From positions 434,001-498,000 of the forward strand of contig CP126204.1 of NCBI GenBank assembly GCA_030272155.1: DNA of 64,000 nucleotides. The letters are read 5' to 3'. A program made the position numbers and the translations under genes. The notes beneath the pieces were generated by a model. That model ran no database searches. It had not been told where the DNA came from and saw only the letters and a program-made list of their open reading frames with translations. This stretch comes from Tetradesmus obliquus (lineage: Eukaryota > Chlorophyta > Chlorophyceae > Sphaeropleales > Scenedesmaceae). Below are positions 1-64,000 of this stretch, piece after piece. Numbering within the stretch: position 1 is the first letter of the stretch; each line of letters opens with the position of its first letter.

Positions 1-330
1 GCGCACCTGCGCCAGCGAGAGGTCTGGGTTGATGCCAACAGCGACAGCAGCAGCAGCAGCAGCAGCATGCGTAGCTGGCAGCCAGCAGCAAGTGACATCT
101 GTTTTGCACCGTATGTGGCCCCACCTGCGCCGACGAGGGGTCTGGGATGACGCCTGCCTTCTCCAGCGTGATCCCACCAACAGCGACAGCAGCAGCAGCA
201 GCAGCAGCAGCATGCGTAGCCGCTAGCTGGCAGCCAGCAGCAAATGACATCTGTTTTGCACCGTATGTGGCCCCACCTGTGCCAGCGAGGGGTCTGGGAT
301 GATGCCCGCCTTCTCCAGCGTTGCTCCCAT
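1..330 (-). repeat. Tandem copies of the 3' edge of DRC11 exon 277-435
   Basis: The exon end plus its GTGGGG donor (real copy 264-330) recurs at about 112-176 and 1-40, with a roughly 150 bp period. The unit also contains a (CAG)n tract and a GCATGCGTAGC segment. The copies lie in the intron downstream of the exon (gene orientation). Confidence -1.
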
Positions 331-3300
331 GAAGGAGTAGCCGCCCAGGTAGTCTGCCAGCTCCACCTTGGGGGGGCTCACCAGCACGCCGTTGCTGGCC
401 AGCTCAGCAAACAAGGATTCCATGGAGCGGTCGGCCTGCAGGGAAGAAGGGATTGACACATGCAGCCTGTTGGTGTGAAATGCAGGGGGATCTGAAGGCA
501 GTGGCAGTGGCAGTGCAGCACGCCGTTGCTGGCCAACTCGGCAAACAGGGACTCCATGGAGCGGTCGGCCTGCAGTGGAGCCACAGGGAGGTCATTGGCG
601 TGAAATGCAAGGATTTTGAAGGCAGTGCACGCAGTTGCTGGCCAGCAAACAGCGACTCCATGGAGTTTTCGGCCTGCAGCGAAGCAGAAGCAGTGGAGAG
701 CAGTGGAGAAGAGGCAGACACAGGGAGGCTGCTGGTGTGGGCGATGGCGACGCATGAAGCAGTGCTGTACATGTGTACACGCCGTTGCTGGTCAGCTCCG
801 CAGCTCGGCAAACAGCGACTCCATTGAGCGGTCGGCCTGCAGTGCAGCAGAAACAGACACATGAAGCCTGTTGATGTGAAGTGCAAGAGGGTCTGAAGTT
901 GTGCACCGCATGTACACGCCATTGCTGGCCAGCTCAGCAAACAGCAACACCATGGAGCGGTCGGCCTGCAGTGCAGCAGAAACAGGCACAGGGACGCCAT
1001 TGGCGTGAGGTGCGGGGGGATCAAAGGCATGCACCGCATGTGCACGCCGTTGCTGGCCAGCTCGGCAAACAGCGACTCCATGGAGCGCTCGGCCTGGTGT
1101 GCAACAGAGGAAGACACAGGGAGGCAGTTCAATACCTGTGTGCCTGCGGTTACTGGCCAGCTGGCTAACAGAGGCTCCATGGAGCGGCCACCCTGGCGCA
1201 ACACAGGCAGACACACAAGATTATTTGCGGCGTAACACTGTGTGGGGCGAGTACAGCTAGCTTTCCCAGGCAGTTACAGCTGTACATCGTGCACATAAGC
1301 ACACCGTGGGGTCATTTTTCTTCTTGCCCTTGCCCCCCTTTGCCTTCTTGCCGCCCGCCCCTTTCTTGGCCTTGCCGCCCTTCTTCTTCTTGGCCTTCTT
1401 GCCTGCTTTTGCCGCTGCCTCTGCCGCCACCAGCTCCTTCAGGTTGGCCAGCAGCGTGCGCATCTCCTCGTCAACCTGCAGGGGCATGAACGAAGCCCTA
1501 GTGCAACTGAGACACGCAGGCTACGACGTGGCTTCGGCATTACGTTTCATGTGGTGGTCAGGCGTCCATTCCAGGCTGGATCCAGCTGGTCCTGGCAGCT
1601 GCACAGCAAATGCGCGTCCACATACTTGCCTGGAATTGAACATCTTAGTTGTTGCTGCCTGGGCGCTACTGCCTGCTGCCGCGGCATCCCCATACAGTGC
1701 AGTGAGGCAACACGCTGCATTTCATGAGACCCGCCCAGCCGCACCTGCTGCCGGACCTCCTCAAACACAAGCGGCCGCAGCTCATCTTTCAGCAGCTCCG
1801 GGTCGTGCTGCTGCTCCCAGCTGGCGCCCCCAGGGGCGGGCCGCTCCTGCCACTTGCCGATGTACTCAGCCACGGCCCCTTCTATCAGCGGGATGAAGGC
1901 GCTGCTGATGACCTCAGCTGTGCCGCTGCCCTCTGCAGCGGCATCACCTGCAGCGCACAACAGCCACAAGCAGCAGCACTCGGGTTCCCTGTTGGCCACA
2001 GTGGTATGCAACCCTCGATCAGCGGAATGAAGGCACTGCTGATGACCTGTGCGGTGCCGCTGCCTCCGCAGCGGCATCACCTGCAGCACACAGCAGCCAC
2101 ATGCAGCAGCAATCGAGTTCCCCTTTCAGCTACAGTGTGATGCAACCCTCAATCAGCGGGATGAAGGCGCTGCTGATGACCACAGCTGTGCCGCTGCCCT
2201 CTGCAGCGGCATCACCTGCAGCGCACAGCAGCCACATGCAGCAGCACTCGAGTTTTCCTTTCAGCTACAGTGTGACGCAACCTTGGATAAGAGGGATGAA
2301 GGCGCTGCTGATGACCTCAGCTGTGCCGCTGCCCTCCGCAGCTGCATCACCTGCAGCGCACAGCAGCCACATGCAGCAGCACCCTGGTTCCCCTTTTCAG
2401 CTGCAGTGTGATGCAACCCTTGATCTAAGGGATGAAGGCGCTGCTGATGACCACAGCAGTGCCGTTGCCCCCCACAGCGGCATCTCCTATGTGAAACAAA
2501 CAGCCACAGGCAGTAGGACGTTGGCTGTCTGCATGAGCACAACATGACCCCGTGCCTACTATAATCAAGCAGTTGCTTGATGAGGATGTGGCTGGCATCA
2601 TGCGGCTCACGATAGCTGATCTCATTGGGCTAGAAACGTGCATTGCCGCTCACCCTTGCCGCCGCCCTTAGCGTCTTTGCCTGCCGGCTTCTTGGCTGCT
2701 GCTGCGCCTGGCTTGCCGCCCTTCTTGGACTTGTCGGCAGCAGCAGCAGCCTCGTCAGCCAGCAGCTCCTCCACAGACGGCAGCGGCGGCTGCAGAATCA
2801 CCTGCAGGAACAACACACGCGAAGCACACAAGGTGCGTGTGAAGAACACCTATGTGGTGAGCTGCTCACAGGCACCTGATATGCTGGAGCAAACATGACT
2901 TGCTGCTCAAGATGCACATGCTTATGGGCTGTGCTGCTCCCAGGAGAGGTTATGGCTGGTCCATTAGCTTGCAGGTGCGCAAGGCATGAAACCAGTTGTG
3001 CAGCATACCTTGGAGCCGCCTGCTTCCTCTGGTGGCAGGTCTGGGTACTCGCCAGTTTGTGGGTTGCGGTTGGCAATGAACCAGGCGTTGATCTGCATGG
3101 CAGAAGGTAGCAAGCAAACCATGCTGTGAGCTAGTAGATTTCTACATCAATGCGTGCAACATGCCTAGGAGGCCCTTGCCTGCGTGAGGTTGAGCCTTTT
3201 GTGCATGCAGTCGCTCCGCATGCTTAGCTCACTTTGTCCTGGATGGCCTCTCGCATGTCCTCCCCTTCTGTCTCCAGCACCTTGGCCTTGAGCGACACAA

Positions 3301-5950
3301 CAGCATCGTCATACCTGCAGCAGCGCAGCAGCCGCAAGCTGCAGTGTGAGCAAGAGTCATACCCTCCTTGTTTCAAGACTGCACAAGTAACAAGACCTTA
3401 AATCTGCCACCCAAAGCAACACTACCCTGTAGTTGCAGCGCACAATGATGCACGCTACACTGCCTGGTGACCACAACCGTGCATGCTCACTTTCTCAATG
3501 TGCCATGTTCCGGGTCCAGCAGCTGCTGCTTGCGCGCTAACAGGTGCCGTGCCTCAATGGCCTGTGGGTCAGCTTTGGGGTCAACAGGCTGCAGCACAGG
3601 CCAGGTTTCGAACACCCAGCAGCAACAGCAGCAACAGCAGCAGAAACACTGTTGCCAGTGGCAGCATCAACACATGTGTGCAGCTGCATCTGCTGGAGCA
3701 CGCAGCAGCTGCAAGTGGCATTACATCATGTACAACCGAGCAGGTCGTTTTGAAACAAACCAACACCCACCCAGCAACACCCAGCTTGCGCGCTACGATC
3801 CTGTGCTTGTACTGCCCAGGCACCCACCTGGGGCTTCATGCCCACAAACACCAGCTCCTGGTTGGCCTCCTGCCGCACCCTGTTGCGCCACAGGCAGCCG
3901 CGCAGCATGCTCTGCGCAACCAACACAGCACGGCACAGCAAGCCAGGTGAGGGAGCTGCGCCCTTCAACTACCATACAAGCAGTGCCGCAACGTGGCGCA
4001 ACAATACATGCACTAGCAACGACAGCATGATAGGGACATCGGCATGAGGGCAGCTATTGACTGCGGCGGCCGCACCTGTATTTTTGTGACTGCCTCATCT
4101 TTGCTGAGGGCCACGCCAGCCTGCCGCCGCCGCTCCTCAACTGTCCTGCTGCGCTTGGCTGACGCTACTAGGCGTGTGCGTTCACGTGCCTGCAAGTTCA
4201 ATAACAGGGACCGCGTGAGAGTTTGTTCATCACCCGCTTCTTTCCTGCTACAGAAATGGTAGGCATGGCAGAATTCATAAGCATTTGCATGACATGCAGC
4301 AAAGCCAAACTACAGCTTGTATGTGCTGTTGCTGCAGCACAAGCCTACCTGCCGGCCCCGCTCATTCCTGATAATGACAGCAACTGCCTCTTCAGGCAGC
4401 AGTGGTGGCCCGCTGCTGACAGCATTAGCGCTGTTGCCCTGCTTGCTGCTGTTGCCGGTTACGACAGCACCTGCATCTGCTGCTCCCTGCTGGTTGGCTT
4501 GCTGGTACTTCTCCAGCAGCACTTGCAGGAACTTGTCCCTGTCGTTCAGCTCCTGCAAGGCAGCAGCAACGCCAGCGCCATGCACAGCAGCACAGCAGCC
4601 GTTGCGATTGCCGTGTATATGTCAATGCCCCGCCACAGCTGGCGCAACCTGCAGAACAGCGTGCACTCCTGGACGGGGGAGCTGCACATGTACATACCAC
4701 AGGCTGCGCTGCTGCAGCTGCTATGAGCTGCTGGCCAGCACTGCTGCGGTCCTGTTCCCCCTCTCACCTTGGCCCTGTCCTCTATGAAGTACCTCGGCAC
4801 CGGCACCTCCAGCACGTCTGGAGTAAGTTTCAGGTCCACCAGCAGGTCATCCAGCTGCACAAAGTCCAACCCGCGGTTCAGCTTCACCTGCGGTGCATGG
4901 CAGCAGCAGCAGCAACAGCAGCAGGTCAAGTGGACATGGTAGCAGCGGGCAGCGGGCAGCAGCACCCACCAGATGTCTGCTGGCAGAGGCCTTACAAGGC
5001 ACAGCCTGCTTAGTGTGGTGGCTCAGTGGGCCCGTGGCTGCTACAGGTGGCTTGTGTACAGGGTTGCTGGCATGCAGCAATCCCGCAGGCCCCAAGCCAG
5101 GTCTGAGTTCAGATGTTGGTGGTGTTGGTGGTGGTGCTGCTGGTCGTGCTGCTGCTGCTGCTACTGCTGATACTGCTGCACTGCTGCTGTTGCATCGCCC
5201 ATGCACAGCTGCCAAAGCGTCCAGCTCAGGCACAGCATCACATAAACATAGAGTCATGTGTAGATGGCACAACTGCTGGCTGTTGCATTGGTGGCAGCAG
5301 TGCTGCACTGCTGGCCCCTAGTTGAAGGAATGCACTGGCCTGTGCCTCGACACCGGTGACCCTTCTGCTCAGCCATTTGTATGCCGCTGCTGCAGCTGCA
5401 GCTCATGCTGCTGATGCTTTCAAACCAAATAGCATACGCACCAGCCAGTGCCGTATCTCCAGCATGCGCCCCATGCATGCTTCCAGGGCTTTCTGCATGT
5501 CCTGGCGCTTCTGCGGCTGCAGCATCTGATCGTAAGCTGCCTCCAGCTTGTGGAATATCTGCAGATACTTGATGTATATGCAGGCCCATTCTGACAACTC
5601 CTGCATGCATTTAAGAACCAGTGCTTGCAGGCAAGGGGTGGGGAGCAGGGCATTGTGCCGCTGCGCAATGAGCTGGTGGTGACTGTTGCCGCTGCACAAC
5701 ATGTGCACGGCATCAACGCTGAATGAGGAGGTGCGCATGCTGCTCCTTACGCCTGGCAGACATATTGTGTGGCTATGCGCGCACTGTTGCTGTGCGGCAA
5801 CATGGCTGTCGTCAGCATCACTGATGAGCACTGCTTCCTGCGCAGTACTCGTCGCGCTGCTGCTGTGCTGACCTTCGGTGCCAGTGCTGGGTCCTCCGGA
5901 TTCTCTGCTTCTAGCTGGTCCAACAGCTCCATCATGGCCTCCCGCCACAT
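1..5950 (-). CDS. DRC11: Dynein regulatory complex subunit 11 (IQCA1-like), C-terminus beyond window
   Basis: Cilium/flagellum nexin-dynein regulatory complex subunit, an IQ plus AAA protein (family knowledge). Thirteen exons join in frame (568 codons): 5950-5873, 5600-5442, 4887-4768, 4552-4349, 4189-4076, 3911-3828, 3588-3491, 3314-3233, 3092-3009, 2801-2654, 1947-1745, 1475-1305, 435-277. Seen in order: family-typical N-terminal YLQIFHKLEAAYDQM (about residues 37-51), VPVPRYFIEDR (about 107-117), an IQ motif IQSMLRGCLWRNRV split by an intron (about 224-237), Lys/Ala-rich basic stretches, and DYLGGYSFMGATLE just before the expected AAA module, which lies beyond position 1. The start ATG is at 5950; an in-frame CTTGCAG just upstream could be an acceptor, so an extra 5' exon is possible. 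Two exons carry arrays of degenerate edge copies in the introns. Implies a flagellate life stage. Family assignment is strong; gene end is not visible. Confidence -1.
390..1200 (-). repeat. Seven tandem copies of the 5' edge of DRC11 exon 277-435
   Basis: The acceptor CTGCAG followed by codons for ADRSMESLF recurs at about 421-440 (real exon), 553-577, 656-682, 818-842, 950-972, 1078-1100 and 1174-1196. Spacing is about 95-160 bp. Copies lose splice-site and codon identity with distance: the two farthest lack CTGCAG and some have stop codons. They fill the intron between 1305 and 435. Confidence -1.
1880..2520 (-). repeat. Five tandem copies of the 5' edge of DRC11 exon 1745-1947
   Basis: The segment encoding EVISSAFIPL with its upstream CTGCAG recurs with anchors at 1893 (real exon), 2026, 2161, 2296 and 2432, a period of 133-136 bp. 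Only the copy nearest the gene body continues into the full 203 bp exon; the other four lie in the intron. The period is the most regular in the window. Confidence -1.
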
Positions 5951-7014
5951 GATGTCGTATGTGCTGCAAGTGAGTACTACATTGCATGGTCATGGTTGTA
6001 CTGCTGTTCTGTTTAGAGTCAGTGCGGAGTGCAGGGTGCTCAAGCTGAGCTGTGTTCATGCCATGAAAGTGAGTGAAGTAACTCTCTGATACTGTATATG
6101 AGACTCACACGTTCGCCATTTCAGCTAGTTCCCAGTTCGACCCTGCCTGCTGCGATAGTTCACCCCATTACTTTTGAAGAAAAGTAGAACAGTTACAAAA
6201 ACAGTTGTTTATTACGATTTTTTGCAGCTAAGGCATGACGGAACGTGTCTAGGGTTTCCTGCCATCTTTGTGACACCGTGACATGTCTGCCTGCTTGGCA
6301 GCGTGGCAACATACAACCATTTCAGTACTTACCGTCATTTAAATCTGAGACGTCTGATATATTATCAGGATTGGCGCTAGCTCACGTCGAGTCTGTCAAT
6401 TCGCAGCAAGTTTCATCTTGACCACACTCTCCAAGGCGAATCAGGCGTTTGATCCCGGATGTTCATACATATTTTGGTATTAGTCCCACTACTAAACAAT
6501 TATTGGACGCGTCATCTGGTTTGGCTGGCGCTGATGGTGAGAAGGCAGCAGTGTTTTGGTGTTGCCACAACAGCGAATTTTGTTGATGGGTTTGGTGGTT
6601 CCCACATGAGCCTGCCATCTCCCACTAACAAACTTGTTGCAAGAGGGGGGAAATCATGGGGGGAGGGGCAAATAATGTACTAAGGTTGGTTGGTTGGCCA
6701 TGTCCTGGAAACATGTGGTGGTTTGCCACACATGTGCACGATGATGTACTGTTGCTAGGTTGGTGTTGCTTAGTAAACATGTGGTAAAGGTCGTGGTCAT
6801 GATGAGGTGCCTGAGGCAAGCTCATGTTGGCTGCTCAGCATTGCTGTGTATAAGACTTGCCTTTCATTGCCGCTGCTGCCTGGGTGCTGCTCATGGCTGA
6901 GGCTACGGCAACAAGCAGTGCCCGGCATGTCACCAGCAGTTTGCTCGCTGATACTTCACTGCAGTTGTCTCAAGGTCGTCATACAGCAAGATTTGCTGAC
7001 TTCCCCAATCATGA
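5951..7014. other. Intergenic, no supported gene
   Basis: This lies between the 5' end of DRC11 and the outer end of the left inverted arm. It is relatively AT-rich, with some G-runs near 6645-6670. No exon with coding character or plausible splice sites was recognised; the promoter of DRC11 is presumably near 5950-6300, but no clear TATA was identified. Confidence -1.
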
Positions 7015-7878
7015 TGTCATGCCAGTAAGTTACAAAGTGTAACAAGAGCAAAGCCATACGGAAAAGGAGCACTGCATGTAGCGTGATCTTCCATGCCAGC
7101 GCCAATGGCTGGCTGCCTGCCGACAACTATCACGCCGTTGCCGAAACCACAGCACTGCCTCAGCCGAGGCTGCAGCAGCTCTGACAGGCAGAGATATACC
7201 GCAAAGGGTACAATAAACAAATCCCTGAGCAAGGTGGCGCAGGGCATGACACCTGCTGGCTGATAAAGACACCTGATAGCAGGTACTGCTGGCTTCTAGC
7301 ATGACCAGCTACTCAAGCACATGAGCAGGCTGTCATTGCAGCCACATCCGGCAGCAAGTTGCTGCTATACAATGAGGTAACACTGCAAGAATTGCAGGCA
7401 AAGGAAGCACATGCGTGACGGCAGTGCTAGCACTGCGGCAGAAACATTTTGTGTCGTGCTGCTGAAAAATCTGTGGAGAAAACAACTATGTGCATGCTTT
7501 GATCACAACACTGGCCCTACACTGCGAAACGTGAAGTGTCATGTGCCAGAACAGAGTATTGAGGAGCACAATGGCATGTGCTTGAAGTATTCACTCGACA
7601 ACAGAGCCCAAGAAAGGCATGGATGCAAGTGGTATGGGTGACTGTGCTGGTCGACAACAGAAGCAAGCAAAGGCAAACCAATACGATGCAGGCCTGGTCT
7701 AAAGCATGAATTTTGATGATCAAAAAGTAGCAAAGGAGATGAACGATGAAGAACATTCCTGGGCAAGTGCATGCAGCAAAGCACTGCAGCACGCCACATC
7801 CCACTCAGGAAACACCACACGGTAACCAGCTGGTGAAAGCTGGTACAATTGTATCTTCCAGCATCAGCTGGGATATGC

Positions 7879-10800
7879 TCAAGCGTGCAGGTCAGAGTAC
7901 AGCTTGGCACCCACAACATGGAACATGCTGATGGATGCCTCCTCCAGCTCTGACTTGGTCAGCGTGCATGTCTTGTCGCTTGACTTGAACACATACACCT
8001 CACACTCAGCCGCAGCACTGCATGTATCCTTGCAGGCAGCCTCGTCAGCAACAACGGCAGGGCTGGCAAGAGCAGCACCCACAGCCTGGGTCAGGCCCCA
8101 CACAGAGTAGTCATCACCATTGCCGATCTTGAAGCCAACAGTGTGGGTGGGGTTGCTGGCCTCCTCAGACAGCAGGCTGCACTGGCCGCCGCCACCAGCA
8201 GCGCTCACAAACTTGTACATCACGCAATCTGCAGATCCAGTGCAGACGTCACCGCATGCGGCAGCATTGGCGGCTGTGTTGTCAGGGGTCCAGGCATTCT
8301 CATCGGCCAGGTTGAACACGTCGTTGCGGGCATCAATCAGGGTGGAGTAGCACTGCTGGGACTGGGTGGCACCCTTCTTGGAGGTGGAGCCACTGGCGCA
8401 AGCTGCGCAGGCATCGCCAACCTTGGCGCCGCCAGAAGCAAATTTGCCATAGTCGCACTGCCCGCAGTTAGCACCACCAAAGCCTGGTGCGCAGACAGTG
8501 CACTCAAGAATGCTGGTAGACTCATCCTCCTGAGTGGAGTAGCCAGCATCGCAGGCGGTGCAGGTGGCGTTGGGTGCAAGCTCGGATCCACCAGTGGAGA
8601 AGCTGCCCTTGTCGCAGGGGGCGGGGATGCCATCAGCGCCCATCTTCCAGCCGGCCTGGATGACGCACTGGGTTGCAGCAGTCTTGCCAGCAGCGACAGT
8701 AGTCCAGCCAGTGCCGCAGCTGCGGCAGGGCAGGCGGTTCTTGCCCTCGTTGTATGTGCCGACTGGGCACTCCTGGGGGAGGGTGGCGGTGGTGCCCCAT
8801 CCTTCCTTGACCAGGCAGGCAGCCTCAGAGGTGTACAGGCCTATGCGTGCTGCGCTGTTGAGGATGTCCAGGGTGAGCATGTCGGCGGGGCAAGCAGTGC
8901 AGCGGGCGTTGGCCACGGCAGCACGGTCCACGCTGTCACCGTAGGTGTTCTTCTCGCAAGGCGCAGCCACCATGGGGGACATGGAGGTCAGGCCGTAACC
9001 GGCGGGCACCAGGCAGGCATCCTTGGACACGGAGCCAGCCTCCTTGGTGATGAGGCCAGAGCCGCACTGCAGGCAGGAGCAGGCAGCAGCAGGGAGCAGG
9101 CAGCAGCAGATGGCAGCAGAGGATATCAGTGCCAGGTCTTGTGTTGGGTGATGAGACATGCAGCAGCAGCAGCAGCAGCAGCAGCCTGTATCTGGTGGTC
9201 AAGCAGCTGATACGCCTTGCGCTTTCACTGCTTCAGGCTTGGATTATAAACAGCAATGGCAGCACGAGGTTTTGAATAAGTGGCTGACTGCTTGTGACTG
9301 TGTGGCAACGCTAGTACGATTTGCTTCCTGCAAGCATCTCTGCAGTATCAACTCACCGCCACGCATGGGTTCCTGTTCCAGTCGGCCTTGTAGGAGCCGA
9401 CAGGGCAAGCAGTGATAGTGGTTGCACCGTCAACCAGCTCAAAGCCGGGTGGGGCCAGGCACAGGGCAACACCAGTGGCGCCAGTCTCCTTGGTCTTCCA
9501 GCCGTTGGGGCAGGCAGTGCAGGACGTCACATTTGCCTCCTGGTCCTGGTAGGTGTCCAGGGGGCACTTGATGGCATTTGTGGAGTTGGTGGAGTCAATG
9601 AAGTAACCCTTGAGCGCCAGGGAGCATGCGGCAGCGGTGGTGGCGCCCTCATTGGCGGTGGTGATGCCATCAGGGCAGGGGATGCAGTTGGCGTTGGAGT
9701 TCAGAGCGATGGAGTATGTGCCCTTCTGGCACAGCTTGCCGATGCCCTTGTCCATGTAGGAGCCGGCAGGGGCCTCTGCAGAAGCAAAGCAGCAGCAGCA
9801 AGTAGGCAGCAGGATGTCAGCCTATGCACAGAGGCACACGGCATGGCTGTGTGGCAGTCAGTGTTGCTGCTGCTTGCCCAGCTATGTGAACTGCTCCGAC
9901 AAAAAATTGGCTGCCATCTGCTGTGTCAGCATTGCAGCTCGCATTGCCGTCTGCCAGCAGGAGCTGCCACATCATGCATGCAGCAATGCACCAGACGCGC
10001 AAGTAACAGAGGCACAATGATGTTGTCCCCCACACGTGAAGTGCAGCGCTGGGCAAAGCAGCAGCACACAAACAGCACAGCAGGCACTCACGGCATGCTG
10101 CAGCGGATATTGAGCCGATGGCAGCGGTGGTCAGGCCTGCGCCGCACTTCTGGCAGCCGGCAGTGTTCTGGCCCACATTGTAGGTGGCAATGTCGCACAC
10201 CACGCCGGCCAGGGACACCTTGCCGTCGCTGCCCTTGCTGGAGGTGCGGCCGTAGCCGGGCTTGGTGAAGCACTGCGCCTGGCTCTTGGCACCGGCAAAG
10301 GTGGTCAGCAGGCCATCTGGGCAGGTGGACTCTGCATTGGTGGGGTTGGTGGCATCACCACCTGGGCAGAAGTTGCCCTGGGTGCATGGCTGGCAGTTCT
10401 TGTTGGCATCCATGGCCAGGCCGGGGGCACAGTCTACAGGGCACAGTACAGGGCAGGCAAGGTTCAGGTGTCAGTGCCGTGATTGATGAAGCAGCGGTTG
10501 AAGTGGATGCAGCCAGCCCAGCAGCATGAATGCCACAGCCAGCAAATGGCCGCTGGCAGCAGCGAAGAGCAAGCATGGCACTGCACCAAGTGACCAGTCC
10601 GCAAGGGACACAGTGCTTTTAGCTGCTGCTGTTGCTTGTGCTGCTGCTCAGTCTGGATGGGCAGGACAGATCAGCCAACTCACCGCATGTCTTTGAGATG
10701 CCATCACGGCGCAGCCTGTAACCGCTGGCGCAGCTGGAGCACACCAGCTCACTGCGGCGGGTGCCTGGGATCCTCTGGTTGCGGCACTGGGAGCAGTGGG

Positions 10801-10945
10801 CGTCGATTCTGGTACAGTTGGGGGACTTGGCAGCCTGCAGTAGGTTGCGACCCTGCTCTTCTGCCTCAAGGTTCCACCTGGAGGCCTGTACAGAAGCAGC
10901 ACACAGCAGCACAAGGGCTGCTGCGGCCAGACACTTGCGAGCCAT
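7879..10945 (-). CDS. Secreted Cys-rich protein with ephrin-receptor-like repeats and C-terminal PAN-like modules (left copy)
   Basis: Four exons, 10945-10684, 10433-10092, 9775-9357 and 9066-7879, give 736 residues. MARKCLAAAALVLLCAASVQA is a clear signal peptide. Residues about 40-575 are repeated Cys-rich units of the GCC2/GCC3 (ephrin-receptor-like) style, with phrases such as CPDG and CPVGTY. About 580-645 and 660-720 are two PAN/Apple-like segments (CGDVC...CVMYKF and CKDTC...CEVYVF). No transmembrane segment follows, so secretion or cell-wall attachment is inferred; no enzyme motif is visible. It differs from the right copy by only about three bases in the last exon, one of them changing Leu to Phe after CPADM. 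TATA box at 11129-11135. The domain-style call is moderately sure; the function is unknown. Confidence -1.
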
Positions 10946-11128
10946 GAAAACTGTTTGCTAATCAAGAAGGTAAAGATTTAAAACAATCGTAAATGAACTG
11001 GCTGTAGGCTGAAAGCAGTTGCTCGGTTCCACGTGTCTAATTGTCGTTTGAATGCGTGACTAGCGGGCGCTTTGATGGTAGCTATGAAACAACGTGATTG
11101 CTGATATCTAATGATGCATTTCATGCGT

Positions 11129-11135
11129 CTATATA
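11129..11135 (-). promoter_or_regulatory. TATA box of left Cys-rich gene
   Basis: TATATAG lies about 185 bp upstream of the start codon, at the exact mirror position of the box in the right arm, so the promoter is duplicated too. Confidence -1.
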
Positions 11136-11379
11136 GGCTCCAGCGCTGAGTTCGCCGTGTCGCACACTGTGACGGACTGGCCAGAAGAGTGACAAGTGCA
11201 GTCCTCCACTGCGAAGTGCACAGAGACACCCGGGCGACATCTCAGAGAAGTTCGCATCCTAGTTCCAATGGTTAGCACTGCGCCAGTCCTCTTCGAACTC
11301 CGGGTGGTTCTATCACTGCTTCGACTGCCGATACAGGGCAGCAATGCTTCACCGTGCACACTGGCAAGTCCGAGCACTG

Positions 11380-11414
<35 letters not shown>

Positions 11415-11760
11415 CTGCCCACGGCTCTTTGTTCTCAGCACACTGCGCTGTGCATCAACATCCGGCATCAGTGTAGGTGGCATCGGCAGCATACGAGTCA
11501 AAAGTGTTTAACAGTGGCGGCAGCAGCAGCTAGGGCAACCCGCCTATCCACACACCGCCTTGCCTGGGCAGTCACGACAGCCTAATACTAGTATGAAAGG
11601 AACGAATTCATATGGCTCCAGGATTCCAGTAGCAGTGCACGCCTGTACTGAAGCACCACACACCGCAGCCAGCCAGCAGCAAAGTGCCTGCATCTGACTG
11701 CCAAAAACAGTGATGAGCTGATGAGTGTCTCGAGACAATATTAGACGCATAATCGCTCAC

Positions 11761-11959
11761 CCACAGTGTCGACACCTGCTTTGACAAAAGGAATTCCCTG
11801 CAAAGTTACATGTGGGTCGCTGGCACCATTTTTGATGGTATGAGCCACAACAGTTTGAACACTTTGAGGCTTTGATTTGCTGCCAGTATTACACACTGAT
11901 GTTTGAGTTCCTGCAGCCTGGCCGGCAGCAACAGCAGCCAGCAACAAGCTAGCCGACAA
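11761..11959 (-). CDS. Possible exon with a signal-peptide-like start, unrecognised
   Basis: This open stretch encodes a hydrophobic Ala/Leu-rich segment (SASLLLAAVAAGQAAG) followed by about 45 polar residues, and ends at a good GTGAGC donor. There is no in-frame ATG; a CTTTTGCAG just upstream could be an acceptor, so it would be an internal exon. No partner exons were identified. It may be a remnant or a chance ORF. Confidence -1.
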
Positions 11960-12103
11960 TGCTGCAAAAGCGAGGTGTGCATCAGGAACCAGCTGCTGCA
12001 GCAGCAGCGGACACGATGATCTGCACGCTATGACTCACTATCACAGCAACGTTCACCACAAGTTGGCCACAGCAACGGCATCAACACACTATGGTCACCA
12101 GCA

Positions 12104-12247
12104 AGTCCAGTTGCAGGTCAAGGCACGTCCAGTTGCACACTATGCAACTGGACGTCACATGTGGCACGTCAAGTTGGGACTGGACGTGGGCGACGTCCAG
12201 TTGACAACTGGACGTCGAGAAAGCAAACTGGACGTGCAACTGGACTC
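12104..12247. repeat. Cluster of about nine CAACTGGACGT / ACGTCCAGTTG motifs
   Basis: Within about 145 bp the 9-11 bp core occurs near 12105, 12126, 12144, 12167 (variant), 12179, 12191, 12205, 12225 and 12237, in both orientations. Two pairs form inverted repeats with short loops. Because it sits between the two divergent twin genes it could be a shared regulatory array or a hairpin-forming region; this is inference. Confidence -1.
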
Positions 12248-13395
12248 TGTTACAGTGCGCGAAACTGCAATAAAGGGTATCAAATAATGAATATATGATG
12301 CAAGAAACGAGTTTTGAAGCCAGCACGACGACTCCGAAAACTCAAGTTGGCGCTGTCGACCTCCTGGTGACTTGTCACTGCAGCTGCAACTGCTAAGGTG
12401 GTTGAATGCAACCAAGCAGCCAGCTGCTGCAATACAACACAAACAAAATGCAGGACAAACAACACGACCAGTAGAGCAGCAGTGCGCTGACCGCATTGCC
12501 CTCCCCATCATGTCTCTGGCAGTGACATGCGCTGATGTGCCAACCACCTGTGCAGACATAAACTGCTACAACGCTGTGAGCTGAGGTGCTCTTGACCACC
12601 ATGAAGATCCGCCCTGCATTTGCGAATGCAACGCTGGTGCCTGTACCCTGTTTCTGCCAAGGCTGCAGCATCTGTTCCATGGATGGCTGGACCGTGGCAT
12701 CAGTTGCCAAGTTGCGCCCCTGCGGTGGCGCGCAGAGACACAGCAACATTCTTTGTGACTCGCTGGCAGCAGAGTGTGGCATTTGTTAACAGCGACAGTG
12801 TTTGACAGGACAGTTTTTGAAATGACCATAGTGACAGTGTTCAACACAGCAGTGCTGCATCAACGGTGCTCCCTCCTAAGGCCAACCGCGGCAGCTGTAT
12901 CGCTCCCACTGATGTATAAGCAAATTTTTTTTAATATTACAACCCGAATACCAAGCCCCTTATTCGACTTGAAATGTGGTGACATCGTCAACTGCTGCCA
13001 CAGGAGCTCAACTTCCAGCTTGACTGAACAGATGCGCGACGAAGCAGCATTCAATGTGCAATTATCAATATTCAAACGTAATAGCATTGTATTTCTGGTT
13101 TTACTTTGCTGCGTCCACAACGCTGCCAGGCAGACACTGTCGCAAATGATTATTCAGCGAACACCCAGTGACCACTTACGTGAGCATTGCTGCCCTGTAT
13201 CGGCAGTCGAAGCAGTGATAGAACCACCCGGAGTTCGAAGAGGACTGGCGCAGTGCTAACCATTGGAACTAGGATGCGAACTTCTCTGAGATGTCGCCCG
13301 GGTGTCTCTGTGCACTTCGCAGTGGAGGACTGCACTTGTCACTCTTCTGGCCAGTCCGTCACAGTGTGCGACACGGCGAACTCAGCGCTGGAGCC

Positions 13396-13402
13396 TATAT
13401 AG
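13396..13402 (+). promoter_or_regulatory. TATA box of right Cys-rich gene
   Basis: TATATAG lies about 185 bp upstream of the ATG at 13586, identical to the mirror box of the left arm. Confidence -1.
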
Positions 13403-13585
13403 ACGCATGAAATGCATCATTAGATATCAGCAATCACGTTGTTTCATAGCTACCATCAAAGCGCCCGCTAGTCACGCATTCAAACGACAATTAGACACGT
13501 GGAACCGAGCAACTGCTTTCAGCCTACAGCCAGTTCAATTACGATTGTTTTAAATCTTTACCTTCTTGATTAGCAAACATCTTTC

Positions 13586-16500
13586 ATGGCTCGCAAGTGT
13601 CTGGCCGCAGCAGCCCTTGTGCTGCTGTGTGCTGCTTCTGTACAGGCCTCCAGGTGGAACCTTGAGGCAGAAGAGCAGGGTCGCAACCTACTGCAGGCTG
13701 CCAAGTCCCCCAACTGTACCAGAATCGACGCCCACTGCTCCCAGTGCCGCAACCAGAGGATCCCAGGCACCCGCCGCAGTGAGCTGGTGTGCTCCAGCTG
13801 CGCCAGCGGTTACAGGCTGCGCCGTGATGGCATCTCAAAGACATGCGGTGAGTTGGCTGATCTGTCCTGCCCATCCAGACTGAGCAGCAGCGCAAGCAAC
13901 AGCAGCAGCTAAAAGCACTGTGTCCCTTGCGGACTGGTCACTTGGTGCAGTGCCATGCTTGCTCTTCGCTGCTGCCAGCGGCCATTTGCTGGCTGTGGCA
14001 TTCATGCTGCTGGGCTGGCTGCATCCACTTCAACCGCTGCTTCATCAATCACGGCACTGACGCCTGAACCTTGCCTGCCCTGTACTGTGCCCTGTAGACT
14101 GTGCCCCCGGCCTGGCCATGGATGCCAACAAGAACTGCCAGCCATGCACCCAGGGCAACTTCTGCCCAGGTGGTGATGCCACCAACCCCACCAATGCAGA
14201 GTCCACCTGCCCAGATGGCCTGCTGACCACCTTTGCCGGTGCCAAGAGCCAGGCGCAGTGCTTCACCAAGCCCGGCTACGGCCGCACCTCCAGCAAGGGC
14301 AGCGACGGCAAGGTGTCCCTGGCCGGCGTGGTGTGCGACATTGCCACCTACAATGTGGGCCAGAACACTGCCGGCTGCCAGAAGTGCGGCGCAGGCCTGA
14401 CCACCGCTGCCATCGGCTCAATATCCGCTGCAGCATGCCGTGAGTGCCTGCTGTGCTGTTTGTGTGCTGCTGCTTTGCCCAGCGCTGCACTTCACGTGTG
14501 GGGACAACATCATTGTGCCTCTGTTACTTGCGCGTCTGGTGCATTGCTGCATGCATGATGTGGCAGCTCCTGCTGGCAGACGGCAATGCGAGCTGCAATG
14601 CTGACACAGCAGATGGCAGCCAATTTTTTGTCGGAGCAGTTCACATAGCTGGGCAAGCAGCAGCAACACTGACTGCCACACAGCCATGCCGTGTGCCTCT
14701 GTGCATAGGCTGACATCCTGCTGCCTACTTGCTGCTGCTGCTTTGCTTCTGCAGAGGCCCCTGCCGGCTCCTACATGGACAAGGGCATCGGCAAGCTGTG
14801 CCAGAAGGGCACATACTCCATCGCTCTGAACTCCAACGCCAACTGCATCCCCTGCCCTGATGGCATCACCACCGCCAATGAGGGCGCCACCACCGCTGCC
14901 GCATGCTCCCTGGCGCTCAAGGGTTACTTCATTGACTCCACCAACTCCACAAATGCCATCAAGTGCCCCCTGGACACCTACCAGGACCAGGAGGCAAATG
15001 TGACGTCCTGCACTGCCTGCCCCAACGGCTGGAAGACCAAGGAGACTGGCGCCACTGGTGTTGCCCTGTGCCTGGCCCCACCCGGCTTTGAGCTGGTTGA
15101 CGGTGCAACCACCATCACTGCTTGCCCTGTCGGCTCCTACAAGGCCGACTGGAACAGGAACCCATGCGTGGCGGTGAGTTGATACTGCAGAGATGCTTGC
15201 AGGAAGCAAATCGTACTAGCGTTGCCACACAGTCACAAGCAGTCAGCCACTTATTCGAAACCTCGTGCTGCCATTGCTGTTTATAATCCAAGCCTGAAGC
15301 AGTGAAAGCGCAAGGCGTATCAGCTGCTTGACCACCAGATACAGGCTGCTGCTGCTGCTGCTGCTGCTGCATGTCTCATCACCCAACACAAGACCTGGCA
15401 CTGATATCCTCTGCTGCCATCTGCTGCTGCCTGCTCCCTGCTGCTGCCTGCTCCTGCCTGCAGTGCGGCTCTGGCCTCATCACCAAGGAGGCTGGCTCCG
15501 TGTCCAAGGATGCCTGCCTGGTGCCCGCCGGTTACGGCCTGACCTCCATGTCCCCCATGGTGGCTGCGCCTTGCGAGAAGAACACCTACGGTGACAGCGT
15601 GGACCGTGCTGCCGTGGCCAACGCCCGCTGCACTGCTTGCCCCGCCGACATGTTCACCCTGGACATCCTCAACAGCGCAGCACGCATAGGCCTGTACACC
15701 TCTGAGGCTGCCTGCCTGGTCAAGGAAGGATGGGGCACCACCGCCACCCTCCCCCAGGAGTGCCCAGTCGGCACATACAACGAGGGCAAGAACCGCCTGC
15801 CCTGCCGCAGCTGCGGCACTGGCTGGACCACTGTCGCTGCTGGCAAGACTGCTGCAACCCAGTGCGTCATCCAGGCCGGCTGGAAGATGGGCGCTGATGG
15901 CATCCCCGCCCCCTGCGATAAGGGCAGCTTCTCCACTGGTGGATCCGAGCTTGCACCCAACGCCACCTGCACCGCCTGCGATGCTGGCTACTCCACTCAG
16001 GAGGATGAGTCTACCAGCATTCTTGAGTGCACTGTCTGCGCACCAGGCTTTGGTGGTGCTAACTGCGGGCAGTGCGACTATGGCAAATTTGCTTCTGGCG
16101 GCGCCAAGGTTGGCGATGCCTGCGCAGCTTGCGCCAGTGGCTCCACCTCCAAGAAGGGTGCCACCCAGTCCCAGCAGTGCTACTCCACCCTGATTGATGC
16201 CCGCAACGACGTGTTCAACCTGGCCGATGAGAATGCCTGGACCCCTGACAACACAGCCGCCAATGCTGCCGCATGCGGTGACGTCTGCACTGGATCTGCA
16301 GATTGCGTGATGTACAAGTTTGTGAGCGCTGCTGGTGGCGGCGGCCAGTGCAGCCTGCTGTCTGAGGAGGCCAGCAACCCCACCCACACTGTTGGCTTCA
16401 AGATCGGCAATGGTGATGACTACTCTGTGTGGGGCCTGACCCAGGCTGTGGGTGCTGCTCTTGCCAGCCCTGCCGTTGTTGCTGACGAGGCTGCCTGCAA

Positions 16501-16651
16501 GGATACATGCAGTGCTGCGGCTGAGTGTGAGGTGTATGTGTTCAAGTCAAGCGACAAGACATGCACGCTGACCAAGTCAGAGCTGGAGGAGGCATCCATC
16601 AGCATGTTCCATGTTGTGGGTGCCAAGCTGTACTCTGACCTGCACGCTTGA
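13586..16651 (+). CDS. Secreted Cys-rich protein with ephrin-receptor-like repeats and C-terminal PAN-like modules (right copy)
   Basis: Exons 13586-13847, 14098-14439, 14755-15173 and 15464-16651 join in frame to 736 residues plus stop. Domain order equals the left copy: signal peptide (1-21), Cys-rich GCC2/GCC3-style repeats through about residue 575, then two PAN/Apple-like segments to the C-terminus. The first three introns are flanked by GTGAGT donors and TAG/CAG acceptors; intron 2 is 1 bp shorter than in the left copy. Synonymous differences are few and both frames are intact, so both genes are probably expressed, or the arms are kept alike by gene conversion. Likely periplasmic or wall-associated; ligand unknown. 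Confidence -1.
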
Positions 16652-17524
16652 GCATATCCCAGCTGATGCTGGAAGATACAATTGTACCAGCTTTCACCAG
16701 CTGGTTACCGTGTGGTGTTTCCTGAGTGGGATGTGGCGTGCTGCAGTGCTTTGCTGCATGCACTTGCCCAGGAATGTTCTTCATCGTTCATCTCCTTTGC
16801 TACTTTTTGATCATCAAAGTTCATGCTTTAGACCAGGCCTACATCGTATTGGTTTGCCTTTGCTTGCTTCTGTTGTCGACCAGCACAGTCACCTATACCA
16901 CTTGCATCCATGCCTTTTCTTGGGCTCTGTTGTCGAGTGAATACTTCAAGCACATGCCATTGTGCTCCTCAATACTCTTTTCAGGCACATAACACATCAC
17001 GTTTCGCAGTGTAGGGCCAGTGTTGTGATCAAAGCATGCACATAGTTGTTTTCTCCACAGATTTTTCAGCAGCACGACACAAAATGTTTCTGCCGCAGTG
17101 CTAGCACTGCCGTCACGCATGTGCTTCCTTTGCCTGCAATTCTTGCAGTGTTACCTCATTATATAGCAGCAACTTGCTGCCGGATGTGGCTGCAATGACA
17201 GCCTGCTCATGTGCTTGAGTAGCTGGTCATGCTAGAGACCAGCAGTACCTGCTATCAGGTGTCTTTATCAGCCAGCAGGTGTCATGCCCTGCGCCACCTT
17301 GCTCAGGGATTTGTTTATTGTACCCTTTGCGGTATATCTCTGCCTGTCAGTGCTGCTGCAGCCTCGGCTGAGGCAGTGCTGTGGTTTCGGCAACGGCGTG
17401 ATAGTTGTCGGCAGGCAGCCAGCCATTGGCGCTGGCATGGAAGATCACGCTACATGCAGTGCTCCCTTACTGTATTGGATTATGGCTTTGCTTTCCCTAT
17501 CAACATGTAACTTACTGGCATGAC

Positions 17525-18845
17525 GCGGTATGATATGCATACATCGTTCATACATGAAGGATCAGCAAGCACATGACATCACTGGCAGTGCAGGTTGTAA
17601 AGATGGACAGTCTAGCATGAAAACTGCAAAGGTTGTGTTGTCGCAGCCTCAGCTAGGAGCAACCGAGGCAGCAGCATGCCAGCCTCTGACAAAGGAGCGA
17701 AAACATGTACTTGCCTCGGTCACTGCAGGCTGCCCACACCCACACTGATCTTGCTACAACAGCAACCATGGTGTGGCACACACCATATGTCATGGCTGAT
17801 ACCCAGCTAACCCCAGGGCACTTAACTTTGAACCCTGGTGTTTTGACAGGCATTGTTTTCCTGTGCAGATGCCAGCGCGGCAGTGGCTGCTGCTGCGTAG
17901 AGCTTGCTACTAGCTTGAGCCTAGCAGTGCAGCTGGTGGCAGTACTGCGGCCAGTAGCTGCTAGTAGCCTACTAGGCTGAGCCGCAACTGATCTGATGCA
18001 GTCTGCAGCGCATGAGGCATGTGCGGCTAGGGCTTTGCTTCGCTACAACCACACAGCAGCAGCAACAGCTGATGGTCAGCTCTGACGCTACCAGAGCATT
18101 GGAGCTTGCTTGGGCCAGCAAACCCTGCAGGTTGCTGGGCAGCCAACATACCCTACAGCAGCCTTGCTGCTGCTGCTGCTTCTGCTGCTGCTGCTGACTC
18201 ATCAGCCAATAGAAGCCAGGTGATTCATGGCTGATTTCAGGAGCGTTGGGCTACAATAGGCTAGGTGAACTGGAGATATGATCGTGAAATGTGCCTCTGG
18301 CAAGCTGACTGTGTGCGGGACAGCCGTTGCTAGGTCAGGCAAGTCTGTAGCATCCTGCCTAGGGTGCCATGCTTGCTTACCTGGACTTGGTGCTGTTCTG
18401 GTGACCTGTGCTGGGCAAGGAAGCCTTCGCATGCGACAAGTTCGAAGCCTTAATGGGTGCATTGTCTTTAAAGCTGCTGGAGATCTCGTGCCACAAAACA
18501 CACTGTGCCATTGTAGTCAGCCCGTACGAACCCACCCACAGGCAGGGCCCAGGTTTCGAGTGACACCTCGACTAGGGCACATAGGAAGATTAAAGTGAAG
18601 GTATTGGTTTAACGTACGCAATTGGCGGGTGGTGGTTGTGTTGAAGCTGGGTTTGTTACTTGTTGCTCACGAGTGAAGACGAGGGCAGTAGGCTCTACCG
18701 ATGCTGCCGCATACCGCACCCGCCGCTTATACCCGTCGTCCAGGACTGTTCAGTGCAGCTACCTTGATTGTTGATCACAACACCCTTGCGCCACTTTTGC
18801 TCACACTACAATAGAAGCTCCGACTCTCGCACGCTGTCGCATGCA
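17525..18845. other. Intergenic, no supported gene
   Basis: Between the right arm and the U-box gene. It contains one copy of a dispersed 31-bp repeat (about 17598-17630) and a short CTG tract near 18165-18195. The U-box promoter is presumably near 18600-18845; no clear TATA was recognised. No coding exon is supported. Confidence -1.
17598..17630 (+). repeat. Dispersed 31-bp repeat, copy 1
   Basis: The core GACAGTCTAGCATGAAAA with flanks TGTAAAGATG and TGCAAAG also occurs near 31808-31840 and 35688-35717, always in non-coding sequence and on the same strand. Confidence -1.
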
Positions 18846-21108
18846 ATGTCGGGGTCCGAGTGTCCAAGCATCGCTGACAATTTAGCTTTGACAATAGCAA
18901 GCAGTGGTAGCCGTGGGCCAAGGCTGCCTGTACCAGTTCTTGCAGCAGCAGCGTACAGCACTGCTGGCAGAGGCCTGCTCAAGCGTGGCTTGAAAGCATG
19001 GGGGCTCAGTGCTGGCTCAAACTGGGGAGTTAGTGCTGCAGTGCTGGCAGCTGGAGCTGTCAACGTGGCTGTGCTGGGCTATATCGCTCACAAGCTCTAC
19101 AGGAACTGCGTTGTACAGTTGGAGACGTACCAGCAGCTCAAGTCCAGCCATGAAAGGTGCTGGCAGCTAGCCACACAGGTAAGCAGAACTCAACCATGAA
19201 CAACATAGCTGCAGCTGAGATTGAGCTGCAACACCGCATGGCAGCAGTTGGTGCTTGACCAGTACCGGACAAGTACTCCTCACATGTGCATTAGCCACAT
19301 GGCTGTAGAAGCCGCACATGGACATGTGCTCTGTTCAGCACCACTCAGTTCGCTTGCATCATCATGCATCACTGCCAGCAGCACCACCACACATGGCTGC
19401 GCGGCCAGCACACCACCAGCTGCCTTTCCTGCAGGCAATGCCCTCTGCCGCACCCCTGTTCTGTGTCTCCACATCACATCTGCTGCTGCTGCACGGCCTC
19501 TGCACTTGTTGTTCCTGCAGGGCGCCGAGGCTGCAGGAGAGGTGCCTGCAGACCTTGGGGAGCCAGACGAGCATGGCGTCTACACACACAGCGGCGCAAC
19601 AGGCACCATCTACTTCAGGCAGTGCCAGCACTGCGGCAGCGGCGGCATCAGCAGCTGGGAGTTCAGCACAGACAGGGCCTTCTGGATCCCTGCCTGCCAC
19701 GTGAGTGCTTGTGCAGCAGCAGCAGCAGCTGCGATAGACAGTAGCAGCTGCGAGCGCAGCAGCGGTAGATGCCGGCGTGCTTAGCCATGTTGCCGGTCCT
19801 GTGCTACTGCCCTGCAGCCCCAGCAGTCGCAGGATGGTGTTCTTTTGCAGCACTGCTTGTGTAGGTGTAGCCAAGAGAGCCGCTGTTGTTCTAGAAAGTT
19901 CGACAGTTGTTGAACCTGCTCATGCAGCAGTCGCTCGCTCCGCTACAGCCTCACAAGCAGTGCTACAGAAGCAGCAGCTGCGCAAATTGTGACTTGCTCG
20001 GGCAACTGTCGCTCACTCGGCTACAGCCACACCAGCAGCGCACCGCCTGCACGCCTCAGCTCGCCAAAACATGCCTCCTACAGCAAGAGCTGTGCCTGCT
20101 GCTCAAACGCCCTGCACGCGTGCTTGACATGTCCTGCTCCTGATCTCTCGCTGCTGCAGGCCGACTCGCTGTGGTATGCGCCGGATGGCTCGCCCAGCAG
20201 CGCCGACAAGCTGCTCATCCAGCGCCTGGAGGTGGAGGCGCAGCTGACGGCGCGCCAGGGGCGGTGCGCCAGCGCCAGCTGCGGCGGCGCCACGGAGCTG
20301 CCGCCGCTGGACCTGCCTGCTGCTGCTGCTGCAGCTGGAGATGGCGTGGGTGGTGTGGCGCTGAGCCAGGTGCCGCCCGCGTTCCTGTGCCCGATCAGCA
20401 TGCAGGTGCGCTGCGTGGTGGGGTGTGTGGTGTCATGTGTAGCAAGGGGCGGGATGCGGCACAGTAGATGGCTGCAGCGCAGCGCGGGGCACAGCAGCTC
20501 AGCATGGTCTCCTAAAGTGGCGCAGCAGTGGACAGGAACCAAGGTGTGAGTGGGCAGCAGCAGCAGGCAAGTGAACAATGGTGCCAGTGGCTGGCGTCAC
20601 CTGCATGTCCTGTGAGCAACCAATCTACTGCCTTGCTGCCTTCCCTCCTTTTTGCTGCCTTCGACTGCCTTGTTTGTTGCAGATCATGACGCAGCCAGTG
20701 GTGACGCCCTCCGGCGGTAGCGACAAAGCGTGTTTGTGCTGCCCGCCTGTTCTTCGAGCAACAAACATGACTGCGTTGCTGCCCGTGCTTGTCTTCAATT
20801 TGCAGATCATGACGCAGCCGGTGGTGACGCCCTCCGGCGGCTCCTTCAACCGCCCCGCGCTGATGGAGTGGATCAGGCAGCACCACACCGACCCCGTGTC
20901 AGGCGCGCCGCTGCGCAGCGACCAGGTCTTCCCCAACCTGGCCATGCGCGACATGATCCATGAGTGGGCCAGCAGCACCAGCGACGACACAGCAGCAATG
21001 AGGGGTCGGGGCCAGCGGCGTGGCCGCGCGGCGGCAGTGGATTCGGCCAGCAGCAGTAGGGCCAGCAGCCCGTTCAAGGGCGGTCGGGACGCGCTGTACA
21101 CTGTTTGA
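18846..21108 (+). CDS. U-box protein (probable E3 ubiquitin ligase) with an N-terminal membrane segment
   Basis: Exons 18846-19178, 19521-19700, 20160-20405 and 20806-21108 give 353 residues. A hydrophobic segment at about 61-81 (VSAAVLAAGAVNVAVLGYIA) suggests one membrane span. The C-terminal third is a U-box: PPAFLCPISM (about 243-252), then QPVVTPSG, FNRPALMEWI, DPVSGAPL and PNLAMRDMI, the standard U-box order without zinc ligands. An Arg/Ser-rich tail follows. By family it would recruit an E2 and ubiquitinate membrane-proximal targets; the substrate is unknown. I used the first true ATG at 18846. The U-box is split by an intron between CPISMQ and IMTQPV, and that second exon start has a duplicate copy 124 bp upstream. 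Confidence -1.
19925..20046 (+). repeat. Short tandem duplication in U-box intron 2
   Basis: A 36-bp stretch containing GTCGCTC...CTACAGCC at about 19929-19965 recurs degenerately at 20008-20044. Non-coding; the acceptor used is 115 bp further downstream. Confidence -1.
20682..20850 (+). repeat. Duplicate of the 5' edge of U-box exon 4
   Basis: The acceptor TTGCAG plus about 38 bp encoding IMTQPVVTPSGG occurs at 20682-20723 and again as the real exon start at 20802-20848. Only the second copy continues in frame through the U-box; splicing to the first would run into unrelated sequence and another intron. Confidence -1.
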
Positions 21109-24100
21109 GGGGCACTGGGTGTGCGTGAGGAGGGCGGGTGCGCGGGCATTTGTTTGAGCGCAGCTTTGGGGGGGCAGGCCTTCCTGTGCAAGAGGTGGAC
21201 TGCTGCTGGTTGTGTGACCTACATGGTGGTGCCTTTGGCATACAAGGGATGACATACAGCTGGCGTGGTGTGAGGTGCAGCGTTTGTCGTCAGCAGCTGT
21301 TGGGAGAGGATCGGTCCTGGTGGCGGTTGTCTAGAGCGCTTTGATGGCTGGTGCTGGTAGTGCTGCAGCGGCAGCAGCAGCAGCAGCAGCAGCAGCACAC
21401 ATGTGTACGTGCGGATGCTGGGTTATTGGACGCATGTCGGCTTGGCTCTATGTGTGCTTGCAACAGCAGCTCGTGTCGCTTGATGGGGGCGAGTGGCTGC
21501 TGTTGGGTTGGCGCTGGCGCAAGCTGTGTCTGCTGTACATGCACGTATCAAGCCGATCGCTGCCTCAGGCGCATGCTTTGCTGCTGCGCGCTGGGCTATT
21601 TTGCAGTCACCTGCATACGCCCGCCGAGGGAGCTGACTGCCTGACATGCCCATCGTTGTTTGGAACACTTATTGTGCTTGTGCCAAGCGCCCAGCGCTGT
21701 ACCATACTAGCTGCTTTGTGACTCATGTGGGCGTGGTTGACTAGTTGTCTGTCTGACGTTTTGGAGATGGGTGTACAGGGCAGGGCTGTGTGCAAGCTGC
21801 AGGTGTGCGGGTTCTATTTTTGGCTGAACACGCAGGCTGGCGCGCATGCTCTGTGTGTGCTCTTGTGCATGACCTTGCATGCATCACTGCCCCTGTTTTG
21901 CCCCACACGTTACAGACAGCTTCCCTGTACCCAGGGAGCATACAAATGACCGAGTGCCGTGCTACGCACAACACAATGCTACACATGCTTGTGTTGTTTA
22001 CTTGTGATGCACGAGTGAACGAGGGGTTTCCGATTTGGGGTGGAGTGGGTTGCTGGGAGAGCATGGTGCCAGTGCGCGTGTGGCTGTAGGATAGGCCGGG
22101 TGTGTTTTGTCAGCAGTGACTAACTATTCAGACTTGCTGCGCACTGGAAACACCATTTTTTGTGTGGGAGGTGGCGCTAGCTGCTCAACCTGATAGCGCG
22201 CGCCCCTGTTTACAGTTGACTGCAGCGCGCACGGATTAGCAGCAGTGCATTTATGTTGTGCGGCGGCTCACTCAAGGTGAATGCCTCATTTGAGCTGCTG
22301 GTTGCGCAGTAATCATCTGCACTGGCGCCGCACACAAGCTGCGCTGTATGCATGTGCGGCTGTGGTGGTTGAGAACAGGCAACATACCGCATGCTGCGGC
22401 AAGCGACGGTGGATGCGCGACTCAAAGGGCAGCAGCAGATAACGGCCCATGCATGCTTGCACGGCTGAAGGTGCTGTGGAGGAAGGAACGGTTGCTGTTG
22501 TCAATCACAGGCGGCTGATGTGCTTGCAATCTGCAGGCACATTTACGCTTGCTTGTGGCCATCTTGTGTTTGTGCTGTTGCTTGGATAATCGTGTGCAGC
22601 AGTTTGCTCATTGGCAATGTGCCTCTATGTGAACGGCAAGGGCATGCTTACAAGTTATATGTATTGATTCGGCACTTCATAATGTGCTGAGCTGCAGCAG
22701 CCGTGAACCGTGCATATTGTTACACATATGACATGCAAAGATGTGACATGCAGGAGGCAATGTTTACTTGACCAGGGGCCTACTACGTTGCCTTGTTGCG
22801 ACAAAATGCAAGGGAAGAGAACAGCTGCAGCCGCTGTGCAGGTGTGATCTGGCGCTGCAGTCATACTGGTGCCCAGCAAGCAGGCACCATGCATGTTGAC
22901 TAGGGATATTTGCCGCATCAGACCAGTGCATTGTGCTGCTGCTGTTGCATGCATCCATGCAGCGCTGCAAGGGGCTGGGCATGCTAGATGTTGTTGCATG
23001 ATGCATATATGCAGGTGGTTTGGCTGTCCACAGGTCTTCTTTGCTGCTTTGGCCAATGTTGCCGTGCTGCGGACGTTCCTTTGCATGCTGCGGCTGTCAT
23101 CGGCTTACTGGCTTTTGTTTTTTTGTTTTCTGTGGAGCTCCCTGGCCTGCTACAATTTCGTATTTCATTTGCGCACAGCAGCGCCTTGTCTTCTCGCGCA
23201 TTGTCAGGCACTTTGACTACACTGTGCTCTCTTCTGGGGGCAGCAGTGACTCCTGGTGCCTGTTTTGCTCATTTGTTGTTGAACTTGTGGCTGTCTTCAG
23301 CCTCAGTGTGTGATCATGTACATCATGCCATATGACTTGCTGCATATTGACACAGGTGTTGCCTACGGCGCGTGCTTGATCAGAAATCAGCACGTTTGTT
23401 GGTTGTGTTGGTGCCCCGCTTTGCTTGCAGCTGCCGCACTGCATCAGGCAGGTGTGGATGGCAGCAAGCGGCTTCACCACAGCTGTGGATCAGCATTCAC
23501 CAGCAGCCTGGTGCTTTGAAGGCCAATATGCCACTGCAGCAGCCTGTCTCCGAGACGGTTGCATGCCCAACACGCAAGCTGCAAGCTCACTGTCGGAGGT
23601 GCTGTGGAGTCAACAGTTTGATCTCAGTTGTCATTTCCTTCAGCCTGGAAGCGGTTGGTTGCTGCCCTGTTGGTGGTGGTGATGTGGTTGTTAGTGCGCC
23701 ACATGCTCGACTGCTGACAGCTGATGCCACAAATGTGCGCTTGATGGAGGCCTTCCATGTGTTATACCTGCTGGCCAAGGATTGTTGACAATGATTCAAG
23801 TGCGGCGCTGGCCTTATTCCATGGCTGGTGCTGGACTGCATGTGAAACGGTGGTGGTTGACTGCATGATGGCTACCACAGCAAGATTGATCCTTCGCTGC
23901 AAGGAAGCAACTCATGAGTAACTGGCACCTTCATGTTGTGTTACACGTATTCAATACCAAGCGACTTGGCACCAAGGTCCATGACTAGTAACCCAGCGCA
24001 ATCCTGTGGTGATCACAGCAGCATTGGCAGAACTCCAGGTGGCAGGCAAAGAAAGATGCAACTGCAGGAGCAGGGCAATGCCTGCTACCTCGTTGCAGAG

Positions 24101-25262
24101 GCTGAGAGGTGGCATCTCACATGCAGGTTTGGGTGCACATTTGTGCACATGATGCAGTCACAACACCACAGTACAGCGGTATTGCAACAGCGCAACAATG
24201 TTGCTGCTGCAAAAATGACGGGAGCCTACAGAGGATAAGCGTCCAGGAATGAACACCACGCTGTTGACACAATCGCACAAAGAACACAGCAACCTTGCAC
24301 CATTAGTGCAGGTGAACGGCCAGTGCAGGTGGACGAAGATCATGCACACAGCGCGTGTGGTCTGCTTGCACTCTACCAAAGAAAGGAACTATCAAGACAT
24401 ACTAGGAGGCCAACAACAGTAAATGCCATGCACAGCTGCATAGGTGAAGAGTGGCGTCCGCAGCTGACAATGTGCTGGCACATGTGCACCCCAAAAACTC
24501 CCGCTGCAGGCTGCAGCACCACTTATGACGGCACTGATCAGCACAAGTGTATTCAGCAGACTCAGCTGCTTCAGCAATATCGTTGCTACATGTAGGACCT
24601 TGGTACTATAATGATTCCAAAGAATCAGATGTGGTGATCATGACACATGCCGATCGTGGCAACAGTTGTGCTTATGCAGCTCTGCTGCCATGACGCGTTG
24701 GCGCATATGTGTGAAACAGATCACCCCATCCATGCAAGCAAGCCACAGGCAGTGCTACAACGCGACACCTGCTGTCCATTTGCAGGGCCACCAGCTTGGC
24801 CAAAACATTGCCAGCAGCTTCACACATGTATTCACAGCGCCGGAGTGTGAGTCATCATCACAACACAGTTGCGCACACACACGCTGCAGCAGGCACAGGA
24901 TACCCTGGCAGCACCAGTCCCAGCCGCTTCATCACCAGGTCAACAAGCCCAGCCGGCACACCAGCATCCTCCCTTCAACCTCTGTGGGCGCGGTGGCAAA
25001 CACATCAGGCTGACATCCTGCAGGCAGGGTCAGCGAGGCAGCAGCCACGACAAGTCAGAACACTGCACATGATGTGCCTTGTGTGACGCACCAATGGTGA
25101 GTGGTCATAAACTGATCTGATCAGTTCCTGCAATCTCTTCACAACTGCAGTTTCCTGCAAGGGCAACATGGCATGTGCTGACACAGCTCAACGCACTGGG
25201 TGCTGCATGCGCTGTGAGCAGCAGTGACCAATCAGCCTGCAGCTGCACCCTGCCCCTCTCAC
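21109..25262. other. Long stretch without a supported gene
   Basis: About 4.1 kb. The first part is presumably the 3' UTR of the U-box gene, and a CAG tract lies at 21375-21395. The region 24700-25200 may contain minus-strand downstream exons of the gene starting at 25754: open segments near 24885-25022 and 25075-25160 have splice-like ends, but their phases do not join consistently. Nothing else was recognised. Confidence -1.
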
Positions 25263-25754
25263 CAGCAGCTCTCGGCAGAGACGTCCAGGCCTGAGAACTT
25301 GACAGGCTTGGCCTTGGTCAGGGCTGCCTTGGCTTCGGCAGCCGCGACCTTCACGGTCCTGCAGGGTCAGCAGCACATGAAGGCGGGCAGTCGGTCACGT
25401 CAAGGTGAGCGGGAGCGAGCACAGCAGGAAATCTAGGCTCCAGAACAAATGGAATTAAAACATGATGTTGTGAGGCACTAATAAACAGGCAACGCTGTTC
25501 CGGCAAGCGACTGCCATTTCCGACACGGGAGCTACGTCACTCTGGCGCTGCACAATCTCTCCCCGACCAGGAAGCGTTGCCGATGAAACCATGTTAACAT
25601 GATTTCTTTCAAGAATTGCTTGGGACGTGAAGAATTGTACGCTACAGGCTGCACAGCTTTGAACCTGCTGCTGAGCAGACATCAATCACCTGACGATGGT
25701 GGGCTCGGCCTTGCGCACGGCCTTTGCAACCTCAGATGCTGCCTTTCCGGACAT
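25263..25754 (-). CDS. Unrecognised Ala/Lys-rich protein, first two exons only
   Basis: Exon 1 (25754-25690) begins MSGKAASEVAKAVRKAEP and exon 2 (25358-25263) continues in phase with TVKVAAAEAKAALTKAKPVKFSGLDVSAE. Donors are GTGATT and GTGAGA, the acceptor CTGCAG. A TATA-like box lies about 130 bp upstream. The helical, Ala/Lys-rich start could suit an organelle-targeted or small structural protein, but I do not recognise a family. The 3' half could not be modelled: candidate exons downstream have incompatible phase, so the end given is only the end of the supported part. It is divergent from the reductase-like gene at 26065, with 310 bp between start codons. Confidence -1.
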
Positions 25755-25880
25755 GTTGCAGGCTTTGAAATACGGAACGTGGACCGAAGAGAGCTGGTCA
25801 AACGTATGTCAGTGGACAGAATTAGCCAGGCAAGAGGCAAAACATACAGCACGAAGTTGTCTGACAGAGACGTCGTGCGA

Positions 25881-25890
25881 CTATTTATAT
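25881..25890 (-). promoter_or_regulatory. TATA-like box upstream of the gene at 25754
   Basis: The minus strand reads ATATAAATAG at 25890-25881, about 130 bp upstream of the start codon at 25754, a normal distance for a short 5' UTR. Confidence -1.
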
Positions 25891-26064
25891 AGGGGGAGTG
25901 CCGTGCGCTGACAACAGCTTAGGGCGCAATGACATGACAAGTGACCGATGACAAATCCTGTGTTGAGGCCTCCCTTCAGCTTCACGGTGAATTGAACCCC
26001 TCCGCTTCAGACATTCGTTTAATTCTGCTTCACCATAACACCAGCAACGCCGTACTCACGCGTC

Positions 26065-27941
26065 ATGATGCAGCACCACCTGCTACAGCAACCTGCTGCT
26101 GCCAGCCCTCATGCTGCTGCTGTGATAGGCCCTGGCCGAGTGGGCAGGGCGATCAGCAGGATGTCCATGCCCCCAGCCCCACTGTATGGACGAGGCGATG
26201 TGCTGCCACAGAACCTGCAGGTCTCTTGAGGTGCTCCTGCAGCTGGGCTGCAGTACAAGCCCTTCAAGGCTTGTTGAGCTGCGTGCATGACTCAGCACGC
26301 CTGCGGCCAGGTTCAGCAGTCAAGTTCACTGTAAATGCTGTATTTGAGTTTCGTTTGGCTTTCCTGCAGGGGCCTGTGTGGGTCTGCACCACCAATGATG
26401 CTTTGGAAGACGTTGTGCTGCATGCTGTGGCACCACAGCAGCGCCAGCAGCTGGTGTTCATACAAAATGGCATGCTGCTGCCATGGCTTGAAACACACGG
26501 CCTGCAGCACAACACACAAGTGCTGCTGTACATGAGTGGTGCGCTGCAGGGTGCACGCGCCACATCAGCCGACTAACATATACAGCTGCAGCACAAGCTC
26601 TGGCTCTGGCTACTGCTGCCCCAGTAATGATGGTGCAGCAAGCAGTGATGCAGGGGTTGTTCACGCAGCAAACATATATCATCATCAGTCAATGACTTTG
26701 CGCCGTGTGCACATGCCAGCTCCTGTGCTGCGCTTCAAATGGCAGCAGCCTGATGCATACTCCAAGTGCCAAACTGCTTGTCTTTGAGTGTGTCACAGTA
26801 TCAATCGACAGCAGCTTTGACAGCTTGCCTCAACACCTGCTGCTGCACTCCACTGCCCCTGCATACCTGCAGCCACAGAAGATGGTGAAGTAACAGATGG
26901 TGGACGCACAGTGGTGTACGGGCCGCACTCTAGCCATGTCGTGCAGCTGCTGCAGCATGGCGGCGTTTCCTGCAAGCAGCTAGGCAGCTGGGCAGAGTAC
27001 CGCAGCGCTATGGTGGTCAAGCTGCTGTGGTCCTGCATCTTCTGGCTGCTTTCTGCCGGCCTTGGCGGTGCTACAGTGAGTGGTGCTGCTGCAGCAAACA
27101 GCAGCAGGGGAGCTACCAGCAGAGGCAGTAGTATGGCCAGCAGCACCAGCTGTGGTAGCTTGAGTCACATGACACAACAGCAGCAGTGGCGTGTGCTGAT
27201 GCCCTTGGACTGGCAGAGCAGCTTAGTTCTGTAGGTGCTCTGCATGCTGCCACTTAGGTCAGCAGTTGCAGGACAGCAGCTGTAGGACAGCAACCCATGC
27301 TTGCTGAGTAAAGCAGCGCTGTAAAGCAGTTCCTACACATCATGGTCAACTGCCAACTCAGCGTGCCAGCTGCTGCTCCCTCGAAGTGCGCATGACAATC
27401 ACTCTCATGCTGACGTATCGGCCATCTGTCGTCTGCTGCTCTCTGCCATGCTGGCTGTGTATGTCAACAGGTGGGCAGCATTGTACAGCAGCGTGCAGGT
27501 GCTGTTGATGACCTGGTGTCTGAGCTGCTGCCCATCGCAGCACAGTACCTGTCAGACACTGTTGCGGCTCCGCCAGCACAGCAGCTGCAACCTCAAGAAC
27601 AGCATGGCAACCACCAGCAACAGGACGTCAACCAAAACCAGTTGCAACAGCAGCAGGAGCAGCAGCAGCACGTGCCACCTCAGCAGGTCCTGCAAGCAGC
27701 CGCAGCTCCTGCAAGCAGCAGCACTCTGCTGCTCCCTGGGCTAGACCAAGCAGCAGTGACGCAGCAGCTGCTGGACTACTCCCTATCCATAGCAGCAGCA
27801 GTGCCGAGCGCTGACATGGCTCGGCGGGAATTTGCCTGGCGTAACGGGTGGCTGCTGGGCAGGCGCGTCACGCCGCAGCACGAGCAGTGGTTGCTGCGTG
27901 CAGGCTGCTCTGACTTGCTGATGCAATATGCTCAGCGTTGA
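26065..27941 (+). CDS. Rossmann-fold reductase-like protein (ketopantoate reductase / 6-phosphogluconate dehydrogenase-like superfamily)
   Basis: Exons 26065-26220, 26370-26538, 26873-27075 and 27471-27941 join to 332 residues. Residues 20-30 (VIGPGRVGRAI) form the GxGxxG dinucleotide-binding loop after a short Gln/Ala leader. VWVCTTNDALEDV (about 54-66) and VFIQNGMLLPWLE (about 79-91) resemble the strand and NGM-type loop of ketopantoate-reductase-like proteins; TVVYGPH and the Trp/Leu-rich helix KLLWSCIFWLL follow. The last exon has an all-helical C-terminal domain interrupted by a Gln-rich insertion (about residues 212-245). The start is the first of two adjacent ATGs. Substrate and cofactor preference cannot be read from the sequence. 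Exon 2 ends at a GTGCGC donor that I chose by phase; alternatives would truncate the protein. Confidence -1.
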
Positions 27942-29111
27942 TGAGCAGTAGCTAGATACTTGAGCATCACAGAGCTCTGTGATGTGTCATGGCTGTTCAT
28001 TGATGGCTATGTGCTCAGTATCAATGGCAGTGCCATGGTGCACAGGCAAGGAACGCAGTGCCTTGGCAATGTAACAGGCTGTTGCTGGCTGGCCTTTGTA
28101 CAGGTTCTGGTATCTGTCACTGACACCCTCAGTGAGGGAGATACCTGTTTGTTGAAACTGTGCCAGCTGGCACTTTGGCAATCCACGTGGACTCAGTGCA
28201 CTATCAGTACTCATGAGTAAATATATGTGTTACACGCATTCCATTTCAGCAAGCAGAGCCTGCCCAGCAGGCACCACCAGCCCAGGCCAAACAGGCTAAT
28301 GTGCTAGGGCCAACTAACACCAAACTTTGGACAGTTTGCTGGATGGTACACGCTATGCCGCGCGCTGCAACCTGCAGCAGTCGTAGCCATCATGCCAATG
28401 ACAGTTGCTGGTTGAAAAAATGACAAGCTGTGGCTGTGGACCTTCAAGCGCAGCAGCAGTTGCCACAAATGATCATGGTACAACTCCTCGACTGCCGCTG
28501 CTGATTGTGGTGTAAACAACCATTAATTGTCATTATTTGGCATGACCCAGACAAAGGCTGCAGCGCTGGCTCTGGCAATACTGTGCAAGCCAACGATAAA
28601 GAACATTTGCCAGCAGTCAAAATGCCATGCATACTACTTTGTAGTACAGATCTGGCGGCTATGTCACACACAACTTGATGCCTCTGCCAAGCTGGCACTC
28701 CAGCAGTCAATGCTGCAGGTGGTGTCATGCCATCCAGCTCAGCTGCATGATACTGCTGCTGCTGCTGCTGCTGCCGGTGGTCCAAGCTGTGACTGCATGC
28801 TGTAGGTATAGGCTGCTGCACGCCAGCAGGCACAATGCACACAGCGCCCTGCTGTATACTTGTCAGCAGCTGCTGTTGCTTGTTTCAAGCCTGCAAGTCC
28901 TTGTGCTGGCTGCCAGCGCTGTACCAGCACTGCCGGTTGCCGCATGCACATGATCGAATCCCTGTAAGCTCCTATCCTGCAGCAGCTGCTGCAGATGTTG
29001 TTTACAGCCCTGTCGAGGCTTCTCACCCGCCTGTTGAGAGCTGCTTCGCAGGTGCTGCTCTGGGAGGCGTGTCGGATTGTTGCAGCTTCTAATGCTGAAC
29101 TGGCTACCAGC
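27942..29111. other. Intergenic, convergent 3' flanks
   Basis: 3' flank of the reductase-like gene (a TGTAA motif, a possible algal polyadenylation signal, occurs near 28068) and of the minus-strand gene ending at 29112. No exon is supported. Confidence -1.
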
Positions 29112-29454
29112 TTACTTCTTTTTCTTAGACTTTTTCTTCTTGGCTTTGGCTGCACTGCTACTGCTGCTGCTGTTGTTGGAAGCCTACAGTTGGCAAGCAG
29201 ACGATGGCAGCAGCACATGCTCCTTTTTGAAGATAGCAAACATGAGCGCAGCACACTGACTGATGTGGAGTTGCATCAGAAGCGCTTAGTACTGCTGTGC
29301 TTGCTGAAAACAAATATTGATCAGGCATGGGTGTCAAAATACTCCCTCAACGCCTGCATTGCGCCAACAAACAACACATGCAACTCTTCCTGCCAACCGG
29401 CTTGGCCCACCTGGCGTTGCACGGCTGCAGCCGCTGCTGCTGCCGCCGGCGCAC

Positions 29455-29492
<38 letters not shown>

Positions 29493-29836
29493 GCCGGCCT
29501 TGAGGCTGCGGCCTTCAGCACTGCTGCCTTTGCTGACTGTTTGGGCTTAGTCTTGCCACGTGTGGTGCTCCGCTGGGTCTGCCCGCTGCCATTAACCAGT
29601 GACAGCAGCTGTTGCATGCCTGGCAACTTGCCCCAGTCCCTTCCTTGCAGCTTACGGCCCTCTTTGCGCCACCACGCTATGCCGGCAAGTGCACCCAGCA
29701 GCGCACTCACAGCAGACATGCCGGCATCTGGCTGCGATACAATGTCATAGCCCCGCTTGCGCTTGCGCAGCTCATCACGCGCTCGCTGCAGCTCTGCGCG
29801 CCGCCGGTTGTCGTGCACGGTTTGGCTCCAGCCCAT
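29112..29836 (-). CDS. Small protein with one membrane segment and a Lys-rich tail, unrecognised
   Basis: Two exons, 29836-29411 and 29183-29112, give 165 residues. A basic coiled N-terminus (RRRAELQRARDELRKRKRG), a hydrophobic segment near residues 41-56 (VSALLGALAGIAWW), Lys/Ala-rich sequence, an eleven-Gln run and a C-terminal AKAKKKKSKKKK before the stop are visible. The intron uses a CAG|GTGGGC donor and TGTAG acceptor, both phase 0. The basic tail suggests RNA or membrane-surface contact, but no family was recognised. It is divergent from the GYF_2-like gene, with about 600 bp between start codons. If the intron is not spliced, the frame instead ends at 29321. Confidence -1.
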
Positions 29837-30434
29837 GCTGCGGCTGCTGTGGGTGCTGCCTCTACTGCTTCTGCTTCTGCTGCTGCTGCTGCTGCTGTTA
29901 GTAGTGGTGGTGGTGGTGGTGGTTCCTGTCCTTGCAGCACGTTGTTTCAGCCGCTGCTGCTGTAGTGATTACTGCTGTTGTGATGCCTTGCACACTGGCC
30001 AATGTGCAGCACAGCAGGAACGATATGGCAGAGGATTTAGTTACTAGTGCGGTTGCGGCAAGGCCTTCAAAAGCTCAGATCAAGCATCAACAAAGGTCCA
30101 GAGGTGGGAGAAGCAGTACTGTTGTGCAGAAGTCGTCTGCGTAGTATGATCCAGAGGTACAGTCTCAGCAGAATGTGAAATCAAGTCCACCTTCAACCGT
30201 CAGAAGCTGTCAAAGCGAAGAAAGGATTCGCAGGAAACGAAACGTCGCTGTGTCAGTCAGGCGGCCCACTCACTCTGCTGTCGATCAACTTCGTGTGTGG
30301 CATTCGACATTGAAAGAAGAATCTTTACAATCAAAAGATCTCGTCGTAGGCATCAACGAACGCTGCCTTACGGCACCACTTGCGTCCTGCTGTAGCCTGT
30401 TGCCTAAGTGCTCATTGCCTCTGCTTGGTACACA
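29837..30434. other. Divergent promoter region
   Basis: 598 bp between two divergent start codons. It contains a CTG tract and a GGTGGT tract (29876-29925) that would be 5' UTR of the minus-strand gene. No clear TATA box was found on either strand. Confidence -1.
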
Positions 30435-32478
30435 ATGGGAAGAACTGACGTTGGCAATGATGACGGGGGCACAGAAGCGTACCGCAAAGTGCGTGTGCAC
30501 AAGGTTCGCAGCAAGCCCCCTATGGCCATCAGTCAGAGCAGCAGCACAGCGGTAGCAATGGACCGCCGCATCAGCGAAATTATCCCCAACCTAGCAGACC
30601 TTTCTCTGGGCGACCCCGCAATGGCAGGCGCGCGAGAGACAGCTCGTGAGATCAGGCTGCAGAGGATGAAGCAGGAGCAGCAGGTGGCAGCCGAGCTGCT
30701 AGAGCTAGACGATATCTACGACTTCAACAAACGCCACCCAGTAGACAGCAAGCTTCCAGATGGGCCTTTTAGCCAGAAGCTGAAGCCGCAGGCACGCAAA
30801 ATCAAGCTCAGCCCCTACCAGTACGAGATGATAAACTACCAGCGCATGCTGCTGCGCAAGAACATCTGGTACTACCGGGACCGCATGAGCGTGCCGCGCG
30901 GGCCCTGCCCGTTGCACGTGCTCAAGGACTGCTGGGTGCAGGTGAGGCAGCAGCAGCAGCAGCAGCTGCGGCGGCGGCAGCAGCAGTAGTGCATTGTCTC
31001 AGCACTGCAGCAGCGGCGGCAGCGGCTTCAGCAGCAGCAGCAGCAGCAGAACACGCGGCAGCAGCAGCAGCAGGCGAGGCGGCAGCAGCAGCAGGCCAGG
31101 CGGTAGCAGCAGCAGGCCAGGCGGTAGCAGCAGCAGACCAGGCAGTAGCAGTGCATTGTCTCCGTACTACAGTAGCAGGAGCAGAAGCAGCAGCAGTGGC
31201 AGTGCATCTGATGAGCACGCAGATGCAGCAGTGGCTACCATCAGTATCATGCTGCTACAGTGCAATTGTGACAGAACCTCTGCGGTATCAGTTCTGCTTC
31301 GACCTGTCGTGCTGCTGTATCAAGCACTTGGGCAGCTGCGGTTTTCGTGCTCACAGCAACGTCAGTTCGAGCACTAGCGGCTTTTCTGTGTGCTGCGCAC
31401 GTGTGTAGCTGTGCTGGCCAGGCTCCTAGATGTCGGCCAAAACCTGTTATCTCACACAATGCAGTGCAGTGCTCCTGCAAGTACACAAGGCACTACTGCG
31501 TGCTGCACATTGCCGTAGACACACCAGCAGCTAGCAGGCAAGTGTTGAACCCCACGCGCATGTGGTTGCTTGCCTGGTATGTCTGTAACGGTACCTGCCC
31601 CTGCTGCTGCTGCTGCTGCCCCTGCTGCTGCTGCTGCTGCCGCCGCTGCTGCTGCTGCTGCTACTGCCGCAGGGCGTGGTAGATGAGAACACGCTGGTGT
31701 GGGGCCAGGGGCTGATTGACTGGCTGCCCATGCGCAACGTGAAGCTGCTGGTGGCGCAAGTGCGCACGCCCGAGGGTGAGTGCGGCAAGTTATTCAGCTT
31801 CATCATGTAAAGATTGACAGTCTAGCATGAAAAATGCAAAGCTGCGCACCTTCAAGCATTGCTTGTCCAGGAGACCTCCCGCCCAAGCAGCTCATGTTTT
31901 GGGATGGCTAGGGTTCAGGTTCTGAGTAGTGGGTGAGGGTTCAGGGCTTAGTCAAATCTCAACGCGAGCTGCTAGTGGCACAAGTGTGCGTGCCAAAGGG
32001 TTAGTGTCTGAATGGGTAGAAGGGCTAGGCCTCTGGCTTGTAAAGCACCACTCGTTGCATGCCGACACATGTTGATGCGCACCGTGAAGCTGCTGGTGGC
32101 GCAAGTGCGCACGCCCGAGGGTGAGTGGTGGGCTTTCAGTATCACCATGTGATGCTTCTTTGGCGTGTGGTTGAAGTGTGTGTGCTAACTACATCTCTTC
32201 TGCTGTGTATGCTTCCGTCCGCAGTGCGCTTTGTGTGTGAAGCGCACCTTCAGCCTGAAGCCATCTGACACTTGACACTGAGCCTGTCTGCCAGCACTAA
32301 ATTACAACAACCCACTTCAACAACTGTTTCATGTTATTAAAATTGCGCTGCAGTGCGCTTTGGCGCCTGGGTGAAGCGCACCTTCAGCCTGAAGCCCGCG
32401 CTGGAGCGCATCAGGGAGGGCCGCAGGGAGGCGCGCAACCCCGAGCTGCTGTCACAGCAGGTGGAGCGCATGCGCTAA
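30435..32478 (+). CDS. GYF_2-domain-like protein
   Basis: Exons 30435-30941, 31673-31775 and 32354-32478 give 244 residues. The N-terminal half is charged and helical; from about residue 145 the sequence IWYYRDRMSVPRGPCPL, then DENTLVWGQGLIDWLP, matches the WYY...GP...W..G pattern of GYF_2 domains, followed by a basic C-terminal helix ending QQVERMR. GYF-type domains bind proline-rich peptides; partner and compartment are not evident. The first ATG after the divergent promoter was used. The exon 2 end, exon 3 start and stop-codon region each have degenerate duplicates on their non-coding side, including several in the 3' flank, so the choice of exon copies rests on continuity of the frame and of the domain. 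Confidence -1.
31730..32126 (+). repeat. Three copies of the 3' edge of GYF_2 exon 2
   Basis: The end of exon 2 (VKLLVAQVRTPE) plus its GTGAGT donor occurs at 31735-31781 (real), degenerately at 31961-32006 and almost exactly at 32073-32126. The latter two are in intron 2 and have no acceptor giving a continuous exon. Confidence -1.
31808..31840 (+). repeat. Dispersed 31-bp repeat, copy 2
   Basis: TGTAAAGATTGACAGTCTAG with CATGAAAAATGCAAAG following, about 33 bp after the exon 2 donor of the GYF_2-like gene. It matches copies at 17598 and 35688. Confidence -1.
32221..32399 (+). repeat. Duplicate of the 5' edge of GYF_2 exon 3
   Basis: GCAG plus the sequence encoding VRF and KRTFSLKP occurs at 32221-32262 and as the real exon at 32351-32399, 130 bp apart. 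The first copy has a deletion and an in-frame stop soon after. Confidence -1.
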
Positions 32479-32877
32479 GCAGCAGCAGCAGCAGCGGCGG
32501 CATAGAGGCGTGCAACCCGGAGCTGCTGTGCCAGCGGTTGCAGCGCATGCGCTAAAGCAGCAGCGGCAGCAGCAACAGCAGTGGCGCACAACCCGGAGCT
32601 GCTGTGCCAGCAGGTGCAGCATATGCGGTGAAAGGAGCAGCAGCAGCGGCATCGGCAGCAGCAGCGCGGCATCCAGCTTGGGGCTGCCGCACAGCTGAAA
32701 GGAGAAGCAGCAGCAGCAGCAGCAGCAGCAATGGCAAGGATGCGCGCAACCCCGAGCTGCTGTCACAGCAGGTGGAACGCATGCGCTGAACGGCAGCAGC
32801 AGCAGCAGCAGCAGCAGGAGCAGCATAGAGGCATCAATCCCGGAGCTGCTGTCCCAGCAGGTGGAGCGCATGCGTTC
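32437..32877 (+). repeat. Five copies of the GYF_2 C-terminus and stop codon region
   Basis: The segment encoding NPELLSQQVERMR and the stop recurs at 32437-32478 (real), 32508-32554, 32583-32631, 32741-32788 and 32829-32877, separated by CAG-rich linkers. The second to fourth copies keep a TAA or TGA at the same place; the fifth lost it. They lie in the 3' flank. Confidence -1.
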
Positions 32878-34222
32878 AGCAGCAGCAGCAGCAGCAGCAG
32901 AGGTGGAGCCGGTGCGTTGGCAGAAGCATCAGCGGCAGCAGCTGTTACCTATGCTGCAGCTGGGTATGGCAGCACGCTCTGTTGCTCGCGCATCCTACTA
33001 GTGGTTTGGCGCGTGATGCAGCTGGCCTCCTGCTGCCGGCGCGGCCTGCGGTTGCTCTGTCCTGCTCACGCATAAAACTGGCAGCAGCGATGGCCAGGCT
33101 GGCAGGTGTGATGCGGGAGCACGAGACAGTAGCGGGGCAGCAGCAGGGTGTTTGTGGGTGGCAGTGGGTATGACGTGAGGTACTGATTGCGTGTTGGTGC
33201 TGCCAGCTCGGAAGGTTGAAAGCATGTGATGCAGGCTGGGCTGAATGCATAAGCTGCGGCGTCTGTATGCACACCACCAGCACCATGGTGTCAGCCACGG
33301 CTGGTGCTTGGTGGGCGGCAAATGCCAGGGACTCAGCTGACATGTGGGCCCCTGCTCACACGGCTAAAATCGCAGTTGCTGTATGGTGTGGCTGAGTGGC
33401 AGCGCTGAGTGCTGTTGAGTAGCAGCGGTGGCAGCGGTACCACCAGGGTGACGGCACCACTGTGTGCAAGTCAGCACAGGCGATGGTGGCTTATGGTTCC
33501 TCACTACAGATGAACGTTCTTCATGTTTTTGGAAAGCGAAGTGGCTCTCAGGGCCACAAAGAGTCTGTGTGCTTTTCAGTGTAACCTTCGGACACCTTCA
33601 ATGCTCCACTTGTGCTGCCAGAGAGAGCCACGATGGCCTGGGGGGCCCTTTTCACTATTTGAGTACGCATTATGTTGCATGTGCTTGTAATGTATGACCT
33701 GCATGCACGTTATAACCCTTTAAGAGGTGCTTGAGCTGCAGCCATGGCTGGCCAGCTGACTACACACCCGGTTACATTGTGTACTGGCTTGACCTGGCCT
33801 CAGCAATGAATCCTGTTCTTTAGTAAATTGCATGACTAAATTGCTTGAACTGTGTCCATACTTTGTTTTGGGCCGCAGCGCTGTTGTTGAGGCAGCTGTA
33901 ACGCAGCTGGCGTGGCACTTTGGGTCATATGACAAACAGCAAGTTACTGAATACATGACCGGCCAACTTTTTGCCATTTGTATTCCACAGACATTTCAAT
34001 GCTGCGCAGTTTCGTATCGTGACCTGCAACATCAAATTTAACAGAAGAAGCTGGGGTTCCGCAGCGACAGCTGCAGCTTGCTGTGTGGTGCTTGTGACGA
34101 GCTGTGTCTGCTTTAAATTTGAATTTCCCCCGCAAAGATCCTGCCTCTCGCCACACGCGCACCAGTCACTCGGCTAATTTTGCCCCAGGCATAGACCAGG
34201 CTCGCGTCTACAGGCTGCCAAG
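32878..34222. other. Intergenic, no supported gene
   Basis: 3' flank of the GYF_2-like gene and 5' flank of the membrane protein gene. Open frames here lack splice sites and domain-like sequence. A TGTAA motif near 33688 could be a polyadenylation signal. Confidence -1.
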
Positions 34223-35166
34223 ATGTGCTTTACGCAACCTGCATCCGCATTCTTTGCGGTGATGGGTGAGCAGGGCTGCGGGTTCTTGGACCCAGCAGCA
34301 GGCAGCTCTGCCGGCACCAGTCCAGTCCCTGGTTGCCGCTGTGCTGAACAGCAGCTGCATGCCCGCCCATTGCGCCACAGGACACTTCATCGCACTCCTT
34401 ACAAACCCTTGAGCCGCACGAAGCATCGCACGGAGCAGTGCTGGCAGCAACTCACCATAGTTCTGTACTGACAGTGCTATCCGCTCTGTACTGCTGCTGC
34501 GCAGCCTTCAGCACGGCTGCGTTCCTGCGCTACCGTGGGCACCCCTTCAGGCGCTGGCAGATGTTTGCTTACTTTGGGTTGATGGAGGTCATCCAGTTCT
34601 GCGTGAGTGGCTGCCAAAGCGGGACACAGCTTTCCCACCAATCAAACACATGCTGTGCAAGAAGACAAGAAGTGTACGATAAGACAATCATTGTTGCAAG
34701 GGAGCTATCATCATGACAAGAAGCAATAAGATATAATATCAACAGAGGCTGTGGTGTTGCAGGCATACAAACTGCCACAGCAGCAGCAGCAGCAGCAGCG
34801 CCGGCATGCATTAGTTGCACCACAGCAGCACGCTTTTCACAGATGCATGTTGAATGTTGCGACACACCAACCTGCTCATCCTGACTGGTCGCACATCCCC
34901 CTGTGCATGTGGGACACAAGCGCGGCTGCTGGCATGGGACCTTTCTATGGGACCTGCAGTGGAAACCGCTGCACAAGTGCTGCCCCTGCTATTGCACCCC
35001 GAACCCACAGCCAAACTCTTCTTAACGCGTGCTGTTGTCACCCCTGCTTAATCTCCCATATCACCTGCCGCGTGCAGTCTTACTTCTGGATCGACCAGTG
35101 TGACAGCCCCATCAACAAGCTGCTCACCATGCTGGCCTACACCCACGTGATGTACCAGGTGCGCGG

Positions 35167-35220
<54 letters not shown>

Positions 35221-36505
35221 CTGTGTATGGAGGCTACCATCTGCAGGGTCTTGCAGAAAACTGGAAGCAGAGCAGCAACAGGGCAGGGCTTGCTGAACAG
35301 CTCAGCTGCAGCTGCTGTGTGCTGGCAGCTGGGAGCCTCCTGCGGTGGCGGCTTTGGCGTCTGGCTGCTGCTGTTGGAGGACAGCAGATTGAACACAACA
35401 ACAGCAGCCAGAATGATGTGCAGCATTCATAGCATAGGTAGCATCGCGTTGGCATGCCAGGTGCGCTTGCGAGGTGCCACAGCTGACCTGATGCCGCTGC
35501 TGCTCCTGCTGTCGCTACTGTTTGCTGCTGCAGAACATCTCTGTCAACGCCTTCTTCCTGTCGCCAGAGTTTGGAGTGCACCCTGACGTGTTCAAGGTGA
35601 GCGTCGCGCTGCAGCACACAGACTGCAGCAGGCACAGCAGCAGAGTCTGGATGCGACACAGCAGCTGCAATGCATCACGCGTGATGAAAAGATGGACAGT
35701 CTAGCATGAAAGATGCATCATGCATGAGGCGCAGCAGCTGCAACACAACCTGTATGTGAGTAGCACGGCGTGTCCAGATGCTTTACAGAAGCATGCCCAA
35801 CCATCAATTGGGTGTGTGTTCATACTGCCTGCAGCTGGTCACCTGGATGGCGGTCATGAGTGGCAGCATGGGCCTGCTCACGTTCACCACTCCTCAATGT
35901 GTTTGCCACCAAACTATACTTACCACCGCCCCTGCTGCTGTGTGTTTGCACTGCCTGCAGCTCGTGACCTGGATGGCAGTCATGGGCAGCTCTTAGGCCT
36001 GCACACCTTCATACCTTTATGTTTGACTTTTTGTTAATGTCACTTGACTCACATCCTTCCCCGCTGCTGTACTTTGTTGCTTTGTGCAGCTGGTCACCTG
36101 GATGGCCGTCATGGGTGGCAGCATGGGCCTGCTTCCAAGCTGCCGTGGCAAGTGTTTGCCTCATAACTCTACTTCTAACCTCCCCTGCTGCTGCATGTTT
36201 GCCCTGCCTGCAGCTGGTCACCTGGATGGCTGTCGCGGGTGGCAGCATGGGCCTGCTCACTTTTTTCGAATCCCCATGATTGGAACAACTCATATCCTTC
36301 CCTGTTGCTGTATTGTGCTTTTGCAGCTGGTGACCTGGATGGCTGTCGCGGGTGGCAGCATGGGCCTGATCACCAAGCTGCCGTGGCCGGTGTGGCTGGG
36401 CGCATCCCCGACACTGCTGGACCCCATCTCAAAGATCCTGCCAGACATCCACAGCCTCACCAAAGCAGGTGCGCGCTAAAGGTTTTGGAATTGGATTTAG
36501 TTGTA

Positions 36506-36539
<34 letters not shown>

Positions 36540-38134
36540 TGCTGCTGGACCCCATAGCAGAGATTCCGCCAGACATTCGCAGCCTCACCAAAGCAGGTGC
36601 GCGCTAAAGGTTTTGGAATCGGAATTAGTTGTACTTCTGCTGCTGCTGCTGCTGTTGCTGCTGCTGGACCCCATAGCAGAGATTCCGCCAGACATTCGCA
36701 GCCTCACCAAAGCAGGTGCGCGCTGGGTTGCGTGTGTGATGGGGTTTCACTTGTACCTTCTGCTGCGGCGGCAGCGGCTGCTGCTGGACCCCACCGCAGA
36801 GATTCTGCTGAACAGAGGGGTCTCCCTCTAAAAGGGTCTCCCTCGTGCGTCTTTGTGTTTGCTGCCCTGACCGACGATGTTGCGCTGCTGCTATCATCTG
36901 CAGGCACGCCCGAGTCGTGCATGTTTGAGAACATGTGCGCGCCCCAGGTGTGTACTTTCTCCACGCCCAACCACCTGGCCTGGAGCGTTCCGGTGATGCC
37001 ACCCAGCTACTTTCTGCCCAACAGCTTCCTGTGAGTTTTGTTGGTAGCAGCAGCAGCATTGTTAGCGGCAGTAACATTGGCAGCAGGCTGTGTGGCCAGC
37101 TACTTCGTCCTGGCTGCTTTGTCCTCAAGAGCTTCCTGCCCAACAGCTTCCTGTGAGTGTTGTTGGAATCAGCAGCAGTATGAGGCAGTTGTATGAGTGC
37201 CTGGCTGCTGTGTGTCAAACAGCTTCCTGTGAGTGTGTTGTTGAGCAGCAGCAGCGGCAGCGTCTCTTGCAGCAATATTGGGCAGCAGTATTGAGCAGCA
37301 GACTGGTTGCCTAGCTGCTTCCTGGGAGTGGCAGCAACAGCAGCTGCGGCAGCGGAGTCACATGCAGCAGCACAGCTACATGTGCACGTGCGCCACATGC
37401 ACCAAACTCTGGCCTGACTGTGCCACCCATGCTGCCACACACCCACCCTGCAGGCACTTGTTCTTCTTCTTCGCGCCCACGCTGATCATGCTGAAAAACC
37501 TGCTACACTCTACACAACATAGCCCAAACCTGGCTTGACCACTTCTTTCTTGTCCCTGTAACCTCTCCCCGCAGGCACTTTTTCTTCTTCTTTGCCCCAA
37601 CGTTGATCATGGCCAACAACCTGGCGCGTGCTATTATGGGAATGGCCTTCATCACGGGCCCAGTGTTCACCATGGCGCTGGCAGCCCGCCACATGGACAC
37701 CTACAAGTTCGAGTGGTGCGTAACACGCGCTATCGCGCTGTCCCTGGCACTATCAACACGAACCACAGAGTTGGCATGCCGTCAAACTGGCTGAACTAGC
37801 TGTGCTTCTCTCTTTCTGCCTCCGTGCAGACCCGCGACCTGGTGCCACATGTCAGTGGCGCACTGTGGACCATCTACCAGCTGGAGCACAACTGAACTCT
37901 GCTGCGCTGTTGGGTATCATTTTATGCAGGCCCGCGACCTGGTGCTACATGTCTGTTGCACAATGTGCCATCGCGCTGTCCCTCGAGCTGTGGGCAATCT
38001 ACAAGCTGGAGTCCCGCAGCAGCCTGCGCACCATGCTGCTCAGCGGCAGCAGCACCCCCAGCACGGCACTGCCTGCAACAAACGGCAAGACAAATGGCAG
38101 GGCCAATGGCAAGGCAAACGGCAAGGCGCTGTGA
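34223..38134 (+). CDS. Multi-pass membrane protein (DUF5765-like), function unknown
   Basis: Eight exons join in frame to 309 residues: 34223-34265, 34475-34602, 35078-35158, 35534-35596, 36327-36468, 36904-37030, 37575-37715 and 37930-38134. It begins MCFTQPASAFFAVM; the Met-Cys-Phe...Ala-Ser start is typical of this poorly characterised family. About seven hydrophobic segments follow. Conserved-looking motifs in loops or membranes include SYFWIDQCDSP, TFSTPNHLAWSVP, HFFFFFAPTL and AARHMDTYKFEWP. Several Cys and His could bind a metal or cofactor (inference). A low-complexity Gly/Asn/Lys tail ends the protein. Exons 5 to 8 are flanked by degenerate copies of their edges; I chose the copies that keep phase and hydrophobic continuity. 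Exon 1 is only 43 bp. The family label is tentative; the membrane topology is well supported. Confidence -1.
35168..35220 (+). repeat. (GCT)n microsatellite
   Basis: About 17 uninterrupted GCT units, starting 10 bp after the exon 3 donor of the membrane protein gene. Confidence -1.
35688..35717 (+). repeat. Dispersed 31-bp repeat, copy 3
   Basis: AAAGATGGACAGTCTAGCAT followed by GAAAGATGCA, in intron 4 of the membrane protein gene, about 90 bp after the donor. Confidence -1.
35825..36375 (+). repeat. Five copies of the 5' edge of membrane-protein exon 5
   Basis: CAG plus the sequence for LVTWMAVMGGSMGLL occurs at about 35830, 35956, 36087, 36209 and 36325 (real exon, 36327). Spacing is 116-131 bp. 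Each copy is introduced by a pyrimidine-rich CTGCAG/GTGCAG-type acceptor, so each could in principle be recognised; only the last continues through the exon. Confidence -1.
36420..36812 (+). repeat. Four copies of the 3' edge of membrane-protein exon 5
   Basis: The sequence for LDPISKILPDIHSLTKAG plus the GTGCGC donor occurs at 36418-36476 (real), 36546-36605 and 36664-36722; a truncated copy is at 36786-36812. The two complete intronic copies agree with each other (PIAEIPPDIRS) more than with the exon, so they were duplicated after splitting from it, or converted. Confidence -1.
37008..37335 (+). repeat. Copies of the 3' edge of membrane-protein exon 6
   Basis: The sequence for PNSFL plus the GTGAGT donor occurs at 37014-37036 (real), 37130-37160, 37214-37240 and, weakly, 37315-37332. 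Confidence -1.
37447..37625 (+). repeat. Duplicate of the 5' edge of membrane-protein exon 7
   Basis: CAGGCACTTGTTCTTCTTCT followed by GCGCCCACGCTGATCATG at 37452-37500 duplicates the real exon start at 37571-37625, 121 bp downstream. Both have usable acceptors; the first runs into a non-homologous segment without a good donor. Confidence -1.
37715..38000 (+). repeat. Copies around the start of membrane-protein exon 8
   Basis: The acceptor plus the sequence CCCGCGACCTGGTG occurs at 37826-37895 and in the real exon at 37926-38005. A shorter ATCGCGCTGTCCCT copy follows the exon 7 donor at 37732-37750. Confidence -1.
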
Positions 38135-38266
38135 GCGAGGGCGTGCACCACGCTGCTCAGCAGCAGCAGCGGCAGCAGCAGCACGCCCAGCACGGCACTG
38201 GAGGGCGTGCCAGCGGCTAACGGCAAGGCCAGGGCAGACGGCAGGACCAGCGGCAAGGCGCAGTGA
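38030..38266 (+). repeat. Duplicate of the membrane-protein C-terminus and stop region
   Basis: The last 100 bp of the coding region (ACCATGCTGCTCAGC...stop) recur at about 38147-38266 in the 3' flank, with the TGA conserved and extra CAG units inserted. Confidence -1.
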
Positions 38267-39857
38267 GCGTGCGTGCGTTTGCACGGTGCCTCAATTGAGG
38301 CGCCGCTGAGTCCACAGCAGTGGCATGATGGTGTGCTGGCTGATAGAACGACAGCGGTTGCGCTGTTAAAGGGGGGTGTTAGGATGCGCTGCGCTTGTGT
38401 GTGGTGGCAAGCTGTAGGGTGCCACGGGCCAGCCGCAGCAGCCAGTTGAATGGCAGCAGGCTGCTGGCCCGAAGTTGCCAATGTTGCGTACGGTGTGCTG
38501 AGCAGAGCTAGGCCTGCAATGACGGCCGCAGGCCTCTAGGTTGTGTTGTGTGTTGTGATTGGGCAGGGGCACTGCAGAGTTGCGGTTGCAGGAGCACGAG
38601 TTTGTGCTTTCATTGTTGCTGTTGCGACCAAAAGGCCACAGGCCAGCCAACTGATGCGGTTGGTTTTGCGAATTGCGCTGTGTGAATATTCTGAGGCTTG
38701 GAACTCTGGCATCAAATGGCGTGCTTGGTTGAATCAGGGGCAGCCTGAACAATTTTGGCAAACAGGGTGTGAACTGAAAGTACAGTGCAGTGTATGCTGC
38801 TGCGGCTCTCGGGCCTTGACGCTGCGCAGTGACAGCTTCAAGCTGCAGCGTATGTGGCCATTGCAGCCTTGCAGGTTTCCGTTCTCAGTTTTGTGCCTGC
38901 TGGCTTGCTTGTGTTTGACACAAGGTGTCTGTCCGATGTTTGGGAGGTGACTGCTGAGCCATTTGCCTGCTCTCTACGACAGCGCTTTCGGGCACGCTAG
39001 CGTGTATGCCGAATTGGCAGCTGCAGGGAGTTTTGTGCACTCCAATGGTCACTGCCCTCTGTCAGTTGTATACTTCCTGCACAACTAAGCAGCGGGCAAC
39101 CCTTGCGGGGCCAGCACAGGTGACTGACCAGATACTTGAGACCATGCAGGGGTACAGCAACTAATATGCGATCACCACGCATGCAGGCAGGATGTAGCTG
39201 TTTCATGCCATGGATTTGCTGGTGAATGTCTGAAGTCTGATGGCGTTATGGTGCGGCTGACCTACAATGATAGCACGTCTGCTGCATCTCTGGTGCAAGA
39301 CCTTCATATGTGCTTGACAGGTTGACCAGCATCTTGCAGATTTGTGCTGCAGCCTTGACCCAGCTTGGCTGGGCATGCTTTGTGCTGATAAAGTAAACAG
39401 AGTTCATGACAGATGCGGCTTGACTGTTCACGCCACACCTGGGTGGTAGAGCCAGTACTGGCGCTATGCACAAAGACGGTCACTGCGCATGCCCATGCTG
39501 AGCAGAGCTGGATGTTGTTACTATCTGTTGGTGACGCACGTGCCTGCACTTGCTTAGGAGCTGAGCAGTTGTCAAGGAAGAAGGCGGAGCGTTAACTCAT
39601 GGTGCTGTTCGGTGCCCAGATAAGTTTGGGGCCCTGGGTTGCAGCCTGGCAATTGCCTGCACTGCAATTAGGCTAGCAGCTTGGCCAGCAGTGTCTGCAG
39701 TTGCAGCCTAACAGCCAGCTTTGGGACGTTTCTGTTTGGTCTGCTTCATTGATAACTTAACCTTCCGAGCTGGTGTTTCAAAGTGTGTTTTTCACGCTTG
39801 TAGTTAATTCACTTGCTCCCGGACGAGCAGCACCAACCAACGGGCATGACAAGAGTT
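38267..39857. other. Intergenic, convergent 3' flanks
   Basis: Between the convergent ends of the membrane protein gene and the Gln-rich gene. Only short open frames without splice structure were seen. Confidence -1.
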
Positions 39858-42800
39858 TTAGAACAGGCTGGCTGCTGCGGAGCCGCTCACCCGCCTCCTG
39901 CCTGCTGGCAGCTGCCTGCGCTGCCGCCACCCGCCCACAGCCGCTGCAGGCTGCCGAGAAGCAGCAGTGCCACTGGCAGGGCCTGCTGCCCCAGCTGCCA
40001 GCTGCACTGGCTCTGCATCAGGGATATCTGCCGCCCCTTCAAGCTGCAGTGGCACTGCTGCGCCCATGCCTGGCATCACGCTGCTGCTGCCATACACGCC
40101 AGGCACTGCACCGCAGCCATCTGCAGGTGACTCCGCCGTACGCTCCAGCTGGCACTTAGACTCAGCTCCTGGCTGCTCAGGCTGCCCTGCAGCTTTCTGA
40201 GCAAACATCCCTCTGCAGCCCTCTGAATGGCCCGCCCACCAGCCATCTGCCTGCTGCTGCTCAACACGCTGCTGCTGCTCCTTGCAATCTTCTGCAGAGA
40301 ATCTCACACGCCCCTGCTCTGCTTCAATGTCGTGCTGCTGCTCCTCATGCAGCTCCTCGAGCACTGCTACACGCCTGCCACGCTCCTTTCTGCCACCTCC
40401 GGCAGCCCACAGCGCTGCTGCAGGGGGTGCCAGCACCGCTGATGGCTCCTGCTGCTGCTGCTGCTCCTGCTGCTGCGCTTGCTGTGAGGGCCGTACTCCA
40501 GTGGTTAAGTGAGTGCTTTGCTCACTCACTTGCAGGTCTTGCACATCCTCTGTGCCAGCTGTGCTGCTGCGCAGCTGCCATTGGCACTGCTGCTGCTGCT
40601 GCCGCTGTGTGCTGCCATCATTCTCCTCAGTGTCAGTGCCCACCCCTCCAGTGCCGTCCCCAGCAGCAGCAGCCAGCGCTGCGGCAGCATCCGCTGCTGC
40701 GCTTGCCCTGTTGCCGCTGCTTTTGCTGAAGCCCTTGTACTGCTGATGCAGCTGCTTCTGCAGCCTGCAGCTGCCCACTGCAGCCTTTGATGCCAGGGCA
40801 CTGCTGGCAGCTTCCTGCAGCTTGTCGAGCAGCACATCTTGCAGCTGGCCTGACTCGCAGCACAGCAGCTGGCAGGCCTGCAGGTGCAGCTGCGGGTTCG
40901 CGACACGCCTGCAAGAACGCCCCGCAACACAAGCAGCAGCAGCAGCAAAGTGTTCCATCTTGTGCATGGTAAACTAGTTGGCTCAAGAAGTCTGCAGGGA
41001 TATGAAGTAATTGAAGCAGGAGGGCAGCGACTTTGTGATAGCTGTAGTGCTGACTGCTGCTGATGCGGCACACTGCCTTGCAGGAACGGCCACATGCAGC
41101 TGGCAGAATCGGCTAGGCATGCAGAAGTTTGCAGATGTTTGCAGGCCGTAGCATGCAGATTAACTCACGTGAGGATGCTTGCCAGGCAGAGGGAGATGGG
41201 TGGCAGGCAGCCAGTCACACAGGCCTCCAGCTTGCCCTGCAGGACAGCAGCCGTATCCAGGCAGGCACAGCATTACATATGCAATTGTCTAGCTGTGCAG
41301 CATGTGGCACCTAGACAGCAGAAATCCAACAGCCCTTCCACCATAGCGCGTATACGCAATGCCGCACAAGGCTCGAAGCAGTGAAGGCTGGTACACACAT
41401 CAAGCAGCACTACATCAGGCGCTGCTGCTGCTCACGCACTTGGAAGTAGCCGGCTGGTAGCCTGGCCTTCAGAGCCAGCAGAGCATCTTCCAACGCGCCA
41501 GTGAACAGCAGCATCTCTCGCTTGCAGGACAGTGCCGGCGGCGCTTGCGGGGCACTGGTGCCGCCGCGCTGCCGCTTGCTGGTGGTGTTTGCATCTGACG
41601 CTGTGGTGGGAGCAGCTGCATCTGATGCTGCTGCTGCGTCATCTGCGGTAAGGTCAGATGTTACCGGTCAGGTGAGTGTGGCAGCCAGGGGTGTTTGCTG
41701 AATAAAAATCCTTGTGTATGCATGAATAAGCAACTGCGCTGAGCAGCAGCTGTTGAGCGCATGCCTAGCACCAGGCTGACCAGCTCTCATCGCATCTGCA
41801 GCGGAACCCTCCTGCAAGGGAACAGGGCCTACCTGTAGTGCTGCTGCTCACGCTGCTGATGCTGTTGGTGCTGCACACGAGCATGGTGAGAGGCACCACC
41901 ACAGCATGCGGCAGCACACCCAGCGTCAGGATGCCTGCAGCGCAATACCAGCACAGCAGCAGCAGCAGCCATAGTACGCAGGTGACGTAAGACAGCGGTT
42001 CAGAGCGGGATTAACTGTCTTGCTGATCAAGGTGCTGCTGTCCTGCGAGCATTGGAGTGCGGCAGTAAGCACTGAGCTGCTAACAGTCGCACCAATCCAG
42101 TGCTGCGGTGGCTGCAGATATTCAGGTCGCCGGCTGCCATGCGTGCTTCTGACTGTGTGCTGATGTCTCCATAGCACACCTGTGGTGTCATTGCTGCTGC
42201 TGCATGAGGTGAAGTCTGTAAAGCTCAGACCAAACTCCTGCCACTTGACTGCAATATGGCAGCAACAGCAACAGCAGCAGCAAAGACAGCAGCACAGACA
42301 GCAGAAACAACACCCCCCCTCATCAGCAACTTCAGCTGGTGTTGCAGGTGCAGCAACTAGATTCATGGGCTCCTACTGATGAGCGCATCCTGCAAAAGTA
42401 GCAGTTGTACCACCAGCAGCATCCCAGCAGGTAACCGCTGCACATCAAAGTTCTGCAAACTACAGGTAGTCGCTAGCCAGCACCTGCTCACCCTTTGACA
42501 GTGCTTTGACCAAGCCAGGCGATGCAGCAGCAGGGCAGCAGTCCTGCAGGACAAGCACCCTGCACACCACCTCCATGCAGGCAAGCCCTCCGCCTGCCTC
42601 TGCTGCAGCAGCAGTTGGTAGGCCCTCAGGCACAAGGCAGCTGGTGGCGACCCAGCTGTTGCTGCCCTTCTTGGCAGTGCTGCTGCGTAGCACCTGGCTT
42701 CCTGCAAGCACTGGGGGTCCTCCGCTTGCTGCTGCTGCTGCTGCATCTGTGTCTGCAGGCACGCCTGCTGCTGCAGCATCTGCAGAGCCTGCTGCTGCAT

Positions 42801-43337
42801 GCAGGTCCGTTCCTGCCAGGTTTCCTGCAAGCTGTCCTGCAAAGTGCATGCCTGCAAGAGGGCTACCCAGCGCTGCTGCTGCATCATTGTAGCTAAAGCT
42901 TCCACCAGGCATGTTGTCGAAGCTGTATGGTGCAGCTGCAGGGAAGCTGCAGCCTGCTGAAGGTGGGTGCTGTTGGCTGGCTGGCACTGATGGGCTGCTA
43001 GGCAGCATGTGCTGCTGCTGTAAATGGGTAGGTGCGGAGGCATCTGCAGCATGCATGCGCGTGTTACTTTTGAGCCAGCTGTGGTGATACAAATGGCTGT
43101 ACAGCACACATGTCGTGAGCCATATCCTGCAAGCAATACTGCTGCCGCTACATGCTCACCCTCAGCTGTTACAGCCAGCGCTTGTTTGACCGCCTGCTGC
43201 ACAAATGTTGGGATGGTGTCTGGCACCCAGGTCACAGCATCACTCTGCTGTTGTGCCTCTTGCAGCTGGCTTGCCATGAGCTGCAGCTGCTGCAGATGCA
43301 GCGGCTCTGACGACTCAGCAAGGGCATCTTTGGGCAT
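39858..43337 (-). CDS. Gln/Ala-rich protein of unknown function, seven exons
   Basis: Exons 43337-43160, 43043-42492, 41934-41852, 41811-41772, 41642-41440, 41236-41169 and 40908-39858 join in frame to 724 residues. The N-terminus is MPKDALAESSEPLHLQQLQL, followed by a helical Gln-rich stretch, a long Ala/Ser/Pro-rich linker, a basic patch TSKRQRGG near residue 305 (possible nuclear signal), then an ordered-looking block (MLLFTGALEDALLALKARL, LHLQACQLLCCESGQLQDVLLDKL) and a long Gln/Gly/Ala-rich tail. I do not recognise a domain; the composition suits a nuclear scaffold or transcription-associated protein, but this is only inference. Exon 4 is 40 bp; all seven phases agree, which supports the model. 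The start is divergent from the MYND gene at 43693. Confidence -1.
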
Positions 43338-43692
43338 CCTGTACTAGGAGAGAGGTACATGCAGTAGGTGCTTATGCTGAGAGGACCTGCTGACATTACT
43401 GTCTTACATCACACATAAGTTGACAGCAGCACATGCCAATGCTACGCGATGCCACAGGCAATGCCTGGCATGGCTGGCAAAGGATGTCAGATTTCAAAAT
43501 CCTTGTGTCATTCGGGGTTCTGTGTGTCGCCGATAAGGGAGCTTTCTGCTGAGCACCACACGTAGCCAGATAATGCTGCCAAACTTCTTGATCTAACTTT
43601 GAAGCACTTGCAAGGTGCACAACCTACGTTGCATTCCACGCAGGGTAGTAGCGAACTTCGGCACATGAAGATCACAGAGCACAGGCTACATC
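43338..43692. other. Divergent promoter region
   Basis: 355 bp between the start codons at 43337 (-) and 43693 (+). No TATA box or repeated motif was recognised. Confidence -1.
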
Positions 43693-44834
43693 ATGCCCCC
43701 AAGGAGTTTAGAGCAGCCCGAGCTGATGCTGCAGAATATCGAGGCCAATGCTGGCCGGTTGCACACCTTCTTGCAGATCCAACCAGCCTCTCAGCTGCTG
43801 CAGCAACCCCCACCTAATTCTGAGTTAACACGCGTGCAGAAGAACTTAATAGTCCACATTAATATGGTCCTTGCCGATATTGCCACAGAGGCTAGGCAGT
43901 TGATACAGCACCACCAGCGCCAGGCCGCATGCTAGGGCTTCTGCTGCGTCAGCAGGCAGCCCGCAGTGCAGGCACCCTGCTGGCCTGGCTGCAGCAGCGG
44001 CCAGAGCAGCTGCGATTCGACGTTCTGCAGCAGGTGATGGAGAGTGCAGCACATGGAGATTCCTACGCCACGGCACATATGTGGATGCTGTCGTGTGAGT
44101 GCCTGGTGACGATGAAGAAGGAGCTCAGCGCCGCTTTCATTGCGGCTCAGCCAGGCTGCAACGCAGCAGCCCTGGCAGCAGCAACGTTGCAGCAGCTGGA
44201 GCAGTCAGGTGTGTGCCTGGCACACGCATGTGTGCTGCCTGTGTAAGCTGCTGCCATTCAGCAGCTGTGTGCGTAGCTGCTACACAGATGCGTGCTGCTG
44301 CTGTCGCAGTTGAGACACCTCGCACAGCTGCCAGTCAGTTGTCTTGATGTACTTCTCGCTCATTGTTTCTTGCGTGGTTGCAGATTGTTAGTTGCAAAAA
44401 GTTGCAGCTTGAACTCAGCATGTACGCAAAATAGAAGTTTCGTCACACCTGCCAGCTGCTCGGCTGCTGGCACCACTGTGGTTAAATTTGCTGTGCTGCT
44501 GCTGCTGCTCCTGCTGCTGCTGCTGCTGCTGCTGCTCACTGTGCAGGGCTGCTCAGCAGCATGCACGCCAGCTTAGTGCCGCTGATGCAGGTCATCAGGC
44601 AGCAGTGGAGCAGCACGTCCTTGCCCGCGACGCCGTACCATGCATTGTTTGACATTGTGCGCTGCCTGATGTCTGTGGTGAACAACAGCTTGCACTATGC
44701 GCGTGTGCTCGTGCCCGCTGCATTGCAGCACACTGCCGTGCAAGCGACCAGGCAGCTGCTGCAGCAGTTGCAGGCCTGTGGAGTGCTGCTGCCAGATGCA
44801 GCCACAGCCACAAGCTCGTCCGGCAGCAACAGCA

Positions 44835-44885
<51 letters not shown>

Positions 44886-47325
44886 CGTATGTGGCATACG
44901 TTCATGCACAGCTTACAGCTGCAGCGAATGCTTTGTGGTCGAGAGCTGTCCTCAACAGCAGCAGCTCCCGGCAGATGTGGCCCTGCAGATGCAGCTGCTG
45001 CTGGCTGACCAAGCAGTCCAGGAGGCGATGCTGCAGCCGCTGGCTGCTTGCGTTGCGCTGCTGCACCACCAGCAGCAGCGGCAGCGGCAGCAGCAGAGCA
45101 CAGGAGGTTTGATTCGCATGCTGTACATCCCTGCCTATTATGAGGACATGCTGCTGCCAGGTGGCCAATCGTACCTGGATGCAGTAGCAGCTGTGCTGCC
45201 AGTGAACCCCAGTAGCAACTCAGCAGACAGCAGCATGGTGGACCCCTGGGCAGCAGCCAAGTTGAGTGTTGACATGCTCAGTAATGGGCTGCAGGCGTGG
45301 AGCATTTGCAGTCTCCTGGGGCAGCAGGAAAGCAGCGCTGTCATGCTCTCAGCTCCTGCTGTACAGCTGGTGTTGGAGCTGCAGCTGCTGGCTGCTGATG
45401 CAGTAGTGCAGCAGCAGCAGCAGCAGCAGCAGCCGTCACTAGGACAAGAGGCGGCACTCGACTTGCTGTTGAGTTGCAACGCGTTGCTGCTGACACACAT
45501 CAAGCTGGCCATGCAGTGCACGAGCAGCAGCTGCCTGCCGCCTGAGGTGCTGCAGCAGGCAGGGCTGCAGCTGCTGCAGGCGCTGGCAGCACCTGTGCAG
45601 CTGCTGAGTGTGCGGCGAGCCTCCACTGAGCCTCAATTTGCTGAAAAGGACAGCTCTCCGCAGCTGTATGCGCTGAGGGCTGCTGCGAAGGGCGTGACAG
45701 CTGCGGACGCTAGCGAAGAATGTAAGCGTTTGCTGAGCGGTATGGCCATGCACTGCAGGCGCTACTGCGTTTGCCTGCCGAGCAGGTCATGCATTTCTCG
45801 CACTCAGCAGAAGTCTGTAGATGACACCGCATGCATTGAGGAATGCACTGTTGCGGTACGCGCAGGTTGATTTGTCACTTGCGCTGCTTGTACTAGCATG
45901 CAGCCGGCAACCATGTCTTTCCATGCTAGCATGCCGCACAACATCATGACGACACATGTCACGTGAGGCAGGACAGGGGCAGCGATTAAGCGCCGTCTTT
46001 GACGCTGTTGGTGCTGCCGACACTGCTGCTGCTGCTGCTGCTCATTTGCAGCGGATCCAGGGCACCTGACCACCCTAGCAGCAGCACACACTGCAGCCTA
46101 CACAGCCCTCATCGACGGCTGCATGCGCTCGGAGCAGCTGGTCCCCCGAGACATGCTGGCAGCATGCTGCTCAGCTGCTGAAACATGCAGTGCATGCAGT
46201 GATCAGCTCTGAGCCAGCCCTGAGCGACACAGCAGCAGTTGCTGGCCTGGCATCTGCCCTGACCAGCCTCGTCAAATGCACGGTGCAGTACATCAATGCG
46301 GCAGCCACGATGCAGCAGCGGCAGCCAGCAGCAGGGGATGCTGCTGCTGTGCATTTCCAGCAGCAGTGCCCAGCATAGTCAGGGAGCTCTTCATCAAGCC
46401 TGTACAGCACGCAGCAGCAGCTGTTTCCACAAGCAGCAGCAGCAGCAGCAGCCAGGTGCATGCCAGCGCTGCGCTGCTGGCTGTGGTGTTTGCGCGCAGC
46501 GTTGTGCAGCTGTCAGGCGCCATGGAGGCGGCAGGGCAGCAGCTGCTGTTCGAATCACTTGTGGCTGGGCCGGTTTTCTGTGTGAGGTGGGCGCAGACGA
46601 ATGGCGACATGGCTGGTGCGCAGCTGGCGCTCCCGCCGGACAGTCAGTTTCGAACTGCAGAAGGTCAGAGGCAGGAGGGGTGGCAGCGGACCGTGCTGGC
46701 TGCTGTTTCAGGCATGTGAGCCATCGTTGCTAGCAACAGCAATGTGGCAGCAGCAGCAGCAGCAGCAGCAGCCACTGGTGGAGACACCACAGCCGGGCAT
46801 GCTGACGGCCAGCAGGCAAGCAGCAGCAGCAGCAGCACAGCCGCAGGCACTGCTAGCGCCAGCAGCACCAGCAGCAGTGGCCATACACAGGCCAGCAGCA
46901 ACAGCGGCGGCAGCAGCCAGCAGGTGAAGTGGAGTCACTTGTCAAAGCTCCAGCAGTGGAACCCGCGCTGGGCAGCGGCAGTTGCTGAGTATGATGCAGC
47001 GATGCGCACGTTGACTCAGCAGCTGGCCAGCGAACGCGACAGCACGCGCACCCATGAAGCAGCCACACCTGCAGCTTATGTGGGGCAGCACTATGCAGCT
47101 GCCTTGGAGCTTTGCAGGGCACTGGCAGCAGCAGCACCAGTGCCTGTTGTGTGCAACAACCCTGATTGCGCAAATCTGGCTGGAGCGAATGAGGCGGCAG
47201 CTGCCAGCAAGGCGTGTGCTGGCTGCCGCTGCCGCTACTGCAGCGCTGCCTGCCAGAATGCTGACTGGCGCCGGCACAAGCATGCATGCTGTATTATGGC
47301 CGCTGTCGGCAAGACATGTGTATGA
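43693..47325 (+). CDS. MYND-finger protein with interrupted reading frame (upstream paralogue)
   Basis: The start is MPPRSLEQPELMLQ at 43693. Coding blocks are 43693-43930, about 43931-44208, 44547-45721, 46052-about 46640 and about 46735-47325. The C-terminus is a MYND zinc finger: CNNPDC, ACAGCRCRYCSAACQ, DWRRHKHAC supply seven Cys and one His in the usual order. The body is helical, rich in Leu, Ala, Gln and Ser (poly-Ser at 44826-44883). Continuous coding would need frame changes near 43930, 44955, 46165 and 46360; three of these fall in or beside AGC/CAG-type repeats. They may be assembly indels or real decay. MYND fingers usually mediate protein-protein contact. The junction between the last two blocks is not resolved. 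Same architecture and strand as the next gene. Confidence -1.
44826..44883 (+). repeat. (AGC)n tract encoding poly-Ser
   Basis: About 17 AGC/AAC-type units inside the MYND gene. Confidence -1.
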
Positions 47326-48112
47326 TCATGTGCCACAGGCGGCCAACATTGTTGAGGACGGTTGTAAGCCTCCTGCGTGTTGTGAAGAGAGAGTTCGCAC
47401 TGCGAACTGCCAGTGGCAGCTTGCATGGAAGCGCTAGGCCGAAAAGGGCGTCGAACTGGGCGTCTGGAGTCACTTTATTGTTCGTTGTGGAGCCCAGCAG
47501 GAGATGGGTTTCTTTGACAGCAGTGGCAGCATTTGACAGCTAACACAACGGTTGTTGGTTGTTCGAGGGAGGTGGTTGTGTGTTTGGGACAGACCGTGAG
47601 ACAGCCTGCACAGTATCTTCAAGGTAGCTAAAGCTCACAGTTGGCAGGTAAATGTGCTGCGGCTTGTTTTCTACGCCCCTGGAACATCCAACAGGGATAG
47701 AAGCGCCACCTCGCTGTTGTCACTACCTAGCCTCTGGACTCTGGGCCCCAGGGGGGCGGTTTAGTTGAAGCTGAGACACCCAGTTCGTTTGTAGGGGGGG
47801 TAAGCGACCAGCGAGGGCGGGTCTTGCTGTGCTTCAGGGGGGGTAAGCAGAAAGCGAACTGGTCACGGCCAGTCAACACACTGAACAGTACAGTGAAAAA
47901 ACTCACAGGGGAGGGGGGTGAAGCGGCAAGCGACTTTTTGAGGCCACACCTGTTGCCTAGCTGACCCCCGGTAAGCGATTGTTACCCCTCCACAGACGAA
48001 GTGGGTGTCTCAGCTTCAACTAAACCGCCCCCCAGAGTCTGGGGCTCTCCTTTGGGGTTCTTGGTCAACCTGATGACAGGTGCAGGATGACATTCTCAAC
48101 AACAAGCGGGAA
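47326..48112. other. Region between the MYND genes
   Basis: 3' flank of the first MYND gene (TGTAA near 47362 may be its polyadenylation signal) followed by a MITE-like element at 47751-48033. The acceptor-like GGTGCAG at 48079-48085 suggests that the second MYND gene may have an untranslated or unseen first exon here. Confidence -1.
47751..48033. mobile_element. MITE-like element with 37-bp terminal inverted repeats
   Basis: The left end 47751-47787 (starting GGGGGGCGGTTTAGTTGAAG) is the reverse complement of the right end 47997-48033 with about one mismatch. The 283 bp element has no coding capacity; its interior has several GGGGGGTAAGCG-type subrepeats. Flanks are similar (CTCTGGG / GTCTGGG), but I cannot define a clean target-site duplication. 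The superfamily is unknown. Confidence -1.
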
Positions 48113-48378
48113 ATGGAGCTCGTCAATGCGGATGTGATTGAGTCTTTGTGCAATGTGGTCGAAAACTATGGCTGTTGCGCTGCCTGGTGTCAGAACGCAC
48201 CAACAGCAACATCCATCCAGTGACAACGTGCTGTTGCTCACCCGTCGACGCACATGTGCAGCAGCATGGTGTTCCAAGCACATGGCAGCACTACCGCACT
48301 TGCTACAAGGGCTGGCCATTGCTCTTAACCCTTGCACTGTTTATACACAGTCGCGTGAAACACACAACTCATTCACTG

Positions 48379-48441
<63 letters not shown>

Positions 48442-50965
48442 ACTGCTGCCCCTACAGCTGCCGTCACTGCTGGGAGCGCTTTTAAAGAAGAGCCTGAACA
48501 CCCTCTATGTACATCGCGACATCATGCTGCTGGTAGATGTACTGGCACTGCACTGCCATGACGTGTACTTGCGGCTGGAAGACAGCAGCTTGGACCCAGC
48601 AGTGGGCCTGGCAGTGGCACAGCAGCTCACACAGAGTGCTGTGTTACCTGCGCTGCGTACGGTGCTGTGCTCAACGCACGCCTTTATTAGCAACCCCGCA
48701 AACAAGCTGGAAGCGGCAGATCATGCTCCGCTGGCAGCCTCTCTGCTAGACCTCTTCAGAGCCATCTGCTGTGCATGGCCAGGTAAGCCTGCCAGCTCAG
48801 CCACAGGGCTGTGTGTCGAAAGTAGCCACCGCAGTGCAGCCCAGTACATTATGCTAAGTGTGGCTTGATCATCGACAGGTCCAGCTGTGGTCGGCCGCAT
48901 GTGCAGTGTGCGCACTGTCTCTGCTTAGCAATAAGTCCTTCAGGCAGCTGCCAGAGGCAGCCTAGATGCTGCAGTGAACAAATGTGCTCTATGTACCGTC
49001 ACAGGTGTGAGTGCGTAGTGCAGCTTTCAGCATGACTAATTGCTTTGTCTGCTTCGTTGATCTAGTCTCTGCTTGTTGTGCTGGGCTGCTGATTGCAGGC
49101 GGCATTTTGAGATCGCAGCAAGCCTGCATTACAGCAGAACCAGCTGTGCAGCTGGGGCTGGAGCTGCTGCAGCAGATTGCAGCGCAGCCAGACAACCCTC
49201 GCATGCAGCGCCGTGTACACGCAGTGCTGAGGTCATGCGCAGCCGCTGGATTCAGCTTGGTGCAGCAGCTGCTGGCAAAGGTTGAGGCAGGAGGGCAGCC
49301 GGGCTGGCTAGGTGTGGCTGAGTCAGACGCGTGTGCAGGTGAACTACTGGCGAGCAGCAGCAGCTGCTCGCCGCTGCTGAAGCTAGTGCTGCTGCTGCTG
49401 GCTCAGCAGGTAATGCACCTGGCGCAGCATGACTGGTGCAGAGGTCTGTCGCCGCTGCAGCTGCATGCTTGGAGGCTGCAGGAAGCCATTCCGGAGTGTG
49501 ATAACTGTTTCATGGCGGCACACATGCAGCAAGAGCTTGAAGAGCTGCGTGCTGCGGGAGTTGTTGTTGCCAACAGCAGCAGCAGCAGGAGTGCTGCTGC
49601 CAGAGCAGCACCGGCAGCAGCAGCAGCAGCAGCGGCGGCGGCAGAGGCCAGCACCACCAGGACTGGACAGCTGCAGCTGCTGGAGCAGCAAACGCAGCAG
49701 CTGCTGCACACTCTTCAGCTGCCGGCGCAGCAGCTGCAGCTGTGGGTGTAAGCACCACCCGCTGGAGCAGGCTGGATCATGCAGGATAAGCCATGCTACC
49801 ATGAAGCCAAGTTGAACCCTTTGGTAGGCAGCTTTGTAGGAGATACAGCTGGCCTGCGCACCACATTACAGCTGCTGCAGCCATTGCTGCGCCCTCTGTG
49901 GCGACAGCTGGAGGTCAACGACTGGAGCAATGCAAGCAGCAGCAATCACATGGTGCTGCAGCTGGTGCAGCAGCTGCCTGGGCTGCTGCTTGGCATAGCC
50001 GCCAGTTGGGCTGATGTGGACGCTGAGCTGGCAGCAGCAGCAGTGCAGTGCGCTAGCTGGGCACAGAACGCTGCAGGTGCTGCTGCAGACGGCCTGCGTG
50101 CGTGTGCCGCAAGCACAGCACTGTCTCAGCAACAATGCGCTCAGTACGCAGCAGCTGTCACAGGGCCTCAAATGCTACTGCCAGCGGTACAGCTGTTGCA
50201 GCGGCTGCTTGTGCAGCCCTCCTGCACCAGTCCTGAGCAGCAGCAGGGCAGAAGTGCAGCCAGCTCCACCGCTGCAGCCGAGCACCAGCCAGTAGCAGCA
50301 GCAGCAGCAGCAGTACCAGTAGCAGGCGAGGCAGCAGCAGGGAATGCCAATGCATCAGCCGCTTCAGCAGCGGCAGGGGTAGTGGCAGACCACGGCGGCT
50401 GGAGCCGGCTGCAGAAGCAGCACACAGTCTTCCTTCTTGTGAAGATAATCAATGACTGCCTCGTCGAACACCTCAGAATCAACAGCATTACACAGGCTGA
50501 AAGCAACCCAATGTCCGACCCACACAGCATGGCGCGGCTGGCAGCCGTGCTTGAGACCTTCGCTCGCGTGCAGATGCAGCCTTTGCTAGAGCTACCGCGC
50601 GATCACAGCAACGAGATGAAGCAGCATTCAGAACAGCTGTGTGGCCTCACACTGTACTGCGGCAGGAAGAGCATGGACTTCACACAGCATGCTACTGCCG
50701 CTGCCTGGGCATTGCGTTGCAGCCAATGGCGCGCACAGCAGCTGCAGCAGAGCCCGGCGGGCAGCAGCAGCAGCAGCTGCTGGCGCTGCTGCTGTCGTTC
50801 CGCAAGCTGGCGCGTGTTATGTTTCGCACGGTGGTTCACGACTCCGGGTCTTTTGAGGAGTGCTTTGCGCAGTCCCTGTCTGCCGCGGAGTTCATGGCGG
50901 CGTCACTGCTGACGCCGCAAGGCAGCAACCATGTGAGCAGCAGCATCAATGCTGGTGTAGCTGCT

Positions 50966-50997
<32 letters not shown>

Positions 50998-52288
50998 AGC
51001 TGGCTCAGCTGCTCAGGGCAGCGGCAGCAGTAGTGCTGGCGCAGCTGCTCAGGGCAGCAGCGACAGCAGCAGTGCTGGCGCAGCTGCTCACAGCAGCAGC
51101 GGCAGCAGCAGCGCTGGCGCAGCTGCACAGGTCAGCAGCAGCAGCAGCAGCGCTGGTGCAGCTGCACAGGTCAGCAGCAGCAGCAGCAGCAGCAGCTTGC
51201 AGGTATCGCCACTTGCCGCACCTTGGCTCGCGCTGCTGGCACGCTACTTGGCTAGCGTCGAGAATGGTCAGCTAGACACGTGTTCAGACATTGAGCTGTA
51301 CATCAGGAACGAGCTGGATGAGACATTCATTAAGATGGCAGTGACACATCTACAGAACATGTACAGCCGGCTAGCTACATACGCAAGGGTGACGGCCTTG
51401 CTGTGTTCAGCAGCATCAGCAGCAGCAGCAGCAGCAGCACAGCCAGCACAATCTGGCTCAGCAACTGGGCGAGCTGCAGCAGCTCCGCGTAGCAGCAGGT
51501 GCCTCAGATGTCGGCCTGCATCGCTGCTACGCGGAGCTGCTGCAGCTGCAGTATGTGCTGCATCATGCCGTGCAGCTGGTGCATCTGGCATGGCAGTTGA
51601 GCAGTACTTGTCTGGAGCCTCAGGGTCTTCAGAGGCAGCAGTTGCAGCCAAGGCTGCTGCACTGCTGGCGGAGCTGCTGCAGGCGTCAAGCAATGCATAG
51701 AGGCTGCGAATCGCAGAAGAGGGCTGCATCGAGCTTGGGGTGCTGCCGCAGATGCAGGCTGTTGGGGAGTTGGTGGTGGCTCAGCTGTTGATGCAGTATG
51801 GCTGCAACAACCCTCACTGTGATGTGCTGGCGGGCCCGAGTGAAGCGCTGCTGGTAGGAGGGGGAAGTTGTTGGTGCGCCGGCTGCAGGACTGCCAGGTG
51901 AGGGTGCATTCAAATGTGAGCACTGCAGCTGTTTGGATGGTGACAGCGCTGTGCATACTGCTCGAGATGCAGGGCAACTGAGGGTATCGATGGTGCATGC
52001 AGTGGATGAAATTAGTGTTTTTTGCATGCAGCGCTGTTACTGGCGGTGTGGAATTGCTTCTATTCTTTGTGTTATTTGTGTTGGAAGGTGCAGGCAGCCT
52101 GACACAGGACTGTCTGCCGCAACACTACCTGCAGGTACTGCTCCGACGCATGCCAGCGCCAACACTGGCGCAAGCACAAAGGAGTGTGCCGGAAGCTGAA
52201 GGCAGCTGCAGCAGCGGCGCCGGCAACAGCAGCAGCGCTGACAGCAGCTGTAACGGCAGCAGTCATCACTGCAGGCGTGGGGAACTAA
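48113..52288 (+). CDS. MYND-finger protein with interrupted reading frame (downstream paralogue)
   Basis: Supported blocks: a possible first exon from ATG 48113 to about 48187 (junction to the next block unresolved), 48458-48782, 49099-49745, 49785-about 50765, about 50765-51410, about 51420-51600, about 51640-51897 and 52135-52288. The intron at 49746-49784 would be only 39 bp. The C-terminal MYND finger is complete across the last intron: CNNPHC, CWCAGCRTARYCSDACQ, HWRKHKGVC, then an Ala-rich tail. The body is helical and Leu/Gln-rich with a Ser/Ala repeat block at 50990-51200. The frame changes near 50765 (inside a CAG run) and around 51415 and 51620; an in-frame TAG lies at 51698-51700 before the MYND block. 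Either assembly errors or a decaying gene. The role is inferred only as protein interaction via MYND. Confidence -1.
48379..48441 (+). repeat. (CTG)n microsatellite
   Basis: About 21 uninterrupted CTG units, the longest in the window, in the pyrimidine-rich region just before the acceptor at 48455-48457. Confidence -1.
50990..51200 (+). repeat. Coding minisatellite in the second MYND gene
   Basis: Five imperfect units of about 36-48 bp, each encoding [14 protein letters not shown] peptides, in frame with the surrounding protein. Confidence -1.
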
Positions 52289-52610
52289 CCACTGGCGCTT
52301 GCAAAGCAATGCGTGCTGAGGGCATTGAACGTAAGCACAGCTGAATCCATCCTGATATGTTGCTCACTTTGGGCTGGGGGCTGTCGCTGTGGTTCTGCAG
52401 CGTTGTCTGATTGGTGCCAGGCTGGTGCTTGCAAACCCTAGTGCCAGCCAGTTGACAGGCCACGCCGCGAATTTGTTCGCCGTCGATTGAATGCAAGTGC
52501 ATGACTTTGGGCAAGAGCTTCTTGTTGTCAGCGAAATATTCGGCATGTATCGGCGTAGTTTCAGCTGCTCTGCAGCTTTGGTTGGCCTTTTGTAGCACAG
52601 AGTGAAGTCG
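52289..52610. other. Short intergenic region upstream of the cyclase
   Basis: 322 bp between the stop of the second MYND gene and the start codon of the cyclase gene. No TATA box was recognised. Confidence -1.
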
Positions 52611-55600
52611 ATGGCTTTATCATGTTTCAAATGTTTCAAGGGCAAAACGAAGATCAACCCAAAGCCCGTTGAGCAGGCAGCTGGGGATCAGCAACTGGTC
52701 AACAGCGCTGCACCAAAGAAAACACCCCATGTCGACTTCAGTCTCCCTGTCCCACGATCATCGCTTGATGTCACCCCAGCTGAGCAAAGAAAGGCAGCAG
52801 CAAGAGACACTGGCGCGCTTGCGAAGCAGCTAGCTAACCTGCTGCACCTGCAAGTAGACCCTGAGAGACTCATAGCAGCAGAAGACTTCCAGGGTGCATC
52901 AACACCTGGTGGAGTGCCAGTAGGGCTCCGTGCTTTCAGCAGACACGCCCCTGATGATGACAGCAAGCTGCAAGATGATCCGATCCAGCTAGCTACGCTG
53001 TCAGGGCACCCTGGTGAGCAACAGAACTTGAGCACGCCACAGATCGCTGCTGACAAGTTCACCTGCCCTGCGCTTGTGGCAGACACAGAAACACTTGCAA
53101 ACCTGGGCACTGGCTGAAGCATATTGTATAGCAGCTACTGGCGCATGTTGGCTTGATGACAGCCAGTTCAGGTTATTCTGCTTTCTGTTGGGCCTGCTGC
53201 TTGCTGTTCTCAGGGCCACTGCCAGTTGTCTCCCAAGCGTCCCTGCAAGCAGCTTTTCGCAGCAGCCTGAACGCAATCGCTGTTGTGCGTGTCACTAGCG
53301 GCAATGCTAGTACCAGCAGCGACGGTGGTCACCTGGATAGTGCAGCAAGCAGCCGGCATCAGCATGCTCCTGCCAGGGGCTTCAGCAAAGCGGGCAGCAT
53401 CAGCCTAGCTGGTCATAACAGGCTGCAACAGCAGCACCATGAGGAGCAGTTATTTCAGAAGCTGCAAAGTGCAGCAGCCAGCCACAGCGGCTTGCGTGCT
53501 GGCAGTCAGTCAGCACGCTTCTTCTGCAGCAGCGATGGTGGCGATGATGCAGCAGGTAAGGGCACATGTTCCTGCAAGCAGCTTGCCAAGCACAGCCATC
53601 GCAAAACGCGGCTCAAAGCCTTAGCAAACTGGCAATACTCAACCACAAAAACATGGTGTGCAGCAGGCAAGAGGGTGTGCATCGGCGCTCTCCATGATGT
53701 CATCGCCGTTCGCCAGCTTCACAACAGCAGTGCTTTGGCTGCAGCAGTGTACGCCACGTACACTCACGTGACTGCGCTCACAGCTTACCAAATCTTCCCA
53801 TGTTTTCTAATCTGCCCTGTGCTGTGCTTGCTGCTGTTGAGCAGGCGGGGCTGCTGCTGACCCACACTTGACAGTGCATGAGGAGCCATCGTCATCAGCA
53901 GGCGCAGCAGCAATACCAACGGCTCAGCTGGAGCCTGTATACCTCAACAAGGCGCTGCAGCGCATGCTGGAGGTCAGGGATGCAGAGGACTACACATTCA
54001 CAATGGACAAGCAGCTGGCGCGCAACCCCATGCTGGCCATGCTGTTTGCAAACTGCTCGCGGCAGCTGCTTGCAGGAAAGGCGTGCTGCGTGAAGCAGTA
54101 CATGCCCATGTTCAGCAGCGCAACCAGCGTGGCGCCCAGCGCGCAGGCAGTGTTCATACACCTGCAGGTGAGGCCAGTGCTGCTGCAGCAGGGTGGTCGT
54201 TACAGGAATAGTTCTGGGCGAGCAGCAGCAGCAGCAGCACGCATAGGCCCACGTGCCGCCTCGCAATCAGCAAATGCACTTGTGCACATGCAAGCACCAT
54301 CACGCTTTTCTGACCCGCGGTGAATGCGCTGCACATTGCTGCAGATCCACACCTGCATGTTTCAGCAGCAAGGCCGGCCGCTTGCGCCTGCGCTGTTCCT
54401 GTGGTTCAACGCGCCCAGCAGCCAGTTTGACTTGACATCGCAGCTCAAGCGCAACTACCTGGCGCTGGCCACGGTGCCCTCCATGGTGGCTGTGTTTGCA
54501 ATGGATGGCCGCGTGCTGCACCAGAACAGTGAGTGGACACTGGCCTGTGCTCGGCATGTACAGAACAAGGAAGGGTTGTGTAACCTTTGCAGGGAGCCTT
54601 TAGTGCAGCACTGTAAAGCCAGCTGGCGCAGGTGGAGCTGCTCCGCAAGTACAGTACTGGCCAGTATTTGCCTATTTCTGCAGCATGCTAGCAGCAAGCA
54701 CCTGTGTTCTTGCAATCTACAGCTGTGGATGTGTGCAGGTGCCTCTGTGTCCTGGATGGGCTTTGCCATGGCCTCCAGCAGCGGGCAGGTGGCGCGTGAT
54801 CTGTCGGACCCCAGGCACAGCCTGCAGCGGCTGTTTGTGCTGGAGCCGGCAGCGCTACAAGACATGATGGGCGCACTGGGCGCGGGCAAGGTACGCTTGC
54901 AGGACAGCAATGCGACTGCATATGTGTCTGCATCTGTGTCTGCATCTGTGATGCTGCCACCGCAGCTTTAACACATGGTGCAATGGTCCTGGACTGACTG
55001 ATGTTTGGGCATGATTCGTGCTGTGAACTCATCTCATCAGCGCTGTGCTTTCCTGCCTTCCTGCAGACGTGGCAGGGGCTGCTGCGCATGCCGTGCCAGC
55101 TGAATCTGTCAGAGGAAGAAGAACCAGCAGCAGACACACAGCATCCGCACAGCCAGGACTCGACAAGCCATCATCAGCAGCAGCAGTACCGCAAGAGCAG
55201 CGATGACGGCCTACACGCCGATGCGCAGACCAACGCGCAGATGCTGCAAACAGCAGGCAGCTGCAGCAGCAGCTTGCTGCTGCCGCTGGCCTCAGAAGCA
55301 GCTGGCGGTGCGCAGCAGCAGAGCAGCCACGCCAGCAGCTGGGTGAAGCATGAAGCCTGCATGCTGAATCAGCTGGGCACCAGCAGGGCCATGCAGATGC
55401 TGCTGCGCCGGTCTTCATGTGGCGGTGGTGGTTCTAGCTTCTCGCCCCAATCAGGCACTAGGCTGCCGAGCATAGGCGCGGACATGAGGCATTGCTGGCA
55501 CTCTGTACAGGTAAGCACGCTGGGTGAGGGGGGGAAATGCAGCTGTCCAGCTAGTTGTAAAGGAGCGACATGTGTTTGCCACATATGCGCTGCTGCACTG

Positions 55601-58558
55601 CCTGTTGCCTGCAATGCGCGTGCTGCTCCGCAACAACCCTTCATCGCCTGCAGGCCAACAAGTTCAGCGACCCTGTAACGGGCGAGGATGTGGTCATGCT
55701 CATCCAAACAGATGTGACAGCACGCGTAGTGGCGATGCGGCAGGTACAGCAGGTGCTGAATGCGGAGCAGGGGCTGCTGGAGGGCATCTTCCCGCGCCAG
55801 GTGCGTGTTTCTGTGCCCTGCTGCTGTATGATTTGAAAGTTAAGAGTAAGAACTCACCAGCCTGGCGGGTATGTGGTCATCAGTTTGTCATTGCTGGCTG
55901 TGGTGCTGCAGCATATTGTGATGAGGTGCATTTTGCAGTTGAATAGTGGTGCATCCAGGGGTATGGCGCCGAGCAAGATCCAGCAAGCGCTCTCACATCC
56001 CTGTGGTGTTCTGCTGTGGCTCACTTGCAGGTGCTGCAGCTGCTCACAAGGGCAGCAATCAGCAGAGGCGCGGGCTCAGGGCTGTTGACAGCAATAGGCA
56101 GCCCCACACGCCGCAGCGATGACAGCAGCGCAGGCTCTAGACCAGCATCGCGCGTGTCTGTGACTGGCGGTGGCAGGAAGATCAAAGTGCCCATGCAGCA
56201 CGAGCAGGTGCGTGGCTGGCGGAAAGGACACCAGGCTAGCGCTTGAGCTGGTTGCATGTATTGGCTGTACTTCTTCGAACTGCTTGCGCTGTCTCGGCAC
56301 CTGTAGATACAGTGCCTGCTGGGGTTCACCCTGCGCAGTTGTGTACATCAGGTCAGCCCGTCAGCACGTGCTTCCCCAGCCAAAGCATCTGAGCTATGCT
56401 TGCCTGCCTGCCATTGTGGCTGCTGCATGTGAGTATGCTGTTTGCAACGCCATGGGCTTCACCAAGACGTATTTTAACATAGATTTGTTTTGCCCACTTT
56501 GCTGTGGCTTTATGCTGCCTGTTGCTGTGCTGCAGGTGAGTGTGCTGTTTGCCGACATCGTGGGCTTCATCACATGCTTTCCTGCAGAGTCCAGTGTTTT
56601 TGCCCATCTTGCCGTGCTAAATTCCTGCCTGCCCTCTATTCTGCAGGTGAGCGTGCTGTTTGCGGACATCGTGGGCTTCACCAACATGTCCAAGGAGGTG
56701 GAGCCAGAGTCGGTCATGGAGTTCCTCAACGACCTCTACTGCAGGTGGGCAGCAGCAGCAGCAGCAGTAGCAGCAGCAGAAGAAGCACGGCAAGCAGCAA
56801 GTGACTAATGGCTCCTATTTGTGGCTGCCATGCTCTGACCCTGCAATCCAAGCTGAATCTTGAAGCGGCTGAGTGTTGATGTAGACACATTGCAAGCAAA
56901 GTGGGGCTGTATGCCAGGGTGACGGCTGCCAGCTGTAGGCAAGGTTGAAGCAGCAGCGCGCCACTGCTCATGTAATGCCTGACACTGTGTCTCCATGCCT
57001 GCTTGCCTCGCCAATCTCAGGTTTGATGACTTGCTGGAAGCAGCTGGCGTTTACAAAGTGGTGAGCGCCGCTGCCAGCAGTTGCTGCCATTTGAACAGCA
57101 CAGCCAGTGCTGGCGCTCATACGGCTGGTCCTAGTGTTGATGTGTGAGCTATGTTGCGCCCATGCTGCAGCAATGCGCTTTTTAAGCAGGGTTGCGTTGA
57201 CTGCATGATGATGTGTCTGCCCGCTGATGTGCCCCTATGTGTGCCTGCTGCAGGAGACCATTGGCGACTGCTACATGGTGGCTGGCGGGCTCATCTTCAC
57301 TGACGCGCAGGGTTTCAAAACAGTGCTGCAGTCGAAGGTACAAAAATAGATAGCAGCACAGCTAGCTAGCGCCTGCTTGCAGCACACAGCCGCACACAGC
57401 ACCGTTTCCTTTGCACATGCGGATACTTGCAGGCACAGTGCGTCGTTCAGCACAGCGGCTCTGCATACCAGAAAAAGGATTGTACTTGACCACTGAGTGA
57501 TACGAGCCATATAACCGGAGCTGCTGCTGATGTTGTGCTGCTTGTCTGCTGCCTCTTGCTGCTCAGGTGGACCCGCTGCATGCGCACCGCACGTTTGCCT
57601 TTGCGCTGGCGATGCTGGAGGCAGCAGCAGACGTGGTCATGCCCGACACAGGCCTGCCAGTGCGGCTGCGTGTAGGCATACACAGCGGGTGAGTTTGGAA
57701 CGGGAACGAACAAAAAAGCAGTACGCACCTGCTCATGCATGCAGTTGTTAGTCACCAAAAGACTGGCCGGATAAGAGCAGCTTCTGGTGCCATGCTGCTC
57801 TTGGTGAACGCTACTGTTGGGTGATTGCATTGCTGCTGCCTGCAGGCCTGTGGCGAGTGGCGTGGTGGGCAACCGCATGCCGCGCTTCTGCCTGTTTGGG
57901 GACACTGTCAACACAGCCAGCCGCATGGAGAGCAGCAACCAGCGCCCCGGCTGCATGCACATCAGCGCAGACACGCACGGCCTGATACCTGGCGACTTCT
58001 GGCAGGTGGGATTGGCTGAGCTTGCCGCCGCGCGGGATGCAGTCCTGCAAGAGTGGTGCTGTGTGTTACAAAGGCACAACCTACATGTGCTGCTTGCTGC
58101 TGCCTGGATTCAAGCATGCACAATGCACGTGCACTTGAAGCTGGCCGGCTGCCTTACAGTCTTGCATGATGGTATCCTGTGCTGCGCAAGGTGGTGTGAT
58201 GCTGCTGGTTGCCATTGTCTGCTGCCCTGCATAATTCCATCCACAGGCATCTGGTGGCATTGAGGTCAAAGGCAAGGGGCACATGGAGACATACTACTTT
58301 GACCCTGCCGCAGCACTCAGCACAGCAGCCACGCAGCAGCTGCACGCGCTGCTGCGTAAGACGCGGGACGAGGCAGACAGGCAGGGCCTGCAACATTGCT
58401 GGAGCAGCAAGTGCTCACCAACAGCTACTGCAGCTGCTGCAGCGCTGCAAGCAGGCCAGCCAGCCAGCATCCTGCAGCTGCTGGAAGCGCTGACGTCCCC
58501 CAGAGATCCTGTTAACAGCAGCGCAGGAGACAATGTCACCAGCTTCAATGGCGAGTAG
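52611..58558 (+). CDS. PAS-containing class III guanylate cyclase
   Basis: Fourteen exons close in frame to 985 residues: 52611-53013, 53214-53555, 53875-54167, 54345-54528, 54739-54890, 55067-55510, 55654-55800, 56031-56207, 56647-56744, 57021-57060, 57254-57337, 57567-57688, 57846-58005, 58247-58558. Predicted to make cGMP from GTP. The catalytic domain (about 714-900) has both metal Asp (D721 in LFADIVGF, D765 in ETIGDCYM), the guanine-selective Glu761 and Cys844 (FCLFGDTVN) and the transition-state Asn851 and Arg855, so it should be active as a dimer. Upstream, about 265-385 and 390-635 look like PAS-type sensory regions; the second ([12 protein letters not shown] ... [19 protein letters not shown]) is interrupted by about 120 low-complexity residues. 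The N-terminus [12 protein letters not shown] has no membrane span; its Cys residues might be acylated. The cyclase-domain call is strong, the PAS call moderate. Exon 9 has two intronic edge copies upstream. Confidence -1.
56425..56695 (+). repeat. Three copies of the 5' edge of cyclase exon 9
   Basis: The sequence encoding [11 protein letters not shown] (catalytic metal-binding motif) occurs at 56429-56468 (degenerate), 56531-56577 and 56641-56690 (real exon, 56647). Spacing is about 105-110 bp. The middle copy retains CTGCAG and the Asp codon, then diverges. Confidence -1.
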
Positions 58559-61500
58559 CGCAGCTGCGTTGGGCAGTGCACGTGCAACTGAATGTCTGCA
58601 TGTTTGTGTGGTGTGAATGGTGCATGGTAGTGAATGGAATCGTTGCGCGTGCTCTTGAGTGATGTGGGCATGCATAGTCGCTGCATTTTCCGGGCATAGT
58701 TGAGCGCCTGTCTCGGCGGCTCAAATGTTGGAGTGACGGGGGCGGGATGCAGAACGTCGCTGGAGTCTGCTTGTGCCATTTTGCATGCAGACTCCTCCAT
58801 GGGGGGTTGTGTGCAATGGCACAAGATAACTTGCAAGTTATCTTTGCTGGCAGGGTGTTGAGCACCAGTCTGCCTGTTTGTTACGCGTCCGTAGTGGTGG
58901 GTGTGTCTAGCGCTGCAGCAGATTGTCCAAGCAGGCTGCATACTGGTCGGAGTGTGCGTGATGCAAACAGTGCGTTTGCTGATGGTGGCCAGTCAAGGCA
59001 CCGACTGCATAGGGCCTGCCTAAGCCGCTTGGATGTTGAGAACAGGTGCTTGTTTACTTGCACCAACAGCATGCGGTGCTGTTTTTTGTTGGATGTGAGG
59101 CCGCAGCAGCTGTAGCTTTTGAAGCTTGTTCAATATCTTGAGGATGCCACACATATACAGGGGCGTCCGCTGTGAACCCAACCCCATGCGTCCAGTGGCA
59201 CATGCTGCCCTTATTGTAGAGAAACGCTTGGTGTGGCGGCTGTGCCTGACCAGCATGCAACAGCAAGGTCCATGCAACGCTCGGGTGGCGTGCTGTACTC
59301 TAGTCAGACATACGCTTCAGCTGCTTGGCAGCTGCAGGGGTGGTTGCATTAGTCAATTTTTCAGCAAACGCATCTGTATCTTAGATGGAGCACTCGTTGC
59401 TGATAGTTTGGTTCGTGTTGGCTGTGTGTGTTTCTGCTGCTTGGAGTGGTCTTCTTTAAAAGTAGAGTGCTCCAGTCTGGTGTCAGCTGGCAGCACTGAT
59501 GTAGCGGTTGGCTGTGTCAGGTTCTGCGACTGTTTGCATTGCCCGCATGCACAGCTGGTCAGCATGATACTTGGTTGTTATCCTAGTAAGGAATGCATGT
59601 TGGTGGCGTGCGCACCGCTGGCATTTCCAGCAAGCGTATGGGGTATGTCTAAAAGATTGCTGTATGGACACAGCTGCTCAGCGTTGGCTCAGCTGGCAGA
59701 GCCGTCTCTTGCATCTTGCCATGTGGCAGATGCTGTGACAGTTGTCACTGCCTGTTTGCAAGGTGTTTGGGCATTGCTTCTGGGGGTCATTGACCGCTCG
59801 GTCAATGACCCCCAGAAGCAATGCCCAAACCTTCTGCAAATCTGTAACATCTCTACCGTTCTGCAAGGTTTGTTGCCGACATGTCAGATACTCGTGCAGG
59901 AGGCATGTTTTCACGGCATTCTTCCGCTGCCAGCACACCTTGCTTGAATCAGCTTTTGCATAACACCAGGACATGGACTGTGGCAGCACACACCTTGTGT
60001 CCTTGCTGGAGAGTTGGTGTGTACTAAACTTTGCAGGACAGTTTGCTGCATGTGGTGATCTGCCACTGTTGTGCAGCGCTCCGACTGTTGTGATTACTAA
60101 GGACCAGCATTGCTATGAGCACTCTTACTTGCCAGCGAGATGCCGCTGATTACCTATGGTCACTTGGTTCAATGCGCCTGCTGCTCTGTGGGACTGATGG
60201 CGTCTACGCACGAGCACGTTTATTGCTGCTGTGCAGTACTCGCTTGCTTCAGCCATGGTATGGTTTAACAACGTGACATTGCTGTTTACAGCATGCCAGG
60301 TTGAACACCTCCATGCAGGATACTGTGCCACAGCTGCACCTGTCTACTTGCCTTTGGGGCAGGAATGTGCCGCCTGAGGCTGCAGGCAGTGCACCTGGGT
60401 TATTCGTGGGTATGCACGTTTTTTTGCACTGATATGCACCACATCAAGATGGTACGACACGCTTTGTGCTTTTCACGGTGTAGAGCCACACCAGAGCCGC
60501 AGGACGGTGCACACACATGTCATGCATATGCCCATGAGGCAGCTGTGTTTTAGTGCGCTGCATCGCACCATGCTGGAGGCGCTGTTGCATGCGCGCTCTT
60601 GCACTGTGCTCAGTGTGGTGTGCCAGCATGCATTGTGCTGACTAGCATCATGCTTATCTTACTGGGTCGGAGGCTATCAGAATGTATCGGCGTGGGCGTT
60701 GCCTGGCACCTGCCTTTTTTACGCAGCATGCACACCCCAGTTACTGGCCGTTGACTGGCGCACATTGCCATAGCGCTCACACGGTGGTGTGGGGATGGGT
60801 GCTGCATTGGATGCCCCTGCAGTGCTTGTGGAGGCTGCAGGGTGTGTTGATTACAGTTTTGCTTGCTGGCTTAACTTGTGCTTAGCAGTTTTTTTGCCAT
60901 TGACAAGGAGCTGCCTCAGCTGCGCACAATGACAGTGTCGCCACACCACACAACCCCAGGCCATGTCATGCCTGAGGCTGCATGTGCTGCCAATTTTGCA
61001 TTGTTTGTGCCAGCCAGCACGTGCTGCAAGACGCCCTTGTTCGTGGCCTGCAACATGCTGCAGTTTCATTGCTGGCGTGCATGTGGGGCGGGCCAATGCA
61101 CATCTGTGTGCCATTCTTTGCTGTGAGGAATGGTGCCAAGACTCAGTTGTGTTATGCGGAAGCTCGGGATCTAGGATGCATTCCAGAGGGATATATATCC
61201 ATCCCTGGTGCTTTTGAGACGGCTGAGTGTCACTATGCTTGGCACCTGCAGTTTGCGCTTGGTGACCCCATGATTACAGTATATGCATCAGGTGTATGCT
61301 TGATGTCTAAGCTGAGGTTTTGTATGTATCTCTGCTGTGCCACAGCGGCTGTATCATTGTTTGACACAGCAGGTGATTCTTCTGAGCCTGCAGGCCAGCC
61401 GGCATGGTGTCACTCAGGGAACTTTAATACACAACATGGGCAGGCAAGCTGAGGCAGCTGCTGCCTGCAGCTGCAGATACATGGACTGTTTTGTGTGGAG

Positions 61501-61718
61501 GAGCTCCAGGCTTGAGGCTTTACAGTAAAAGCTCAGCTGCTAGTAGCAGAAATGAGCTGACCAGAAGCAGCCAGGCTGCCAGCAGCACCACTGCACTCTG
61601 CGGCAGGCACACTTCCAGCCCCCCTAGTGTCCTCTTGCCAGCCACCGCCTCACACTACAGTGCTGACCAGTGCATGAACAGGTAACATGTTACATATCAC
61701 AAAGTGATATGAAAATCA
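58559..61718. other. Long convergent 3' region without a supported gene
   Basis: 3.2 kb between the convergent ends of the cyclase and Mrp/NUBPL genes. A 273-codon open frame (59126-59947) has no domain-like sequence or splice structure and runs through a perfect palindrome, so I do not call it a gene. The palindrome at 59765-59830 is listed separately. Confidence -1.
59765..59830. repeat. Perfect 32-bp inverted repeat with a 2-bp loop
   Basis: GTTTGGGCATTGCTTCTGGG at 59765-59784 begins the left arm (59765-59796); the right arm 59799-59830 is its exact reverse complement, with CT between. The flanks (TTGCAAGG / CTTCTGCAA) extend the symmetry imperfectly. It could fold into a long RNA hairpin or cruciform. 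Confidence -1.
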
Positions 61719-64000
61719 TCAGTCAATGGTGATGGTTGGCTGCTTTGCAAACGCCTCGCAGGGTGCGCTGCTGAGCCGTGCCTTCACTTGGCCTGCAATG
61801 CTGCTGTAGGCCTGCCCTGCAGGGCTGTCAGGCGCTGTCATAACAATGGGCACGCCGATGTCTGATTGATGGCGGATCTGGCCGTTCAGCGGCACCTGAC
61901 AACAGCAGCAGCAGCAGCAGCAGCAGCGCAGGCAACGTGTGGTCAAGTTCAACCTTTGTTTCAGCTCTAGCAATGCATGCATACATCCGGCACAGTGGGA
62001 CACCTTGTACTGCCTCTCACAGAAACCATCGCTTGCCTCATAGTGTCACTAACATAACACAACATAGCAAAAACAATAACATAACATATCTGGCTCACCT
62101 GCCCCAGCAGTGGTACCCCCAGGTCTTCCGCTGCTGCTGCTACGCCGCCAGACCCGAAGATGTTGTCCTGGTGCCCGCAGTTGGGGCAGCAGTAGTACGC
62201 CATGTTCTCAACCAGCCCCAGCAGCGGCACATGTACCTTGCGAAACATCTGCGCACCGCGCCTGCAGGGCAACACAAGACATGGGGTCACATGGGGCGCA
62301 GTACTGCAGCAGAAGCAGGTCCTATTTGCTGTTTTTGACTAGTTCTAGCAGCGAAACATGCACCTTGTGGAAACTCTGCATGCCGCGCCTGCAGGGGGCA
62401 AACAGGGGCGGGGAAGTGCGATGACATGCAGGCATGCACTGGTGCCAGGAGGATGGCACTTACGACAGAGGCATGAGGCCAAACTGCAAAGCCCCGAGCT
62501 ATCCCAGTTGACGGATCAAGAGTTCTGGCAAGAATTTGGTTTTGATGGAGTCAAGCTGTGGGGTGTGTGTCTGAGGCAAATGTACATGTGCGCCATCAGC
62601 AACTCTTCTGGATCATTTGATGCATTACTGATACATAATTTGAAACGCAAGGCCCCTACCGTGCGTCTAGCAGCGCCACGTCCTGCGGCGTTGACACGAT
62701 GACTGCTCCAGCAAGCGGCAACCGCTGCCCCAAGCCAATCTGCGCGTCGCCAGTGCCTGCAGCAACAAATGCAACAGCAACAAAGCAGTGCATAAAGTAG
62801 CTGAATGGCTTCGGCAGCATAACCACATGTATGTGACAAGAGAGATGCGGTCCGCTGCATGCTGACGCGTCACTGTAACAGCAAAGCCACGCCGCAGGGC
62901 TTTGCAGGCTCCTCGCAAGCACTCATCACTAAGCCCACCACCCTTGCGGTGATGATGTAGTTGCCGTAAGCGGCAGCCAGACACTTGCAGTGGGAATGCA
63001 GTCCTCACCATGACACGCAATGAGCGCAAGCATGCAAAGGATGCAGGAAACATGCAGGCCATCACCTGGCGGCATGTCACCACCAGCAAGTCCAGGGCCC
63101 CAAGGCCGTGCGAAGGACCCAGTAGGCAGCAAGACAACAGAACAACCCAACAAAATGTGTATATGCACATTTGCAATATCCTTACCTGGCGGCATGTCCA
63201 CCACCAGCACATCCAGCGCCCCTGGCCGCGCCACCACTCAACAATAAGCAGCAAAACAGCCACAAAAGGTCACACATCCCCACCTGGCGGCATATCCACC
63301 ACCAACACGTCCAGGGTCCCCCAGGCAGTGCAAAGGTCCCAGTAGGTAGGCAGCAAGACAACATATCAACCCAACAAACCGCATATATAAAAATACGTAG
63401 TATCCTCACCTGGCGGCATGTCTACGACCAGCACGTCCAGATGGCCCCAGGCGGTGCCCATGAGGAAGCGGTCAATGGCACTGTTGACAATCGGACCACG
63501 CCACACCACTGGGGTGTCACCCTGCAGGCGTAAGAGGATTGCAGGCAAGCAGCCAATCAGCATGACAGATGAGGAAGCGACCGATGCGCTGTTGACAATC
63601 GGACCACGCCACACCACAGGGGTGTCACCCTGCAGGACAGAATGCGCAGGCACACAGTCATCAGCATACGACAGCAACTGCTTCATGTTGTATATGGATG
63701 CTGTCTCCAGTGGCGCCCAGCAGGCGGTATACTGTCAGTTACCCGGTGGTTCACCGTGTTATAATCCTTCTGTAACCACGTATAAACCTTAACATGCTGC
63801 AGCCCCACCTTCATGAAGCCGATGGACATGCACTTCACCCGGTGGTTCACCATGTTATAACCCTGTTGTCATTATGTTATCACCATGTCATAACCATCAA
63901 CATAACAAGCTGCAGCCCCACCTTCATAAAGAAGCCCATGGACATGCACTTCACGCGGTGGTTTTCAGGCGGCAGCAGCAGCCCCTCTGACGCGGCACAG
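61719..64000 (-). CDS. NUBPL: Mrp/NBP35-family Fe-S carrier P-loop protein, NUBPL/IND1-like, N-terminus beyond window
   Basis: Exons in the window: 64000-63922 (partial), 63521-63410, 62756-62660, 62261-62099 and 61895-61719; all junction phases agree. Seen in order: [31 protein letters not shown] (Walker B/switch region), [54 protein letters not shown] with the CPxC cluster-binding motif, and the end region [14 protein letters not shown]...[12 protein letters not shown]. The Walker A loop is expected upstream of 64000. By family these proteins carry a 4Fe-4S cluster; the NUBPL/IND1 branch serves assembly of mitochondrial complex I. The NUBPL branch rather than HCF101 or cytosolic NBP35 is inferred from the wording and short C-terminus; targeting cannot be checked without the N-terminus. 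Three exons carry edge duplicates. Confidence -1.
62204..62397 (-). repeat. Duplicate of the 5' edge of NUBPL exon 62099-62261
   Basis: The acceptor CTGCAG plus about 57 bp encoding [12 protein letters not shown] recurs at about 62337-62396, 133 bp upstream in gene orientation. The copy has several substitutions ([12 protein letters not shown]). Confidence -1.
63062..63460 (-). repeat. Four copies of the 3' edge of NUBPL exon 63410-63521
   Basis: The sequence for [11 protein letters not shown] plus the donor occurs at 63404-63445 (real), about 63288-63330, 63184-63225 and 63065-63105. Spacing is 96-130 bp. Copies keep the GCCGCCAGGT junction almost exactly, including the GT. Confidence -1.
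63470..63640 (-). repeat. Duplicate of the 5' edge of NUBPL exon 63410-63521
   Basis: About 50 bp encoding [15 protein letters not shown] with its CTGCAG acceptor at 63585-63637 duplicates the real exon start (63470-63526), 111 bp apart. The two are nearly identical over this part. Confidence -1.
63738..63960 (-). repeat. Copies of the 3' edge of the NUBPL exon at the window end
   Basis: The sequence encoding [14 protein letters not shown] plus the GTGGGG donor (real copy 63916-63962) recurs at 63806-63852 with a small deletion, and its first part at 63739-63765. A GTTATAA(C/T)CC motif accompanies the copies. Confidence -1.

Follow-up and report, generated by a model that had tools for sequence, protein, structure and literature searches.

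The introns next to dozens of exon edges in the green alga Tetradesmus obliquus hold degenerate copies of the adjoining exon edge together with its splice site (referred to here as echoes), and these copies are best read as the probable result of recurrent local tandem duplication of about 130 bp across splice junctions, by which the introns of the genes with checked exons would have been roughly doubled. Introns are seldom observed while they lengthen without the help of transposons; here the origin of much of the added sequence is directly readable, and this sequence arrives with ready splice sites.

Sample and gene structures

The window, by which we mean the whole stretch of 64,000 nucleotides that was analysed, comprises positions 434001-498000 of contig C14 in a genome of 104.66 Mb and 17 contigs, and together with a further 250 kb of the genome it forms the wider sample of 314 kb. 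The exons of three genes, viz. DRC11 (in the window), LigA and GCL, were checked, giving 54 internal edges and 27 introns. The DRC11 exons were fixed by the protein P0124 (564/568 residues identical) and the Chlamydomonas structure 8glv, those of LigA by P0121 (OEZ86_003615), which is a public T. obliquus gene model (595/595 residues), and those of GCL by the S. acutus protein P0002. Exon edges outside the checked genes, including all of the window edges other than those of DRC11, rest on a gene finder self-trained on the genome, which placed 51 of the 54 checked edges exactly and had a precision of 0.47, probably because echoes are called as exons too.

Exon-edge echoes in the checked genes, the wider sample and the window

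Of 26 stretches of ten kb (20 from the genome and six pieces of the window), 21 contained at least one local pair on self-alignment, and the order-2 Markov shuffles of these stretches (one shuffle each) contained none; within the window the pairs are head-to-tail. In DRC11, LigA and GCL, echoes were present at 20 of the 54 checked edges (one to six at each, 44 copies), a proportion that is neither an unbiased frequency nor a genome average, as LigA and GCL were selected for the echoes that their predicted proteins showed. Exon starts in these three genes are echoed upstream and exon ends downstream, and the two controls gave no echoes there, neither the reverse-complemented edges (0/54) nor the opposite exon end (0/33). 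The existence of exon-edge echoes, as well as the rule proposed in the initial annotation that upstream copies carry the acceptor plus exon start and downstream copies the exon end plus donor, are both borne out by these counts.

In a further repeat scan, of the three checked gene spans, 20 arrays were found, each of which contained exactly one exon edge, and no array was interior to an intron or an exon. TRF used alone overlooks arrays that are degenerate or of 1.3 copies. The 314-kb sample contained 137 arrays, of which 15 (longer than 1200 bp or with a period above 300) were set aside beforehand and 122 were classified: acceptors account for 38, donors for 42 and gene ends for 10, whereas 20 have noncoding sequence and 12 have exon on both flanks. 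With 80 of these 122 arrays at an acceptor or donor edge, the excess of edge copies first noted in six genes is seen also in other genes of the genome. The period of the edge arrays has a median of 129 bp, with 60 of 80 falling within 80-160 bp, in agreement with the spacing of about 95-160 bp described at the outset, and the exon part of the unit has a median of about 55 bp. An interpretation of the arrays as tandem or mutually exclusive alternative exons, for which whole exons would be duplicated, does not agree with the single edge per array and with exon parts of this size.

All but one of the 19 arrays of the window (18) coincide in part with a predicted exon edge or a gene end, as expected from the claim that the copies stand beside exons. 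The echo copies number 6+2+4 in DRC11, one in the U-box gene, one in the GYF_2 region, 3+3 around the exon at 36.3-36.5 kb, one in the membrane-protein gene, two in the cyclase gene and 1+1+3 in the NUBPL-like gene. The names U-box, GYF_2, cyclase, NUBPL and membrane protein are those of the initial annotation and are putative, the support for the first four of these consisting of a reading of the translations. No tRNA was detected in the window by ARAGORN, and no Rfam family reached the gathering threshold there. The features of the window are as follows.

4..329, minus strand: DRC11, donor-side array of exon 277-435, with exon-end echoes at 125-176 and 7-36
277..435, minus strand: DRC11, functional exon (ADRSMESLFAELASNGV...PDPSLAQ) echoed on both sides; checked exon
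436..1304, minus strand: DRC11 intron 12, acceptor and start of the following exon echoed six times, at 516-569, 627-673, 778-836, 915-965, 1042-1093 and 1146-1187; exon 277-435 checked against P0124
1948..2653, minus strand: DRC11 intron 10, acceptor and exon start echoed four times, at 2022-2080, 2156-2215, 2293-2350 and 2429-2484; TRF period 135
19914-20041: purely intronic array, the sole one among the 19 in the window
20677..20840, plus strand: U-box gene (putative name), acceptor echo 20683-20717, 97%, 123 bp upstream of exon start 20806
31730..32909, plus strand: GYF_2-domain region (putative name), repeated exon ends/starts 31730/32075; edges from gene model only
32225-32262, plus strand: GYF_2 region, echo of 32354; gene-model edge
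32419-32909, plus strand: GYF_2 region, array of period 77 with exon on both flanks; gene-model edges
35813..36393, plus strand: acceptor-side array, echoes 35835-35881, 36090-36148 and 36214-36260 of exon start 36327; gene-model edge
36414..36808, plus strand: donor-side array with echoes 36542-36596, 36661-36715 and 36781-36808 of the exon end at 36468; gene-model edge
37825..37972, plus strand: membrane-protein gene (putative name), acceptor echo 37831-37874 of exon start 37930
38043..38269, plus strand: membrane-protein gene (putative name), donor-side array of period 129; gene-model edge
56421..56688, plus strand: cyclase gene (putative name), acceptor echoes 56429-56465 and 56536-56576 of exon start 56647
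62220..62396, minus strand: NUBPL-like gene (putative name), acceptor echo 62347-62388 with a stop in that frame
63062..63458, minus strand: NUBPL-like gene (putative name), three donor echoes, at 63066-63111, 63186-63232 and 63284-63331, of the exon end
63460..63674, minus strand: NUBPL-like gene (putative name), acceptor echo 63571-63629
63741..63963, minus strand: NUBPL-like gene (putative name), donor-side array of period 96; gene-model edge

The further statement that the copies degrade with distance was not confirmed in the checked genes, where the identity to the functional edge, followed over 24 successive steps in nine multi-copy arrays, fell in 8 steps, rose in 10 and was tied in 6. 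In 25 gene-finder arrays the identity from the first to the second copy fell in 13, rose in 7 and was tied in 4 (one was unusable), which is at most a weak tendency in this wider set. No gradient from young near copies to old far copies was seen in the checked genes. As there is no steady fall in identity with distance, the arrays should not be regarded as an orderly conveyor growing from the exon, and new copies seem to arise inside the arrays as well.

Contribution of echoes to intron length and their absence from protein products

The introns of the checked genes have a mean length of 252 bp where echoes are lacking (n=12) and of 697 bp where echoes are present (n=15), and the latter value is reduced to 287 bp when the echoes are removed, a collapse computed with hand-entered echo spacings. 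The expansion due to echoes constitutes 46% of all intron sequence in the checked genes, and that due to edge arrays constitutes 13% of the genic noncoding sequence in the wider sample. The suggestion that echoes are a source of intron growth is thus upheld, the effect being large in the checked genes. The mean intron length in T. obliquus is given as 462 bp, compared with 302 bp in Monoraphidium, 284 bp in Chromochloris, 270 bp in Chlamydomonas and 230 bp in Raphidocelis, in the accessible text of PMC5966456, and growth by echoes could account for these longer introns (462 versus 230-302 bp).

At the protein level, the echoes of DRC11 and GCL are excluded from the normal product. Introns 10 and 12 of DRC11 hold 10 echoes, none of which occurs in the proteins P0124-P0126, and the contigs encoding these proteins are short (2.3-3.0 kb) and uninterrupted, and therefore probably RNA-derived; in the S. 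acutus GCL protein P0002 the echoed exon edges are likewise present once. The claim that the coding product is kept intact agrees with this occurrence of one copy in the proteins from such contigs. However, the public T. obliquus models of these genes differ in this regard, as that of DRC11 (P0123, OEZ86_008306) has two echo exons and that of GCL (P0001, OEZ86_012514) has one. Exon-edge echoes thus explain wrong public gene models, in which the echoes have been absorbed as exons.

In the mechanism that we propose, a unit of about 90-250 bp (median about 130) straddling a splice junction would be duplicated in tandem, recurrently. The presence of one edge in all 20 checked arrays is in accordance with the initial idea that one of the two breakpoints of the duplication lies in the exon. 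Such a duplication would be tolerated because the exon-proximal splice site still works: the exon and this site would be left intact and give the normal product, as is seen for the DRC11 and GCL proteins, whereas the displaced copy, consisting of the exon edge, the splice site and the intron flank, would become intron sequence, as is seen in the arrays. Further duplication of whole units, as indicated by GCL intron 5, would multiply the copies. In the three checked genes, two of which were chosen for having echoes, introns are about doubled in length by repeated events. If junctions are favoured, nicks or breaks at the borders of exon/intron chromatin or of R-loops, with fill-in, may be the reason; the preference for junctions over intron interiors is supported by the evidence considered below, and it is partly confounded by the longer visibility of exon-bearing copies.

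Placement of the duplications relative to splice junctions

The edge-versus-intronic test was based on 91 of the 122 arrays (80 edge and 11 intronic), the arrays left out being 3 intergenic, 10 gene-end, 8 exonic, 4 mixed and 6 with internal exon labels. For the null, units of the observed size were placed uniformly on the collapsed sequence and the edge or intronic placements were counted, which gave an edge share of 52%, and the observed 80 edge against 11 intronic arrays in 314 kb departs strongly from this (p 7e-13). Of the pairs with at least 90% identity, 19 of 20 are at edges (p 5e-5). In 68 of the 80 edge arrays the exon share of the unit lies within 0.2-0.6, compared with 43% under uniform placement; the low end of this range is partly a detection limit, and higher exon shares may be intolerable if the copy needs intron signals. 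When all predicted exons and all exon-aligned sequence were masked, 44 arrays were left, of which 31 touch an exon or echo, 10 are intronic and 3 are intergenic, so that the edge bias is weaker after masking, yet persists. Further, the 27 checked introns contain no interior array, compared with the 13-17 expected at equal rates before visibility loss.

These results bear on the strongest alternative, according to which neutral tandem duplication occurs uniformly everywhere and the edge excess is seen only through the conserved exon part of one copy. It is consistent with the slower decay of exon parts. An edge copy remains detectable longer because one of the copies is exon, whereas purely intronic copies decay faster, and the edge bias is thus partly a visibility effect. 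In addition, the intron flanks of edge arrays in the checked genes lie mostly near the random baseline, with a minority clear of it (in this comparison a cheap-gap aligner was used, which gives about 0.78 identity on random sequence, and large contrasts alone were considered); interior arrays would therefore often be invisible, and the visible interior expectation would come down to only a few. However, the 19 of 20 most similar pairs at edges, the 31 of 44 arrays remaining at an exon or echo after masking and the lack of interior arrays in the checked introns all argue against uniform duplication, which we consider possible but rather doubtful. Similarly, the placement independent of gene structure that is expected of minisatellite-like arrays is not what was found, subject to the same caveat regarding visibility. 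Gene-finder false exons (precision 0.47) may also raise the edge counts, both in the 80/91 test and in the masked test. On balance, the edge bias is probably real and several-fold at most, but it is unproven at the level of raw counts.

Whether the junctions are themselves hotspots is a separate and more tentative matter than recurrent duplication across them. Duplications of about 130 bp centred near junctions might be brought about in this lineage through transcription, splicing or exon chromatin, with the copied sites maintained through use as stepping or alternative splice sites and the introns growing outward from the exons by copies of their edges, a possibility that we would not favour at present. 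If the junctions were true hotspots, then splicing or transcription would be tied to a class of structural mutation, and there would be a testable supply of new exons and introns.

Constraint on the echoes and their possible use in splicing

The exon parts of the echoes show an omega of 0.52 (95% 0.40-0.66) for 69 edges, based on an intron-derived mutation spectrum; 9 of the 80 edges were omitted from the codon and frame analysis (frame unsure or sequence too short) and 2 further edges on contig C3 from this estimate. Gaps number 14 in 2177 bp of echo exon parts, against 114 in 2599 bp of intronic parts. Of the 80 edge pairs, 34 lose their homology within 20 bp beyond the junction, and 31 of these are 80-100% identical, whereas the other 46 align further into the intron. 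When total exon divergence was used to age a neutral simulation, 5% of the pairs showed such short homology, compared with the 34/80 seen; when the simulation was aged by synonymous changes, with the echoes partly constrained, it gave 25-34%, compared with 31 of the 67 edges (out of 80) that were used. In the flank-homology test, for which 4 of the 80 edges were set aside, homology was detectable (z at least 3) in 6 of the 33 short-homology pairs examined, with a control value of 4%. Age may explain most of this lack of flank homology. A mechanism copying the exon edge and splice site alone, an idea arising from the unaligned flanks in many young pairs, was dropped as the main reading because the flanks in DRC11 intron 12 are related by eye and because synonymous ageing gives 25-34%.

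Plain neutral drift of duplicates does not fit these data, as there are too few amino-acid changes and the homology too often stops near the junction. Of the simple explanation offered initially, local tandem duplication is retained, whereas a plain duplication tolerated anywhere is not fully supported, for purely intronic arrays are too rare and the exon parts are more conserved (omega 0.52) than drift alone would leave them. Some residual constraint on the exon part of the echo, or its homogenisation, is indicated; selection may act weakly on the use of the echoes, the exon may homogenise them, or they may have arisen by exchange between diverged homologues.

If the first of these applied, the acceptor copies, and perhaps the donor copies, would serve as alternative or stepwise splice sites kept by selection. 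Gapped alignment shows unaltered splice dinucleotides in 30 of the 32 acceptor echoes and in 34 of the 37 donor echoes that could be read (30/37 and 31/42, respectively, by a cruder ungapped placement), AG is retained in 22/23 and GT in 16/21 of the checked-gene echoes, and the acceptor echoes also retain the pyrimidine tract (0.65 versus 0.48 at background CAG sites); at the estimated ages, however, this intactness may be largely inertia. The omega of the acceptor echoes, 0.41 (0.27-0.59), and the two echo exons in the public DRC11 model also speak for such use, whereas the donor echoes are closer to neutral, with 0.62 (0.43-0.83). Further, the echo spacing shows no bias to multiples of three, and stop codons and indels occur in the echoes, due to which translation of echoes as a general rule was rejected, and the proteins P0124-P0126 lack echoes. 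Among the four pairs of neighbouring echoes in GCL intron 5, three show the same similarity in the exon and the intron part (0.96-0.98), as expected of inert duplicated units, and the fourth pair meets the array end. In view of these observations it is unlikely that the echoes are in general functional splice sites.

Exchange between diverged homologues, in which the echo is derived from another haplotype whose introns can no longer be aligned, would explain the synonymous-rich differences, the good splice sites and the unalignable flanks in young pairs. The ratios of synonymous to nonsynonymous differences (43/23 in pairs with identity of at least 0.93, 92/48 in between and 93/92 below 0.88) are in its favour. 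However, the identity is 97.6-100% in three pairs whose flank homology is short or cannot be aligned, unlike what is expected of diverged haplotypes, and we regard this explanation as quite improbable.

Two remaining explanations are given hardly any weight. Production of the arrays by faulty assembly is made unlikely by the divergence of the copies, most of which differ by 5-20% in exon parts and by more in introns, and by the presence of arrays on 15 of the 17 sampled contigs. Introner elements bring about large-scale growth of intron sequence in algae as dispersed families with shared sequence, and the insertion of an introner or transposon bringing splice sites would similarly place new, repeated intronic sequence beside many exons; however, each echo matches its own exon, and in the 314 kb neither a transposon family nor sequence shared by the introns of unrelated genes was seen, only three of 68 spacer/flank segments having non-local matches, none longer than 38 bp.

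Relation to known duplication and intron-gain systems

We know of no link between duplications caused by paired nicks and splice junctions. Paired nicks are reported to yield tandem duplications in plants (Schiml et al. 2016, cited in PMC8316200), and as far as described there they provide a tested route to tandem duplication in a nuclear genome of the green lineage, with induced breaks. In human duplicated genes, variable internal tandem repeats have been described, some of them at exon-intron boundaries and linked to new introns (De Grassi and Ciccarelli 2009, PMC2812944). These resemble the T. obliquus arrays in being tandem, in having some units of 60-230 bp and in that they may sit at exon-intron boundaries; however, they occur in recently duplicated paralogues, and the accessible part of that paper describes no genome-wide pattern centred on exon edges, unlike that seen here.

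In the AGGT tandem-duplication model, as outlined in the accessible text of PMC3443670, a duplicated exon segment supplies the splice signals and creates an intron. The T. obliquus arrays are similar in that a local tandem duplication takes place within a gene and the splice signals come from the duplicated sequence, but they differ in that existing introns are lengthened by copying an existing splice site. A new intron with both splice sites derived from a duplicated exon was not observed, the checked arrays each holding one existing edge.

Genome-wide exon-edge arrays are undescribed in the literature searched, which included few subscription papers. Boundary duplication itself has a precedent, and what is new here is its scale and its focus on junctions, because no account was found in this literature of a genome with many arrayed exon edges. 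The precedent is the potato RdRp gene, in which a tandem duplication across an acceptor boundary is described as having led to a new intron (Ma, Lan and Niu 2016, PMC4974935). As in that case, the T. obliquus copy inherits the acceptor, the pyrimidine tract and the exon start. However, from what is available of the potato report, it concerns one event in one gene giving a new intron, whereas in T. obliquus dozens of acceptor and donor edges are involved, with up to six copies, and the echoes are absent from the proteins checked. Duplication crossing a boundary, as in potato RdRp, was found in 20 of the 20 arrays of the three checked genes, and as to the splicing of a new intron, the public DRC11 model P0123 shows two echo exons and P0124-P0126 show none.

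Other repeats and genes in the window and the genome sample

In the public T. obliquus protein models for GCL (P0001) and DRC11 (P0123), echo segments, viz. the degenerate copies of exon edges, are taken as additional exons. Further features are as follows.

7016-11352 and 13180-17524: inverted duplication, arms of about 4.35 kb, 99.1% identity
C16:1000001-1010000 (sampled stretch L017): large tandem arrays, 91-95% identical, about 4 kb and 2 kb long with periods of 274 and 351 bp
About C6:850775-860082 (L025-L026), minus strand: gene for LigA, a bacterial-type NAD-dependent DNA ligase

The inverted duplication contains a large-exon, cysteine-rich gene twice, the two copies being arranged divergently, and no local arrays were found within the duplication. 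The L017 arrays fall outside the exon-edge pattern. CAG/CTG triplet repeats are plentiful in the window (44823-44884, 48380-48449, 35168-35219 and others) and led the first training of the gene finder astray. The LigA gene is intron-rich and is present in the nuclear genome of a green alga; in the database comparison for LigA, 1e-90 was reached by 2 of the 7998 scored candidates.
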